From Diplonema papillatum (Eukaryota > Euglenozoa > Diplonemea > Diplonemida > Diplonemidae), in contig JAPJBO010000366.1 of NCBI GenBank assembly GCA_030068145.1, forward strand, positions 62,001-126,000: a stretch of 64,000 nt of DNA. The letters run 5' to 3'. Of the stretch, positions 1-64,000 are shown in pieces. The notes under the pieces were generated by a model. It had not been told where the DNA came from. It saw nothing but the letters and a program-made list of their open reading frames with translations, and did not search any database. Each line of letters opens with the position of its first letter. Positions within the stretch are counted from its first letter, which is position 1. Made by a program: the position numbers and the translations under genes.

Positions 1-3000
1 GATGCGTGGCTGTGAAGGTCGCAAGCTTTCCCGTCATCCAGCACCACGGATGAGATGTACCGGTAGTTTGCTTCCTTGCGCCTTTTCAGGGACAGAGAGC
101 TCTCCAACTGCCTCCACCAGCACTGCAGGCGAGTGGCCGCTGCGACCTTCTTCTGTCGAAGGCCCGTGAGGTCTTCAATGTACTCCTTCGCGGCTCTACT
201 CCTGCAACGGAGCTGCAGCACGCTGGCCCTACCACGCCACCAGTGTTGGAGGGTCAGTGCCGAGAAACCCTTCAACGACGACAGCCGCCTGTGCTCACCG
301 AGAAGCGCGGTGTCACGAGCGGTCGCTGCCACCAGTCGATCCTTGTCCCCGACGCGTTGCTGCATAGCTTGGCTGTTCATGACCCATTCGCAAAGGATGC
401 TGCGCCACCAGCACTGCAAGACGAGGCATGCCTCTTCTTCTCGGACCTCTTGATGTCCGATTCTCCTGTGCGATGTGTAGTTGATGGCCAGCAAGCAAGG
501 AAAAGGACGTATGTATTCCCGGTACTAAGAGTAACTGAGGGCGTTCTTTTACATTTGGTTGGAGGCGTACGGGTTACCACCACGTTCCTCCTGATTTGCC
601 CCTTCCTCGTAACTTGCGTAAACTCCGCTACGGTTGCTTGCATTGCTGGTGCTCAATTCGTACAGACTTCGAAGACTTGCGGAACCAAACTCGTTCACCG
701 GCCCGTTCGCAACAGCGACTGGGTAGTCTCCCGCGTGTGGAGTGGAAGAAATGTGAAAACGGGAAAGCATACCTACGCCGAAGGCGGTTGTCGAGGCTGT
801 TTTTATGCGTGCGGCACGCAAGGATGTTGCGGAAGAAGCGCGCCACCGTTTGCGCGGCGTCTTTCTCGTCGGGTCGCTGCTGCTCCTGCTGCCGCTGCTG
901 CGCCGAGCCTACAGCGACTCTCGTCCGGTAGCCCCGCCAAAGGGCTTTGATGAGGTTCACCGCGTCATCCTCGGTGTCCCAGAGGTACTGCTGCCAGCGC
1001 AGGCTGTGCGCCTTGCGTTGTACGCACGCGGCGGCGTGCCGCCTCCAGCAGCACTGGATGACGAGGGCGGCGCCGTTAAGCTTCCGGGCTTCCATCTCGC
1101 GTGTCATCTGCTGCTCGTCGGAAAGGGTGCGACTCCGCTTTTCCTGCAAAAGCCTCTTCGCAGGGGGTATGCGGAACGCAGCTTGGATAATGCACGCGGC
1201 GCTGTTCCGGTCGCCTCGGTCCGCGCGGCGGAGGCTCAGCCTCTTCCGCCGGCAGACGGACACCGCCCTCTTCCCCCGAACGAAGCTCTGTATCACGCGC
1301 GCGGCCTCATCATCGGCGCATCGGCCGTCTTCCGTGCACGCGGAAACGTGGCTCCTTCTAATGCTCACCTCCCCATAGCCCGACACATCGACGTCGACCA
1401 CGTCGTCGTCCCCACCCACCAACGTGCCTTTACGCCCGTTCATCGCGGCTTCACCCCCGGCCAGCCCGTTCAAGACAACCGTGCTCCCTATAGCGGGCGC
1501 CTGATTTAGTTAGTGGTATGTGTTGCAGCGCGTGTACTCCTCGGGTGTCCAAGCAAACCGAGCAACAGCAATAGAAATACTCCCGCGGAGTAGGTATGCG
1601 GCCACAGCAAGCCACTGCATCGATGTGGCTGAGTGACTGTTGGGACGCCTGAAGCTAGCTCTCGGTATATTCCGCGTCGGTGCCAAGCCCGTTGGAGCTG
1701 AAAATACTCGACGTAGCTGCTTTGACTCCGAATGGAAGGGAGGAAATATAGAGGTTGAGGGGATAATACGATACAAACACAATCTGATTTGTTCTTCGCT
1801 GACACCACCGTGTGCTGTTCTTTCACTCAGGACTTTGACCTGTTGTGTTAGTGTGATTTGTCGTGTAGGGGTAGACCCGCATGACCTCACGTCCGTTCAA
1901 CACGTGGTTCGGTGGTTACAGCACTTGGGATCCCTTCGGTTCTTTGTCTGGCAGTTATTGTCGAGCATTTCCTTCCAGCGCTTATGTAAAAAAAAAGATA
2001 CGTGCGCATGGTGCGCCAACGGGGATGGGTCCCGCAAAAAGGCCCGCCCGTGGTGCAACCGATGCTTTGAAGGTCACTACATTCACACCCGGACCGGCTA
2101 GCCGTTGAGGCGAACTTGAGCACTTAACTATGCCGCCGTCTAGCTAACGAGCTGGGGACTGGTTCTGCTGGCTGCCCCCTCTCTTTCGCAAGAAAGCCCG
2201 CCCGGGGCGCAACAGGTTCCCTCGGACCAGAAATGGAAAGCGGCAGGCCACGCATACCGCGGAGCTTCTGCGAATCGACGAAACGTCCCTCGAAGCCCGC
2301 ACGGAGGACCTGGGCAACGACCCAAAAGATGAGGGCCGGAACGGCGAACGTAGCGGTTCGACGTCGAATGTCTCTTCTCCCTGTATATTTGCGTGCGAGG
2401 GGGTAACTATACGACGTTGTGAGTGCCGGTATTCGTTTTCATCTGCTCAGATCTTCGATTCGGGGACGACGCAAAAAATGGGCAGAATTGTGTGAGAGAA
2501 CTACTGAAAATACTGCGCTTAAAATGGGACGATCAGATCCTGACGCCAGGGACAGTGTAAGTCGCGCCAGCCCGGAGAAGCAGAGAAGGTGCTGTGCGCC
2601 CTTCCTTTCCCACCCCTGTTTTCTGCATCTAAAGGGAGTGAGGGTAGTACGCTGCCGTCGATCGGGTTTTTGTTCTTCTTGACAACTTGCATCTTGCGTT
2701 TATTGGGCAGGAGAAATACTCGAGGGGCTGCCTGGTGCTTACTTCGAAGGAGGCTAGAGGGGGAGAAACAATACAACTGAAAAGTGGGTCTTTTTTGTTG
2801 AACGCTTACGCTCGCCACTGAACCCAGGTTCACCTGTGTTTCGAGCACAGTTACCTCCTTTGATCTTTTGCAGCTGGCAGCCTCCTCAAGTATTTCCTAC
2901 AAGGCAGGTGCGTATACAACAAAAAAAACGAAAAACGCACCTCTTTGGCTTCGCCTCGCTCCGGTGGCCCCGAGCCGAACGCGGCGGACGACGCGCGCCG

Positions 3001-5481
3001 AGCGTTGGACGACAAAAGAGACCGTCGGCCCGCCCACCCGCTCGGCCGGCGGCTCGGCTTGCCGAGCACGCAGCGGCGCACGGCGCGTTGGATGAGGCCG
3101 GCGGCGAAGGAGCGCCGCGCCGCGCTGTCGCGCAGCGCCGCTTCGCGGCGGAAGCGGTCGAGGCGCAGGGCCGCGAGCTTCTGCCGGACGACCCGCTGCG
3201 CGGCCGACACGCCGCTGCGGAGGACGCGCAGGCGGCGGCGCGCAGCGAAGCCGCGCCACACTTTTTGGATCGCCACCGCGAACCGCCACGAGTACGCGGC
3301 CAGCCACGCCGGCTCGGCCCGCGGGTGCCGCAGGCGGCACGCCCGCCGCCGGCCCCGCATCCCTCGGAACGCGGCTTGGATCCGGGTCGCTGCGTGCGCC
3401 CGGGCGCTCGCCACCGTCCGCCGGGTGTCGGCGCGTTTCCGCTCCGACTTCTGCGCCCGCGCCCAGCATATTCGCACGAACCTGTCGCAGAGGGTGTCTT
3501 GACGTGACGCCAACTCGAAGATTTGGGCCTTCCTACTACACGAAGAACGTGCAGGGGTAGCCACGCCTCAGCAGTCCCAGGGCCCCACCCTCCTATACTC
3601 TGTTCTCGTCGTCATCGCTACCGCGCTGACTTTGCGAGAGAGAGATCAAGACCCTTCGAACGAAGTGAGGGAAGCTCTGGAACTGATACTGACGAGCGAA
3701 TGAAACTTGATGGAGTTCGATCAACGAATGAGAGCGACTGACGATTTCGCTTAGGACACCTATTGCGGTTAACGGTACGGCCGGATGCAAATGAAATGAG
3801 ATCCCCCCTGTTTTTTCCACAAGACATCCTACACGAAGAAACTGCCGCTTCCAGTCTAGCTAACCCTGTCCCCACGTGAAGCGTTTCAAGGGTCAACCCT
3901 TCCTTCAAAAAGAGACGACTTCGAGTAAAGGTACATGTACTAAGTAAATACTACTAGTGGTGCGTACCTGTCAATCGCTTTCGCAGCCTGGTCAGCGGCC
4001 AGCTCGGTGTTTCGCATACAGTTCCAGCGGAAGTCGGCGACCAGTCGCTCGAACTCTTCTTCACGGGCGGCCTCAGCACGCAGCGTGTGCCGCTGGTGCG
4101 TCCTGCGCAGGCGGACGGCGCGCCTGACACGCCCTCGCGCGGCGTGGCACCGCCAGGAGCACTGGATCTTGGTCGCCAAACAGTGGTGCCGGTCGGTCTC
4201 GGCGCGCCACACGCCGAGCCAGCGCCGGGTTTCTTCCCCGTGGTCCCGATTCTCGAAGGCGACTCGCCAGTGCGCCGACGGGTTCTTGCCTTCTGGCGCT
4301 CGCGGCGCGAAGAGAGACTGCCAGCTGCTCCTCTGCGCCGCAATCTCCGCAGAACTCAGCGTCCGCTGGCGCTTCCGCTCGCGCGCCGCCTCCGCCTTGA
4401 GCTCCTCCGGCGTTGGTTCCACGGCTAACTTCAACTCTCGTTGAATGCTCTGCGTGAGACGCGAGCTTGCTGCGGCTTCTTGTTCCAGCCACAAGGACCG
4501 TACGCTCTCCGCCTGCTCGCGCCAGAGTTGATCCAAGCCTTGGTTGTGGAGGAGTCGCTTGCGTAGGAACGTGACGTGTAACTCTTCCTTCGCGAGCTCT
4601 GAGTTTATACTGGACATATACAGCCTCCGAGACTCCCTGTGCGCCGCGTTGATCTCCTGCATCCTGCGGTATCTCGCCTCTGCCTTCGCTTCCTGCGGGA
4701 CTGTCGGGCCCAGCCGCTGCCAGACCGCGTCGTGCGTCAACGGGTCGTCAGCGTCCGACACCTCGTCCGGCGCCGAGTCCTTGCCCGCGTTGACCGCGGA
4801 TTGGGCCGGGCTGCAGGGGTCGGCTGCCTGGATTAAGAAGGGGGCGACGCTCTTGTTTTCGAGGACGCCGGCCTTGAGGTAAAACGGCGCGGCGCCCGGT
4901 TCGGCGCCGCAGCCGGCGTCCGGGTTGGGGAGGTTGAAGACGTGTTTGCCGCCCTCCGACGACGTGGGCCGGAGGCCGCGGGGCGGGGGAATGGGGCGAG
5001 TCAGGCCTCTGGGGAGGGGGTGGTGGTCCCACATGGGCATTTCGTGCAGGAGCCCGTCGTGGTTGGGGGCTTGCTCGAAGATGAAGCGGTGTTTGCGGTG
5101 CGCCTCTGCCAGCGCTCGCTTCCGGTTGTCTCGGGCGCCGGAGGCTTCGATGCGTTTGTTTTCGATTTCGTATCGTTTGACGCGCGATGTCCGTAGTTCG
5201 AACAACGCGTACTCGTACCGAATCGAATTCTCAATCGTCTTGCACAGCGCTTGGATGTCGCCCTGCCGCTTCGCCGGCGGCGGCGCCGGCGGCGCGCCGT
5301 CCTCGAAGGTGCGCTCCGGCTTGCTGATCTCGCACACGCTGTCGAAGTCTTGCCTCTTCTCCGCTGACACCCTCGGCGTCTTCCTCTTGTACCCTGGCTT
5401 CGACATGCCCGGCAGCCCCACCATCTGGCCGCCGTTGCCGCGCCCATTCCCAGGAGGAGCGGGCACTGACGGCGCAGTCAT
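1..5481 (-). CDS. Multi-IQ-motif (calmodulin-binding) protein, four exons, 3' end beyond window
   Basis: Exons on the minus strand: 5481-3968, 3532-2941, 1500-773 and 465 to the window edge. All joins keep phase (2, 0, 2) and use GT donors (GTACGC, GTGCGT, GTATGC) and AG acceptors; the exon 3 acceptor follows a branch-like CTAAC. Exon 1 starts at an ATG (MTAPSV) and encodes a charged, proline-rich, partly coiled protein with an IQ-like segment (ATKIQCSWRCHAARGR) near its end. Exon 2 has IQ motifs (ATRIQAAFRGMRGRRR, AIQKVWRGFAARRR), exon 3 has ARVIQSFVRGKRA and ALVIQCCWRRHAA, and exon 4 has LVLQCWWRS, LTLQHWWRGRA and RLQCWWRQ. IQ motifs bind calmodulin or EF-hand light chains. No motor or calponin domain is visible, so the role, perhaps cytoskeletal, is unknown. 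Intron 2 (1501-2940) holds repeats A1 and B1; introns 1 (3533-3967) and 3 (466-772) show nothing recognisable. Exon structure is confident; function is not. Confidence 0.75.
1862..1996 (-). repeat. Intron-associated repeat family B, copy B1
   Basis: About 135 bp, closely matched by the opposite-strand copy at 16046-16205. Read on the minus strand it begins with a T run and CATAAGCGC, then GGAAATGCTCGAC, and ends with a stretch containing GGTCATGCGGGTCTACCCC. The T run plus ATAAGC start and the GGAAATRCT box resemble the left end of family A, so the two families may be related. It lies in intron 2 of the IQ-motif gene, in the gene's orientation. Confidence 0.7.
2714..2925 (-). mobile_element. 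Introner-like element family A, copy A1 (full length)
   Basis: About 212 bp. On the minus strand it begins with a T run and GTATACGCACCTGC, then the left inverted repeat AAATACTTGAGGAGGCTGCC, and ends with the right arm matching GGCAGCCCCTCGAGTATTT. It starts about 15 nt downstream of the GTGCGT donor that ends exon 2 of the IQ-motif gene at 2941, so it forms the 5' part of that intron. Confidence 0.8.
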
Positions 5482-5719
5482 GGTGTGCACCCTTTCCCCA
5501 CCTCCACACCCCCTCCTGTTCCACACGGAAGCGTTGCACACGTTGTAAAAGCGGTTGGGTATTGGAGATTATGTTCACAGTCCAGTCCCGGATTCACACC
5601 TGGTTCGTAATCAGAGCTGTTTGATACGGGAAACCCTTTCGAGAAGCGCAAGTGTGGGAAATGTTCAGCTGCAGGGTGGTACCATTGGTTTCATCCTCGC
5701 TTCCAGTGGTTTGTCGCAT

Positions 5720-5757
5720 CGAAAGCAGCGCAGGTTCACGGACCTGCGCTGCTTTCG
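5720..5757. other. Perfect 16-bp inverted repeat (hairpin)
   Basis: Arms CGAAAGCAGCGCAGGT (5720-5735) and ACCTGCGCTGCTTTCG (5742-5757) are exact reverse complements with a 6-nt loop. It lies about 240 bp upstream of the IQ-motif gene start. It could be an RNA hairpin, a small MITE relic or a protein-binding site; nothing separates these. Confidence 0.8.
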
Positions 5758-5929
5758 TGGTCGCAATATTTGTTTTGGCAAGCCAATGGTTTCCCGTCAT
5801 CCAGCTACCTTTTCCGGCGAACGGAACACGGGGGGGAGGCACGCGCGACGGCACGATTTTGCCAGGCAGCTTTGATGAGTCACGGGGCAGTAGTTGCAGG
5901 GCTCCGCTTGCGCACTGGCTTGCACCGAG

Positions 5930-6040
5930 GCGAAGCTAAGTTCTGGCGATGCTAAGTTCGAAGCAAAGTTCGCGAAGCTGAGTTTTGGTGAAGCAAAGTT
6001 CGGGCGAAGCAACGCTCGGGCGATGCTGGTTGAAGGAGCT
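5930..6040. repeat. Degenerate short tandem repeat (GCTTCGCCCGAACTTT-like)
   Basis: About six imperfect units of 14-18 bp. The minus strand reads as alternations of GCTTCGCCCGAACTTT and GCATCGCCAGAACTTA. The same unit is present, more regular, at 24290-24365. Confidence 0.65.
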
Positions 6041-6595
6041 GCCGCGTGCCGAAGCACGGCTGTAGTGCTGCGCGCGGGCGCGGTCTCTTGACAACTCGTT
6101 CGCGGGCAACGCGTCTCCTCACCTGCTCCTTCACCAGCGACACTTGCCGCCAGGGGAAACGAGGATTGTGTGCGGTTGTACGGACACGTCCTCGTACCTG
6201 ATTAACCGCACTGCGCAAAGGGAGGGGTCGAAACGGCAGAACTGTCGAAGCAGCCAGTACTGGCTGCGCGCAGTTGCGAAATCACGACAGCCAGCGTGCG
6301 GGGTCCAGAGATCCGGGCTGAAAAGTCGAAGACAGTGTGATCGGGCTTTTCCGGAGGGGCTCACGCGACAGCGTCTCGCCTGTCCGTCCTCCATAGAAAG
6401 GCACCGACGAAGCTGGCACCAGCGGAGTCGAGGTGAGGTCGTACCAACACGGTACGCGCATCTCACAGCGAGTTTCCCGTAATCGGCCTTTCCCAGTTAT
6501 ACTGAGGGAATCGGCAAATCAAATCAAAACCAGAGCAGGACAACAGCCAGTGGAGGGTCTCTCGAGAACTAAACAACGACTCCCTTCATCTTCCG

Positions 6596-8104
6596 TCACA
6601 GGGGGGCGCCGGTTTGCGACGGCGGCTCGGGCTGCGGAGCGGGGTGCAGGATGGAGAACAGCTGCGGCCAGCTGCTGCGCGGCAGGTCGGAGACGGCGGT
6701 GCTGCCGAAGCACGCGGTGATGCGGCGCGCGACACCCATCTCGAGCGGCGACAGCGCCTCGCCCGCGCCCTGCGAGGCGCCGGACGCTTGCTCCGGGGGG
6801 GGACCCGAGTCGAGGTGCCGGCAGGTTCTCGCGAGTTTGTTCGCGTAGCGCAGGTGGTTTTTCCACAGCCAACCTTCGTGGCTCTCCTCGCCCTCGTTGC
6901 TTTCCGGGTCGAAGATGAACGCAGCGCACGGACCGTCGACGCCGGACGCGGCGCAGGCCGCCGCGAGCGACAGCGAACAAGCAGCCTCCCCATCGTACAG
7001 ACAACACGCGGCAGCAGTCGACCCGTTGCTGGATGCAGCTTCACGCGCGACGAGGAACCAGCGGCGCGCGTTGCTGCGGTGCGGCTGGTCCAGGACCAAG
7101 CCGGCGGCGAGCCCCGCGGCCCCGGCGGCTTCGACGACGCCGCACGCGTACGCAGGGGTCGGCGGGAAGAACTGCGCCGCGAACACGGCGCCGGGCCGCA
7201 GCACCCGCCGCGCTTCTCGCATGAACCGCGCGAGCACGGCCGGGTCGCCCGGCAAAAAGTGCAGCGCCCCGACGCTCACGACGGCGTCCGCCGCCGCCCC
7301 CCGCAGCGGCAGCCCCTCCCGCAGGTCCGCCCGCACCACGCCGCCCCCCGCGCGCCCCGCCGCGCGGCAGCACTGCAGCATCGCCGTCGCGAGGTCCGTC
7401 CCGACGACCGTGAACCCGGCGGCCGCAGCGACCGCCGACGAGAGCCCGCTGCCGCAGCCCACGTCGAGCAGGATTCCCCGGACGGCCTCCGGCCGGAAAC
7501 CCGGTCCCCCTGCCTCGAGAGAGAGACGAGTTGGAGTGCAGGGATCATCTCTCCGGGGAGTTTCCGGTTCGGGTTCCGCTGCTTCTGCGGTGCCGGCGGC
7601 CCTCTTTCTCTTTTGCGTGCCGGCGCGCTGCCTGCCGGACAGCTGCGTCCCGCACGAATCGGGCCCGGTGTTGGGTGCCAGGCCGGCGAGCTCGAGGCAG
7701 CGGCGGGTGAGCACCTCCTGCGAGCCGCGGTTCCACTCGGTGTACGCGGCGGCCCTGCGGCCATCGTAGTGGATGTCCGCGTCGAATTTCGCCCGGAACG
7801 CGGCCTTCCACCGGGAGAGCACCCCGTCCATGTCGGCGACCGAGCCGAATGCGGCGCCCGCGCAACTCCGCAGAGCGGCGTCCACAGCCGCGACGCGCCC
7901 TGCATCCAGCGGGAGCCCACCGCCGCCGCCGCCGGCCTTTGTTCGCTTCGGCTTCCGCGTCTTCGCACGGACGACGCTCAGGAGGTCTGTTATCAGCGGC
8001 GCCGGAAACCGCTCGGCGAGCACCCGCTCTTCACCGAACAGCCGCAGGGTCACCCGCTTCCCCCTCGGCGCCTCCTCCGCGGGGGCGGCGGGCGCGGCGG
8101 CCAT
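6596..8104 (-). CDS. Bud23/WBSCR22-like SAM-dependent (18S rRNA guanine-N7) methyltransferase
   Basis: Single exon, 502 residues from the first ATG (8104); upstream in-frame starts are not ATG. The Bud23-type entry segment YTEWNRGSQEVLTRRCLEL (about residue 120) is followed, after an insertion of about 60 residues, by SAM-binding motif I LLDVGCGSGLSS (about residue 207), the acidic end of motif II (VVGTDLATAMLQ), and motif IV-like ADAVVSVGALHFL. Bud23 family enzymes methylate a conserved guanine of 18S rRNA with Trm112 during small-subunit assembly. The insertion, the long N-terminal extension and a C-terminal region lacking the usual basic tail make this a divergent member, so another RNA substrate is possible. 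Part of the insertion (7517-7565) has a near-identical copy at 50172-50220. The neighbouring sequence just upstream of the ATG (8123-8175) recurs at 25005-25060. Confidence 0.65.
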   Translation of the reverse strand: MAAAPAAPAEEAPRGKRVTLRLFGEERVLAERFPAPLITDLLSVVRAKTRKPKRTKAGGGGGGLPLDAGRVAAVDAALRSCAGAAFGSVADMDGVLSRWKAAFRAKFDADIHYDGRRAAAYTEWNRGSQEVLTRRCLELAGLAPNTGPDSCGTQLSGRQRAGTQKRKRAAGTAEAAEPEPETPRRDDPCTPTRLSLEAGGPGFRPEAVRGILLDVGCGSGLSSAVAAAAGFTVVGTDLATAMLQCCRAAGRAGGGVVRADLREGLPLRGAAADAVVSVGALHFLPGDPAVLARFMREARRVLRPGAVFAAQFFPPTPAYACGVVEAAGAAGLAAGLVLDQPHRSNARRWFLVAREAASSNGSTAAACCLYDGEAACSLSLAAACAASGVDGPCAAFIFDPESNEGEESHEGWLWKNHLRYANKLARTCRHLDSGPPPEQASGASQGAGEALSPLEMGVARRITACFGSTAVSDLPRSSWPQLFSILHPAPQPEPPSQTGAPL

Positions 8105-11009
8105 GCCGGGGCTGCGTCCCTTCACGTTTTGCGTTGCCGTTCGATCCCGAAGGACGATCAGTTTGGCGTCTTTTTTTCCCCTCCGTTCCCGTCGCTCCCC
8201 CGACCGACCTTTCTTGGTTCGAGGAATGCCTTTCGGCGGCGCGGCGCGGGGGCCTGAGGAAACGGCTACCGCATCGAAGGAGTGGCGGGGATGCCGGTCC
8301 GCCGCCTGCTGATAGACTTGTGACACGCTGCTGACAGGCTGTGATCAACAGCAGCAGGCGGTTCGATGCAGATCCAGGAGCTAGGGGTGGACTTGCCCAG
8401 TGGCAGCCGACGCTGCCGAGGCGGAGAAGTGAAAGATCGACGATCGACACGCACAATTGTTGCGGCAAAACGGCCCTGGAGGAGCGGGGCGCCTCCCTGG
8501 GCCCGTAGGGTGCCCTGTTTGCCTGTATTGCAGGAACCACAGGGACATTACGCGGGTGCTGGGACCTCGTACCCATGCTCAGGACGCCCAGGACGCTATG
8601 CCCTCCTGAGGGATGGAGATCATGAAAGACCCCAGATCTTCTAGATCCCGACACGTGGTGGTTCTGCACCCCACTCGGGACCTCCCACACTCCGCGGCGA
8701 ACGGCAACGCAACCCGAAGCTTTTTTGGGACCCCCGTTTGTCTCGAACCGGGTGAAGAAAGACGAGCTCGAAACGGACCGGCGTTGGGACGCGCAAAGCG
8801 TGGGGCAGGTTCCTATAGGTCTCGTCCGATCCGCCCTGTCCGACAGAGTGAGGTTTGAAACGAGATACCCGGACCGGATGTGGGTTTGGAATGAAGAGAC
8901 GAACGCGTCGATACGCACTGACAAACAGTGCCCGAGTGCGGAGTGCCACCACGGGGCCCAAAGGAATAATGCTACAAAGAAGTCGCATCAGCACCGAGCT
9001 ACAAAAGACGTTTGTATACATCACGCGCTCATGAACGAGAAGCTCGTCGGCAGATGCTCGCTGGGTGACCCTCCTTGCAATGTTCTTGTTCGGTGCAATT
9101 GTGAGCGTTTTTTTTTCATCGGGGAAAGCGGACAGGTAGAACTGTTCGACAGCGAACCGCGGCAAATAGCGCCAATGCGTGAGAATTCCCGCCTGGCGGC
9201 AATTTCCCCTCGTACAACCTTCGCCGCACAACAAAGAAAGCGAGAATCGAATGAAAACAAAGCGATCCAGCATGCCAGCTACGGTGGCAGCAGCCCACTG
9301 GTGACAACGCAGTGCGGCGTCGACAGCCGCGACGAGGGGGTCACACACTCGCCGAAACAAAGAAAAGAGAGGCCAGCGTTTGCGCATCATTTTTCACCCA
9401 ACGGCAGCGAGTGTCAGTTTTTTTTTTTTTATCCGGCCACGGGGCGTAACAACTGGGTAGCGCACGCCGTGGAAAGGGACATTCGGCCTCCTGGCTTGAG
9501 AGGCTGCCTTTTTGAAGACCAATTCTTGTGTTTATAGAAGCCGGTCTAAGGAGGCTTGCTTCAGAGAAAAACACTCGGAGGCGCCGGCGGGTGCTTGTTT
9601 TGACAGAGGCTAGAAAGGGGAGAAACAACTGAGTTTCGTGTGAGCTACGGCGAGTGTTGCGTTAGTGGGTTCGACATGCTGGTGAGTACAACAGTATGCC
9701 AGCCTGCGAATTGCAACAACGGGCGACCTCCTCAAGAACGACCTACAAAGCAGGTTTGCGTAGTCAAAGAATAGTTGAGTCCCAGCTTTTGGCAGATAGC
9801 AAAAAGAGGGTGCTCGTATTCTTCGCCTTCTCTCCCGAAAGGCGCTTCAGGGTGCGATGGCTTTTCCGACTCCCGCAATCGTGGGCAGCACAAACTCAGT
9901 CTGGTCGACTATTCCCTGCAGGATTTGCGCACTATGAAAGACTGTTGGTGGGGATGGACTCTTCTACTCGTAGTGTGATCCGCTTTCCAGTTTTCCGAGA
10001 AGCAGCAATTAAGGTCTCAGGCAAAACGGATCGACGGTAAGGTGATCAGTTACTAGCGTTTATTGTGGTTTAGAGGTTCGGTGTTTGAGGGTCTCCGGTT
10101 GACCATTGAGGCTGTGAGGCGGTAGTATGAGCCCGGGAACGTCCTCCTTTTTACGACGCGCGAAACGCGTGAGAAGGCTTTCAAAAAGCGAATCACACCA
10201 TCTATTGTCATAATTGAACGTCTAATCTAACTCTTCTTTCAGTATCGACTTTTATTTGTTTGAATGGAGCTGCGGCTGGTTGGTTCTTGTTTTCGTTGGT
10301 TGGCTTTCGTCATACAACGAACTTCGAAGGGGGAGGGAAAACAGGCTAGCGTGGTCGTCTCCGCTTGTTTGCGATCGCGGGTTTTTACAAAGTGTTTCCA
10401 TGACAAGTGTTTCGGTGTTGCTTGCTGACAGCGGTGCAGCAGTGCAGTTTGTGTACACAATTTTGCGAATGGCCTCAGGCGTGCACACAATTCCGCAGAT
10501 GACCTAAGGCAAGCTTAACGGAGAGCACGTTGCTGCACAAGGGTAAAAAGCTTGCTCGATACACGATCCTCGCTGTGAAAGCACGGCCAACCCATCCCTG
10601 GTCACGTTCATGCGCAATGAAGGAAGTTGGAACCGACAGGAGATACTATCGGTTTTCGACCTTCCTTTCCAGCGTTTATTTCCTTGCGGGATTCGGCCTG
10701 CGTAGGCGGATGGGTCGGAATAAGACTTTCTTGCGTGAGTGGCCAGGTCAGTGGCTACGCCAAAAAACCATTACGTTACGCTGCACCCGCGGAAGCTCAA
10801 ATGCGCGAGCCAAGGTGCCACTCGGTCGGCTTCGTACGCACTGGGCTTTGTATTGGTGTTTCTTCCCAGTACTCGCACGAGTGAGCGACAAAAGGAACGA
10901 GGGAACGAGGTGACTGACGAATACGAGCCGCACGCTTGCTAAAGCTGAATTCCAAAACGTCGCAGTACGGATTCGGTGCTCGACTTTGTCCCAGGTTCTC
11001 ACTTACATT
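8105..11009. other. Intergenic region, about 2.9 kb, no gene recognised
   Basis: Open frames here have no recognisable domain and overlap on both strands. The only structured item is a diverged family A element at 9569-9765. Low-complexity T/A runs occur near 9110 and 9420. The segment probably contains the 5' flank of the methyltransferase gene and the 3' flank of the channel gene. Confidence 0.5.
9569..9765 (-). mobile_element. Diverged introner-like element family A, copy A10
   Basis: It retains the order of family A blocks on the minus strand: CCTGCTTTGTAGG, then a TTGAGGAGGT-like arm, then GTAGCTCACACGAAAC, a GTTGTTTCTCCCC block, and a degenerate right arm. Identity is clearly lower than among other copies, so this looks like an old insertion. 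Confidence 0.55.
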
Positions 11010-14000
11010 TCACCAGCCCTGTTTCTGCCAACATGGCCCCTGGACCTTCCCCGAGGATTGACAGAAGCGCTGCTCATCACGAGGAGGTCTACATTCCTGG
11101 ACCCTTGGACTTTCAAGAAGTGCTCGGAGATGGTCAAAAACATCGGCTTCCCCTGGTTCGCTGCGCTCGTCGGTCGCACCGTTTAGGTGCAGTGTGTACT
11201 TCACACGTCATCCGTGTGGAGCGACAAAGTCCCATCCGACGAAGAGGCGTCTGCGGGGTCACCTCTAAAAGAAGCTGACTTTGCCATGGTAGCGCTGTGA
11301 GTGGTATGTTTTTGTTGAATGACCACCCAGAGGGAAGGCGTTGGCCGCCAGCTTCACATGCATGGCGCCGGTAGCCAGCGTGACGCAATGCCGAGTGTTT
11401 ATTGACACCCAAAACAAGGTCGAGGGCTCTGGCACCACGCTGCACCGTTTCCTGAACGCAATGGGGAGTGCCAGTGACTACAAGACGCAGCAAGCGACTC
11501 TGGCGCGCAGAGGACAAGAAAAGCTGACGTTTTATGTCGGCTAAATCCGACCAAAACCTTCGTGGGCTTCGCAATTCGGCACAAACAGTAATTCTCGTTC
11601 CCGCCCGCCCACGACGAGTGGGCGCCGTTGCCGAGCCGGTACCGTGCTCTGTGCTCTGCAACAGAAACAAAACAGCTCGAGGTTCGGATCGCGGGCACTT
11701 GTCGTAGCTAAGAATTATAACACACTCAACGTTGCCCTTGTCGAATTGGCGGACATCAGGCAAACTGCGTTCAACGGATAATCCAAACGCCGAAAGCTTG
11801 GCATACCTCTTTTCGGCCCGAGGCGCCACGTTTCGACCCTTCGGGTGGAACCTCTCGTGGATCTCGCTGACGATCGATGTGATGTCTTTAATACTCTTCT
11901 CAACGACCTCGACTCGGTCCGTGACTGACTGGCAGCGCTCGTTGATGAGGAGGACCATGTCGTCCGCAGACCGGTCCTCTTCGGGCCAGTCCTTCAAAGC
12001 CTTGTATGCCTGCTGTGTATCCGGGAACAGCGACGGGCATTTTGGGTACACCCTTCCATACAATCCGGTTCTGTTCCACTCGATCACGTCGCCGACTTCC
12101 GCGCTGTTCAGCGCTGCGTTGCTTTGAATGCTCTCCAGAATGCTCAGCCCGCCGCTGGATTGGCCTTGTTCTTCCTTGCGTGCCTTCACGCCTTTCAGGT
12201 ACAGGGTGTGGAGAATCTCGTTGATTTGCATGTCGACAAGGTCTGTTTCCCAACTACCCTCGGACTCCGCGTTTCTGGCTCGGTAGATGTCGAAAATAAT
12301 GGCCGTCAGAACGTTGATCAGCAGCAGCGACCCGAAGAGCACGGTGAACAGCAGGAGGAGCGGGCCGTAAATAGCATGGTTCCTGTCGTTGCATGGTAAC
12401 GCTCTCAACGAGGATTCACCTGAACCTCCCGAATATTACGAACACCAGAGGACCCACTGGGGGGGAAGGAGAGGGTGCCCGTCGCGGACTCCCCAGAATT
12501 CGGGTTAAGGGAGGCGAGGAGAAGAAGAAGGTTGAAGTATGGCTAAAGATAAAGTGGTGTCACCTGAGGGGGTAATCTCAGGGCCGCCCACGTGATAAGC
12601 CGTTAAGAAAGCAAAAGACAAAGCTTGAGTCGGGGGCAAAACAGTGCTACTACCCCGTCCGCTCTGCCCTGTGGCTGACCGTCTCGACAAGATTGAGTTC
12701 AGCGCGAGCGCCAAGCCCCAAGGTGCGCCATGCCTTGATGCTTTAGTTTGGGAAATCGGTAGCCACTTGACCCGTAGGCCCGTGGCTCTGCAGTACCGCC
12801 GAACACGTGAAGCTTGGCTCCCGTGTAGCAGGCTTTCGCTGGTACCCTAACCGAGGCGGGGAGAAGAAAGTCAATCATACTTGCGCAGCTTGCTGAACTC
12901 CCAGTACTCGCCGAAGATAATACGGAACAGAGACAGCAACTGTGGGATTTTGGACGCTTAGCAGCAACCAAACACCAAATAACGATAGCAATGACTCAAT
13001 TCTTCCAACTCTTTACGCCGGGTCTCTTAAATTCGAAAAGTGCCACGTGCGTGGTAGAATGCAAGGCTGCACTTGGCGGGGACTGACGAGGAAGGAAAGT
13101 TGAAGTATTGCTAAAGATAAAGCGGTATCACCAAACAACGCGGGAAGATGAGAAGCACACCGCTTTGAACAGAGAGCTGAACTCTACTTGGAATTCTCCG
13201 TAGGCGAAGTACGCAGCGAAGGACAGCGCCAGCAGCAGGATCATGAGGATGACGCCGAAGTAAAGGATGTGCTTGTTGAAAAGCGTCTGCACGATAGCGA
13301 TGGAGATCGGACCGACGTTTCGGTGGAGGCGGAGAATGTCGAGGATCTTCATGTACACGAACATCAAAACGATGCCGAGCGCGCTCAGGCGCGTTGAGTG
13401 GGCGCCGACGAGCTCTTGGAACGGGAAGAAAAAGCTGCCCTCGAGATACTCATTGGGGGAATGCTCACTAAAGAGCCCTTCCAGGTCCTCAGCCTGGGAT
13501 CGTATGATCAGCCTCAACGAGAAGACGGACAAGAACGTCGCGATCGTGGCCATGTCCAGCAAGTTGGAGCCCCGGGAGCAAATCTTGTAGACGGCGCCGA
13601 CAATGTACGAAGGCAGCTTCGTGCAGCTCACGCCTTTAAAATGCCCTTTGAGAATGTACCGGAATTCGAATCCTTTTCGAGCGGTCATGAAAAGTACAAT
13701 CATCCCGAGCAAGACCTCGACCATCAGCGTGAAGTAGTCGAGATAGTTATCGTAGTCCCGAATCAACCTCAAGGAATTGAAATGCGTCTCAACGAACACG
13801 CCGCCGAACGCTGGCAGCTCGAATAGCCAGTAACCCGCGATGTAGTATCCAGTGGCTGGATTGTAAAACGTCGATGTCACTATCAATGCCCGAGTGGCCA
13901 GCATCATCCACCCGCCTCCTTGCCCGAATTCAGCGCCTGGGGTTCCCCTGAAGTCATCCAACATGGATGTGTAGGATGTCCTGTTGTTCCAGTCGAAGTC

Positions 14001-17000
14001 CAAAACGTATCCCGAAGCCGGGTACTCGTATCCAAGGTCTGAAATGAAGGATTCTTCCCTCGTCTGCCCAGACGTCTGCCACGGGCTCACCCTGCCCGAC
14101 GGCAGGACTATGTCCTCCGTGTATTGCGTCGAATCGTCCCTCGGGCTGTGGAGCACGGTCTTGAACAGCCAGTCGATGAAAAAAACCTCGGACCGCGTGC
14201 TCGACACGCCGCCGGCACAGGGCACCGGGCCTTCCAAGGTCCGCCGGAAGAACGAGGCTTCGATGGTGCAGGAGTCGTTGGAGATGATGATCTGCCGGAG
14301 CCGCGTGGCACCCACGGGGAGGCTGTTGGTGTAGACGAACGTGTCCTCCATCTGCGAGAAAACGGAATATATCCACTCGACGACGTCGCCTTGGTTGTCG
14401 AGGGTGTGCAGGGATTTTTCAACGCCTTCCGAATCTACGTATGTCAACGATTCGAAGTAGCGTTGCACGGCGAGGGAACTGTAGTACACAAAGTCCGAGA
14501 CCCAGACGGTTTCGGATGCCGCGAAGAAGGTCACCATGCCGATGTAGATCAGCCAGGGGTAGAAATACTTCCGGATGCGCGCCGCGGCAAACAGCCGCAG
14601 CTTCGGAGGGTGCCGCTCGTTGAGGTACTTGACCTGGTGGTTGGCGATCTCGATCTCACGCTTCACGCGCGAAATCTCGTCTTCGTTGTTCGCCACGATG
14701 TCCTCGTCTGCAGTCGTATCTTCCGTCAAGGCCTGCAGCTTGTGCCGCCGGTGCACGAGCGTCAGCAGCGCCATAGTGTACACAGAGTACTGGAAATCGT
14801 CGTCTGCCCCGACCCACTTCGTGCGGTACTCGATTGAACCGAAAAGCTTTTCCTCCTGGATTTTGGCCGACCAGCCCCATTTGTCCTTCGCGAACCGCAA
14901 GATGGCCTGCAGGCAGCCGTAGTGACACTGCTGCGCTGCTATGTGCAGCGGTGTAGGGGCGTTGTTCCACATAGCCGCGGTGTGCGTCTTGAGCACTTGG
15001 CTGATTTCGTGGCACAGGATCGTGACGACTCCCGCCGAGCCTGACATGCAGGCCAAATGCAGGGGAAGGTTTCCTTTCGGCGGGTTCTGCGACGCCGGCC
15101 GCTGCGCCGTCTGGCACATCTGGAAGAAGTCGGGGTGTGTACGCGTCTGCTTGAAAATGCGCTCGACGCCCTGGTACGCTGCCCATTGGAGCAGGTGCCA
15201 CTCTTCGGGGGGGTCGGTTGGGGTCATGCCGGTCCACTTGAGGTTGAGCCGGAAGTTCCGCTTCACCAAGATGTCAAGGAGCGGGTCCATCACCCCGGGG
15301 ATGTCGTGCGCGTACATTAGCGCAAGGTAGAACGGGTACGTCACGTCCTCGTCACGCGCTTTCAACAGGCCAAAACGATCATCTGGGACCGACGCCGCTG
15401 CACGAAGCATGTACCTGTGTGGTATTGGTGGTATTGTAGTAGCAAGTAAGCAAATAATCAACGGAGACCATAGAACGTCAAAGCTTCGGGTTTCGTGTCA
15501 ACAGGGGTAATCGGTCCGAAAGCCCACTGTCGAAAGGGAATGCGGGATCCTCTAGGGGATAGAAGCTGTACGGAGCAGGGGGTGCCACGTTTAGTTGTGT
15601 GCCGTGACTATCTGGGTTCGAGAACATTTCTGGATTTGGGACTTGCACTGATAAATAAAGTAACGGATGATCAGCATAGCAAAGGTGATGAAACCATAAG
15701 GCAGCAGTTTCTTGCTCTTCGCGTGTACAGGGTACACCTCTCTGGGGGGGGTTCCTGTGATAGCACTTTTTTCGTTGGCTTCGTTTTCTCTTTTATGCGA
15801 CCGTTGTTCCGGATAATGTCCCGTCAATGTACTGCAACGAGGGAAGAATTGCATGGAAGAGAAGCACCACGCTTAAAGTGGGAGTTGCGGTTTTGGGCCT
15901 GGAATAACGACAGGATGAGCGGTTGTGTGAGGGAGAGAGGAGCCGTGGCCCCGTTTCGTGCCTCTATGTCGAACGTACCGGCCCATAGATCTCTTTCGTG
16001 ACTGCGTAGCCACGGAGCAGGGGACCGCACCGCAACCCATTCTTTTTTTTTAAATAAGTGCCAGTTTGGAAGGAAATGCTCGACGAAGCTGCCAGGCAAA
16101 GGACCGAAGGAATACCAAATGCTAAAACTACCGAACACGTGTTGAACGGACGTGAGGTCATGCGGGTCTACCCCTACACGACTAAACACGCAAGGACAAC
16201 AGGGGAATAAGTACTTTGTGAAAAAAGAACACCCACGGTGATGTAAGCGAAGAAACCATAAACGCCTGCTTTGTAGAGAATACTCGAACTTTTGCGGTGG
16301 TCGTCGCGTTATGGCACCTCTGACATCCGACACTTCGTTGTATGCGTCGTCGTCGGCAAGTGTTCTGCGGTTGCCCTCTCGCAGCACCGTCTACATTGCA
16401 CGCGGGTTCAGTATCGACCTTCTCACGATCGAGCAGGGGGTCCACGCCGGTGCATTGTTTCGAGCGCTCGTTCTTTTTTTAGTCGTGTAAGCCTGCCGAC
16501 ACTCGCTAGCCGTCGACGCTCATGACGGCAGCCCCATCCTGAAGTGCAAATACTGCCGACGCGACACTGCTGCTGTGTGCGCTCGGATTGGCGCCGCTCA
16601 AGCGGCCTGTTAAAGTCACTCGTTTGTTTGTAAAGATTGCTCCCTGACTTGTTCCCGGATTAGGACGACACATACTACTACTCCTAATCGTGACTTGCGC
16701 AGTCTAACGTCACAGATGGTTGCTGCATAACAAGTTGAAACTACTGCTCCTAGTCGTGTAAGACACTAGCTTTAGAATATTATTATTTAGGTGTTCGCTA
16801 TGAAGGCGTCCACGACGCCGTCGAGGCGGAAGTCAACGGCTCTGCAACAAAAATACGAGAATGTCGTGCGTTCCTTCGGTTCAAAAGGAGGGTTCGCGGA
16901 ACGCCGAAGCCGTTGCAAGAAGACGTTGTGCTGTACTGCCCAGGTCTCCGCCATCTGCGACAGTTACCGTCCCAAGTCTCTGTGGACCGCTATGCAAAAA

Positions 17001-20000
17001 CAACCTGCTGTTCACGACCACGGTATCAACATCAAAGACGGGAAGGTCTCCGACCTGCACAAGTCATTCGAGCATTCGGCTGGAGAGGTTAAGAAGGCAA
17101 TCGCTTTCTCAATGAGCAGACCGACGCTGTAGTGGCACCAGCCACGGAAGCAGGCGACATGTGCGTGACCGTGCATTTGCGGCTTCGCCCATTGCAGTGG
17201 TCTCTGAATGGTCGATAAGTGGAGATGGAATCGGCCTTTAGCCACGCAGGCAGTGTACCAGTCACAGACATGAAGGCGTATCTGAAGAGGTTCCTGTTCC
17301 ACTGATCGGCGGTTGAAGTTTGACTCGGAACAGTACCGGCATGCCACCGACGATGCCCGGACTCTGCGGCAGCACCTGTGCAAAAACCGCAATGGGCCGG
17401 CAAGAAGCTACGCGTGAAAAGAACACCCCAAGCCGCAAACCCGTGATAATTCCAGAACAAAGTCAAAAATACATTCGGATTCCCCCTAGTGGCCGAACTG
17501 TCAAAACAAAGATATCCCCTGTGTCCAGGAGCCACAAAATTGCCCAGCTTCAGCCCAGCTGCATTCGCCGGTCCACCACGGTCTAACAGGAGCGGATGGA
17601 CCGGCTTTGTTGTCTCTCGCTCTCGCCGCGGAAAGCTGGTATTGTTTTGCAAGTCGGGGCGTGTGGCTTTGCACAACCGTCGGGCGCGTGTAGTATCCAC
17701 CCCCTTTGGCGAAAACCTAAGCGTTCGAAGTAATGACGTACGGCTGCGTCCACGAGGGTGCTCTCATGCCTGGCTCTGGAAAGTTGAAAGTCGTTTTGCA
17801 TTCCATTCAGAATTGAAATCTTTTTTTGTATAAGCACCTGCTTTGTAGGAAATACTTGAGGAGGCTGCCAGCTGCAAAAGATCAAGGAGGTAGATGTGCT
17901 GTAGCCCACACGAAACACAGGTGAATCTGGGTTCAGTGGCGGGCGTAAGCGTTCAACAAAAAAGACCCATTTTGTAGTTGTATTGTTTCTCCCCCTCTAG
18001 CCTCCTTCGAAGTAAGCACAAGGCAGCCCCTCGAGTATTTTTGGCCATGAGCCTGCTGCAGGTTCACACACGCAACCTTGTGACGACTTTTGCTTCCCCT
18101 AGCTGAGAAACACCGCTTGGATTCGGCGCTGAACGTGTTGCCAAGAACGAGCTGCGCTCTCCCCAGTCCTATCCAACAGCGAATCGGTAGCAACGACGGG
18201 CGGTGTCGAAGGTACCCCCCCATCCCCGGAGAGCTGAAAGAGTTGAGACGGGAAACCGTGTGCGGTACCTGATGGTATTGTCCCGTTCGGAGCCCATTTC
18301 GAGCGCTTTGTGGAACGGCGAGCCGAAGCTGCACTGCCAAACGTCGCTGTTCACCCGCTCCTGCGCGTCGCAGATTTGGAGCGCGATCTCGTCCAAATTG
18401 TACACGACAGCGAACTCCAGCGGGGCGAACTTCTTGCTCCCGACGCCGGCGAAGGTGTCTTCGTAGTCGAAGAGCACGAGCTGCGGCTGGAGGCAGTTCG
18501 GGTTCTTCGAAAGGAGGACGATCATTCTCTTCGTGAGGTCGATCCACTGGTTGTAGTTCGGCGCGTCCCCGTCGTCGTCGAAAACCAAATCGTCGAGACG
18601 TTTGTTGTCCGGCTGGTGCAGGGCGTCGTCTTGCCTCTTAACCAAATTATCCGACTCTTCGATCGCGCGCACCACACGAGACAGCAAGAACCCGAGGGGG
18701 TTGTTGCAGTACTGGCTGGGATGGACCAACTGGGCAATGTACGCGAGAACATCGTGGTGCTGAATCTGGTACAGCAGGTTCTCGGACATGGGCAAAATGC
18801 CGGCGTTGACCACTTTCCAGAAATTGTTGGCGACGCTGATCTGCGCGGCTTGGTTCTCGTTGAAGGCGTGGGCCTCCCCGAGGGCTGCGCACATCTCGTA
18901 CAGCAGCTCTTCTGACGGATGTGCTGCGTTTTGTTCCAAAGGGATCCTCGGGATGGAGAAAACGGCTCTCGGGTCCTGTGTGTGTATGCATGGTCTTTGA
19001 TCCCGACATTTCTTGTTGGGGGAAATAAAAACAAGAAGAAGAAAAAGGCCGCTCCGAGTCCAGGAACGTGACGGTCACAGCTCACAAAGCTTGAGTCGAA
19101 GGCAGTGCGTGGTCTTTGATCCCGACATGTCTTGTTGCTGCTGGGGGGAAATAAAAACAAGAAGAAGAAGAAGAAGAAAAAGGCCGCTCCGGGTCCAGGA
19201 ACGTGACGGTCACAGCTCACAAAGCTTGAGTCGAAGGCAGTGCGTGGTCTTTGATCCCGACATCGCGTCGGATGCCACCCTTGGTATGGCACGAAACCCC
19301 GTGTAGTTGCTGTTTTCGTTGACCGCACTACCCTGAGCCCAAATCCTGGACGAGGTTTCAGGGGCGAATGGGCAAATGATCATGTTCAGAAGGTCCTACT
19401 TGGGCGGTTCAGTTTCCTCACTCATTGCATCTGACTCCATGCATGTGGCTAAAAAATATGCCTTCGCTCTTTCGCTATCCTTTCAAAAACTGTTGCGTTG
19501 ACGCATCCACACAAAACAGGAACGCGACGGTCCACCACAGCTCACAAAGCTTGAGTCGAAGGCAGCACAGTGTTACAACCCCGTCCGCTCTGTCCTGTGG
19601 CTGACCGTCTCGACGAGCTTGTGTTCAGCGCGAGCGCCAAGCCCCAAGGTAGCCACTTGACCGTAGGCCCGTGGCTCTGCAGTACCGCCGAACACGTGAA
19701 GCTTGGTATACAAGCACGAGTGTACCGGGGAAAGCCTGCTGTTGGGAGGAAGTAATGAATGCAACAAACCTTCAGCCCGGTGCCGTCATCCGCTTTGACC
19801 GCTTGACTCTGGCCCGTGAGCCAGTGCGAAGACTTTTCAAGCACGGTGGCCATTTCTTGGCCGACGGCGACTCGGAGCCTGTTGACCAAGTCCCCCCGCG
19901 TTTCGGCATCGAGGGCCGAAGCCTTGACGAGGCAGCCCCGCATATCTTCCGAATCGGACGCAGATCCTTCCGAATCCTGCTTCTCGCCGTTTACTAGAAC

Positions 20001-21230
20001 ATCGATCGCATCGAGGTTGAACGTTTGCACTCCTGTTTGCGGTTCTCGGAACTGGTTGACTAACTTCCAACACAATAGGCCGAGGTGAGAAACGTTTACA
20101 GGTAACATGTTAGGGAGTGCGACGGATGGGCACCACTAGACAGAGGGGAGGCGGTTCTTTGTCTCGAGCATTTCCTTCCAAGCTGGCGCTTACGTAAAAT
20201 ACTCGAGGGACTGCCTTGTGCTCATTTCGAAGGAGGCTAGAGGGGAAGCAATACAACTACAAAGTGGGTCTTTTTTGTTGAACGCCCGCCACGAAACCCA
20301 GATTTACCTGTGTTTCGTGTGGGCTGCAGCACAGTTACCTCCTTTGATGTATCGCAATTGGCAGTCTCCCCAAGCATTTCCTACAAAGCGGGTGCTTATA
20401 CAAAAAAAGAAGCTGCGCACACCTGATTCCTTGATGGGGATCGGCGGCGGCATCGTGGGCCGCTTGAGGGCCTGGGCGAGGAGGTCCTCCGTGTTGGCCT
20501 GCCTCGCGTCGGCTTGGGTGACGGCGAAGGTCAGCTGCTGGATCTGCTTGCGGTAGTGCGCGATGCTGTCGGTGACGCCGTGCAGCGCGGCCGCGTGGGC
20601 GGCCTGCGCGCCCGGCGACGACGGGTGCTGGAGCTGCATGGCGCCGTGCTGGTCCTGCAGCCGCGCCACCTCGGTCTTCGACCGCGCCAGCTGGTGCCGC
20701 AGGGACTCGAGCTGCGCGCGCTGCTTTTCGACGACGCACGCCGGGCACGCGCGCCCGGTGTTGTGGTCGTGCGGCAGCTTCACGGGCGCCGCGCCGCCGC
20801 CGGTGTGCGGGCGCATGGGATTGCCCGCAGGCGGCGGGGGCAGCAGCACCCTCCGAACGCTGGTTTTTGCCCGGCGGTCTGGACTGCCGGTTGGGGAGAA
20901 GGTGGGGGGGGCGCGCGGCTGCGTCGAGTCGAGGGCTTGCGACGTGCGACGCACCGGCCGCATCTCGACGTCGGCGGACGGGGTCGACGGAGGCTGGTAC
21001 GGGCTGCCGCCGCTGCTTGGCAGCCGCTTTGGCTCCGACGGCGGCGCCGCGAGGCCGGAGTGCTGCTTCTGCCGCCGCCCTTCGCTCTGGCGCCCGGGCT
21101 TCTGCGACGACAGCAGGCTGCGGCTCAGTGACCGCGGCCCGCCGCCCAGCGCGCCGGCTTTGGCGTCCCTTCCATTATTGGCCGCCGCCGCCGCCGCCGA
21201 CGTCGGCGGCTGGGCGAGCCACTCGTCAGC
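11010..21230 (-). CDS. Polycystin (PKD2/TRPP)-type cation channel with coiled coil and ankyrin-like segments
   Basis: Proposed exons: 21230-20423, 20059-19770, 18975-18269, 15414-13132, 12382-11726 and 11160-11010 (about 1,631 residues). Phases agree at every join; the last two joins are the least certain. Exon 1 is low-complexity with a coiled coil (ARSKTEVARLQDQHGAMQ). Exon 4 has ankyrin-like units (NLPLHLACMSGSAGVV, APTPLHIAAQQCHYG), S1 (FYPWLIYIGMVTFFAA), then a long extracellular polycystin domain containing SGYVLDF and LATRALIVTSTFYNP, S2 to S5, and a pore helix (FSSLFKAVCFSSSRVVW). Exon 5 supplies S6 (LLLLFTVLFGSLLLINV). The family forms tetrameric calcium-permeable channels, often ciliary. 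With the phase-consistent join (13132 to 12382) the loop between pore helix and S6 is about ten residues shorter than in PKD2; a small exon may be missing. The unspliced frame upstream of exon 5 (SGESSLRALPCND) would fill that gap, but not in phase with the GT donors I see. Confidence 0.75.
12512..12612 (-). repeat. Repeat family F fragment in channel intron 4
   Basis: On the minus strand it contains TTAACGGCTTAT, CCTGAGATTACCCCCTCAGG and CTTTATCTTTAGCCATACTT. A shorter copy abuts the exon 4 donor at 13086-13135, and another lies at 62366-62462. The CCTGAG/CTCAGG arms form a small stem-loop. Confidence 0.65.
12619..12850 (+). repeat. Dispersed repeat family C, copy C1
   Basis: About 230 bp with high identity to 19500-19745 (plus) and to 43130-43450 (minus). 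Shared blocks include CCCCGTCCGCTCTG, GACCGTCTCGAC, GCGAGCGCCAAGCCCCAAGG and GGCTCTGCAGTACCGCC. It lies in channel intron 4, antisense to the gene. Short open frames inside it look incidental. Confidence 0.75.
13086..13135 (-). repeat. Family F segment at the exon 4 splice donor
   Basis: The minus strand reads GGTGATACCGCTTTATCTTT from the presumed donor, then AGCAATACTTCAAC. About 560 nt downstream in the same intron the near-identical GGTGACACCACTTTATCTTT occurs. The intron therefore contains two copies of its own donor-proximal sequence. Confidence 0.65.
15618..15845 (+). repeat. Dispersed repeat family D, copy D1
   Basis: About 225 bp shared with 54905-55305. Common blocks include GAACATTTC, GGACGATCAGCAT-like, CTTCGCGTGTACAGGG, ACCTCTCTGG and GCGACCGTTGTTCC-like. 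The two ends (GAACATTTCTGG and CCGGATAATGTCCC) are loosely inverted, so it may be an old MITE. It lies in channel intron 3. Confidence 0.6.
16046..16205 (+). repeat. Intron-associated repeat family B, copy B2
   Basis: Inverted relative to B1 (1862-1996), sharing GGAAATGCTCGAC, CTGCCAGGCAAAG-like, CACGTGTTGAACGGACGTGA and GGTCTACCCCTACACGAC. It lies in channel intron 3, antisense to the gene. Confidence 0.7.
16295..16455 (-). mobile_element. 3' fragment of the non-LTR retrotransposon, in channel intron 3
   Basis: On the minus strand this roughly 160-bp stretch matches the end of ORF2 of the full-length element (about 31910-32065), including TCGTGAGAAGGTCGATACTG, GTGCAATGTAGACGGTG and GAAGTGTCGGATGTC. 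Frameshifts and substitutions break the reading frame. It is a 5'-truncated relic within the intron between channel exons 3 and 4. Confidence 0.75.
17821..18041 (+). mobile_element. Introner-like element family A, copy A2 (antisense to host gene)
   Basis: Full-length copy in plus orientation: T run, GTATAAGCACCTGC, left arm AAATACTTGAGGAGGCTGCC, then CACACGAAACACAGGTGAAT, and right arm GGCAGCCCCTCGAGTATTT. It is the only one of ten copies in plus orientation and lies within channel intron 3, 227 nt or more from either splice site. Confidence 0.8.
18985..19270 (+). repeat. Tandem duplication derived from family C flank
   Basis: Two units of about 120-130 bp, plus a partial third, each starting TGGTCTTTGATCCCGACAT and containing AAATAAAAACAAGAAGAAG and CAGCTCACAAAGCTTGAGTC. 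The last block also precedes C2 (19545) and C1 (12619), so the array comes from the family C 5' end. It lies in channel intron 2. Confidence 0.7.
19500..19745 (+). repeat. Dispersed repeat family C, copy C2
   Basis: It has the same block order as C1 and C3 but lacks the segment between CAAGCCCCAAGG and TAGCCACTTGACC that C1 and C3 share. It lies in channel intron 2 in antisense, ending about 25 nt from the exon 2 donor. Confidence 0.75.
20197..20409 (-). mobile_element. Introner-like element family A, copy A3, in channel intron 1
   Basis: Full length, with both inverted-repeat arms. It begins about 13 nt downstream of the GTGTGC donor that ends channel exon 1 (20423). The 363-nt intron is mostly this element plus a short family B fragment at 20156-20193. 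Exon 1 and exon 2 (20059) join in phase 1, giving IPIKES then VNQFREPQ. Confidence 0.8.
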
Positions 21231-22491
21231 CATGCGGTGGACCCGTCGTCTTGGCGCGCAGCCCTCGCTTCGCGCGGGCCGTTTGTGTTTCTTCTTTTTG
21301 GGTTCCCCGGTGCCGGGCAAGTGTCAAGACAGACCCGCTCTGCGGTGGTTGGGGGTTTTCAAACGGCCAACGCCCGGTGAGTTCTCTAAACACAGTGCGC
21401 ACACACCCACGCGGGGGGAGGTTTGGTAGGGAACATTTGGTGTTCCATAACCTTTGCTAAAGCGAGTTGCTCAGCAGATCCTGAGACAACCAGCTTCGGT
21501 TGCCTCATCGGAGCGCGGCTGGTCGGCTTACGGAGTGAACACACTTGCGTGTACCTCGGGTTGCGGCGGACGTAGGTTCCGTCGACACTCACGAAACCGT
21601 GCTTTTAAGTATCCTTTTCGACTCCCCCTTCGTCCTGGACGAAGGAGGTGCATCGCCAGAGAAGTCACAGCCGGATGCATACGTATGCATAGCCGTATGC
21701 ATACGTATGCGGAGAGGATTCTCCACTAGGAAGGTGATGACGCTGCCTCTCCCTGGGAACTGATTGCGAAAGAGATCGTGTCGGCTCACGGGTTGGCGGC
21801 AAACAAAAAGGACCGCCATTGCTAGCTGTCGTCCAGTCAGCAGTACTGGATTGAGGGAAGGCTGTTCCCAGAGGAGGGCATTCTGACGGAGGCTTTGCCC
21901 TGTACTGCAAAACGTCCGCCGAAAACAATGCCCTCCAAAAAAGTCGCAGAACCCTATGACAGAAGGCATCCTGGTAGGCTTTTATGTGAGTACTCCACCT
22001 GACCTACCCGGCTGTGCGAAAGAGACGGTGAGTGACTGCTCTAACATATTGCGGAAAGCATTATTACCGCGGCTTTGCCGCCGGGGCGGCTTTGTGCTGG
22101 ATGCACGCTGGGATCACGACCTGACCGCACAGCAGGCACTCGATCGCTCAATTTGGCCGTTGCATTGGGGCGCACATGGTATGGTATTGTTTGCTTCTCA
22201 CCGAGCTTTATTCTTCGCTTTTTCTCACGAACGGGGGGGGGTCGGTCCTGCTTTTGGCTTTGTAGGTTCTCCCGACTCCCCAAATCGTGGTTAACACAAA
22301 CTCAAGAGGTCAAGTCAACTATTCCCTGCAGTAATAGCATACTTTCAAAAAGAAAAGGAGTTGGACGAGAGCTCGGCGTCTGCCGGCAGCCTGAGAGGTG
22401 ATCAAGTAATCACGCGGAGCAAGGAAAAGAAATGCGCAGCTTTTGTTTTTGAAAAGAACGCGTTCCTTTTGACGACGGCGGGCAGCTTCCT
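21231..22491. other. Intergenic region between channel gene and hypothetical gene
   Basis: No gene recognised. It contains the perfect hairpin at 21677-21710, and open frames without domain signatures. It presumably includes the promoter or RNA-processing signals for the channel gene and the 3' end of the next gene. Confidence 0.45.
21677..21710. other. Perfect 15-bp hairpin of alternating GCATAC/GTATGC
   Basis: Arms GCATACGTATGCATA (21677-21691) and TATGCATACGTATGC (21696-21710) pair exactly around a 4-nt loop. Each arm also contains the self-palindrome GCATACGTATGC, so cruciform or dimeric binding is possible. Confidence 0.8.
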
Positions 22492-24027
22492 TCAGATGTT
22501 CGAGACTGCGACGTACTTGTGGACCATGCTGTCGCCGCCAAACGGGGCGTTGCGCAGGAGTTCGCGGACGCACGCGGCTTCGACGTTCTCGCGCGGTATT
22601 TTGCGGACGCGCCGGCGGACCGTGCGCCGGGTTTTCCCCAGGGCCGCCACCGCCGCCGGGCCGGTCAGCCGAAAGAACTCGGACACCCGCGCTTCCTGCT
22701 CGACCGGGGCCACCGACGCCTCGGCGCGCTCCGCCGGCGGCTCCCCGCCGTCCGCCGCCAGGCCGGCGGCTTCGGCCACCGCCCTGCGCAACGCGGCTAT
22801 ATCCTTCGATTCGCCACCCCCCGCCCCCGCCTCCCCGCGCGCCAGGCTCTTCCCCAGCACCTCTTCGATCGACCGGAAGGACGCCTGCGACAGCCACCGC
22901 CGCTGCTGCGGCGCGTCGCCGGGCTTTTTCCCCGCGCGCGTCTCTTTGCCGATTTCCGTCGCCACTGCCGCGGCGTGCTTGTAAAGCCCGTGGCGCGCGA
23001 GCGTGCGGATGAGTGCCGCCAGCGTGTCCTCGCACAGCGTCTTCTGGCAGTGCATCCACGCGAGGAAGATGAGCCGGACGGAGGTGGGGAGCAAGGGGCC
23101 GAATGCGGTGCTGTGCTCGTCGTACAAACGGACGGTCCACCAAAACATCGTCGACGACTTTATCCGTAGGTAGTAAACCAACATGCCGTGCAGCCCCAAC
23201 AGCGGCGACGGCAGCGTCGGTGTGCGTTTCGCTTTGTTCGCGGCGGTTGAGTCCTCTGCTGGGTCTTTGCCCAGCAACGAGTTGCAGGTGGATGTGGTGG
23301 AGTCGTCTGCGGTGCTGCCGTTCGTGAGGTAGTACTCGAAGCCCTTGGGGCTCGTCAGCAGGGCGCAGGCGCTCGGCGTGAAGGCGAGGGATTCGTCGAG
23401 CATGCGCAGGAGGCGGTCGACTGCTTTTCTGGGCTCGAATCCGACGGTGTACGCGGCGACGACGATCGAGTGCCTCCGCGAATACCGGCCTTTGGGCCAC
23501 GTCTCCGAGAGCGCCTTCAAATCATCTTCGATCGCGGACCACTCGGCCCTGGTGCCGAGGTTCGCGGCTCTGTACGCGAGCGCGACGAGCCAGCACTCGT
23601 ATTCCTCTTGCCCCGACATCAACGGGCGAACGCCCGCCTGCGCCAAGGCACGCTTGAGGTCGGTGAGGGGAGGCTGGTCTTTGACGTTGAACACGAGGTC
23701 CGTCCAGTGGATCGCTCGCTTGAGCAGCAGCTTGTACGCCTCTTCGAAGCTGCCCTTCCTCCCGAGGTACTGCTCGTACGAGTAGTGGTAGTAGTCGCCG
23801 TCGAACGTGCTGCGGCTCGTCTGCCGGCGGGCCATTTTCGCGACCAGTTCCTGCCGGCCGGACAGCTGGCTGGTCGGCCACTGCTTTCGCAGGGCGCACG
23901 TCAACGCGTCGCCCGCGCCCATCGGCCGCAACGCCCTGCGCAGGACGTTGCCCGGGATGCGCAGCGATCCATCGGGGAGCACGAAGTGCCGGATGAGGGC
24001 GTTGGACTCCCGCTGGGGGTGTCGCAT
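22492..24027 (-). CDS. Hypothetical protein, 511 aa, predominantly helical
   Basis: Single exon from ATG (24027) to the stop at 22492. I do not recognise a family. The protein is mixed-charge, with many Ala/Leu-rich amphipathic helices, for example EEAYKLLLKRAIHWTDLVF, HSIVVAAYTVGFEPRKAVDR and DTLAALIRTLARHGLYKH; the last two recall pentatricopeptide or other helical-hairpin repeats, without clear periodicity. There is no signal peptide or transmembrane segment. The central part contains a serine/threonine-rich spacer (about residues 225-260) and the C-terminus is basic (TRRTVRRRVRKIPREN). The reading frame is the only one of this length with even amino-acid composition here; the opposite-strand frames are shadows. 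A mitochondrial RNA-binding role is conceivable but unsupported. Confidence 0.65.
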   Translation of the reverse strand: MRHPQRESNALIRHFVLPDGSLRIPGNVLRRALRPMGAGDALTCALRKQWPTSQLSGRQELVAKMARRQTSRSTFDGDYYHYSYEQYLGRKGSFEEAYKLLLKRAIHWTDLVFNVKDQPPLTDLKRALAQAGVRPLMSGQEEYECWLVALAYRAANLGTRAEWSAIEDDLKALSETWPKGRYSRRHSIVVAAYTVGFEPRKAVDRLLRMLDESLAFTPSACALLTSPKGFEYYLTNGSTADDSTTSTCNSLLGKDPAEDSTAANKAKRTPTLPSPLLGLHGMLVYYLRIKSSTMFWWTVRLYDEHSTAFGPLLPTSVRLIFLAWMHCQKTLCEDTLAALIRTLARHGLYKHAAAVATEIGKETRAGKKPGDAPQQRRWLSQASFRSIEEVLGKSLARGEAGAGGGESKDIAALRRAVAEAAGLAADGGEPPAERAEASVAPVEQEARVSEFFRLTGPAAVAALGKTRRTVRRRVRKIPRENVEAACVRELLRNAPFGGDSMVHKYVAVSNI

Positions 24028-24145
24028 CCTTCCTGTCCTTCTTTTTGACCTGGCGCGGAATGAGCTGGAAAGAGATGGACCCGCGCACTTTTCAGAGAAT
24101 GTTGAATCGAGGAACGACGAAGTAAGTAAAAAATGTAGGCGGTAT

Positions 24146-24191
24146 GAAATACTCGAGGGGCTGCCTTGCTTACTTCGAAGGAGGCTAGAGG
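24146..24191 (-). mobile_element. Truncated family A element, copy A4
   Basis: Only the right-arm side remains (plus strand AAATACTCGAGGGGCTGCC and GAAGGAGGCTAGAGG). It lies about 120 bp upstream of the hypothetical gene start (24027), in gene orientation. It could mark a 5' untranslated intron or be a dead fragment. Confidence 0.6.
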
Positions 24192-24289
24192 CCCCGACAT
24201 TTGCGTTTTTTTGCCGAGTTTCTCAATATCTCGTGGCTTTTGGGTCCCCTTGGGAAATTTGAGTCAGTCTACCAGGTTCTGGTCCAGAA

Positions 24290-24365
24290 CTTAGCATCGC
24301 CCGAACTTTGCTTCGCCCGAACTTTGCTTCGCCCGAACTTTGCTTCGCCCGAACTTTACGGTTTC
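24290..24365. repeat. Short tandem repeat, about 17 bp x 4
   Basis: Units of CGCCCGAACTTTGCTT repeated nearly perfectly, flanked by degenerate units. It is the same unit as in 5930-6040. Confidence 0.75.
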
Positions 24366-24679
24366 CCGAACTTTAACTGCTGCCTCTAGTCTCGCCTTAC
24401 CGGCGCACATGTACTTTTTCTCCTGTGGTGTTTACGCACTTGCATCATTCCATCCGAGCGTTCCGTCTGTTCATTACAGGATCTGTCGAAAGGCATCTGC
24501 GCATAGCAGGCAACTGTTCATTGCAGGAATCTGCTCGCTACAGGCCTCGCTCAGTAGTGACTACAGATAATCGTTCTCCCAGACATTTGTCCCTCACAGG
24601 CATCTAGGCATCTGATATGTACAGGCACCTCATGATCAGTCTCCTCTGATTGTCACAGGGTGGGCGTTTGTTGCAGTAG

Positions 24680-24797
24680 AGTGATTGCCAGGCCTTCGAC
24701 TACCCTGAGCAACGCACTGTGCACACAGTCGGTGTCTACGTGCCAGGCCTTCGACTACCCTGAGCAACGCACTGTGCACACAGTCGGTGTCTACGTA
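24680..24797. repeat. Direct duplication of about 57 bp
   Basis: Two adjacent identical copies beginning TGCCAGGCCTTCGACTACCC and ending with GTCGGTGTCTACG. Perfect identity indicates a recent duplication. Confidence 0.8.
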
Positions 24798-25141
24798 ACA
24801 GCAGATGGGTCGCGCTGCGGGGGCGGCTCACGGGTGAACGTCGTTGTCCGCAGAAGGGGGTCGTGCCATGTCGGCGGGTGTCCGCCGCTTCTTCTCACCG
24901 CGTTTGAGGAGCCCTCACCCAGCTTTATTGGCCGTGTGAGCAACCAACAAAGCACAGAAACTCCTACTACCTTGACGTTTTTCACAAAATTTCAAGATCT
25001 TTTTGTGTTACCGTCGATCCCGAAGGACGATCAGTTTGGTGTCTTGCGACCTTTGTTTGTTTGGCAAGGAGTTTTGGTGACGTGCTTCAGTTAGAGAAAG
25101 AAAATAAGAAATTGAGGTGCCAAATCTGTTTGCTCGCTCTC

Positions 25142-26125
25142 TTACCGGGTGCTCAATTCACTTCTCAGCCAGTTTGCCCACTCTGCGGCTTTGTCTTCCG
25201 ACTCTTGCACTCGTATCCGCTCGCAAACACTCTTCATTACAGCTTTGTTGCACCGCGAGAATTCGATCAGCACTTCATTTAGCTTCGGCTCTCTGCCGAA
25301 GAGGGATTCGAGCCCAGCGGGTTCTGAATAGCTCTGGAGGTGTGCCGCGTCGTTGGCAGTCAGGACGTGTCCTGCATTTCCGGGCTGCTGGCATCCTGGC
25401 ACCGTGCACTGTCGCCTCGTGTGTCGTGGCATGATCGCCCGCCGCACTAGAGCCTGCAGTATATCGGTGGCGCCGTGCCATTTTCGTAGACCGGCAAGGG
25501 TGCGCGGGTTAAGCAGTGCGGCCGGGGTTCCATCCTGCAGTAGCCGCCGTCGCAGGCCCGTGTCCCGTATGTGATCTCGCGTCTTCCTTACGAAACGCCC
25601 CGGTTCGTCCATCTGTACGTACTCTTCTTCTTCGTGCGCGCATACGTGCGTGATCCCGGCTGCGTGGTAGCTCCATTCAAGGTCATACCGGCTACGCGTC
25701 CTGTAGGCGGCTGTGGCGGCTGCATCGGCGGCGTTGATGGCTTCATTCCGTGCATGTCCCTTCGCCCACGTGATTGCCGGGGCACCTTTCAGAACGGTTG
25801 CCAGCGGGTCTCCTCTTCTCTCGCTCGTTGCCCTCGAGATGGCGCTCTTACTGTCACACCACCAGTTGCGGGGTTGCGGTGACGAGGTGTTCGAGATTGC
25901 CGTTGTTACAAGTGCAATCGCACACAGCTCAGCCTGTGTGCTCGAGGCTATCTTCCCGACTATCTTGGCTCCGTATGCCTTGCCGTTCAGGTAGACGCCC
26001 ACTGCACCAGCCTGCGCTTCTTCTCGGAAACTACCGTCTGTTGCTATCTCGACAGCCTGCTTTTTTTCTTCAAGATGTGAAAAACAAAGGGCAAATCCAA
26101 CAACTTCTGAAAAGGAGTTTGTCAA
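25142..26125 (-). mobile_element. 5'-truncated non-LTR retrotransposon: RNase H and C-terminal zinc region
   Basis: An open frame of about 327 codons without an upstream reverse transcriptase. RNase H signatures are ATDGSF, TQAELCAIAL, WCDSKSAI and KGHARNEAINAADAA, giving the D-E-D and histidine/aspartate set. A C-terminal CTVPGCQQPGNAGHV box matches the cysteine/histidine motif seen at the end of the element at 27.4-32.2 kb. Amino-acid identity to that element is low outside motifs, so this is a separate lineage. It is truncated upstream near 26.1 kb, as is typical of incomplete reverse transcription. The frame is intact over the retained part, which argues for fairly recent insertion. Confidence 0.8.
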
Positions 26126-26949
26126 TCCATGAAAATAACATGGGCAAAAAAAAAAAACTTTCTACCCTAAGTACAAAGTGTAGGGGTGCCCACTCCATAG
26201 GGGCTACAGTACGATTTTTTGTCCGGAAGCCAATTTTCAACATTTTAGTGATTTTGAGAGCGATTCCACCCTAGGAACCGTTAGCAATCGCTTCAAAAAC
26301 GTTTTAAACCCCAGTCGGGGGACTGCGAGGCAGAAAACTGCGTTTTTAGGGGGTATTTCACGACGTTTGAGGTGGTTGCCACCACTTCCATTATAACACG
26401 AAAAGAGGTGATTCAACATACTTTCGCAAATAGTGTGCACCCTAGTCATCGAAATATCACTTTTGTGACCCTAAACACCCTTCCGAGCCAACTGGTACCC
26501 TATTGGCGGCAGTTTCGCTATCATATCGCCTGTATCCGCCTTAGAATAGGTCGCGTCTACCCTAGGAGAACCCGCGTCTACCCCACCGAAATCCACGTCT
26601 ACCCCAGGGAAATCCACGTCTACCCCAGGGAAATCCATGTTTCCCCCAATAAAACCCACAAAACCCCATCTGTTACCCTCGTTTACCCAAAAGAAAACAT
26701 GCACATTGTCCAGAATTTATGGCTAACCTCCAGAAAACACAAAAGCCGCATCTACGAGATACTGTAACACCGGGAAGCCTTGCCTGGTCCGGGATACCTT
26801 CAGTGAGTACGCGGAATAAAGGGTGAAACGACTTTCAAACACTCATTTTTGCGCCAAACATTTGCGGCGAAGGGATCCAATAGGGAAAATAAAACGAACC
26901 TGGTCACTTGCAAACCCCGGCTGGGACGGTGGTGGGGGTATTGTAGGAC

Positions 26950-27122
26950 CCCCCCCACACAAAAGGACCTCTCCCCCACTCAGAAGGACCTCTCCCCCAC
27001 ACAAAAGGACCTCTCCCCCACTCAGAAGGACCTCTCCCCCACACAAAAGGACCTCTCCCCCACACAAAAGGACCTCTCCCCCACTCAGAAAGACCTCTCC
27101 CCCACACAAAAGGACCTCTCCT
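26950..27122. repeat. 21-bp tandem repeat, about eight units
   Basis: Units alternate between CCCCCACACAAAAGGACCTC and CCCCCACTCAGAAGGACCTC. The period of 21 keeps all frames open, giving a TQKDLSP repeat on the plus strand, but no start, domain or neighbour supports translation. Confidence 0.85.
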
Positions 27123-27239
27123 TGAAAGTTTCAAAGTGTCCCAAAAAAATGATGTTTGACCCCCCCCTTGTTTTTGACAGTGACTGCCAGGTAATTGACA
27201 GCAACAGGCATGTAACCCTCTGGGAAAACCAAACGCGCC

Positions 27240-27266
27240 ATACAAAGCAGGTGCTTATACAAAAAA
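27240..27266 (-). repeat. Family A left-end fragment, copy A5
   Basis: Minus strand reads a T run, GTATAAGCACCTGCTTTGTA, then diverges before the inverted repeat. Only the donor-proximal end of family A is present, showing that this block can occur without the rest of the element. Confidence 0.55.
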
Positions 27267-27367
27267 TATGTATCACCAACGATTTAAAAGCTACAGTTTC
27301 TGTACTTTATTGGCTAGTCTGACACTAGTTGTCGTCGGGAAAAAAAAAAAAAAAACCAACGCCAACG

Positions 27368-28531
27368 ATGCCGAGCGAGGGGGAACTGCTAGAGTTTGAA
27401 GGCAAGGACGTTGCTGCGCTTCTCGTCGATGTGTGGTCCCTCTGCGGAGAAAGGAGCGATGTCGGGGCCGCAATTGATGAAATTCGCCAGGTGACACAGG
27501 TAGGCCGTGTGACCCACGCCGGCGGATATTATAAGGGGAACTGCGTCAAACTGTTGGAACTAGCGCCGGACGTGGACAGGAAGACAGTCGTCAAGGCAGC
27601 TGCTGCGCGGGGCTTCTCACTGCACCCGGCGCCGTGGGTGTTTGAGGGGCCTGGAGGGGTCGAGCTCGAGGCGTTCCAGCGGAAGGAAGCTCGGTCAGAC
27701 AAGACGGCGAACCCCCCGAACGACATCCTAGTAGCGGCAGAGAAGGCGGGCGTCCACGTGGAGATGGTCAGGGCCTCCGCCTCCGGTTACCGGCTGTTCG
27801 CGGACAACGCGACGGAGGCCGGTATACTGAAGTTGGCGGAATACCTCGACAGCGCTTCGATCGCATTGAAGAAGGATGGTGTATTCGTGCGGTCGAGGGA
27901 GCAGACGCGACGGGAGAAGGACAGGTACTGGGATCGGATCCAGGCCGAGTACGGCGTGGTTGGTGTGGACCGATTCCTGGGGGAGTACGAGGTCAGGATG
28001 ATCATGGGTGAGATGGGGATCTTCGACGGATGGGAGGTGGAGCCTGTGTACGGGATGGGAAAGGGAAAGAACGGTTTCGTGATACGAGGACTGAGCGATG
28101 ACCAGGAGGCGGCACTGCAGAGAGCCGAGTACAGAATTATGGGCAGGAAACTGCAGTTTGGAAAGCTTGCAAACATCGTGGAAGCCGAGGCGGACTCCAG
28201 CGCTGAGGTAGTGCGAAGGGGAGGCGGTGGTGGTACCCCTCGAAGCGACGAGATGGAGCTGCTATCGGACGGCGAAACGGGCCCTGCGGCAGAGAAGGGT
28301 GGAGAAACGCGGCAGGGCCGGGGCGTCGCACTGGAAGCAGAGCCGGCAGGGACCCAACAGAGAGGGAGGGGAGGGCGCGGCCGGGGCGGGAAGACTGGCA
28401 GGGTGGCCGCGGACGCGGCCCCGGCAACGCCTGCGCCCAAACGTATGCTTGAGCCGGGGGAGGGGTCAGGGGCGACGCCGCCGGCGGTGAGGACCAGAAC
28501 AGAGAGTGACCCCGATGGTGGAAGCTATTAA
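27368..28531 (+). CDS. Retrotransposon ORF1, gag-like
   Basis: About 387 residues starting MPSEGELLEFEG. The body is acidic and mixed, with no clear RRM or CCHC knuckle. The C-terminus is Gly/Arg-rich (QRGRGGRGRGGKTGR), suggesting RNA binding as in LINE ORF1 chaperones. It ends 129 nt before the ORF2 ATG, in a different frame. Assignment as gag-like rests on position and composition only. Confidence 0.6.
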   Translation: MPSEGELLEFEGKDVAALLVDVWSLCGERSDVGAAIDEIRQVTQVGRVTHAGGYYKGNCVKLLELAPDVDRKTVVKAAAARGFSLHPAPWVFEGPGGVELEAFQRKEARSDKTANPPNDILVAAEKAGVHVEMVRASASGYRLFADNATEAGILKLAEYLDSASIALKKDGVFVRSREQTRREKDRYWDRIQAEYGVVGVDRFLGEYEVRMIMGEMGIFDGWEVEPVYGMGKGKNGFVIRGLSDDQEAALQRAEYRIMGRKLQFGKLANIVEAEADSSAEVVRRGGGGGTPRSDEMELLSDGETGPAAEKGGETRQGRGVALEAEPAGTQQRGRGGRGRGGKTGRVAADAAPATPAPKRMLEPGEGSGATPPAVRTRTESDPDGGSY

Positions 28532-28660
28532 CCGGGGTTGGCTCCCCCGAACCAATCAACCGAACCGACCTGACTTCAAGAGCAAATATCATATCAGTCA
28601 ATTCCTCCCCCGTCACATCAGACGCTTCCCCCTCCGAACCGGAAGACGAGCGGCCGACCG

Positions 28661-31600
28661 ATGTCATCACCGAGCCCCCCCCCCATGCTACCCCAAGTTC
28701 AAGCAAGAATCGCACCCGTCACCCCATGTCGAACTCCACCATCGCAGTCAAACAATCTCGCACGTCCTAGAGTACCTTGCCTTTCCCAGCCCCGCCCTTT
28801 GACCGACCCGCCCGGAGGAGCGAACCATGCGCCGCCGGGGTCGACCCCTGCCCCTCGACAAGTGCTCCCCTTGATCATACCGGCCGTGAGAGCCCACGGC
28901 TTCCTACCGCTCGAGAGACGAATACTGCTGCTGTCGTGCAACGCCTCCGCAAAGATGTGTCTGGAGAGATACTTCGCCCGCTTGCCTGCCGCCGATCTGC
29001 TGGCGGTGAACGAAATCGGCCGTGAACCCACCGTTTTCCGGGAATACGCTGCTCGGGCCGGGTGGGCGGTAGTTGTGATAGGGGTCTGCCCCTATTCCGG
29101 CGACCGCCCCATAGCACGAACGGCCATTCTTGTGAAAAGACAATCCACAGTGACGGTCTCGCAATGTTACTCGGGGTATGGTGCGTGCAGTGCCGACCTT
29201 CGAATAGCGGGAGAGACGCTGAGGGTAGTGAGTGTGTACGTACCGTGTCACAAGCGCGACGTGCTCGTAGAGCGACTTGGAGAATGGATAGCGCTCCGAG
29301 CAAGAGAATGCTCGACCGACCTGGCAGTAGTCGGCGATTTCAACCCGAGGACGACCCCCCAGGTGGAGAGGCGGATGCGACAAGAGCATGTACAAGAGCT
29401 GGTGCGGTCACGGACGACGTTCTCGAGATCGAATGCAAACTCTTCGCTGGACAGAGCTTTCGTTCCACGTAGATCAAGATGGAGCCTGGACTTCATCCGC
29501 TTCACCGGCGGAAGTGACCACGCGATACTGGCCCTCAGTTTCGATAAGTACATGAGGAGGCCCCCAGCGATGGGGTACCCAGCCGCGCGCCAGAGCCTGC
29601 ACCAGGCGACCTTTCCTGAGCTTCTAGACGCCTTGGACGCCAGTGCGGCAGCACCCCCACCCCAGCCCCGCGGCACGAAAACCGCCCGCCTGCAGAAAGC
29701 TCTTCACCGAAGGATGGTAGCACGGGGCGAAGCCGATGTAGAGCAGAGACGAAGGCTGAACGCCGAAATTCGATGCATCCGGAGGAAGCTGGACGTTTTA
29801 GCCCCCCTGCGGAAATCGCCGAATCTTGCTGCACCATACCAGCCCCCGCTGTTAGAGAACCCGGAAGACTTCACGAGTTTTCTCCGGAAGAAGTACGCAT
29901 CCGACGTCCCGCAACCTCCGGTGCTACTTCCAAGGAACGCCAACCCGATAGCCATCTCCCCCGACGATATAAGAGAAGCCGCCAAAGCCGTTCGACCCAC
30001 TGCGAGGACCTCTGACTTCTCGCCGAAGTTTCTGCTGAAAATGGAAGACGAAGCGATTGCAGCGACGTCAGTCGAACTAAGCAGATGGGTCCGTGAGGGA
30101 GTTCCCGAGCGACAGAGAGTGGCCTGGGTGTTTCTCTTCTGGAAAGGGAAGATGCTGAGGGCTTCCGATCCGAGAGGGTACCGACCGATTGCGATCATGC
30201 CCCTCTTCGCAAAGTTGCTCCATACCGCGGTGTACTTGAAGATGAGACCCTTGGTCCTAGAGTACGTCAAGCGCTGCGGCTTCCAGTACGGTTGCGGGCA
30301 ACGCAGCGGAGCGGCGCAGGTAGCTTTGTTTGCGAAGGAGTGGCTGGAGTCCGACGTTGCATCGAACGAGGACGACGAGCACCTGCTGTTGCTTGTGGAC
30401 GTGATGGCCGCTTTCGACTCGATTCCCCACGGAAGGCTAATAGAGACAGTTGGACGCAGGTTAGGCCCCGAGTGGGCAATAACAATAGCAAGGGTTATCG
30501 AGAACCAAGCGGTGACGATTGCGCATCACGAAGGTTTCACGGCGCCCGTTGCCCTCAACCGCGGGGTCTTGCAGGGTTCGCCGCTAAGCGTGCTCCTTTT
30601 CATCGTGTACACCTGTGAGCCCCCGGCGGAAGCAGACGCGCGAATGTACGTCGACGATTTGGTCGCTCGCACGACAAGAGCTCGACTCCCGTACACTTTC
30701 GGAAGAGTGCAGAATTGGGCGAATTCTAAGGGGCTGGAGCTAGAGGAGAAGAAAGTCGTGGTCGTGGCGAAAAGCTCCTTTGAGTGGAGTTCGAACCCCG
30801 TCCGTGAGACCGTGGACAAGGCCGTGCTGCTGGGCGTGTGCATACACGCGAAGAGACACGCCGGAGGATGTGAAAATGGCGCAAAAAAGCTGGAGAGGGT
30901 AGCGAGACTCGTGGACTACACGAACTCGCACCTGTACCGTTCTACCCGGCGAAGGTGCGCGTTCTACACGACACATGTGCTCCCCACCCTCTCGATGCAC
31001 AGTCTGTCGACCTGTTTCGACCCCCGAGCACCGAAGCTGACGGCAGCACAGTCGAGCCTACTCCCGAAGCACCGCTACAGCCGGGGCATTAAAGAATTCG
31101 CTGGCTGCAAGGATGGGTACGCGTGCCAAACCGTCGAGTCCTATGCCTCAATGCAGCAAACGAGGGCGTATTTGGCGTTTAAGCGGGACGGAGTGGGGGA
31201 CGACCTCCCGACGAAAGGCTTCCGCCGCAGGGCCCCTCGAGAGACAGCAGAAGGGGCAAGCCTTCTTGCTCAGACCGTGAAGCTGGTGAATTCACAGTGC
31301 AGAGGAACACGGAACACCGTAGTGGCGAGCGACGGCGGTTTCGTAGAAGAAGAGGCACGTGGGTCAGTAGGTGTATCGATCGGCGCGAAGAAGATCGGCG
31401 CCGTCCTGCGAGGGACGGTTACATCGAGTACCGACGCTGAATTGGCGGCGATGCTGCTCCTGGCAACGGCGTTGAGGATTTGCGGAGTGCTGGCCAACCA
31501 GCTGGTCTGGTACTGCGACAGTCAGGCTGCAATACAACGAGTGCAGCGGAGACGTATCGGAGACCCGGTGGCAGAGTGCCTTGGCGAGTACGCGGAGTGC

Positions 31601-32212
31601 CTGCGGTGGAGTAAGGGACACGCGGAAAACCAGCACATCAACCGGGCGGATGAGGCGGCGTCGATCACTCTACGTGAGGGAACGCCGGCGTTGGATGTGG
31701 AACACCTCCACTGGAGAAACGGGGAGAAGGCAGTATGCTGCTTCGCAGCCGGGAACTTCCCCCAGCTGGAGGGACCAGCCGAGTACGTGCGGCGAGTGTG
31801 CCAGTACGGACGAGCGAAGACCGCGACGAGGGCGATTCGGCAGATGGCGACGGGGAAGACGACGAGAGGAAGCACCCTCAGGGCGCTGGAGACGGTCCCA
31901 GGGGCGGTGGACCTCCTGCTCGCGATCGTGAGAAGGTCGATACTGCCGAAGGGAACCCGCGTGCAGTGTAGACGGTGTTGCGAGCTGGCGACCGCAGAAC
32001 ACGTGCTGCTTGCCGACGACGACACACACAACGAAGTGTCGGACATCCGAAGCGCCACAACGCGTCGCCCGCCGGTGGTAAAAGAGCTCCTTGAAGACTT
32101 TGCGCTGAAGCACGGGCCGGCGGTACTACACGTCGCGAGACGCGTGAAAGCCCTGTGCGATGACCCGCTCGCCGCCCGATGGTCGACGCTGATCACGACG
32201 TATTCGGTCTAA
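28661..32212 (+). CDS. Retrotransposon ORF2: endonuclease, reverse transcriptase, RNase H
   Basis: 1,183 residues. The N-terminal APE-like endonuclease includes LLAVNEIGREP, AVVGDFNPR and GGSDHAILAL (catalytic D/H). The reverse transcriptase has YRPIAIMPLFAKL, VDVMAAFDSIPHGRL (first catalytic Asp), GVLQGSPLSVLLF and the active-site box MYVDDLVA. RNase H follows with VASDGG, STDAELAAM, YCDSQAAI and KGHAENQHINRADEAA. The C-terminal CRRCCELATAEHVL box is a zinc-knuckle-like motif. This order is that of RNase H-bearing LINE clades. The enzyme would nick chromosomal DNA and copy its own RNA at the nick (target-primed reverse transcription). All catalytic residues appear present. Confidence 0.9.
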   Translation: MSSPSPPPMLPQVQARIAPVTPCRTPPSQSNNLARPRVPCLSQPRPLTDPPGGANHAPPGSTPAPRQVLPLIIPAVRAHGFLPLERRILLLSCNASAKMCLERYFARLPAADLLAVNEIGREPTVFREYAARAGWAVVVIGVCPYSGDRPIARTAILVKRQSTVTVSQCYSGYGACSADLRIAGETLRVVSVYVPCHKRDVLVERLGEWIALRARECSTDLAVVGDFNPRTTPQVERRMRQEHVQELVRSRTTFSRSNANSSLDRAFVPRRSRWSLDFIRFTGGSDHAILALSFDKYMRRPPAMGYPAARQSLHQATFPELLDALDASAAAPPPQPRGTKTARLQKALHRRMVARGEADVEQRRRLNAEIRCIRRKLDVLAPLRKSPNLAAPYQPPLLENPEDFTSFLRKKYASDVPQPPVLLPRNANPIAISPDDIREAAKAVRPTARTSDFSPKFLLKMEDEAIAATSVELSRWVREGVPERQRVAWVFLFWKGKMLRASDPRGYRPIAIMPLFAKLLHTAVYLKMRPLVLEYVKRCGFQYGCGQRSGAAQVALFAKEWLESDVASNEDDEHLLLLVDVMAAFDSIPHGRLIETVGRRLGPEWAITIARVIENQAVTIAHHEGFTAPVALNRGVLQGSPLSVLLFIVYTCEPPAEADARMYVDDLVARTTRARLPYTFGRVQNWANSKGLELEEKKVVVVAKSSFEWSSNPVRETVDKAVLLGVCIHAKRHAGGCENGAKKLERVARLVDYTNSHLYRSTRRRCAFYTTHVLPTLSMHSLSTCFDPRAPKLTAAQSSLLPKHRYSRGIKEFAGCKDGYACQTVESYASMQQTRAYLAFKRDGVGDDLPTKGFRRRAPRETAEGASLLAQTVKLVNSQCRGTRNTVVASDGGFVEEEARGSVGVSIGAKKIGAVLRGTVTSSTDAELAAMLLLATALRICGVLANQLVWYCDSQAAIQRVQRRRIGDPVAECLGEYAECLRWSKGHAENQHINRADEAASITLREGTPALDVEHLHWRNGEKAVCCFAAGNFPQLEGPAEYVRRVCQYGRAKTATRAIRQMATGKTTRGSTLRALETVPGAVDLLLAIVRRSILPKGTRVQCRRCCELATAEHVLLADDDTHNEVSDIRSATTRRPPVVKELLEDFALKHGPAVLHVARRVKALCDDPLAARWSTLITTYSV

Positions 32213-32382
32213 GAAGCCCGGCACCGAAATAGCCGATATGAGAAATGTGGACACTATCGAGAGCTTTGGTTTTATCTTTGCGAGCGGGACACCTAGAGGG
32301 CGAACGAGGCGGGACTACGAATTCTTCTTTTCTTATAGAGACGGCGCGAGACAAAAAAAAAAATATATATATATATATATGT

Positions 32383-32902
32383 ATCAGTATAATTCGTTGT
32401 CATTTACCCCCCCCCCCCTGAGGCCTAAATTTTGGCCGAGGGGGGTAATTTCCAGGGGGGGGGTAAAGGAGGCTCCAGGGGGGGGTAAAGGACACTGTCC
32501 TGGGGCACCTGCAGGGTTTCTTTATGATCGCCACCTCTAACCAGGGAGACTACCTGTGGGGGCCGGACTGTGAGAAGCTAGAGGCGTAAAAGTGGATGCT
32601 GGGCCATGGCAAGACCCTGAATCCTGCTGCTACTTCTGCCTGCTCAGCACTCTAGCTTTTCCTTTTGCATCAGAACAGCGGCGGTGGAACTCCACAGCGG
32701 CTGTGGAACTCCTGTGAAAAAGCCCCGGACCCCTTGTGAACACTGCAGACCCCATTTCACAGGCAGTTCTGTTACCGTCCCAGGGGGGGGGTAAAAGACA
32801 CTGTTTTTCCCAGTGTACATCGAAAATCCCAAAAAAGTGGTAAATTTCAGGGGGGGGTAAAGTCTAGGGGGGGGGGGGTAAATGACAACGAATTATACTG
32901 AT
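32383..32902. mobile_element. 520-bp MITE with perfect 34-bp terminal inverted repeats
   Basis: The left arm starts ATCAGTATAATTCGTTGTCA followed by TTTACCCCC; the right arm is its exact reverse complement ending at 32902. The sequence ATGT flanks both ends (32379-32382 and 32903-32906), as expected for a 4-bp target-site duplication. The interior is rich in GGGGGGGTAAA motifs and has no coding capacity. It sits directly in the TA-rich tail of the retrotransposon. Confidence 0.85.
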
Positions 32903-35164
32903 ATGTTAGCATTGATCCGAAACGTGAGATTGTTGGCGAAGGAGAAGTCTCTGCATCTGAATACTTCTCCCTCCAGGAAGATGTCGGATGCTCCACGCGG
33001 AATGGGGAGGTAGCGCGAAAGTGTACATGCCGGCGCAGCAGGTATGCGCAGGACGCAAACTTTGTGTCTGTGCTTCAATCAGATGCAAAGGTTTGCACTG
33101 GCCCGGAGCCATGCCCACGTCAAGCTGCCTTGAACCCAAAGATATTGAGCCCGATCTACAGCTCAATCTAGACATGGCGCCTGTACTCTTGACAAAATCT
33201 ACACCTGGCGGAGGTCAATTCCCACTACAGTACCCGTTCTAACTTGTTGCCTATTCTCGAACACTTCTTTCTCGAACCCTTGCTGGCCCGTTCTCGACCA
33301 ATCGGTCTCTTTTTGGTTGGCACTATGATGTCGAGTTTTCGACCACTTTTTAGAGAGCACGAACGCTGGAGGCCGACAGAGACGACAGGACAAGGGCTAC
33401 AACTACAAAGTGGGTCTTTTTGTCGAACGCTTACGCCTGCCACAGAACCCAGATTAACCTGTGTTTCGTGCGGGCTACAGCACATTTACATCCTTTGTCT
33501 ATCGCAACTGGCAGTCTCCTCAAGCATATCCTACAAAGCAGGTGCTTATACAAAAAAAGATGGGCCACTCTGCACTGTCACCATAAAGAGCCGCCTCCGT
33601 GCCCTAAGCTCGACAGACCTACCGGCAGACTTCTTTTTCGATGAATACCAGCTCTTCCCGGCATAACCACCGAGCCCCTTCTTCGTCGTTTCTCCTTTCC
33701 TGCTACTCATCGCAAGGGTGCACTCGCAGCACTGGCAAATAGTCGCCGAGTGAGCGTGCGGGAAACGGTGTGCGCCGCAATACCATGTAGGGCCGCGCAT
33801 GATTGCCACTGAGCACACTGAAGCAACAAGAGAGGCAAAAGCCGATAACTGAGAACAACTCGCGTTGCTCGACCGACGAGCAGAGGACCCGCCACAATCG
33901 AGGCGCGTCGAAGCTGCAGCAAGAACTTCGGGTTTCGGACGACGAGCGTCACCTCGACCCGAGAAAAAAGAAGAAAAGACATCATCCCCCCTCCCGGTTG
34001 AACGAACAGAAACGAGTCGTCATGGACAAGCTGCTAACGAGGCAACGAGCCGACAGCCTGCTGTTTCGTTCGTCAGCCGGAGCTGGACAGGACGTACGTT
34101 TGGTCAGTCCACCCCAGTAACACCCAGGCAGGAAACACGGTGGCAACCTCGGGAGAAAAGGGCTCACACCGGCTTCAATGTGCGTTGGTGCGGGTGTGTG
34201 TTTGTGTGTGCGTGCGTGTGTGCATGTGTGTGTGTGTCGTGGATGATGCGTAAGGGCTCGTCTGTGATGTCGTTCCGCGGGTCAGGGTACGGTAAACGGC
34301 GAGGTTTTGATAGCAAGTCCGCCGCGTTCCCTTGCCCCCCTAGGCGCTGGGCTAAAAAAGATTTCACCTTCATGACCCGCACAGTTCCAGCGACTCGTGC
34401 CAATTAGTGAATTGGCATCTCGTCTGCCGTGGTAGGGGGGTGAGGAGGGGGACGAACGAAGGAAACTGAACAGCAGAGAAAAAGGTGCACATAATTTGGA
34501 TGGCGCGAAAGGGAAGACCTCCGGTATTGTTTCTTCTTTATCGATGCACGGGTGGGGACACTCGATGAGGTTGAGGCGCCGGATTTCAGCAAAGAAGGTT
34601 TGGACAAGCGCTCACGGGTGCGTGCTGATAGGGGTTCGCAAACGCTCCCAACGGTCTCGTTGACCTGACAACCCTGACGACAGGTTGTTTACCTGGGCAG
34701 GGCCCCGTAAAAGTTGCAGTACTCGCAGATACCAGCGCGCAAAGATGGAACAGATTTGGGCAAGGGAATCAGGTCACAGGAACAGCACTTTGCGCGGCTT
34801 GACCGTCGAATGCGCGAGCCTGCGTTGGCGAGATAACCGCTCCTGAGTCGCGCAGGAAAAATGTCCTCGCCCTCAGACGAGCTGAACCGTGCTTGTTCAC
34901 TCCTCTGTCTGACAGGCCGTTGTTCACGATAGAACAACGATGGACCGCAATAAACCGGAAAACCCACGGTTTGCCAATATGTGCCGATATTCTGTGATAG
35001 ACTAGGGAACCATGGAAGACTACGACGGCCACTCGCAACTGTTCCACGGGGAGGCAGAATGGGTCCTCGGTTTATCTCGTTTGAGACTCTCGGGCCCAAG
35101 CTAAACGAATGCAGAGCTCGATTCCTGCTTGCATGCCACGGTGCGCGCAACGACGTTATCTTGG
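32903..35164. other. Intergenic region, about 2.3 kb
   Basis: No gene recognised. It holds family A copy A6 (33397-33558) and a (TG)n-rich tract at about 34185-34240. A plus-strand open frame over 33865-34407 includes the TG tract translated as a Cys/Val run, and I do not consider it real. The 3' untranslated region of Lys2 should occupy the right end. Confidence 0.45.
33397..33558 (-). mobile_element. Family A element lacking its right arm, copy A6
   Basis: It runs from the T run and GTATAAGCACCTGC block through the left arm (here GATATGCTTGAGGAGACTGC), GCACGAAACACAGG and the CCCACTTTGTAGTTGTA block, then ends. No recognised gene surrounds it, but its orientation matches the gene array. Confidence 0.75.
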
Positions 35165-38100
35165 CTACACTGACTTTCGCTCCCGCGTGATCAGCTGCAC
35201 TTCGCCCGACTTGAAAAGCGCCTCCCAAGGAACCTGTGGGTTTGTGGCAATGGAAGGGAGACTGCATGTTAGGTAGCATGAGCAAAGTACCAAGCAAAAC
35301 ACTCGCTCGCCAAACGCTGACACCCACCACTAAACCCAGATTTACCTGTGTTTCGTGTTGCAGCACATTTGAGATTGGAATATTGTTGCGATAGTGGGGA
35401 GTCATCGGCATTTTGAGATTCGCAACTGGCAGTCTCCTTAAGTATTTTCTACAAAGCAGGTGCGTATACAACAAAAAATATCGGAAAGTGCATACGTTGG
35501 ACGTAATCTTGAGACCTCCTGGCGGAGGCTCCATGAACTTCGACTGAACAAAGTAGCAGAGTGACTGCTTGATAGCAGTTTCAACGTCGGGGAAAGCACA
35601 ATCCGGGGAATCGGCGCAGTACTTGACGAGCTGCGACTTGTCGTGCACTTGGCTGGTACGCAGGGTGTCAGCCCACTCTTCGGTGAAGTGGCTGACAATG
35701 GCGGACAGTGCGTTCTCCTCGCCGCTTTCGACGACTGCGAGGAGCCGAGCGCGCCACTCCGCGTATGGCAGCTCTTCCATCACGTATCCCTCTGTCCGCA
35801 CGATGTCGAAAACGGCGGCGTACGGTACTGGACGCGCGTTGACCAAGTTGAAGTGCTTCCCGCGGCATTCCGGAGTCATGCACACGGCAACCGTTGCCGC
35901 GGCCATCCAGTCAACCGGCGACATATCGATACCTTTCGCACGGGCAATGCTCGGATACGCCTTCAGCTGCACACAGCCCTTGATGAGCCGGACCAAGAAG
36001 TCGTCCGTTGTCCAAGCTCCCGTTTTGGCCGATCCCGAGATGAAGGAGGGCCTGAGCGACATGGCCGGAATACCGCGCTTTTTCGCTGCATCCATGACCA
36101 TCTTGTCTGCGACCCATTTGCTTTGCGTGTATCCGCCGTGGAGTCCAGTCCCTGTCACGAGCTCGACGTCTTCTTTGATGATGTCGTACTTCTCGTACTC
36201 CGCCTCGTAAACGTTTGTAGTTGAGATGAAAGCGAGCGTCTTCAGCCTGTCCCCCGAGCAACACAAGCGGAGAACTTCAACGGTGCCGTCCACGTTGGCG
36301 GGCTTCATCCTCTCGTACGTGAAGAGCCAATGCACAATCGCGCCGCTGTGTACAACGAGATCGACCCTGTCCACGATCTCGTCCCACCGCTCTGAGCTCA
36401 ACCCCAACTTCGGCTTTTGCAGGTCTCCCAAGCAAGGGTGCACTCTGCCTTCGTATTCGTCTTTCCACTCGACGGTTGCTTTCAGCATCTTGATGACTCG
36501 GTTGCGCCCGTAAGCAACGGCATCCGGCGTGGTCTCCGACGAGAAGACCAAGCAGTAGATCGGGCCGTCGGTTTTCTTGAGCAGCTCGAGGACGATGTAC
36601 GTGGCCAGGAACCCGGGCGTGCCGGTGATGAACACGCCTCTCGGCTTCGCCGGCGGCTCGTCGGCGGTCGGCGGCCGGGCGATGTCTGACGGAAGCTGCG
36701 CTTCGAACATGAAGTCGCGTTTGGTCTGCGTGGTCGTCGTGCCGTCTTTACACGATTGGACCGCGAGGGCGACGCCGCTGAGCGTCGGGGTGCTGAACAG
36801 CGCGTTCAACGGGAGCTTCACGCCGAAGTGTTTGTTGACCTCCATAGTGACTGTCGTCGCGGACAGGGAGTGGCCCCCCAGGTCGAAGAAGCTGTCGTCG
36901 CGCGACCGCGGGGCGTGGGCCAGGTGCTTCTTCCAAATGCTCAGCATCTTCGCCTCGTCGGGGGTCAGCCCCGGGATGACGACGTCCTCGGCCACCACTC
37001 CGAGCTGCGGGTCTGGCAATGCCCGTGTGTTGACCTTCGCGTTCGGCGTCAGCGGCATCTGGTTGAGGATGACGACCGCCGTCGGCACCATGTAGTGCGG
37101 GACTTTGGCCTTCAAGAAGTCGCGGAAACTCGACGAGAGGTCCCGCTTCGCTTGGTCCGAAGCCTGCGCTTTTTCGAGGGCCTCGGGGGTCGGAACGACG
37201 TACGAGACGATGATTTTTTCGCCCTTCGAGTCGTTCCGCACGACCGTCACATTCTCCTTCGCGCACGGATGGCGCGACAACTTCGCGTTGATCTCGCCGA
37301 GTTCGATACGGAACCCGCGGATCTTAACCTGGTCGTCGACTCTTCCGAGGCATTCGACGGTGCCGTCCGCAAGGTAGTGTCCGAGATCGCCGGATTTGTA
37401 CAGGCGGTCTCTCTCGTCGCTGGAGAACGGGGATTGGATGAACTTGGCGCGGGTCTCCTCGGGGAGGCCGAGGTACCCCTTGGCGAGGTGCGGCGAGCGC
37501 ATGAAGATCTCGGCCGCCTCGCCGACGCCCGCCGGGTGCCCGGCCGGGTTGAGCAGCAGCATTTGGCAGTCCTTCATGCCCTTCCCGCAGGGAACGACTT
37601 CCTTGAGGCTGTCGATGAAGGCGTCGGTGCCGCCCTGCGCGGGAGCGGGGATGTCGAAGTATCCGACCGCCCGCGAGGTTTCGGTGGTCCCCCACATGTT
37701 GATGATCCTGCAGTTCGGCGCAAGGCCGCGGAGTCTGAGCACGTCGCGCTTGATCAGCATGTCCCCGACGAACATGACAAACCGCAGCTTCTCCATCGTG
37801 AAGTCGGCCTCGTCGACCGTCACCAAAATCTGCCCCAGCGCCGGCGTGAAGCAGCACACGGTAATACCCGTGGCACGCATGTACCGGCCGAGTGACCCCG
37901 GTGTGTTGATGGTGTCCTGCGTCGGGATGTAGATCGACGCGCCGAAGAACAGGGGAGTGAAAATGTCGCGTTGCAGCGGGTCGTGCGCGATGCCGGAGCA
38001 CATCCCGAACCTGTCGTCCGCCGTGATCTCGAACGTGGTGCCCATCCACGGGTAGAACGTCGTCAGCGAAGACTGCCGGCCCATCACGCCCTTCGGAGTC

Positions 38101-40527
38101 CCTGTCGACCCTGAAGTGAACGTGACCACCGCCGTGTCGTCGGGCAGGATCTCGACGTTCGGCGACCCGACCGGGTACTTCGAGAACATCGATGCGAATT
38201 CGCCCGACTTCGGCTGCGGCAACGACAGGCGGACCTGATGACGGTGATGGTTTGTGCTTTTCGCCGACTGACTTGTTTTCGCAGATTCTGCGCACGCAAA
38301 AAGCCGCGATGAGAGCCTGGTAGGAACGCACGTGCGCATCGTGCAAAATTCACCGGGAATTCGATTAGTGAAAGGCAGCACAAAGGTCCCCTGCCTGAAA
38401 AAAAGAGGGTGCAACGCAAGCGAGATACCAATTTTGGGCTTCGCATTGTTGATTCATTGTTTGGGAACAGGACTCAGATGCATGTGTGATACGAGGCCAG
38501 CGTCAAGGCTTCAAAGAAAAACGTGAAGGAAAACGTAAGGGGGCAAATGCACGGACCTTCGGCTTGATCGTCGTGAGGTACTCGTCGACGTCTGCCGGTT
38601 CCTTCGGCGCCTCCGCGATGCGAACCCAGCCTTTGATGCCTGCGATTTTCATGCACGTCACGACACGCTCCCCCGGGTACTGCGGGTCCATCATTGAGTA
38701 CGCAGCGCCCGCCTTGTAGATACCGATGATCGCGATCACAACGGCCGGGCTCCGGTAGCCGTAGATTCCGATCACGTCTCCTTTGACGACGCCGGAGTCG
38801 ACGAGGTGGTGGGCAAACTGGCTGGTCGACTCGTCGAGCTCCTGGTATGTCATGTTTAGTCCTTGCTCGTAGGCAACCGCTAGTTGGTTGGGGTGCCGCA
38901 TGGCGTTCTTCGTGAAGACGTGGACCAGGGCGCCCGGCCAGCCTCCATCCTGCGGCGCATTCGGATCGGGCAAGATCGACTTCGAATGGTTGGTGATCAG
39001 GGTGTAATCGTAGATGCCGCACGTCGGCTTGTCGACGACCTGTTGCAGCAGGTGGACGTACGTGTTCATCAGCTCCGCGACGAAAGGCTTCGTGAAAAGC
39101 TGCGCGTTGTACAAGAAGACGAATTCCATTCCGCCGTCCCAACGAAGGTTCACGCGGAGCGTGAGGTCGTACGGGGCCAGCGCGTATCCGACGACTTCCA
39201 AGCTTTTTACGGTCGACCACGTCACGTCTCTCTTCAACGGGGGCGTCAACTGGCTGTCCATCATGTACATGACCCTGAATAGGGGGGAAAGCGCGTCCGG
39301 GTCCTGATCCTGCATGGAGCCACCTAGAAGCGTGGTCTTCGTGCCCTTCAGCGTGTCGAGCATGAGAGGCGATTCGATGACCTGCTCGAACTCAATGTGT
39401 CGGTGCTGCATGACGGAGTGCAGAGACTCGGAGACGCGCTGAGCCACCTCGCGGAAGCTGAGGCGATTGGCCGCGGCATCGTCAGCGGCGGTCAAGTCGG
39501 TGCGCAGGGGGATTCTGTTGGTGAGTGGTCCCACCGAGCTTTCGTACCCATCCTTGCGCAGGTTGGTGAGCAACCCGATGACGATGTCCTTTTCGGCCGT
39601 CATCCGAGAGAGCCACGCCACGAAAACGGAGATCAACACGTTGTGGACCCCGAATTCGTAGTGGACGCCGAGTCTCCGCAGGTTCTTCGCGGCCGCTGAG
39701 CTGCCGTGCAGAACGTGCGAGTGCCGCGCCTGCTTCATCGAGATGCGCTGCGGCCGCGGCCGGTCGGTGGGAACCTGAACGACAGGCATCGCCGCCTCCA
39801 GATTCGTGGCCCAGAAGGAAACAGCGTCGCGGAAGCTGTCCGACTCTGTCGGGTTTTCGAAGAACGACGACGCGTGCGTCCCCGCCGACTCGCTGGTGAC
39901 CAGCTGTTCCACCAGCGACATCAGCTGCGAGCCCTGGGGCGTCAGCAGCTGCTCGTACGTTTGCACCCATTCTTGCACGATCCACTCGACGGACCAAGCG
40001 TCGACGATGCTTCGGTGGCCGACGATCAAGATTTCTTCGACGCGCGGCCCCCTGCGGAGGACTACGAACCGGATGAGCTCGCATCCTTGCTCGTTGAGGC
40101 GGAACGGCTTGAGCAGCCACTCCGTGCACGGCACCCGCAGGTCCGCGCAGCTCTCGTCGACGGTTTGGAAGAAGATGAACCGGTCAACCATCGGCGGCTC
40201 CCAGTCGGACCGCACCAAGCAGTACTCGGAGCTGTACGGGGGCACCAGCAGCTCGCACGGCGGCGGGGGGAAGACGGCGTCCTTCGCTTTCTTCTCGAGG
40301 CGGCACTGCAGCACCGGGCTCCTCTGCAGCACCTTCGCGATGGCCAGCTTGCACGCGTTCAGGTCGAGGGCGTGCCCCTCTCGAAACCGAATCCGCCTCC
40401 CGACGCTGAACCCGGTCTGCACCGACCCGTCGCCGGCCGTCAGCACTTGGTGATCCGCGAAGCTGTTCTCGAGCATCAGATACTTCTCCTGCTGCACCGT
40501 CGCAGCATACTTGTGCAGCTTTGCCAT
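35165..40527 (-). CDS. LYS2: Alpha-aminoadipate reductase (Lys2 type), three exons
   Basis: Exons 40527-38557, 38234-35496 and 35233-35165, all joined in phase 0 (TIKPK to VRLSLP; KITSN to VPWEALFK), give about 1,592 residues. The N-terminus is condensation-like with a degenerate active site (GHRSIVDAWS; second catalytic His replaced by Arg), as expected for a domain not used for condensation. The adenylation domain has KAGAAYSMMDPQYPGER, TFTSGSTGTPKG, NMWGTTE and YKSGDLGHYLADGTVE with GRVDDQVKIRGFRIE. A carrier site follows (FFDLGGHSLS; Ser takes phosphopantetheine from a Lys5-type transferase). Then comes the NAD(P)-dependent reductase (VFITGTPGFLATYI; catalytic GGYTQSKW). The reaction is ATP- and NADPH-dependent reduction of alpha-aminoadipate to its semialdehyde in lysine synthesis. 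It is longer than yeast Lys2 (about 1,390). Intron 2 is largely element A7. Confidence 0.92.
35311..35480 (-). mobile_element. Introner-like element family A, copy A7, forming Lys2 intron 2
   Basis: The element occupies about 170 of the 262 nt of the intron (35234-35495) and starts about 15 nt after the GTATGC donor. It has the T run, GTATACGCACCTGC, left arm AAATACTTAAGGAGACTGCC and CACGAAACACAGGTAAATCT, and lacks the right arm. It carries a small internal insert (GCCGATGACTCCCCACTATC) also found in A8. Confidence 0.85.
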
Positions 40528-40574
40528 GATGGCTACTTATTTCTCTTCCAACCTTTCTCGGATTCCTGAGTGGC

Positions 40575-40652
40575 GTTTGTACGATGATCGAAAGCACAGC
40601 GAGCCGGAGCCCGGCCACTCAGACAACTGTCCGAAAGAAAACGGGTGTTAAA
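40575..40652 (-). pseudogene. Degenerate fragment resembling Lys2 adenylation segment, copy 1
   Basis: The minus strand encodes AGLRLAVLSII, similar to the Lys2 segment SPAVVIAIIGIYKAG (exon 1, near 38720-38760). It shares GGCCGGGCTCCGGCTCG and CTTTCGATCATCG with copy 2. There is no surrounding domain, and the frame diverges after the motif. Confidence 0.5.
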
Positions 40653-40844
40653 TTCCGCTCCTTCGAGGGGTCGCTCGGAGCCGTTGCTGCCAACTCGTCC
40701 CGCGCATCTAACGTACATTTAATGCCGCGTTCGCCCAAACAGAATACGTGGTTACGGTCCTCAGCTGGCCTGCTTAAGCTGTGGGACAGAGCCGACGGCG
40801 CAGCCGCTGCTAGCAGGGGCGGCCTGTGCGGGACTGACTAAGCC

Positions 40845-40925
40845 TGGTAGATACCGATGATCGAAAGCACAACGAGCCGGAGCCCGGCCAATTGGCCAAC
40901 TGTCCAAAAGAAACCGGGTGGAATG
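40845..40925 (-). pseudogene. Degenerate fragment resembling Lys2 adenylation segment, copy 2
   Basis: The minus strand reads TTTCGATCATCGGTATCTAC, against CGCGATCATCGGTATCTACA in Lys2. Translation gives LVVLSIIGIYQA then a stop, against VVIAIIGIYKAGA. Roughly 80 percent nucleotide identity over about 50 bp by eye. It probably arose by local duplication and decay. Confidence 0.55.
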
Positions 40926-41012
40926 TAATCGGTCAAAGAGAGCGCCCGTTTTAGCGCAGATCGAACGACCTCCCGTTCCTTCCATTCCGCATGCGCGGCA
41001 CCCTGAGAGAGA

Positions 41013-41043
<31 letters not shown>

Positions 41044-41911
41044 ACCTCATCTCTCAGCGTTGACATGCAGGGCGCTGGGCAACTTCACATTCCCCTCGCC
41101 AGTAAATAACTGGGACCAACGAGAGAGTATTTCTGTCTCAACTTGAAAACGCGGTGCCCCGCACATCGTCGGGCCCAGCAGGCAACTGTTGACATAGGAC
41201 ACTCACCGAGAGGAGAAAAGAGAGAAAAAGCTCATTGTTTTGCTTGTCTCACTCTTCTTTTTTTTATTTTCGTCCTCTATTTTCTTGAGTGTTATGCGCT
41301 CGTTGCGTGCCCAATATCGCTTCGGGCTCACACTGCTCGCGAATACGAGACGGATCAGTACGTTGTCCAACTCCCATGAGAAATGCGCAGCATGAGAACT
41401 CGGGAACGTTGTAGGGTTTATGGAAAGGACTCCGAACGAGACGATAATAGAGTGGGAAACGATCGAATCGGTCGGGCAGCGGTGTGACTACGTGTCTTCG
41501 TAGGCGGGTAACTAAGACTTTTGAGCGGGAAAAGAGTTCGGTTGGAGCGCGACAGCGCGACCCCCTTGGGGACGAAGCGCCGCCCCGGTCAGGGCCTCTG
41601 AAACCCACACGTCGAAAAACACGGCAAGGATTCATCGCCAGTCACACTGCGGTTTTTCGGGGTTAAACTCGGGAAACCCAAAAGTGAGGATCCTCTTGCT
41701 AGCAACCGGGTTCCATAGCAGGTCACCCGATTATGGCGTTGGGTATCGTTCGTACTGCTACCTCTGGAAAGCAATGACTGGGGGTGGGGAGGAAGGGAGG
41801 GAGAGGGAGGAGGTCGGCTGAATTTATTTCGACTGCTGCGGGGGAGCACAACTTGAAAAGACTGGTATCGGTATTGGGACCACCTGTAGAGCATGTATAC
41901 ACATCCTACGT

Positions 41912-41945
41912 GCACTGTGGTATGCACTACAGCATACCACAGTGC
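41912..41945. other. Perfect 14-bp hairpin
   Basis: GCACTGTGGTATGC (41912-41925) and GCATACCACAGTGC (41932-41945) are exact reverse complements around a 6-nt loop, in otherwise featureless intergenic DNA. Confidence 0.8.
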
Positions 41946-43129
41946 GAGCGGCGCGGTGTCCTGGCAAGCCTGCGCCCGGGTCGCGTCGCCAGCAGCAGCT
42001 CAGCGACAACGGAACTCCGATCCACGACAAGGCCAGTTTTCGAAAACCTCAAGGATGTTTCAAGCCCCGAGTTTTCGCGCCGCGCCCGCAATGAGCTTTG
42101 CCGCCGGAGCGTTTCGCACTTGGCTTTCTGACAACAGAAACATCCGGTTTGCTTGTTGTAAAAGCTAGCAACTTCTGGCTATGCGTATTCCGATGAGCAA
42201 GAACGCAGTGTTCTCAGCACGCACGAAGCCACGCAAGAGTGCAGAGCCGACAAAGGTGTGCGCCCCGCCGAACGTCATCAGCATACAACCGCGCGTGACT
42301 CTCCCAAAACCCCAAGGGTGACCTGTGCAGCCTGGCCGTCTGGGTTGGGCGGAAAAACCCGGTGTTGCGCGTGCCTTCGCACGACACAGTGAAGAGCGGC
42401 CAACCTTTTTCCTGACGCGGATTGATACCGAAGCTCGCCAGGTGAGTTAACGCGGTCTCACAGCTGACCTGCCCCACTGCGTACGTTAAAATGAAGCCAA
42501 GTGGCACTTTTGATTGAAGACACTCAGGGTCGAAGAGGATTGGTGACTCTCGGACAGTAGGTGCCAGGGTACTGCTGAAAAAAGAAGAAAAACGGCGTTG
42601 TTGAATGCACTTTCTTTCGAGACGTAAGTTATGTTTCCATTTGTATCCGACGGGAAACGGAGCGCGAAGCGGGGTCGTGTTGTATTCGTTTTTTTATTGA
42701 TTTCCTGCTATTGAAAGAAGGGACTTGCCTGCGACAGACTCCGGTACACCCGTTTTCAAGACCGTTGCGTGATTTCGAAAGAACCTTAGGCGATTGATTC
42801 GCAAGGGAACTCAATACGTTGCGGCGCGAACGATGGCAGCGGTCAACCGAACTCTTTTGACAGCGCTTCCTGTCGGGAGGGTTCAGCACCGCTCATGAAT
42901 CCGCCGAAACCTTTGCTGCAAAGATGCCGCGAAAAGGGTGGGCTCCAAAGGAGAATGCCCTAATCCACGTTGGCAGCTTGCTGCTTGCCGAAGAAGCGCG
43001 CTGCTACTTAGAGGGGCACGCAGAATTCCCGCGCGACCAAGAATCGGAGAACGGTGCAGCCGCAGAAGCCTCAGAAGACGTCGCCATGCTAACTGATGCC
43101 ACCAGCGTACCAGCGGGGTCTGTTTTGCT

Positions 43130-43450
43130 GGCCTTTTTTCTGCGTTTTCGGTACCAAGGAAAGCCTGCTACCCAAGGGGACGGGAGCCAAGCTTCACGTG
43201 TTCGGCGGTACTGCAGAGCCACGGGCCTACGGGTCAAGTGGCTACCGATTTCCCAAACTAAAGCATCAAGGCATGGCGCACCTTGGGGCTTGGCGCTCGC
43301 GCTGAACACAAGCTCGTCAAGACAGTCGGCCACAGGGCAGAGCGGACGGGGTAGTAGCACTGTGCTGCCTCCGACTCAAGCTACTCTTGCAAGCTGTGGT
43401 CGACCGTCACGTTCCTGGGCCAGGAGCGGTCTTTTTATTTTCCTTGTTTT
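43130..43450 (-). repeat. Dispersed repeat family C, copy C3 (longest)
   Basis: This is the most complete copy: on the minus strand, GGAACGTGACGGTCG, GCTTGAGTCGGAGGCAGC, CCCCGTCCGCTCTGCC, then the GCGAGCGCCAAGCCCCAAGG and GCAGTACCGCC blocks. Both ends contain GCAGAAAA-type sequence. It ends about 25 bp from the Piezo stop codon, so it would lie in the Piezo 3' untranslated region. Confidence 0.75.
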
Positions 43451-43475
43451 CTTATTTTCTGCGTTTTCGGGGGGG

Positions 43476-46400
43476 CTAGACCACGCTTCGGGCTGTGAAA
43501 ACGCGGAGGGATTCTGGAGACCGGTAGAGCCGCAGGAGCTCTTGGTACAGCGCCTCTTCCAAGACGAGGTCGCCTTCGCACCGTGCGTGGTGCATGCACG
43601 AAATGATGTACTCGACGGGCCGCGGGTCTTGCATATCCTCGAGCACCACGCGATGCGCGGAGCCCCTGAAAAATCCGCTCACGACTCTGCCAATGGCGAG
43701 GACGAACGTGGAGTAAAGCGCCGTGATGCTGAATGACGCCAGGATCGACCCGAGCCCCGAGCTGTCGGCAACGTCGCTCGACGCGGAGACGAAGAAAAGA
43801 GGCGCCTGGCCGAACGGCTCGCTGGGATCCCCCGAATCGTTGTACCGAATGGCCTCGGCAGCGGGGCAGCCACTCCACCTGAAGTACTTGCTGCGTGAAA
43901 AGCATAGCGCTTCCTCGTCTGTATACGTAAAGAACGGATCGAGCGGATTCCCATTCTCGAAGATCGTCTCACACTCAAAGCTGGTGCTGAACCCACGGAA
44001 GCTCGGGCATGAGTTGTTCGGGCAGAGGCCGGGCTCGATGATGAGGTTGCAGTGGAACAGGCCTGTGTCTGACGACGGTCGGAAAAAGTGCAAAGACTCG
44101 CGTTCGTTTGAGATGAACGGGCTGTAGAAGTCGGGCAAAGGCGCTACAAACGGTGTCGACTTCGACGTGACCTCCAAGGCCCGCGCCATAGCCAGGCGCG
44201 CCGCGGGCGGCATGTCGCTCGTCCACGAAAGGTGGAGAACCAACAAAGAAGCTTCAGGAGCAGCCGAACGCGTGATGCTGATGTCGAGCTGAATCGAGAC
44301 ACCGTGCGGCATGGCGTATCCCCCGATCAAATACAACTGCCGCATGCCCGCCTCATCGGTAAGGTCTAGAGTCCAATTCCCACTCGTATTGAGCCCAGTC
44401 AGCTGCGTACGATTGTCCAGTGAAGCTTCCCTTACACTCGCCCACAAAGTCTGACCTTCGCAGCACCAATCCCGCGCAACACGGACGTCTGAGTCCAGCG
44501 AACATCCCGCATCCAGTTGGTGACACGACGCTGAGCCTAAGGGACTCCGGCCACCTGTAATTTGTCTCGCTTCGCTTATTGACAGGTTTCCGTCTCGATC
44601 AAAATCGAACGGCGCGACCACCAGCCTAGCCTCTCGGTAGCTCCACAGCTTGTCTGACAATGCCCTGCCCGATTCATCGGTCACCCACCACACTGCTTGG
44701 CTCTCTTTCGGGAGCTCAATCAACTGGACTGACTTCCCATCATACTCAGATGGTGACAGCCCGGGGCGCGTCAGCTGCACGTGCCGCATCGTGTCCGTCG
44801 AGAGCAGGTGCCTCGAGGTTTCGGGCAAATATTCGCGGCTGCTGTAAAAAGGTTGCGCGCCCACGATGGCGGCTTCGATGGTCACCGCCTCGACGTGGTT
44901 TGTTGTGAGCGCAGGCGAAAACGATGAGTAATACAGCAGTGGAAAGAACAAGATGAAGACCAGCACCACGACCGTACTGCACCCCAGCATCGCCTTCGCA
45001 TAAGCCGGGTACTTTCTCGACTTGCCGAGCCGCCGATGGAGGCTGCGTGAGTTTTCAATGTCGCAGCGTGCGACGTACAGCTCGTGGGTGATGTCCTGCA
45101 ACTTTATCCACCACCTGAATTTCAAGGTAGTCGACGTGAACGTCCAGTCGACGACCGTCTTCAGCTCGTGCACGAAAGGCACTGCCCGGGAAAACATGTA
45201 GAGACGGCAGAACAAAGCGCTATGCTTGTCCTGCAAGAAGAAGTACCGAGAGAGCTCTGCGTACCCGTCCCGGATCTGCGCCGCCGAGATCATCAGGTAC
45301 AGATACTTCAGGGCGAAGCAGGCCGCGACCACGCGGTACGATGCCGGCGAGACGTATGATACTACAACTCGCGGGCTGGTCATCTCCACTTCCGTTGTCA
45401 GCCGCTCCGCAGCCCACGCCGAGAAGAAGAAGAAGTAAGCGCAGCTGCTGACAAGCTGGTAAATGAACTTCGCGACGAGGCTCTTGTAGAGATACACAAT
45501 CCGATCCACGAGAATCGCCACCAGAAGAGCGAACTGAGTGACGACGAGGGCGCCGGGTAGTGTCCCAGCGAGGGCTGATGAGACTCTGCTGGTGCCTTCG
45601 TCCTTGATCGCGTTGTAACAGAAGATGAACGTAACGAACGCAGTGAAGTCGACGAGGAACATGCACATGTAGTAATCCCTCCCCGTTTTGAGCCGACTGG
45701 CGTCGAGTATGTTGTAACGAAGCGTCTGGTAAGGGTTCCACCGAAGGACTGGAACGGCTGGCTTGCTGACGCCTCGCCTACACGCGGCAACGGCGGAGCC
45801 GCCGGCAATCGGAAGGTCGTGTTCGATGCCTGCTGCCTCCGCCATCTCCCCGAGTTGCGCGAGACTGTCGCCGAAGTCTTCGTCCCTGAGCTTGCCGCCG
45901 CAACCATCCTGATCCCGGATGCTGTGGTCGTCGGAGTTGTAAGAAAAATGCGTCACCACCCTCGACACCGTGCCGACGACCTTCACGAGCATCCCGTTGG
46001 ACAAACTGTACTCGGCGGTCGCCTCGGGAATCGCAATCAATTCCCCGTCGATGTACTCCTCACAGTCCAAATGCACAATCGAAACCGCAGCGGATCGGTC
46101 CACGTCAGAGTGGTGCACGCAATCATATCGGTAGTACAGCTGGTGATTCGTCCACAGGCCGAGGTACTTGAGCGAATGGCGGTGCGCGATGACGGCGAGG
46201 ATGGACAGCAGGTCGAACAGAACGCTGCTCAGGAAGTCGTCAATCGTCCCGAAAAGGAACGGAGCCGAGCGCTGGCAGTCATCGAACGAGCTCTTGAAGA
46301 GACTGTAAGCCAAGCTCTTCAGTACGACCAGCGTGTTGTGGTAGAAAAGACACCAGTACCAAAAGCCGAGATGCGGACGCGGGTGGAGGAGCATTGCGTA

Positions 46401-49400
46401 AGATACCGCGGCAACGGGGATGATGAGGGTTGAAGCGGAAGGGTTGCGAAGGAAGCCACTGATGAACACAAGGTAGCACACTTTGTCGGTGTGTGACCCG
46501 ATGAACCAAACGACGGCGGAAACAAGCGCAGGCCATCGAGGTTTCGGTTTGTGTGGGAACGGGAGTGAGTACCGACGAAGGCATGCAGCCGCCGCATCCG
46601 CGAGGCGGTTGATCAGGTGCATGTACGGCCACGTGGAGAATTCGTCTTCCGCGTCTAGGCCTTCGGCGGCCGGCTTCTCGGAAACGACGAACCGGTACTT
46701 TTTCGCAGCAGACGGCCCCTTGGCCACCTTCCCGAGGGTTATCGTGGTCATCATCTGTTGCTGCGAGTCGGACAAGTCTGTGTACGTGTCCACGGCGTGG
46801 AACCGCTCGGAACTGCACGGTGACCCGTCTCGCACCGGCGCGGCTTCTAGAGCGGAGACGATCGAATCCTGCAGGAAACCCTCTGATATCAGCCGTTCTT
46901 CGAGAGCCGACCGTTGCCTGACGATGGCTGGTGCAATGGTCGGACCGTGCATGCCTGCACCCCGGGCAGACCCCTCGGGCGGAGCTGCGGCCAGGTCCGC
47001 CGTGCACTGCTCGCAAAGCTGATCCTCCGGCATTCTCGCGCACTTTGGGCAAATCATGATTTCCGTCGACGAGTGGCCGAGGCGGACGGCCGCCAGCTTG
47101 GTCTTCCTGCGCGCCCTCTCCCGCTTCGCGTGCTTCTTCCGCCGGTCCACGTCCCACAGCCATTCCTGCTGTATTCTCTCCCCGATATCCCTCGACGCGA
47201 TCTCACGCGCCTGATCGTAGTACAACACAAACACCCAGTCCCTTCCGTCGAACAGCCGCCCCATGGCATACGCCAGCACCATCACCGTGCCGTGCATCCA
47301 GTAGTCCTTCACTCCGCAGTGCCGATGTACATTCGTTGTGCTGAAATTGTCCTGGACCATGGGCGTCGCGACGACGCAAGACAGCGTGAGGCACAGAGTG
47401 TACAGCCGGTTGATCAGGCACCACAACCGCGTGTTCCATTTTAGAGAGGGTGCTTGGCTGAACAGGAAGACGGCCAGGATGACCTTTGCCATGTCTACGA
47501 TTCCGACCGGGTTCGGCTTCGCGCCGTCGATAAACACGAGGCTGATCACGAAGTAGGGAAGGACGATGCAGACGAAGTACTTCGCGGTCTCGGCAGGCGT
47601 GCGGACGTGGTCAGCAGACGGCGTGAAGTTCCGCGAAGGCTGCACCAAACGCCCGGCGGCCTCGCAAGCTGGGCAGCCGCAACCCGGCACGGGGAAGCCA
47701 GCTGTTTTGGCGATGGCGTGCAGGTCACCGAACGGGTACGGGACTCGTTCGGCGACGACGCCCGCGCCGAACAGCGCCCAAATCGCGCTGCGGGCTGCCT
47801 GCAGGGGCTTCGCGTTCTCCTTCAGGAACACCGCTGTGTTCCTCCTGGCCTCCTCGTACTCGGACCGCACGTCCGCGCCCTTCGCGCGCTTCCTCAGATA
47901 CACCCTCCACTGCGTCGCTGCGGCCAGCACGACGGCAAGTTGCATTGCAAGCTGGCCGGGCGTGACGTCCGTGCATAAATAGTCCCTCCACGACCCTCCC
48001 ATCGCGTCAGGGTTGTAGGGGAGCCGGTGGACGGTCGCGTTTAGAGTCTCCAAGTCCTCATCGCGCGGGGGGAGGCCGAGGTACATGAAGTACTGCCAAA
48101 CAAGCCCCGCGAAGCTCACGACGAAGACAACCGTCCACCACTCCACTTGCCTGGCCGCCGGGAGTGGCAAGCCCATGCCTTCTTCTCCCATCCCCGCGGA
48201 AACCACGAGGAGGGTGAGCATGATGGGGGCGCGGATGGTGGAAGGCGACACGACGATCGCCAGCAAAAACGTGAGAAGCGACAGCGCGAACGCGAACCGG
48301 TCGGCAACGGACGCCGGGTTGTGTCCGATTTCGTAGAGTGCTGCCTTGCCGACGACGAGCCACCACTTCAACGCGCCGCGCAACGTCCGCGACGCCTTGA
48401 TTCCATTCTCATACTCGGGCGACGGCGCTGGTGACGCGTCCAGTGTGCTCGTTTCGTCTTCCGTCAAACGGGCTGCGTACCGCCCCAACAGGCCGACTAC
48501 GTAGACGACCATGTGCGTCCACGTCACGGACCACAACGCATCGCCTTCAGCAAACCCCGTGTACGCCGCGAGACCCCTGCCTAGCGCTTTTTGAATCCCT
48601 CTGCGCAGGCCTGGAAACTGGAATGATACAACTGCGAGCGTGACCGCAGCGGCGTAGCCCGTAAACAGCTTCTGGATGTGAACCATTCGCTTAAGGCCGA
48701 TAATCGGTGATACCAAGTACAGGCACAGGTAGCACGCGTATGGTATGGCGAAAATCGACGATCGATACAACGACGCTGAGAACACGGCTCCAACGAACAA
48801 CGCGACGATGGTCGCAGGCTTGTAGTAAGAGACGATGAGCTCTCGGGCTGCTGTGGTCACCACTGCGCGCCTCGTCAGCAGGGCTGGCGTGTGTTCCGCG
48901 ACGAATTGCATCTGCAAGTTCCAATGTGCCAAGATCCCCACCAGCGCGATGGGGCACACGGCTACAAAGGCAGCCGCTGACCCTGTGTTGTCCCTTTCGA
49001 GGTACGCTCGAACACCCAGCATTTCAGGACTCATCGCAAACACCTTACTCAAGACAGTTCTAAACCCAGACTGACAAACCGGCCACTGGTAGATGTACGT
49101 CAACACCAGCCACACCGTTGCAAGCCCCCTCACAACATGCCACACAACACCCTTCAACCGCCCGACGTGCGATCCAGTTGTCGCCACTGCAACACCAGCT
49201 GCTGCTAGGAAGATTATGGTCAGCAAACATGTCATCAAACTCGTAGCCTGCAAGCCGGCCACTAGATAAAGGGATGTCAAGCAGAGCACGTCAAGGAGGA
49301 CGTGCTCTGACACTCCCAGCCTCCCTGCCAGGCTAACGAGTGGCGCGTACCAAATACTCACCCCCAAGCTCGACTCAGGGCCGGGCTCGTCTTGACTTCG

Positions 49401-52400
49401 CCGCCGCTGCAGTTCCAGCACTTCTGTCGCCAGCAGATGACGCGCCACTATGCGCTCTTCCGAGGGGTCCTGCAGTGTGGTTGGCCATTGTACACTGGCA
49501 CGTAGCGGCAGTAACTGATAGGTACCTTTCCTTAATATCAAACGCCAAGGTGCATTCAAAAAGAGTCAGAGACGCGAAGGTCACAATTTCAGCAAATAAA
49601 AGACAGGCGCTTCGTTTTGTTTGTGCGTGCCGGTTGATCGTTTTCCCACTTGTATTTACCCTGTGTGTATTCAGGTAAGGAATTCTGATGATGATGAAGA
49701 CCACCAAAACACGCTGCCTACGTCTTTTTAGCCTGCACAATACATTGAAGGGCAACCCACAAGATTGTTAGTACTAAAAATAAACACACCCAGTACGTCC
49801 ACCGCACGTTCATGATGTTTCGCTGCTTCAAACAAACCAGCAGGAGGAGGAAGATGGGCACGAAGTCCGAAATGTCGCGAAGCCCGTAGCCGACGACGTC
49901 CGCGACGCCGCGGTGAAGATCCTGTGTGAATACGGTGGTGGTTGATGCTTCGTCCCATGGGCTTGCTACACACGCACGCTTCTGTCAGGAACTTCCGTAC
50001 TTCTACTGGGAGCAAAGGGCCCTCTGAGGCAAACTCAGCGGCAACAGGAATCTCGTAGGTTCGTAGGTAAAAACTTGCCCAACGTGAACCGGGCTTGCTC
50101 GATACTACTATGTACGAAGGATAAGGCGACCGCGCTAACCTTGGAGAAAAAAGGTCAAGGGAGAGAGAGAGAGAGAGACGAGTTGGAGTGCAGGGACCAT
50201 CTCTCCGAGGAGTTTCCGGTCACCTCACTACAACCCCGTCAGATCAAAATACTCGAGGGACTGCCTTGTGCTCTTTCCGACGGAGGCTAGAGGGGGAGAA
50301 AACAATACAACTACAAAGTAGGTCCTTTTTGTTGAACGCTTACGCCCGCCACTGAATCCAGATATACCTGTGTTTCGTGTCAGCACATTTACCTCCTTTG
50401 AAATTGGTAAATTGTTGCGATAGTGGGGAGTCATCGGCATGCCGGTGAATACCACGATGTGCCCCCACATTTGAGATTTCGCAAATGGTCAAGTATTTCC
50501 TACAAAGCAGGTGCCGATAGACCATCGAAAACTACGGCACATTTGCAGAGGGTAGCACGCTCATGTACAGGACAACTTTCGGGGAAATAATTCAAACCTC
50601 GGTCTCCGGCAAGACGCCCTTGTCCAACACGTTGAAGAGATACAACAGCACCAAAGCTGCCGCCACGTAGAAAAGGACGTACGCCCAGTACCTCGGCGCG
50701 AGCTGAGGCCGGTAGAAGAAGACGATCGAAGTGGCGAAAAGAACCGCGTGCACGCCGTCGACCGTCCACCAGCTCACGAAGTGGACAAAAGAGACCGCGA
50801 AGCCCAGGAACCCGCGGTGATACAGGACATGCAGGCGGTCGGTTGGAGAGCAAGCGTTGAACTGGGCGATGCGGAAGGTGGGATGCACGGTTGAATATGA
50901 CGAAAGGGCAACGTGGGTGTGGTACACTCTGCGGGTGACCGCGACGAGCAAGACAAGGACGCCGAGGAACGGGAGGGCGAAAACTGCGCAAGACACCTCT
51001 TCGAACACGCCGCACGTCGACGTCGCGAAGCCGAACATTTGCAGCCTCCGAACCGTTGCGCTCTCCGTTGCGTTCGCCTCGGCCCCCTCGCCGCTCCCCT
51101 CTCTCGCCACCAGTCCCGGCAGCGCCACGATCCACACGCCCAGCGCGTACACCACCGCAAACCAGAGGACCGGCGTCAGAATCCGGTAGAACCACTGTTT
51201 CCTCAGCAGCGCCACTACGAGCAACACGAGCCACCCAGCCGAGATGCCGCCAGGCAGCAGGGCAACGTTCACGGTCATGACGCACAGCAGGAGCCACGTC
51301 GTGTAGTACAGCGTGCTCTCCCGGAGCAGCTCGGAAAAGCGGCGGAGGGACACCGTCGCGGCGCGGCGGACGGACCGTTTGAACCGCGAGACGTCCATCG
51401 CGCGCGGCAGGCGCAGGCGCCCCGCCCGGGCCGGCGCGTCCGCCCGCCGCAGCCGAGCGGCCGCGGCCACCGCGAAGTCGACGGCCGTCCGGACGGCTCC
51501 GGGCCGGGAGTCGCCCGCGCCGCGCTGGTGGATCGGCGGCCGGCTTCTGCCGTCGCTGGTGCAGCTCGCCGAGTCGGGCTTCGATGCGGGGTCGGCGTCC
51601 TCGGCGGTGCCCGCGCCATCGCCGTCCAAAGAGCAGACGTATCCGCACAGCAAAAAGTGGAGCGCGGTCAGGCAGAACATGTGCACGATTCGTTCCGAGG
51701 CGGAGTCGAGGGGCCGCGTTGCGGCGTCGTCGTGCCGCCAGTGCAGGTCAAACACCTCGAGCGTGCCTTCCGGGATGCGGTCGGTCAGCCGAGGCACTAG
51801 CAGCGCGTAGTGAAAGAGCAAACTCGCAGCCGTGTGCACGCGGAACCAAGACACAAACGTTCGAACAACATGTGAAGGACACCCCGCATTGCCAGAGGCG
51901 CCTGGATCACCTCCCGCCAACGAACTGCGGCCAAGAAGGGGCTCTTCCGGGTGTTGCTGGAGAGCGGGGAGCGCGGAGGAAGCTGAAAGTCGACCGTTGC
52001 CGATCGCTTGCAAACTATCGATGTTCCGGTGACGCAGAGCGTTTGTATCTTGCATCTGCGCGTGGTTCGACTCCCCGAGAACGACAGTCTCCGGCCCTGT
52101 GCCACTCAGAACGCCTCCCTCGACGTACATGGTGGACCCCTCGCCGAGCTCTATCTCGCTGATCGTGTTGTGCATGCTGCCCAGGTCCGACTCCATTGGC
52201 AAGCTGGCCCTTTCCTTCGCCGCCTCCCACAGCGCGGGCGGCGGCTTGTTTTCCCCGGACCAGTGGACGCAGTACACCAAGAAAATCGCCAGAAACGGCA
52301 AGTCGGCCACCGACACGTGGCTCGCCGCCGACAGCCCGCAGAACAGCGCCACGATCGCAAAATGGGTCACCGGCGATCGCCTCGAGACCGCCGCAGCTTG

Positions 52401-53450
52401 CTCTGGTCGCGCTTCGAAGCCGAAGCCCGCCGATTTCGACGCCGCTTTACCCGCGAGGATTCGGTAGGCGACCGCCGTGGCCACGAGGGCGCACTCCGGC
52501 GCTATGCACAGCGCGCGGTGGACAGGCGTCGACCCTCGGAACCGGCAGATGCCGAACATCTCCGCTTCGTCGGACTGCACGGCGGCTTCGAAGGCGGGCG
52601 CCGACGCGGCATCCGCCGCTTGCAGAACGGCCTGTGCGGTGAGGTACAGCGCGGCCACGACACCGCTCACATAGACGGTTGATTTTGCACGAGAGCGCGG
52701 GGCAAGCGCGTCGACTCCGGTGAACAGGGGGTGGGTCGTGGCGGCGACGGCGAAGCAGGCGACGTAGGCGAGGGAGGCGAGGTGCAGCCGGGCGAAGCTC
52801 GCGGCGATCTGCACGAGCGGCGCCGCGCCCGCCAGGGCGCGCAGCCGGCGCGCTGCCGCGCCGGCGCCGGGGCCGGCGCCGCCGGCCAGCTCCAGCAGCC
52901 GGTCGCTGGCGCCGGTGCTTGCCCGGCGGCGGACGCCGCGCCGCTTCTCGCGCAGGCCCGACAGCATCTGCGCCGCCGCCGCGACGGGCGTCATGCTCTT
53001 CCCGCTGCCCTCGGTCGGGACCACCCCGGGCTTCTCCTCCTTCGCCGCCAGCTCATTTCCGAAGAGCCCGTCTACATCGTCGTCATCACCGCCCCGCCCA
53101 GGCATCTTGCGGCTCCAGTCTTCGCTGCACGGAGCCACAACGGAGGGGGCGTAACTCTCGCCGTGGACACAAGGGGGTTCCCAGGACAGCCGCGCGTTGG
53201 ACGCGCGCGCCGTGGCCGACCGGAGCGCGGACGGCAGCGGGGGGTGGTCCCCCAGCGGGTTGAACCCGCGGCGCTGGCCCGGCGAGGCGGCGTCCATGTT
53301 CACGTACGGCGCGGCCGAGTCCTCCCGGCGGAAGCCGGCGGCGGCGTGCCCGCTTCCGTCCATCACTCGCCCGCCCGCCGCTTCAAACGCATCGTTCACC
53401 TTGTCGAGCCTACTGCCCCGGGCCAATCCCTCGGCGCGTTTTCGGCTTGC
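43476..53450 (-). CDS. Piezo-type mechanosensitive ion channel
   Basis: Proposed exons are 53450-50598, 49921-49722 and 49494-43476, joined in phases 0 and 2 (PETE to DLHRG; QAKKT to VQWPTT), giving about 3,020 residues. A short 5' exon may be missing, because the exon 1 frame before about 53365 has no ATG. The N-terminus is disordered, then dozens of transmembrane segments follow, consistent with the Piezo blades. Near the C-terminus the family's anchor and beam region is visible (VDWTFTSTTLKFRWWIKLQD, KYPAYAKAMLGCSTVVVL), then FFPLLYYSS and a long extracellular cap, the inner pore helix (ITALYSTFVLAIGRVVSGFF), and the tail LEEALYQELLRLYRSPESLR, close to the animal and plant consensus. Piezos are trimeric, stretch-gated cation channels. 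The middle exon encodes GYGLRDISDFVPIFLLLL. A 50-bp copy of methyltransferase sequence and element A8 lie in intron 1. Confidence 0.9.
50172..50220 (-). pseudogene. Fragment copy of methyltransferase coding sequence in Piezo intron 1
   Basis: Nearly identical to 7517-7565 in the Bud23-like gene (shared GACGAGTTGGAGTGCAGGGA, CATCTCTCC and GAGTTTCCGGT), next to a GA microsatellite. It is too short to encode anything. Confidence 0.75.
50246..50520 (-). mobile_element. Introner-like element family A, copy A8, in Piezo intron 1
   Basis: Both ends are present, with an internal insertion of about 80 bp (50405-50485) carrying GATAGTGGGGAGTCATCGGC, also seen in A7 and, as TTAGTGGGGAGTCATTTGCA, in family E. 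It lies 76 nt downstream of the GTTTGA donor within the 676-nt intron 49922-50597. Confidence 0.75.
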
Positions 53451-53560
53451 CTGGTAAGACGCGAGAAGGTCCCTCGGCCGCTCTTTCAATTTTTTTTCGG
53501 GGGAATTCTACTTCACGTGCGGGTGCCCTGTGTGTGTTGTCGGTTGCGGTATCCTCCCGA

Positions 53561-53780
53561 AAATACTCGAGGGGCTGCCTTGTGCATGCTTCGAAGGAGG
53601 CTAGAGGGGGAGAAACAATACAACTACAAAGTGGGTCTTTTTTGTTGAACGCTTACGCCCGCCACTAAACCCAGATTCTCTTGTGTTTCGTGTGGGCTAC
53701 AGCCCATTTACCTCCTTCGGTCTTTTGAATATGGCAGCCTCCTCAAGTATTTCCTTCAAAAGCAGGTGCTTACACAAAAA
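53561..53780 (-). mobile_element. Introner-like element family A, copy A9 (full length), 5' of Piezo
   Basis: Both inverted-repeat arms are present, in gene orientation. It lies between the first coding exon I can model for Piezo and sequence upstream. The acceptor-like TCTTACCAG at 53451 would close an intron that begins above 53785, where either GC (AAG then GCGCCA) or GTGTAAG could be the donor. Confidence 0.75.
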
Positions 53781-54904
53781 ACAAAAAGGTTTTCGTGGCG
53801 CCTTCGTTCTCTTCGGGCCGGAAATCCTCCTGTTGGGATGGATGCATCCTTCCTGCCTAATGGAACAAAGCTTACGACCACGTCGGCCGCCAGAGTGTAG
53901 AAGAGAGCTCGTTCTTGGGAGGTTTTCTCTCGGGGCATCGAGCCTGCGCGGGGGCTCTGAGACGTCATTGACGGTCTGTTCGAACCCCGTATTCGCGACT
54001 CTACGGGCAGCTTAGCAACCAGCAATGGGCGGTGTCGCACGATGGGGCAAAAACGCATCGTCTTTCGTCCCGACTGCTCGCCAGATATAGTACGACTGGG
54101 ATGGTATCCCAATCTCCGTTCGGTGGTCCATTTGTTTTAGGGTAGCAGCGCGCTGCCATCCGACACTTTTTGATACATACAAGCAAGCTTGTTACCATAA
54201 ACCCCCTTTCTTTGGTCACAGCTCCACACTTTCGTAAGTGCAGCCTAGGTGGTCCCGCGCTTCGGAGAACTCGGCCGCAAAAGGTTGCTTTTATTCCAGA
54301 GCGTTGAAAGCTGGTTATGCAAAGCAAACGGCGAAAAGGCGACAGGATGAGATAACAATACCGCGCGATCGGCCTATGCGCAAGCGATCGTCACAGGCCA
54401 GGCGAAGAGAATCCGGTGAAAAAAAAATGGGGGGCCAAAATGTGAGAAGAGGATCTACTGGACAATTGCGGGAGGGGGGAGGGAGAAACTGGCTGGGGAG
54501 AGGCACGACCGAAGAACTCTCTTGGAGCAGACTTCATCGGACCGGGTGTGCTCAACATTCCTACAAGTCAACAGGCAGGTCTCGTCAGCAAACTGAGCGT
54601 CGTCAGGCTCGCTCAGGAGGAAGTTGTGCTCGCTGCGACTCACGCTGCAAGAGCACGGGCAATTTAGGAGAGGCCCTGCAACCGACGGTAGTCTGGTGTT
54701 GAGACGGACTGGGATGTGGGTGGGGAGATCAGAGTCGGCCTTGCCAGGATACAAAATGGCAGTGAGCTCTCAACTGATCAGCAACGTGTTCTATCTAGGG
54801 AGGGTAAATTTCCACGGCAAGAAATCGCAGGGCTGAACTCACGACGGCACGTCGACTACTCCTTCGGGGCGGGCGAGTTTGCTAAAAAGTGAGACCAAAA
54901 AACG

Positions 54905-55305
54905 AAGGAGAGAACATTTCCGGAGGCGGGGCTTGCACTGACAAACGTGACGGACGATCAGCATCGACTGACCAAAGCCAAAGGTGGTGGAAATGACCAG
55001 GCCAAAGCTTCTTGTTCTTCGCGTGTACAGGGGGTATAAACCTCTCTGGAGAGGTTTCCTGTTCGTGTTAGCACTTTTTCGAAGTTCGCTTGAAATTCCG
55101 AGGCTTTAGGGTATCCGTGTGACCGTTGTTAAATGGGTTCTCTTGAAGCAAGAAAGGGCTATATGGTTACGGGTTGTATAGTTGGTGTATGGCTAGCCAT
55201 GTCCGGGACACTAAGTACATTCCTTCGAGGAACGACTTTTTTTCGTTGGTTTCGGTTTCTCTTTTTCGTGTGCAACCGTTGTTCCAGAAATGCTCCCGTC
55301 AGTAA
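54905..55305 (+). repeat. Dispersed repeat family D, copy D2
   Basis: Shares blocks with D1 (15618-15845) but carries an extra 160 bp or so at 55080-55240 between GTTAGCACTTTTTCG and TTTCGTTGGTTTCGGTTTCT. Confidence 0.6.
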
Positions 55306-55462
55306 AGGGGGGGGTCGAATAATAACAGTTATTTGACACACGTCTGGTTGTCTAAAAACACTACCACTATTCGATCCTGCTACGGTTCGGCTAGCCGGAA
55401 CTTTTTTTAGTATTCGACAAATCGAATAATAACACAGGTGTTATTATTCGACCCCCCTTTAC
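55302..55462. mobile_element. 160-bp MITE with 24-bp terminal inverted repeats
   Basis: The left arm GTAAAGGGGGG then TCGAATAATAACA is inverted at the right end as TGTTATTATTCGACCCCCCT then TTAC; the only difference is the length of the G/C run. It lies inside the 3' end of repeat D2 and about 45 bp downstream of the EB1 stop. No clear target-site duplication. Confidence 0.75.
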
Positions 55463-55506
55463 AAATGTACTGTAAAAAAAAAAAAAAAAGCGCGGTCGTT
55501 CGATTT

Positions 55507-56409
55507 TTAATTCATGGAGTTCGCGAGAATGCCCGCGATGCGCGCCTTCGCCTCCGGCGGGATGTCCGACGAGGCGTTCAGGAAGTGGTTGACCTTTTTG
55601 AACGCGGCGTCGAACCGGAGGCACACCTCGGTGGCCAGCTTGTCCTTCGCCTCGAGCTCCCCCTCGAGCTCCAAAACCCGTTTTTTCAGCGCGTCGCCGC
55701 CGGCGGCCTTGGCGGGCGCCTTGCTTGCCTGGGGCACGTTCTCCCTGAGGCCGCCGAGCGGTCGGCGGCTCAGGCTGCCGGTCCGCGTGGCGCTGGTCGC
55801 AGGGGGCGCGCCGGCGGGGCGCCGCGACATGCTGCCCGTGCGGGACACCGTGCGGCTGACGCCGCCGGCGCGGCCGGCGCGCGACGCGAGGCGGGCCGCT
55901 TTATCGCGCTCGCGCTCCTCGGCCTCGAGGGCCTGCGCGTGGGCTTCGCGGGCCGCCGCCGCCGCCCGGAGCACGTCCGCCCGCTCGTCCTGCGGGTGGT
56001 AAAACATGGGGGCGCCCATGTGGTCGACAAAGGCTTTGAACCACTTGAGGAGGTCAATCGCCTCCGAATACGACCCCGCCGCCAGCATCTCCTCGTTGCC
56101 GGTCAGCCACGGGCAGTCGACCTGCAGCTCCCGCAGCGCCGCGGCGAGCACCGCGTAGTTCTCGGTCACCTGCTCCGGCGACAGCGATTCGTCGAAGTGC
56201 ACGGCCGCGAGGTCGATCACCCCCTCCTCGGGCACCACGCAGTAGTGCAGAAGCTGGCACCATTCGGCGCCGCGTGCTGCGACCGCTTCGACCTCTTCGA
56301 AGTTGAGCTCCAACACGTGGTTCATCCACGCAATCGCCTCCTCCCGCGGCACGGAGAACGCCTCGATCGCGAAGTTGAAATCACGGGCTTTGACGCGTTT
56401 GATGCCCAT
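55507..56409 (-). CDS. EB1 family microtubule plus-end-binding protein
   Basis: Single exon, 300 residues, from ATG (MGIKRVKARDF) to TAA. Residues about 18-130 form a calponin-homology domain of the RP/EB type: REEAIAWMNHVLELNFEEVE, ARGAEWCQLLHYCVVPEEGV, a YAVLAAAL segment, and the hallmark end SEAIDLLKWFKAFVDHM. A Ser/Arg/Ala-rich linker with SxxR-type repeats (SRTGSMSRRP, TRTGSLSRRP) follows, then a coiled coil (ALKKRVLELEGELEAKDKLA) and a helix (FDAAFKKVNHFLNASS) at the place of the EB homology dimerisation domain. The C-terminal EEY/F tail of animal EB1 is absent. EB1 proteins track growing microtubule ends and recruit partners; flagellates also use them at basal bodies and flagellar tips. 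Confidence 0.9.
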   Translation of the reverse strand: MGIKRVKARDFNFAIEAFSVPREEAIAWMNHVLELNFEEVEAVAARGAEWCQLLHYCVVPEEGVIDLAAVHFDESLSPEQVTENYAVLAAALRELQVDCPWLTGNEEMLAAGSYSEAIDLLKWFKAFVDHMGAPMFYHPQDERADVLRAAAAAREAHAQALEAEERERDKAARLASRAGRAGGVSRTVSRTGSMSRRPAGAPPATSATRTGSLSRRPLGGLRENVPQASKAPAKAAGGDALKKRVLELEGELEAKDKLATEVCLRFDAAFKKVNHFLNASSDIPPEAKARIAGILANSMN

Positions 56410-57118
56410 TGTTCTCCTTTTTTGTCGGGGCGGAAGGGTTTGGGCGGAGGGGGGTTGCTAGCACCTGGCAGGAAAAGAGAGGCGGTTGTGAACCCGGCAA
56501 CGATGTGTGCATGCTGGCTTGGTGAGAAGTTTTCTTCGTCCTGTATCCAGCTCAGTGAGAACGTAGAAAGAAAGAGGCGCGCAGCTTCTGGTCGCTTATG
56601 ACGGCGTCCGCAAGACCGCAACCGGTCCACTGTGCATACCAGGTCGGGTAGCGGCAATTAACGAAAGCCATAGAGTTCTGCTGTGTAAACTGGAAAGGAA
56701 CTGCTGGAACGATGCTGTGCTGTGGTTACGACGTACCCCCCTTCAATACAGACTGACCAACTGACAGTTTCCATCATGACGCTTGCCGCCGTAGGCCAGG
56801 CCGCGGCGCCAGGCACCACTATCTCCTGCAGCTGCATCGAAGGACTTGCCATTGTTTCACGGTTTCTTCCCCACAAAGCGCTTGTGCCCTCGGCATCGTT
56901 CCCTGCTCATACATGATTGTGCTCTGCTTTGTGCAACCGTCACAATCTTCCACTCAAACGCAAACGGGAAAAAAGCTCAATCGGGCGCAAGAGGTCACGC
57001 GAGAAACATCTCTTTCACGACGCGTGTAGCGGGGCAAAGACATCGGCTAGTATCGAAGGGAGGCTTGGCGCCTCTTCTGGAGGCGTAGGGTTGTTGGCTC
57101 CGGTTGAAATGTAGGCGG
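56410..57118. other. Intergenic region, about 0.7 kb
   Basis: No gene or repeat recognised. Directly upstream of the EB1 ATG the minus strand has a pyrimidine-rich stretch followed by AAAAAAG then GAGAACA, which could serve as a trans- or cis-splice acceptor. Confidence 0.4.
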
Positions 57119-58531
57119 CTACGGCGCGCCCAGTGGGAGCAAAGGAGAGTTCAGGTGGTCGAGATACGTCGGTTTGCGGGCGGCGGCGGCGGGACGCTGC
57201 TCGGGGAGCTGCAGGCTGCCCCAACCCCGATCGCGCATGATGGCACGAGCGCCGCCGTCGTCGGTGCGGTACTTCGCCTTCAGCAGCAGGTGCGCCAGGC
57301 CGTGGCTGTCGAGCACGGCGGCGGGGCCTTCAGGCCGCACAAGGTACTCGGCCGGGTCCCTGCGCAGCAACGCGACGAGACCTCCGGGGTCAGAACAGCG
57401 AGCGAGAGGAAGGCCAAGAGGTCCCGCCTCTGCCAGCTCCGTGAGGAGAGCCTCGTCTCCCGGCTGCACCCCCGTCCGGCACTCGGCGTGCGCTGCATCG
57501 ATCAAAGCGCGCGCACGCAGGTGTACTGCGGGGCCAGCGGCCGCCTGCGACACGAGCCGGGCAAACTGCCGGCAGTCGGGAGACACTCTGTAGTAGAAAT
57601 CCTCAGCCAGCTCGGCCAGCGTCGCCCCGCCGCTGACGGTGGTGATTTCGAGGTCGCTCGCCGTCGGCGGCGCGCCGAACGCCTGCGGAGCGAAAGGGTC
57701 GCGCGAAACCGCGTCCACCGCCATCAGCGTGAACTCCGACAGCGGCGGCGGACGGGTGTGGACGACGCGTGCGCAGGAGCTGCAGGTGGTCATCGCCCGG
57801 GTCAGGGCTGGGTTGTTCACCTCAAGCAGCACGCGGGGCGCAGAATGCCCGTCCGCGATCGCAGCAGCCACCGCGGCCACCTTCGCCGCGACGGCCCGCA
57901 CGTCGTCGAAGGAGGCGGACGCTACGGAGGGAACGGCGAGCGTGATGCTCAACACCAGCGGCCGGCCGACCCAGCGTCGGCAGTGGCTATCAGCCGCACG
58001 CACACCCCGCTGCAGCGCGTGTAAATCGCGCGCTTCGGTTCCCAGCGCGCCTCTGCTCACGATCCGGACCAGGTCGTCGATCCGAACATCGTTGTCAACC
58101 ACAGCTGCCACGCAGACCACCGCTGTTCTCTCGCACAACGCCGTCGCGATTGCGGTGGTTTTGCCGCTCGACGGTGGGCCGGCAACCACTAAGAAGCAGC
58201 CGGCAGGGTCTGTTGTTTGGTCCACAAACCTCTTGACGGTCGGTCCGATTGAATCCGACGACGGCGGGAGTGGCGGCCCTGTCAAGCTGCCCGCCGGGTG
58301 CCAAGGCGTAGCGAGCGTGGCCTTGAAGCGGAGGGTGTCCCAGAACCAACAAAGCGCGGCCAACGCGGCGCAGAACGCGCCGGCCAGCAGCTTCGGGCCT
58401 TTCCCTTCGGCGCCCAGCGTCCGGGTCTTTACGACGACGTGCGACCCCAACAACGGGCTCCGGCTGGACAGCCTGGCTCGTTGTCCTAGTGCAGCTGGTG
58501 GCCGAAGAAATCGGAAAGCGAACTGACGCAT
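57119..58531 (-). CDS. P-loop NTPase with N-terminal presequence-like region and one membrane segment
   Basis: 470 residues from the ATG at 58531 to TAG at 57119. The N-terminus (MRQFAFRFLRPPAALGQRAR) is basic and resembles a mitochondrial targeting peptide. A single hydrophobic segment (LLAGAFCAALAALCWFW, residues about 48-64) precedes the Walker A motif GPPSSGKTT (about 118-126). LVLSITLAV or RVLLEVNN may be the Walker B strand. A CSSCARVV pair follows. The overall plan resembles membrane-anchored mitochondrial or archaeal-type STAND/AAA ATPases, but I cannot name a family. The reading frame stays open upstream through a linker into a 20-residue tandem repeat (58772-59065), so the true start could be further upstream; the presequence-like context favours 58531. 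Confidence 0.65.
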   Translation of the reverse strand: MRQFAFRFLRPPAALGQRARLSSRSPLLGSHVVVKTRTLGAEGKGPKLLAGAFCAALAALCWFWDTLRFKATLATPWHPAGSLTGPPLPPSSDSIGPTVKRFVDQTTDPAGCFLVVAGPPSSGKTTAIATALCERTAVVCVAAVVDNDVRIDDLVRIVSRGALGTEARDLHALQRGVRAADSHCRRWVGRPLVLSITLAVPSVASASFDDVRAVAAKVAAVAAAIADGHSAPRVLLEVNNPALTRAMTTCSSCARVVHTRPPPLSEFTLMAVDAVSRDPFAPQAFGAPPTASDLEITTVSGGATLAELAEDFYYRVSPDCRQFARLVSQAAAGPAVHLRARALIDAAHAECRTGVQPGDEALLTELAEAGPLGLPLARCSDPGGLVALLRRDPAEYLVRPEGPAAVLDSHGLAHLLLKAKYRTDDGGARAIMRDRGWGSLQLPEQRPAAAARKPTYLDHLNSPLLPLGAP

Positions 58532-60391
58532 CGCATTATCTTTCTTTGCTTTGAGCGGGGCTTGGTTGAGCACTGTACGTGCGTTGTGGGGGAGGAGGAC
58601 GACCTGCGGGAAGAAATGTGCATTGCATGGTGTTATCAGATTCCAGTTTTGCCGGGTTTGTGCCCGGTTCTCACCTGGTGTGTGCCCGGTTCTCACCTGG
58701 TATGTGCCGAGACCGGATGCTATGAGAATCCGAGCGCGAAGCTCATCGGTACGTGGGTGTTCGTTAACGTTTTGTTGTCGGCGACGATTCTGCTGCTCAT
58801 TTTCGGCATATTGGTTCTGCCTCATAACGTTTTGTTGTCGGCGACGATTCTGCTCCTCATTTTCGGCATATTGGTTCTGCCTCATAACGTTTTGTTGTCG
58901 GCGACGATTCTGCTCCTCATTTTCGGCACATTGGTTCTGCCTCATAACGTTTTGTTGTCGGCGACGATTCTGCTCCTCATTTTCGGCATATTGGTTCTGC
59001 CTCATAACGTTTTGTTGTCGGCGACGATTCTGCTCCTCATTTTCGGCATATTGGTTCTGCCTCAAAGTCCGCGGTGTTTTTGGACTTTCGTAATGCTATA
59101 GAGTTCCGTAGGCACTTGCTGATACTCCAAGCGGTGTGCAGTACTTGGGTCAGCCTCTATTCTCTGAATGTGGCTGGGTTGCTGCCCTCGGATTTCATTT
59201 CGGCGTCTTTTTTTCTGCCTCAAAGTCTCGTATGAGTACAATACCGTGGTGATTTTGGACTTTTAGAGTTCCGTAGGGACTGCTTCCTGATCTACCAAGC
59301 GGTGTCCACAACTTGGGTTCAGCCTCTATTTTCTGAACGCGGCCTGGAGTTCCGTAGCACTGCTTACCGACTCTCCATTCAGCTTCTCTTGTCTGAACGC
59401 GGCTGGGTTGCTGTTCTCTGATGTCCAATGAGCACACGCCCCGAGATGCAGACGCAGCAGCGACTTCTGAAGCTTCAAAGCAATGACACCAAAAAAAGTA
59501 CCAGGAGGAGAAAAGAACAGGAAGGGCTGTCCGCTGCAGTCGTGAGGCGAAACGCCTGGAGTTGGTTGAAGCAAAAAATAGGGGACCCGCTACAGGACAC
59601 CGAACGACCAGGAGGAGCGCACGCGTGCAAAGCAGGGTGCGCGAAGGGCGCGGCTTCGCTGTTGTCGCGGTTCGATGGAACAGTGAGCACTTTGGCATAG
59701 ACGTGATACACGTCCGGAGGCACGTACCTCCTGTTTTCTTCGAAGGGGGAAAAATCTTAGTTTAGGGTTCGGGCTCTCATGGGGCGGGAAAGGGCAAAAT
59801 CTCTCACCGAAGCGCCTCCGGGCAGGTGCGCCTGTGACCCGGTGGCAGCTCCGGGAGATACTACTACGGAGTATATTGACACACGAGCACACCACGCACA
59901 GAAACAGGTGCCTCACGTAAACGGAAAACATGTTGTTGTTAATATTAAGGCTTCGTCGATCGCCAAAGCCAAGGCCAATCCGGTAATCAGAGAAAAAGAC
60001 ATCTCTTTCCTGATTAGATGAACTCTCTTTTGTCTCGGACGCCACCAGGCCCGTGTGCACGAGACACAATGGTGGCCCCCGGAGACAGACCACGAAGCAG
60101 TAGTGTCGAAATAAGGAAGTGCCTGTACATTCGTTTGAAAATGGCTGGACCGAAGGGGAAAATACCCGTAACGTTTTCCTCCTTTGCAATCTGCACCTGG
60201 AGTCTCCTACAAGCGGGAGCTTGTTCAAAACGACGAATTGTGGGACAGCCGAGAAGACAGACTCCGACGGTAACAGGTGTGGGTGTAGGCACTTGTTGTG
60301 TTTGGCACACGCGCAAAGGAAGAACCCGGAGTTCAGCTAGCGCGCGTTCCCTGCAGCAATGGTGTTGTCGGTCGGGGGCGATGCAGGTGGC
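58532..60391. other. Region between P-loop NTPase and transporter genes
   Basis: It contains the 60-bp tandem repeat, short direct repeats of CCCGGTTCTCACCTGGT (58655-58702), a degenerate duplication of about 150 bp at 59060-59400, and a weak duplication (59805-59865 and 60025-60095). No gene recognised besides the possible N-terminal extension of the NTPase. Confidence 0.5.
58766..59065. repeat. 60-bp tandem repeat x 5, in frame with the downstream NTPase
   Basis: Five nearly identical 60-bp units. On the minus strand each codes for MRQNQYAENEEQNRRRQQNV, with Tyr/Cys and Glu/Gln variants, and the frame is the same as that of the NTPase gene with no stop between. The first unit (58766-58820) is slightly diverged. 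Confidence 0.9.
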
Positions 60392-63300
60392 TCAGCTGAT
60401 GCCTGTAGCCGGACAGAAGGACGGGTACTCGTATTCGTCAATGCCAGCCGCATGCATGACGCCAAGAATGGTGTTGAAGAAGAGGCTGCTCGTGCCCAGA
60501 GCCACGAGGACGGCCGGCACAAACGCCTCAGGCGTCGTCAGTATCTCACGCCATGTCGCAGTCTGCGTCGCCGGACTACTTTCCTGTCGGGTTTTAAGCG
60601 TTTTTTGCGGAACAGAACATCAGTAGTCCGAAGCCTCCGGTTGACCCTAGCGGCCAGGTGGAGCTTTGGGACTGAAAAGAATGCAGGGCATTGCTCGTTT
60701 TGCTCGCATGGGTTCGTCGTGAAACCTTAACGTGCCCCGCACGGGTGCGGAATCGAGTGGGGTGGCAATCGCTCCCACTCCGGCGCAAAAAGCCAGGAGT
60801 TTCGACGCTATACTCCGACTGTCGTTGCTTCAATGAGGAGGATCTTCTGCGGTTGGTCACAATCCTCGTTGTTCCAAAAATGGAAAACGGACCCCACCTT
60901 CAGCGCCCCCCGACGTATTCACTGAATCCCCCCCGGAGAAGACCGCTTGGTGGAAGCGGCAAATGCAACAAAACCGAAAGGAACCCTCCTGGTACGTAGA
61001 TTCACGGTCGGCAACGCTACCACTCACATTGCTCGTCTCTGCTCCGACTCCCTGATGCTAGATAGATCCACTTTTCAGATGGCAATTGCTCGTCTCTGCT
61101 CCGACTCCCGATCAGGTAGCAAAGGTGCACTGCTTGGACGAATGCGTGCAAAAACGCGTACCTCTTCAGTGGCGACGTCCAAGTTCGCCACATACGCGCC
61201 CCGGCTGGCTTCCCCTGGAGGCGGAGCGTTGAGGTAGCGCCTGTGTTTGTTTGTTGAGGGGCAATACGGCCGAAAGCTCGAAACACGAAGCGCGGGCAAA
61301 AAGAGGTTTTGCTAAGCATCGAGCTCTTTCGAGTACATAAAATTTTGCTAAGCATGGGGTGGCCGGCTACATTGGATGAGCACACTTTTCCACAAAACTT
61401 TCCAGAAATTCCCAAAATTTCGTTCTCTTTCACGCTTTTTCACGCTTTTTCGTCGTCTTGTTGCGTTAGTGGGGAGTCATTTGCAAGCAAATGAGTACCA
61501 CACTAGCTTTTTCACGTTTTTTCACATCGTTTCACACTGGTTCAGCTCTTTTCGCAAGCCTTCACAGACGTTCATACCGGGTTGTGTGACAGTTTTCTAC
61601 GATGTGCTGCATGGATTTGCTCCAAAATCGTCCCCTTTATGACCGCCAAGGTGTAGGCACTTGATTGACCGATAAATGGCCGAAAAAAACGAAAAGGGGA
61701 AACGGTCGGTGCCCCTCGAGCTCGGGAACTAGTCACTCCCGCTTCCCTTTTCGGTCCTCCGGTTTAGCTCGTTCACCACCAGTGTGCGTGTTCTCCATTC
61801 GGACCGCGTTGTTCGGGCGGACGTCCTTGAATTCGCCAAACGCAACCCTGATTTCTTCACCAACGAAATCCTCCCCCACCGCACCTGGACCCAATGGAAG
61901 AGGGGTTTGACTTTGGTCGGAACTTCCGAAGGGTGGGGTGACCTCCCCACCCTTCAGGTCGCTAACGTAGTCTACCAGCGGCCGATAGCTCTCTTCATCC
62001 TCACCCGGACCGTCAGCCCTACGTACGTTGTGGATCGGAAGTGATCAACAAGACGAATCGGCAATTATGCCCGCTCACTACGGCGAGACGCATTACGACT
62101 ACGTCCCTGGGGTTTTTCGAGCAAGCTGCGCGGAGCAGTGGTGTCAAGGGCTCGGTAGCCCGGCTGATAGCCCAGCGCGAGACGAAGGCGACCACCTGGA
62201 GGTACGAACCTCACCAGAACCTCAGCGCCAGCACAGCGACCTCACCGACGTCTTCAACCACATCCACGACCAATCATACCACATCCACGGCCGAACGAGG
62301 AGCTTCTTCATCTCAAAGAGTGTCAACGCCACTCTTTCTATAACATAAACATACATACAAAAGGTGTCACGGGATAAGCCGGCAGCCGCTGCTTAACGGC
62401 TTATATAAATCCTGAGATTACCCCCTCAGGTGACGATACTTCAACCTTCTTTTCGTTTCAAAATGAAGACTGGAGTCTTCTGAAATGAAGACGGGGCTTG
62501 GTCAAATCTCGCTCAGATGTTGGATGGTGTCCTGTTACGTTTCGGGTGAAGCTACGGGCCTACTATGGGAAAGCCGTCAGCGACGTGGTTTTCCCTGGCA
62601 CGGCATGTGCCGCAATTCTGAAGGTGGTGATCACTATAAATATTCCGAGGAAGCGCATAACAAGTGCCAAGCTACTCTACCACGAATCACGTTAGGTGAC
62701 GTCAACAAATATGCGCTGCGCTACGAAGCAAATGAGGTTTGCTGGCGGCATGTCAGGGGGGTATGTCAGGGGGTGTCGTGCGGTCGGACAAGGCGATGCC
62801 GGATGGTCGTCGATGCCAAGTGACGCCTGCGGTGCGGACAAGCAAGCTTGTTACCATAAAAAAAGAACCCCTGTTCCTTCGCTCAGTTTCCCACTGTTTC
62901 ACAGTTTCTCCAAAAAAAATTTGTTCTCCTTCGCACTTCTTCCCATTTCCCCAGTTTCGGGCTGGTGTTCACGTTGGTAGGGAGTCAATAGCCCCCAAAA
63001 AGCTGGAAAAGTATTCAAGAAACTTCCAAAATCTTCCCAGAATTTCCCAAGATTTCCCAGAATTTCGGTCCCTTTCACGCTTTTTCACGCTTTTTCGTCG
63101 TCTTGTTGCGTTAGTGGGGAGTCATTTGCACGCTTTTTCACAGTGTTTCACAGTGTCTCACGTGGTTCCACTTTCATACACATACGTTCCCAAGAGCGAC
63201 TGGTGATATCATGTGAAAGACATGGGAATTTTTGTGAAATTTGGTGTGTCTCCAATGTAGCCGGCCACCCCATAAGCAGTGAGTTCTGTAAAGTGCAAGA

Positions 63301-64000
63301 GCCGTGAAGGCAAGCGAGCACTGCTAAGCACGCAAGGTAAAGGAGAAGGTTGGGCATTTCTTTTTTTTTGCGGGGGGGGAGGAAATGTGTAGTTTTGTTG
63401 AAAGCGGCGCACCTGGCGAAAGCGAACCACAAGACGCCGGGGAGGATAAATCCTAAAGCTGACGCGGCTAGGCCGCCGGTAAACTCCAGGACCAGCCCGA
63501 GCTGGTCTGCCCTGAAGACGAGCCCCAGCGGGAGCGTGGCGGCGAAGATGGCGCCCGTGGCCACCCAGTGCCGGACGCCCGACGCGTCTCCGCCCAAGAC
63601 CAGCGACGTCGCCGCCTGCCGGACCACAAAGAACTCCATGGGAAACGTGAAAAACATCGTCATCGCGAGCACCAGCCGCGCCGCGTTGGCCACGTTGTCG
63701 TCTTCCATGAAGTTGTTGAGGATGTCCGGCCGGGTGCAGCGAAGGAAGCTCACGTAGCCGAAAACCGACATGAGAATGGACGCGACGGTGGCGATCCCGA
63801 CGCTGATGCGGCATACTTGTGGCCATTGGGACGGGTCCTTCAGCGAGTTCCGCACGAGAAACGTAGAGTGCTGACAGACGTATGCAAAGGATATCACGCC
63901 CAAAGCGGGCATGACGTTCGTGTGGGAAAACGAGTAGGCGTCTTCTTGAGCCTTCATGTCCGTGACTTCGAGGCGGAACTTGAAGCTGAGGAGGTCATCG
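60392..64000 (-). CDS. SLC38-like amino-acid transporter, 5' end beyond window
   Basis: Exons in window: from beyond 64000 to 63413, and a terminal exon 60575-60392, joined in phase 2 (LWFAFA then SPATQTATW). The first piece reads SFKFRLEVTD, then a helix SFSHTNVMPALGVISFAYVC followed by QHSTFLVRNSL, and further helices (VGIATVASILMSVFGYVSF, NAARLVLAMTMFFTFPMEFF, TGAIFAATLPLGLVF, FTGGLAASALGFILPGVLW). The order and the VCQHS and FTFPMEF motifs fit the SLC38/AVT family of the amino acid/auxin permease group. The last exon supplies a final helix (AFVPAVLVALGTSSLFFNTI) and ends FCPATGIS. These carriers move neutral amino acids across plasma or vacuolar membranes, coupled to sodium or protons. 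The 2,837-nt intron (60576-63412) contains family E and F repeats. The terminal exon was found by phase and hydrophobicity and is less certain than the first. Confidence 0.8.
61356..61500 (+). repeat. Repeat family E, copy with left arm
   Basis: Starts GGGTGGCCGGCTACATTGGA and contains TCACGCTTTTTCACGCTTTT and GTTAGTGGGGAGTCATTTGC, both shared with 63075-63135. The right end is not defined. Confidence 0.7.
62366..62462 (+). repeat. Repeat family F, copy in transporter intron
   Basis: Contains GGGATAAGCCG, TTAACGGCTTAT, CCTGAGATTACCCCCTCAGG and GATACTTCAACCTTC, matching 12512-12612. The ATAAGCCG and CGGCTTAT blocks are inverted around GCAGCCGCTGC and could fold. Confidence 0.65.
62995..63272 (+). 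repeat. Repeat family E, copy with right arm
   Basis: Shares TTTCACGCTTTTTCACGC and TTAGTGGGGAGTCATTTGCA with the other copy and ends TCCAATGTAGCCGGCCACCC, the inverse of that copy's left end. The family therefore appears to have terminal inverted repeats of at least 20 bp, each copy keeping one end. Confidence 0.7.

Follow-up and report, generated by a model that had tools for sequence, protein, structure and literature searches.

Family A copies in the window

The window analyzed here is a 64,000-nucleotide stretch of the Diplonema papillatum genome (C366:62001-126000, on contig JAPJBO010000366.1; assembly of 271.4 Mb in 2,910 contigs). It carries an IQ-motif gene, a reductase gene, and Piezo coding segments, and its coding segments lie on the minus strand except for a reverse-transcriptase locus and one segment at 58730-59059. 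A repeat, designated family A, is present far above chance, and exact copies of its arms were found repeatedly. At E ≤ 1e-3, the profile described below matched the window 11 times, two of these matches being parts of one copy (A8); with A5, detected by blastn only, family A occupies 11 places. The first-pass annotation had reported at least ten copies with a shared core. The arms and the T-run/GTATAAG block do recur among these places, but just four of the copies (A1, A2, A3, and A9) are complete, the rest being fragments or carrying inserts. Nine of these places lie on the minus strand, like most window coding segments; the annotation had nine of ten copies in the direction of the genes.

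The complete copies are AB units, a term explained below, and some can be typed by two coding copies, L061 and L062. A1 (2714..2924, minus; L061-type) follows the donor AAAGAG|GTGCGT of the IQ-motif gene at a distance of 23 nt, measured from GT to block; A3 (20197..20408, minus; L062-type) follows the donor AATCAG|GTGTGC at 21 nt; and A9 (53561..53781, minus) is directly upstream of the coding segment 52053-53408 beside the Piezo frames. A2 (17821..18040, plus) shares 99.0% identity with the A2B2 end of L061. This copy adjoins an SSU rRNA fragment at 18053-18205 (minus). In blastn against A2, A9 is 92% identical over 225 columns (E = 2e-90), A1 90%, A3 87%, A6 90% over 165 columns, and A8 87% over 159. 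A6 (33388..33558, minus) keeps only the left part, positions 2-173, with unrelated sequence beyond; A4 (24147..24191, minus; blastn and profile) is a right-end fragment of model positions 175-221; and A5 (27241..27266, minus) is a left-end fragment of 26 nt, 100% identical to A2. Two copies are degenerate: A7 (35313..35476, minus; positions 2-134), with an extra segment, 26 nt after TCCAAC|GTATGC in the reductase gene, and A8 (50247..50520, minus), split by an extra segment (positions 8-70 and 58-221) between two Piezo coding segments. The profile also found a weak left-end fragment (16045..16111, plus; positions 1-69) and a weak degenerate match (9629..9768, minus; positions 5-101, E = 1e-5).

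Copies start at the T run: about 29 nt, comprising this run and the block GTATAAG, lie beyond the left arm, so the arms do not bound the element as had been proposed. The annotation had also placed the element beside the donor in three genes. The donors of A1, A3, and A7 lie 21 to 26 nt before the block; the claimed Piezo donor is about 78 nt from the degenerate A8. The annotation's introns had been deduced from frame and phase, but the Lys2 "intron" of 264 nt has no in-frame stop and the frame 34689-38453 is open throughout, so frame alone is no proof of that intron.

The element behind family A

Searching the window and the first 60 loci retrieved with a profile of 221 positions, made from 28 copies, yielded 99 matches. 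Starts fall at positions 1-3 in 62 of these and ends at 218-221 in 56, and a secondary cluster of ends (12/99) at 140-146 provided a clue to the parent element. Two copies, in L014 and L038, run on past edge 146 into one shared open frame that starts with ATGCCGAAGC. These two loci are coding elements themselves, and extending them yielded the longer stretches L061 and L062, which are 80.8% identical over 4.66 kb.

In both coding copies, the unit's left 142-146 nt lead directly into a gag-like ORF, with family A positions 1-146 (L061) or 2-146 (L062) followed by its ATG; the ORF of L061 has no Pfam match. Both contain a tyrosine recombinase (YR) match (PF00589, Phage_integrase; E = 3.3e-8 in L061 and 2e-8 in L062) and a reverse transcriptase (RT) match (PF00078, RVT_1; E = 3.2e-4 and 4.3e-5, both under Pfam's curated cutoff), and in L061 the YR is ahead of the RT. 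After the RT ORF of L061 come positions 124-221, the right ~98 nt, and then a whole unit (3-221); in L062, positions 124-221 are followed by a second unit read only over 3-146, after which the gag frame starts again. Split direct repeats of the form A1...B1A2B2 (repeat halves, distinct from window copies A1 and A2) are therefore present in L061 and, as far as A2, in L062. L061 measures 4,657 nt between its first block and its final GAGTA, and a 20-bp repeat lies on both sides of its coding region and again in A2B2. The L061 motifs WQGAAR, GHSLRR, and SRHTT, together with WVDN and WTDASS, are what we take to be catalytic residues, in the order YR and then RT/RNase H. RNase H has no Pfam match in L061 or L062 and is assigned tentatively, from these motifs; among the six frames scanned, no methyltransferase match reached E ≤ 0.1. 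A tRNA-like end noticed by eye beside L061 received no call from ARAGORN.

The best explanation, and a very probable one, is that the family A repeat corresponds to the AB unit at the end of a split-direct-repeat YR retrotransposon of ~4.66 kb with the layout A1-gag-YR-RT/RNase H-B1-A2-B2. The gag-YR-RT order is like that of VIPER; we place the element no more narrowly than among YR retrotransposons that have split direct repeats. The annotation's class of introners with inverted repeats gives way to this assignment. A DNA transposon with terminal inverted repeats, or a MITE, was rejected because the inverted arms are internal to the unit (positions ~30-49 and ~202-220), most profile matches starting outside them.

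Copy number, subfamilies, and origin of the AB unit

With up to two mismatches allowed, the left arm matches 9,541 places in the genome (4,809 + 4,732), the right arm 8,515 (4,305 + 4,210), the leader-to-gag junction 285 (147 + 138), and the B-A junction 332 (172 + 160), or about 33 left arms to one gag start. Besides L061 and L062, at least 11 pairs of ORF start and B-A junction lie 4,310-4,330 bp apart among the matches listed (three on C48 and one each on C12, C17, C38, C60, C63, C69, C80, and C90), consistent with more coding copies of equal size.

Forty-one complete units from the retrieved loci and the window have a mean pairwise identity of 91.7%, in keeping with the recent spread of a mobile family that the annotation had suggested. 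Thirty are nearer the L061 unit, 10 nearer the L062 unit, and one equally near both; one of the 30 (L037) is the end of L061 itself, and the sample is biased to the L061 type by the choice of most loci through an exact left arm. AB copies form two subfamilies, each matching one of the two coding copies examined.

The AB unit would arise by recombination between repeats, as solo LTRs do, perhaps with mobilization in trans as well. There is a little under an even chance that AB is instead a mobile nonautonomous element in its own right, like SIRE, and not a solo remnant. The 33-to-1 excess would fit such an element, as would variants with internal segments added or deleted and tandem arrays, one at C122 202569-204538 (B-A junctions at a period of 216, one step absent among the matches listed) and one at L017; repeat recombination, however, likewise yields solo units and tandems. 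Capture of an independent MITE or SINE by the retrotransposon would also produce a great excess of AB but is highly improbable, with two AB subfamilies following two coding copies, A1 serving as the gag leader, and B reappearing after the RT.

Insertion into T runs

Joined flanks identified empty sites for two copies, L020 (empty in L045 and L049) and L024 (empty in L006 and L012). The empty sites carry T runs (T7 in L045, T3 in L049, and T4 in both L006 and L012), and in the filled sites T runs flank the element on both sides. When L004 was compared with L013, just one of the two sides aligned. Among the 28 of 41 complete units with a readable block, the 10 bases before the block include 5 to 10 T's; a T run of at least three follows GAGTA in 24 of the 28, and none was found after it in the other four. 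Copies at L017 and L037 are inserted in the T run that ends other copies. The two empty-site comparisons show that family A inserts into T runs. We infer that the recombinase crossover falls within the T run, which in a homopolymer target is indistinguishable from a short target duplication. A circular copy would carry a T-run core at its B-A junction, and the YR would recombine that core with a T run at the target site.

Coding neighborhood of copies

A codon-usage score trained on the window genes was applied to 63 copies; for 49 of them no coding segment lies within 600 bp, although the 700-bp loci cover only about 210-270 bp. Across 20 sampled 10-kb loci (L001-L020), coding sequence lies within 600 bp of 5 of 38 copies and of 112 of 440 other positions (Fisher's exact test, P = 0.11). 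One of the five, in L014, is at the element's own ORF but also near another coding segment, so an alternative count that excluded L014 as a self case (4/37, P = 0.047) was not used. Enrichment in genes, whose absence had been named beforehand as evidence against intron supply, was thus not seen for family A near coding sequence in these 20 loci. Relative to the adjacent coding strand, copies outside the window are sense in three cases, antisense in three, ambiguous in three, and without a coding neighbor in 48 (n = 57); the six window rows divide into four sense, one antisense, and one with none. Away from donors, these are too few to decide orientation relative to nearby coding sequence. L004 was considered as an antisense copy beside an exon and set aside on unconvincing reading frames.

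Sense copies beside splice donors

In the predicted introns examined, intronic copies appear in sense orientation directly after the donor. Left flanks were read by eye for eight of the 40 center copies of L001-L040, picked by look; in five (L003, L032, L033, L034, and L040; L003 weakly) a coding-like frame stays open as far as a GT located ~10-35 nt upstream of the element. In 13 intronic cases with the exon edge read, the degenerate A8 apart, the block lies 11-36 nt after the donor, in agreement with the annotation's claim that some copies sit in introns in the sense direction. Six of the 13 came from a search pattern that itself required 7-32 nt: L063/L103 (25 nt), L065/L104 (15 nt), L068/L105 (24 nt), L070/L106 (26 nt), L072/L107 (15 nt), and L080/L108 (18 nt). 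The other seven were found without that pattern, namely, L093/L109 (13 nt), L100/L110 (11 nt), the kinesin genes L055 (36 nt) and L060 (31 nt), and window copies A1, A3, and A7.

The sequence GTGCGT occurs 7-32 nt upstream of an exact block at 51 places (29 + 22) and 33-58 nt upstream at 46 (24 + 22), and the first 20 of each list were retrieved with 300 bp upstream. Coding sequence reaches the site in 6 of the 20 near places, all six reading AG|GTGCGT; a further near place, L076, has CAG|GTGCGT but no coding call. In the far set, no AG|GTGCGT with coding sequence reaching it was found (0/20), and the two places with coding upstream each have a nearer donor-like site (GACAG|GTATAC in L093 and GAGCAG|GTATTT in L100). 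The difference between 6/20 and 0/20 is significant (Fisher's exact test, P = 0.02). A mirror search for antisense copies found 28 places (16 + 12); eight with a spacer like the element's own antisense end and two duplicate contexts were excluded, and the remaining 18 were retrieved. None has an exon-AG|GT donor at GTGCGT, and the one with coding sequence within 300 bp ends more than 100 nt short of the site and not at AG|GT; with that one scored as a hit, near sense compared with antisense (6/20 versus 1/18) gives P = 0.09. Donor proximity of family A survives testing, and the sense bias that the annotation had also made a test of its idea is seen in that only sense copies stand at AG|GTGCGT donors (6/20, against 0/18 antisense).

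Among the eight sense loci that have coding sequence (L103-L110), exons match a protein kinase, an ABC transporter, and a guanylate cyclase and, under Pfam's cutoffs, an EF-hand protein, a PH domain, and a methyltransferase; L106 and L107 have no Pfam match. In L106 the copy continues into the gag ORF of the element itself, and the gag start ATGCCGAAGC is retained in L107 and L109.

Causes of donor proximity

Two causes, a native T tract after donors and GTGCGT as a target, were considered and not supported. CAGGTGCGT followed by T5 matches 235 places (132 + 103) and followed by A5 matches 751 (194 + 557); these counts are inflated by the nesting of run lengths, by a C298 satellite, and by the antisense end of the element itself. 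Read by eye over C1-C55, the matches listed hold 13 T-run places (15 less two with the element) versus ~12 A-run places, about equal, many of which need not be donors; runs of at least five in window noncoding sequence on the gene strand likewise show little asymmetry (69 T versus 60 A). A native T tract is thus unsupported. As a recombinase half-site or target, GTGCGT is disfavored by its similar near and far counts (51 and 46), and a reversed-motif control gave 81 places, mostly repeated contexts.

One proposal is selection. The sense unit contains the splice-like motifs AG|GTAAAT and CAG|GTGAAT, and the antisense unit contains CAG|GTGCTT; such motifs would disturb splicing elsewhere in an intron, so that sense copies beside the donor would be the ones kept. 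A copy near the real donor would leave not enough room upstream to include a pseudo-exon.

Alternatively, integration may prefer intron starts. Integration steered toward intron 5' ends, for example through binding of the YR or gag to a factor or DNA structure there, in place of selective filtering, seems to us a possibility with the odds somewhat against it. The placement is sharp, confined to the near set in the comparison above, and oriented, and neither native T tracts nor the GTGCGT motif alone accounts for it. Selection against copies elsewhere in introns, however, predicts the same pattern; the numbers are small, and the mechanism is a putative one.

Copies and the introns that hold them

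The annotation had proposed that family A supplies introns. A true Introner would be a nonautonomous element that creates introns by insertion into exons, with the donor drawn from nearby exon sequence, and several observations resemble this: in eight genes a donor lies 11-26 nt ahead of the block of a sense copy, no antisense copy (0/18) stands at an AG|GTGCGT donor, and the ABC domain of L105 continues from one exon to the next (exon 1 matches ABC_tran 2-79, exon 2 matches 86-137). The introns, however, reach far past the right end of the element. In L105 the acceptor CTACAG|ACATG is ~460 nt beyond the unit, and L104, the other gene with the acceptor read, has ~425 nt of intron beyond it; in window copy A3, 138 nt follow the element in the intron as called in the first-pass annotation. 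The copies in L104 and L105 appear to sit at the 5' ends of longer predicted introns; copies and introns are not the same thing.

Kinesin motors (PF00225; 132 matches in the genome) bear on relative age. Family A is present in 2 of 20 kinesin gap regions retrieved, both times in sense orientation (L055 and L060). Five paralogues, L043, L052, L053, L056, and L057, have a donor that interrupts the same codon as in L055 (CTCG|GT or CTAG|GT); no element was found in their retrieved stretches, some of which may end inside the intron. In a seventh kinesin, L054, the donor is shifted. Since the donor position is common to five paralogues without the copy, the L055 intron, by parsimony and in this one gene family, predates its copy. 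Add the run of the L106 copy into the gag ORF, the gag starts kept in L107 and L109, and the lack of enrichment near coding sequence in 20 loci, and the true-Introner reading is very improbable; the proposed supply of introns is not supported for L055 or for the two genes with 420-460 nt of intron past the element.

DISCUSSION

The A1-[ORFs]-B1A2B2 layout with split direct repeats is described for Ngaro, PAT, and VIPER elements in the portions of the literature consulted (PMC4157794, PMC8547959, PMC6681497). The same portions report that Ngaro of Cafeteria burkhardae has isolated AB repeats across the genome, compared there with solo LTRs (PMC8547959), and that SIRE of Trypanosoma cruzi is a short nonautonomous unit equal to A2B2 of the YR retrotransposon VIPER (PMC6681497). 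The YR retrotransposon proposed here resembles Cafeteria Ngaro in layout, in gag, YR (PF00589), and RT (PF00078), and in its scattered AB repeats; it differs in order, gag-YR-RT/RNase H here against ORF1 gag, ORF2 RT/RH, and ORF3 YR there, and thousands of AB units, T-run sites, and sense placement by donors were not found described in the sections of that paper at hand (PMC8547959). In protein order it is closer to VIPER, for which Gag-like, YR, and RT/RH are listed, and its short unit, like SIRE, corresponds to A2B2; the likeness drawn here is one of layout (PMC6681497). Copies of family A, as a difference, lie in predicted spliceosomal introns.

Introners, in some families of which the splice site comes from flanking sequence (Gozashti et al., 2022; PMC9860276, excerpts), share with family A a repeated element near a splice site supplied by the flank. 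As far as those excerpts describe them, they differ in that only the donor side is close in family A (11-36 nt), the acceptor being ~460 nt (L105) and ~425 nt (L104) away, in that no coding-neighborhood enrichment appears in our sample, in that at least one intron seems older than its element, and in the YR-retrotransposon origin (PMC9860276). Our literature search found no paper naming introners together with a tyrosine recombinase.

Repeats lodged in introns next to a splice site invite an introner reading; for family A, a parent retrotransposon has been identified. We entertain, as a doubtful idea, that a YR retrotransposon would direct its integration, always in one orientation, to the first ~30 nt of introns next to active 5' splice sites. 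If true, intron starts would be a safe haven in which the element's DNA is always spliced out, and the outcome could resemble an Introner. Donor-side, sense-only placement makes family A unusually well suited to the question of whether splice sites attract mobile DNA or simply tolerate it, which bears also on the origin of introners.

Genes and repeats surrounding the family A copies

Two long minus-strand frames in the window (34689-40536) are NRPS/aminoadipate-reductase-like and carry condensation, AMP-binding, carrier, and reductase domains. A Piezo-type channel gene lies on the same strand (43476-53507), with PF24874, PF12166, and PF23188 in the frame at 43476-49565; its second part, the frame at 50592-53507, has no match in Pfam and is assigned to this gene on the interpretation of the first-pass annotation. 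Family A copies A8 (50247-50520) and A9 (53561-53781) lie within or adjoining this gene. Tandem repeats of 21 nt (26952-27140) and 60 nt (58705-59124) are also present.

A separate retroelement occupies 27329-32212 on the plus strand; its 1,212-aa frame contains RVT_1 (E = 1.2e-12), and the 400-aa frame preceding it has no match in Pfam. The 26-nt fragment A5 (27241-27266) lies just before this retroelement, on the opposite strand. Copy A2 (17821-18040) is directly adjoined by a minus-strand fragment of eukaryotic SSU rRNA (18053-18205; Rfam RF01960, model positions 1667-1823, 61.6 bits).

Repeat contexts elsewhere in the genome

A satellite with a period of about 222 bp (contig C298, 194103-200644) includes CAGGTGCGTGGGGGGG. 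Among the 81 genome matches in the reversed-motif control of the GTGCGT search, more than 30 hold family A in one recurring context, like ACGCACAAACAAAACGAAGCGCCTGTCTTTTTT. This context would represent either the same T run inside another repeat family or co-amplification of family A with that family.

Structural variants of the family A unit

A break or extra segment recurs at positions 58-80 of the 221-position family A model, in window copies A7 (35313-35476) and A8 and in four stretches fetched from the same genome (L010, L014, L019, and L030). In A7 and A8, the extra segment includes GATGACTCCCCACTA, which resembles, in reverse complement, part of a repeat at 61393-61488 of the window.

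Of the eight loci on the donor side, five (L103, L106, L107, L108, and L109) have a main family A match that stops between model positions 131 and 148, short of 221; matches ending this early make up a larger proportion here than they do across the general sample. Of these five loci, three contain the gag start ATGCCGAAGC, the beginning of the gag-like ORF of the coding copies. A family A unit in L019 (4349-4589) carries a short gag-start remnant between its A part and its B part, as would be expected had a coding copy undergone an internal deletion.
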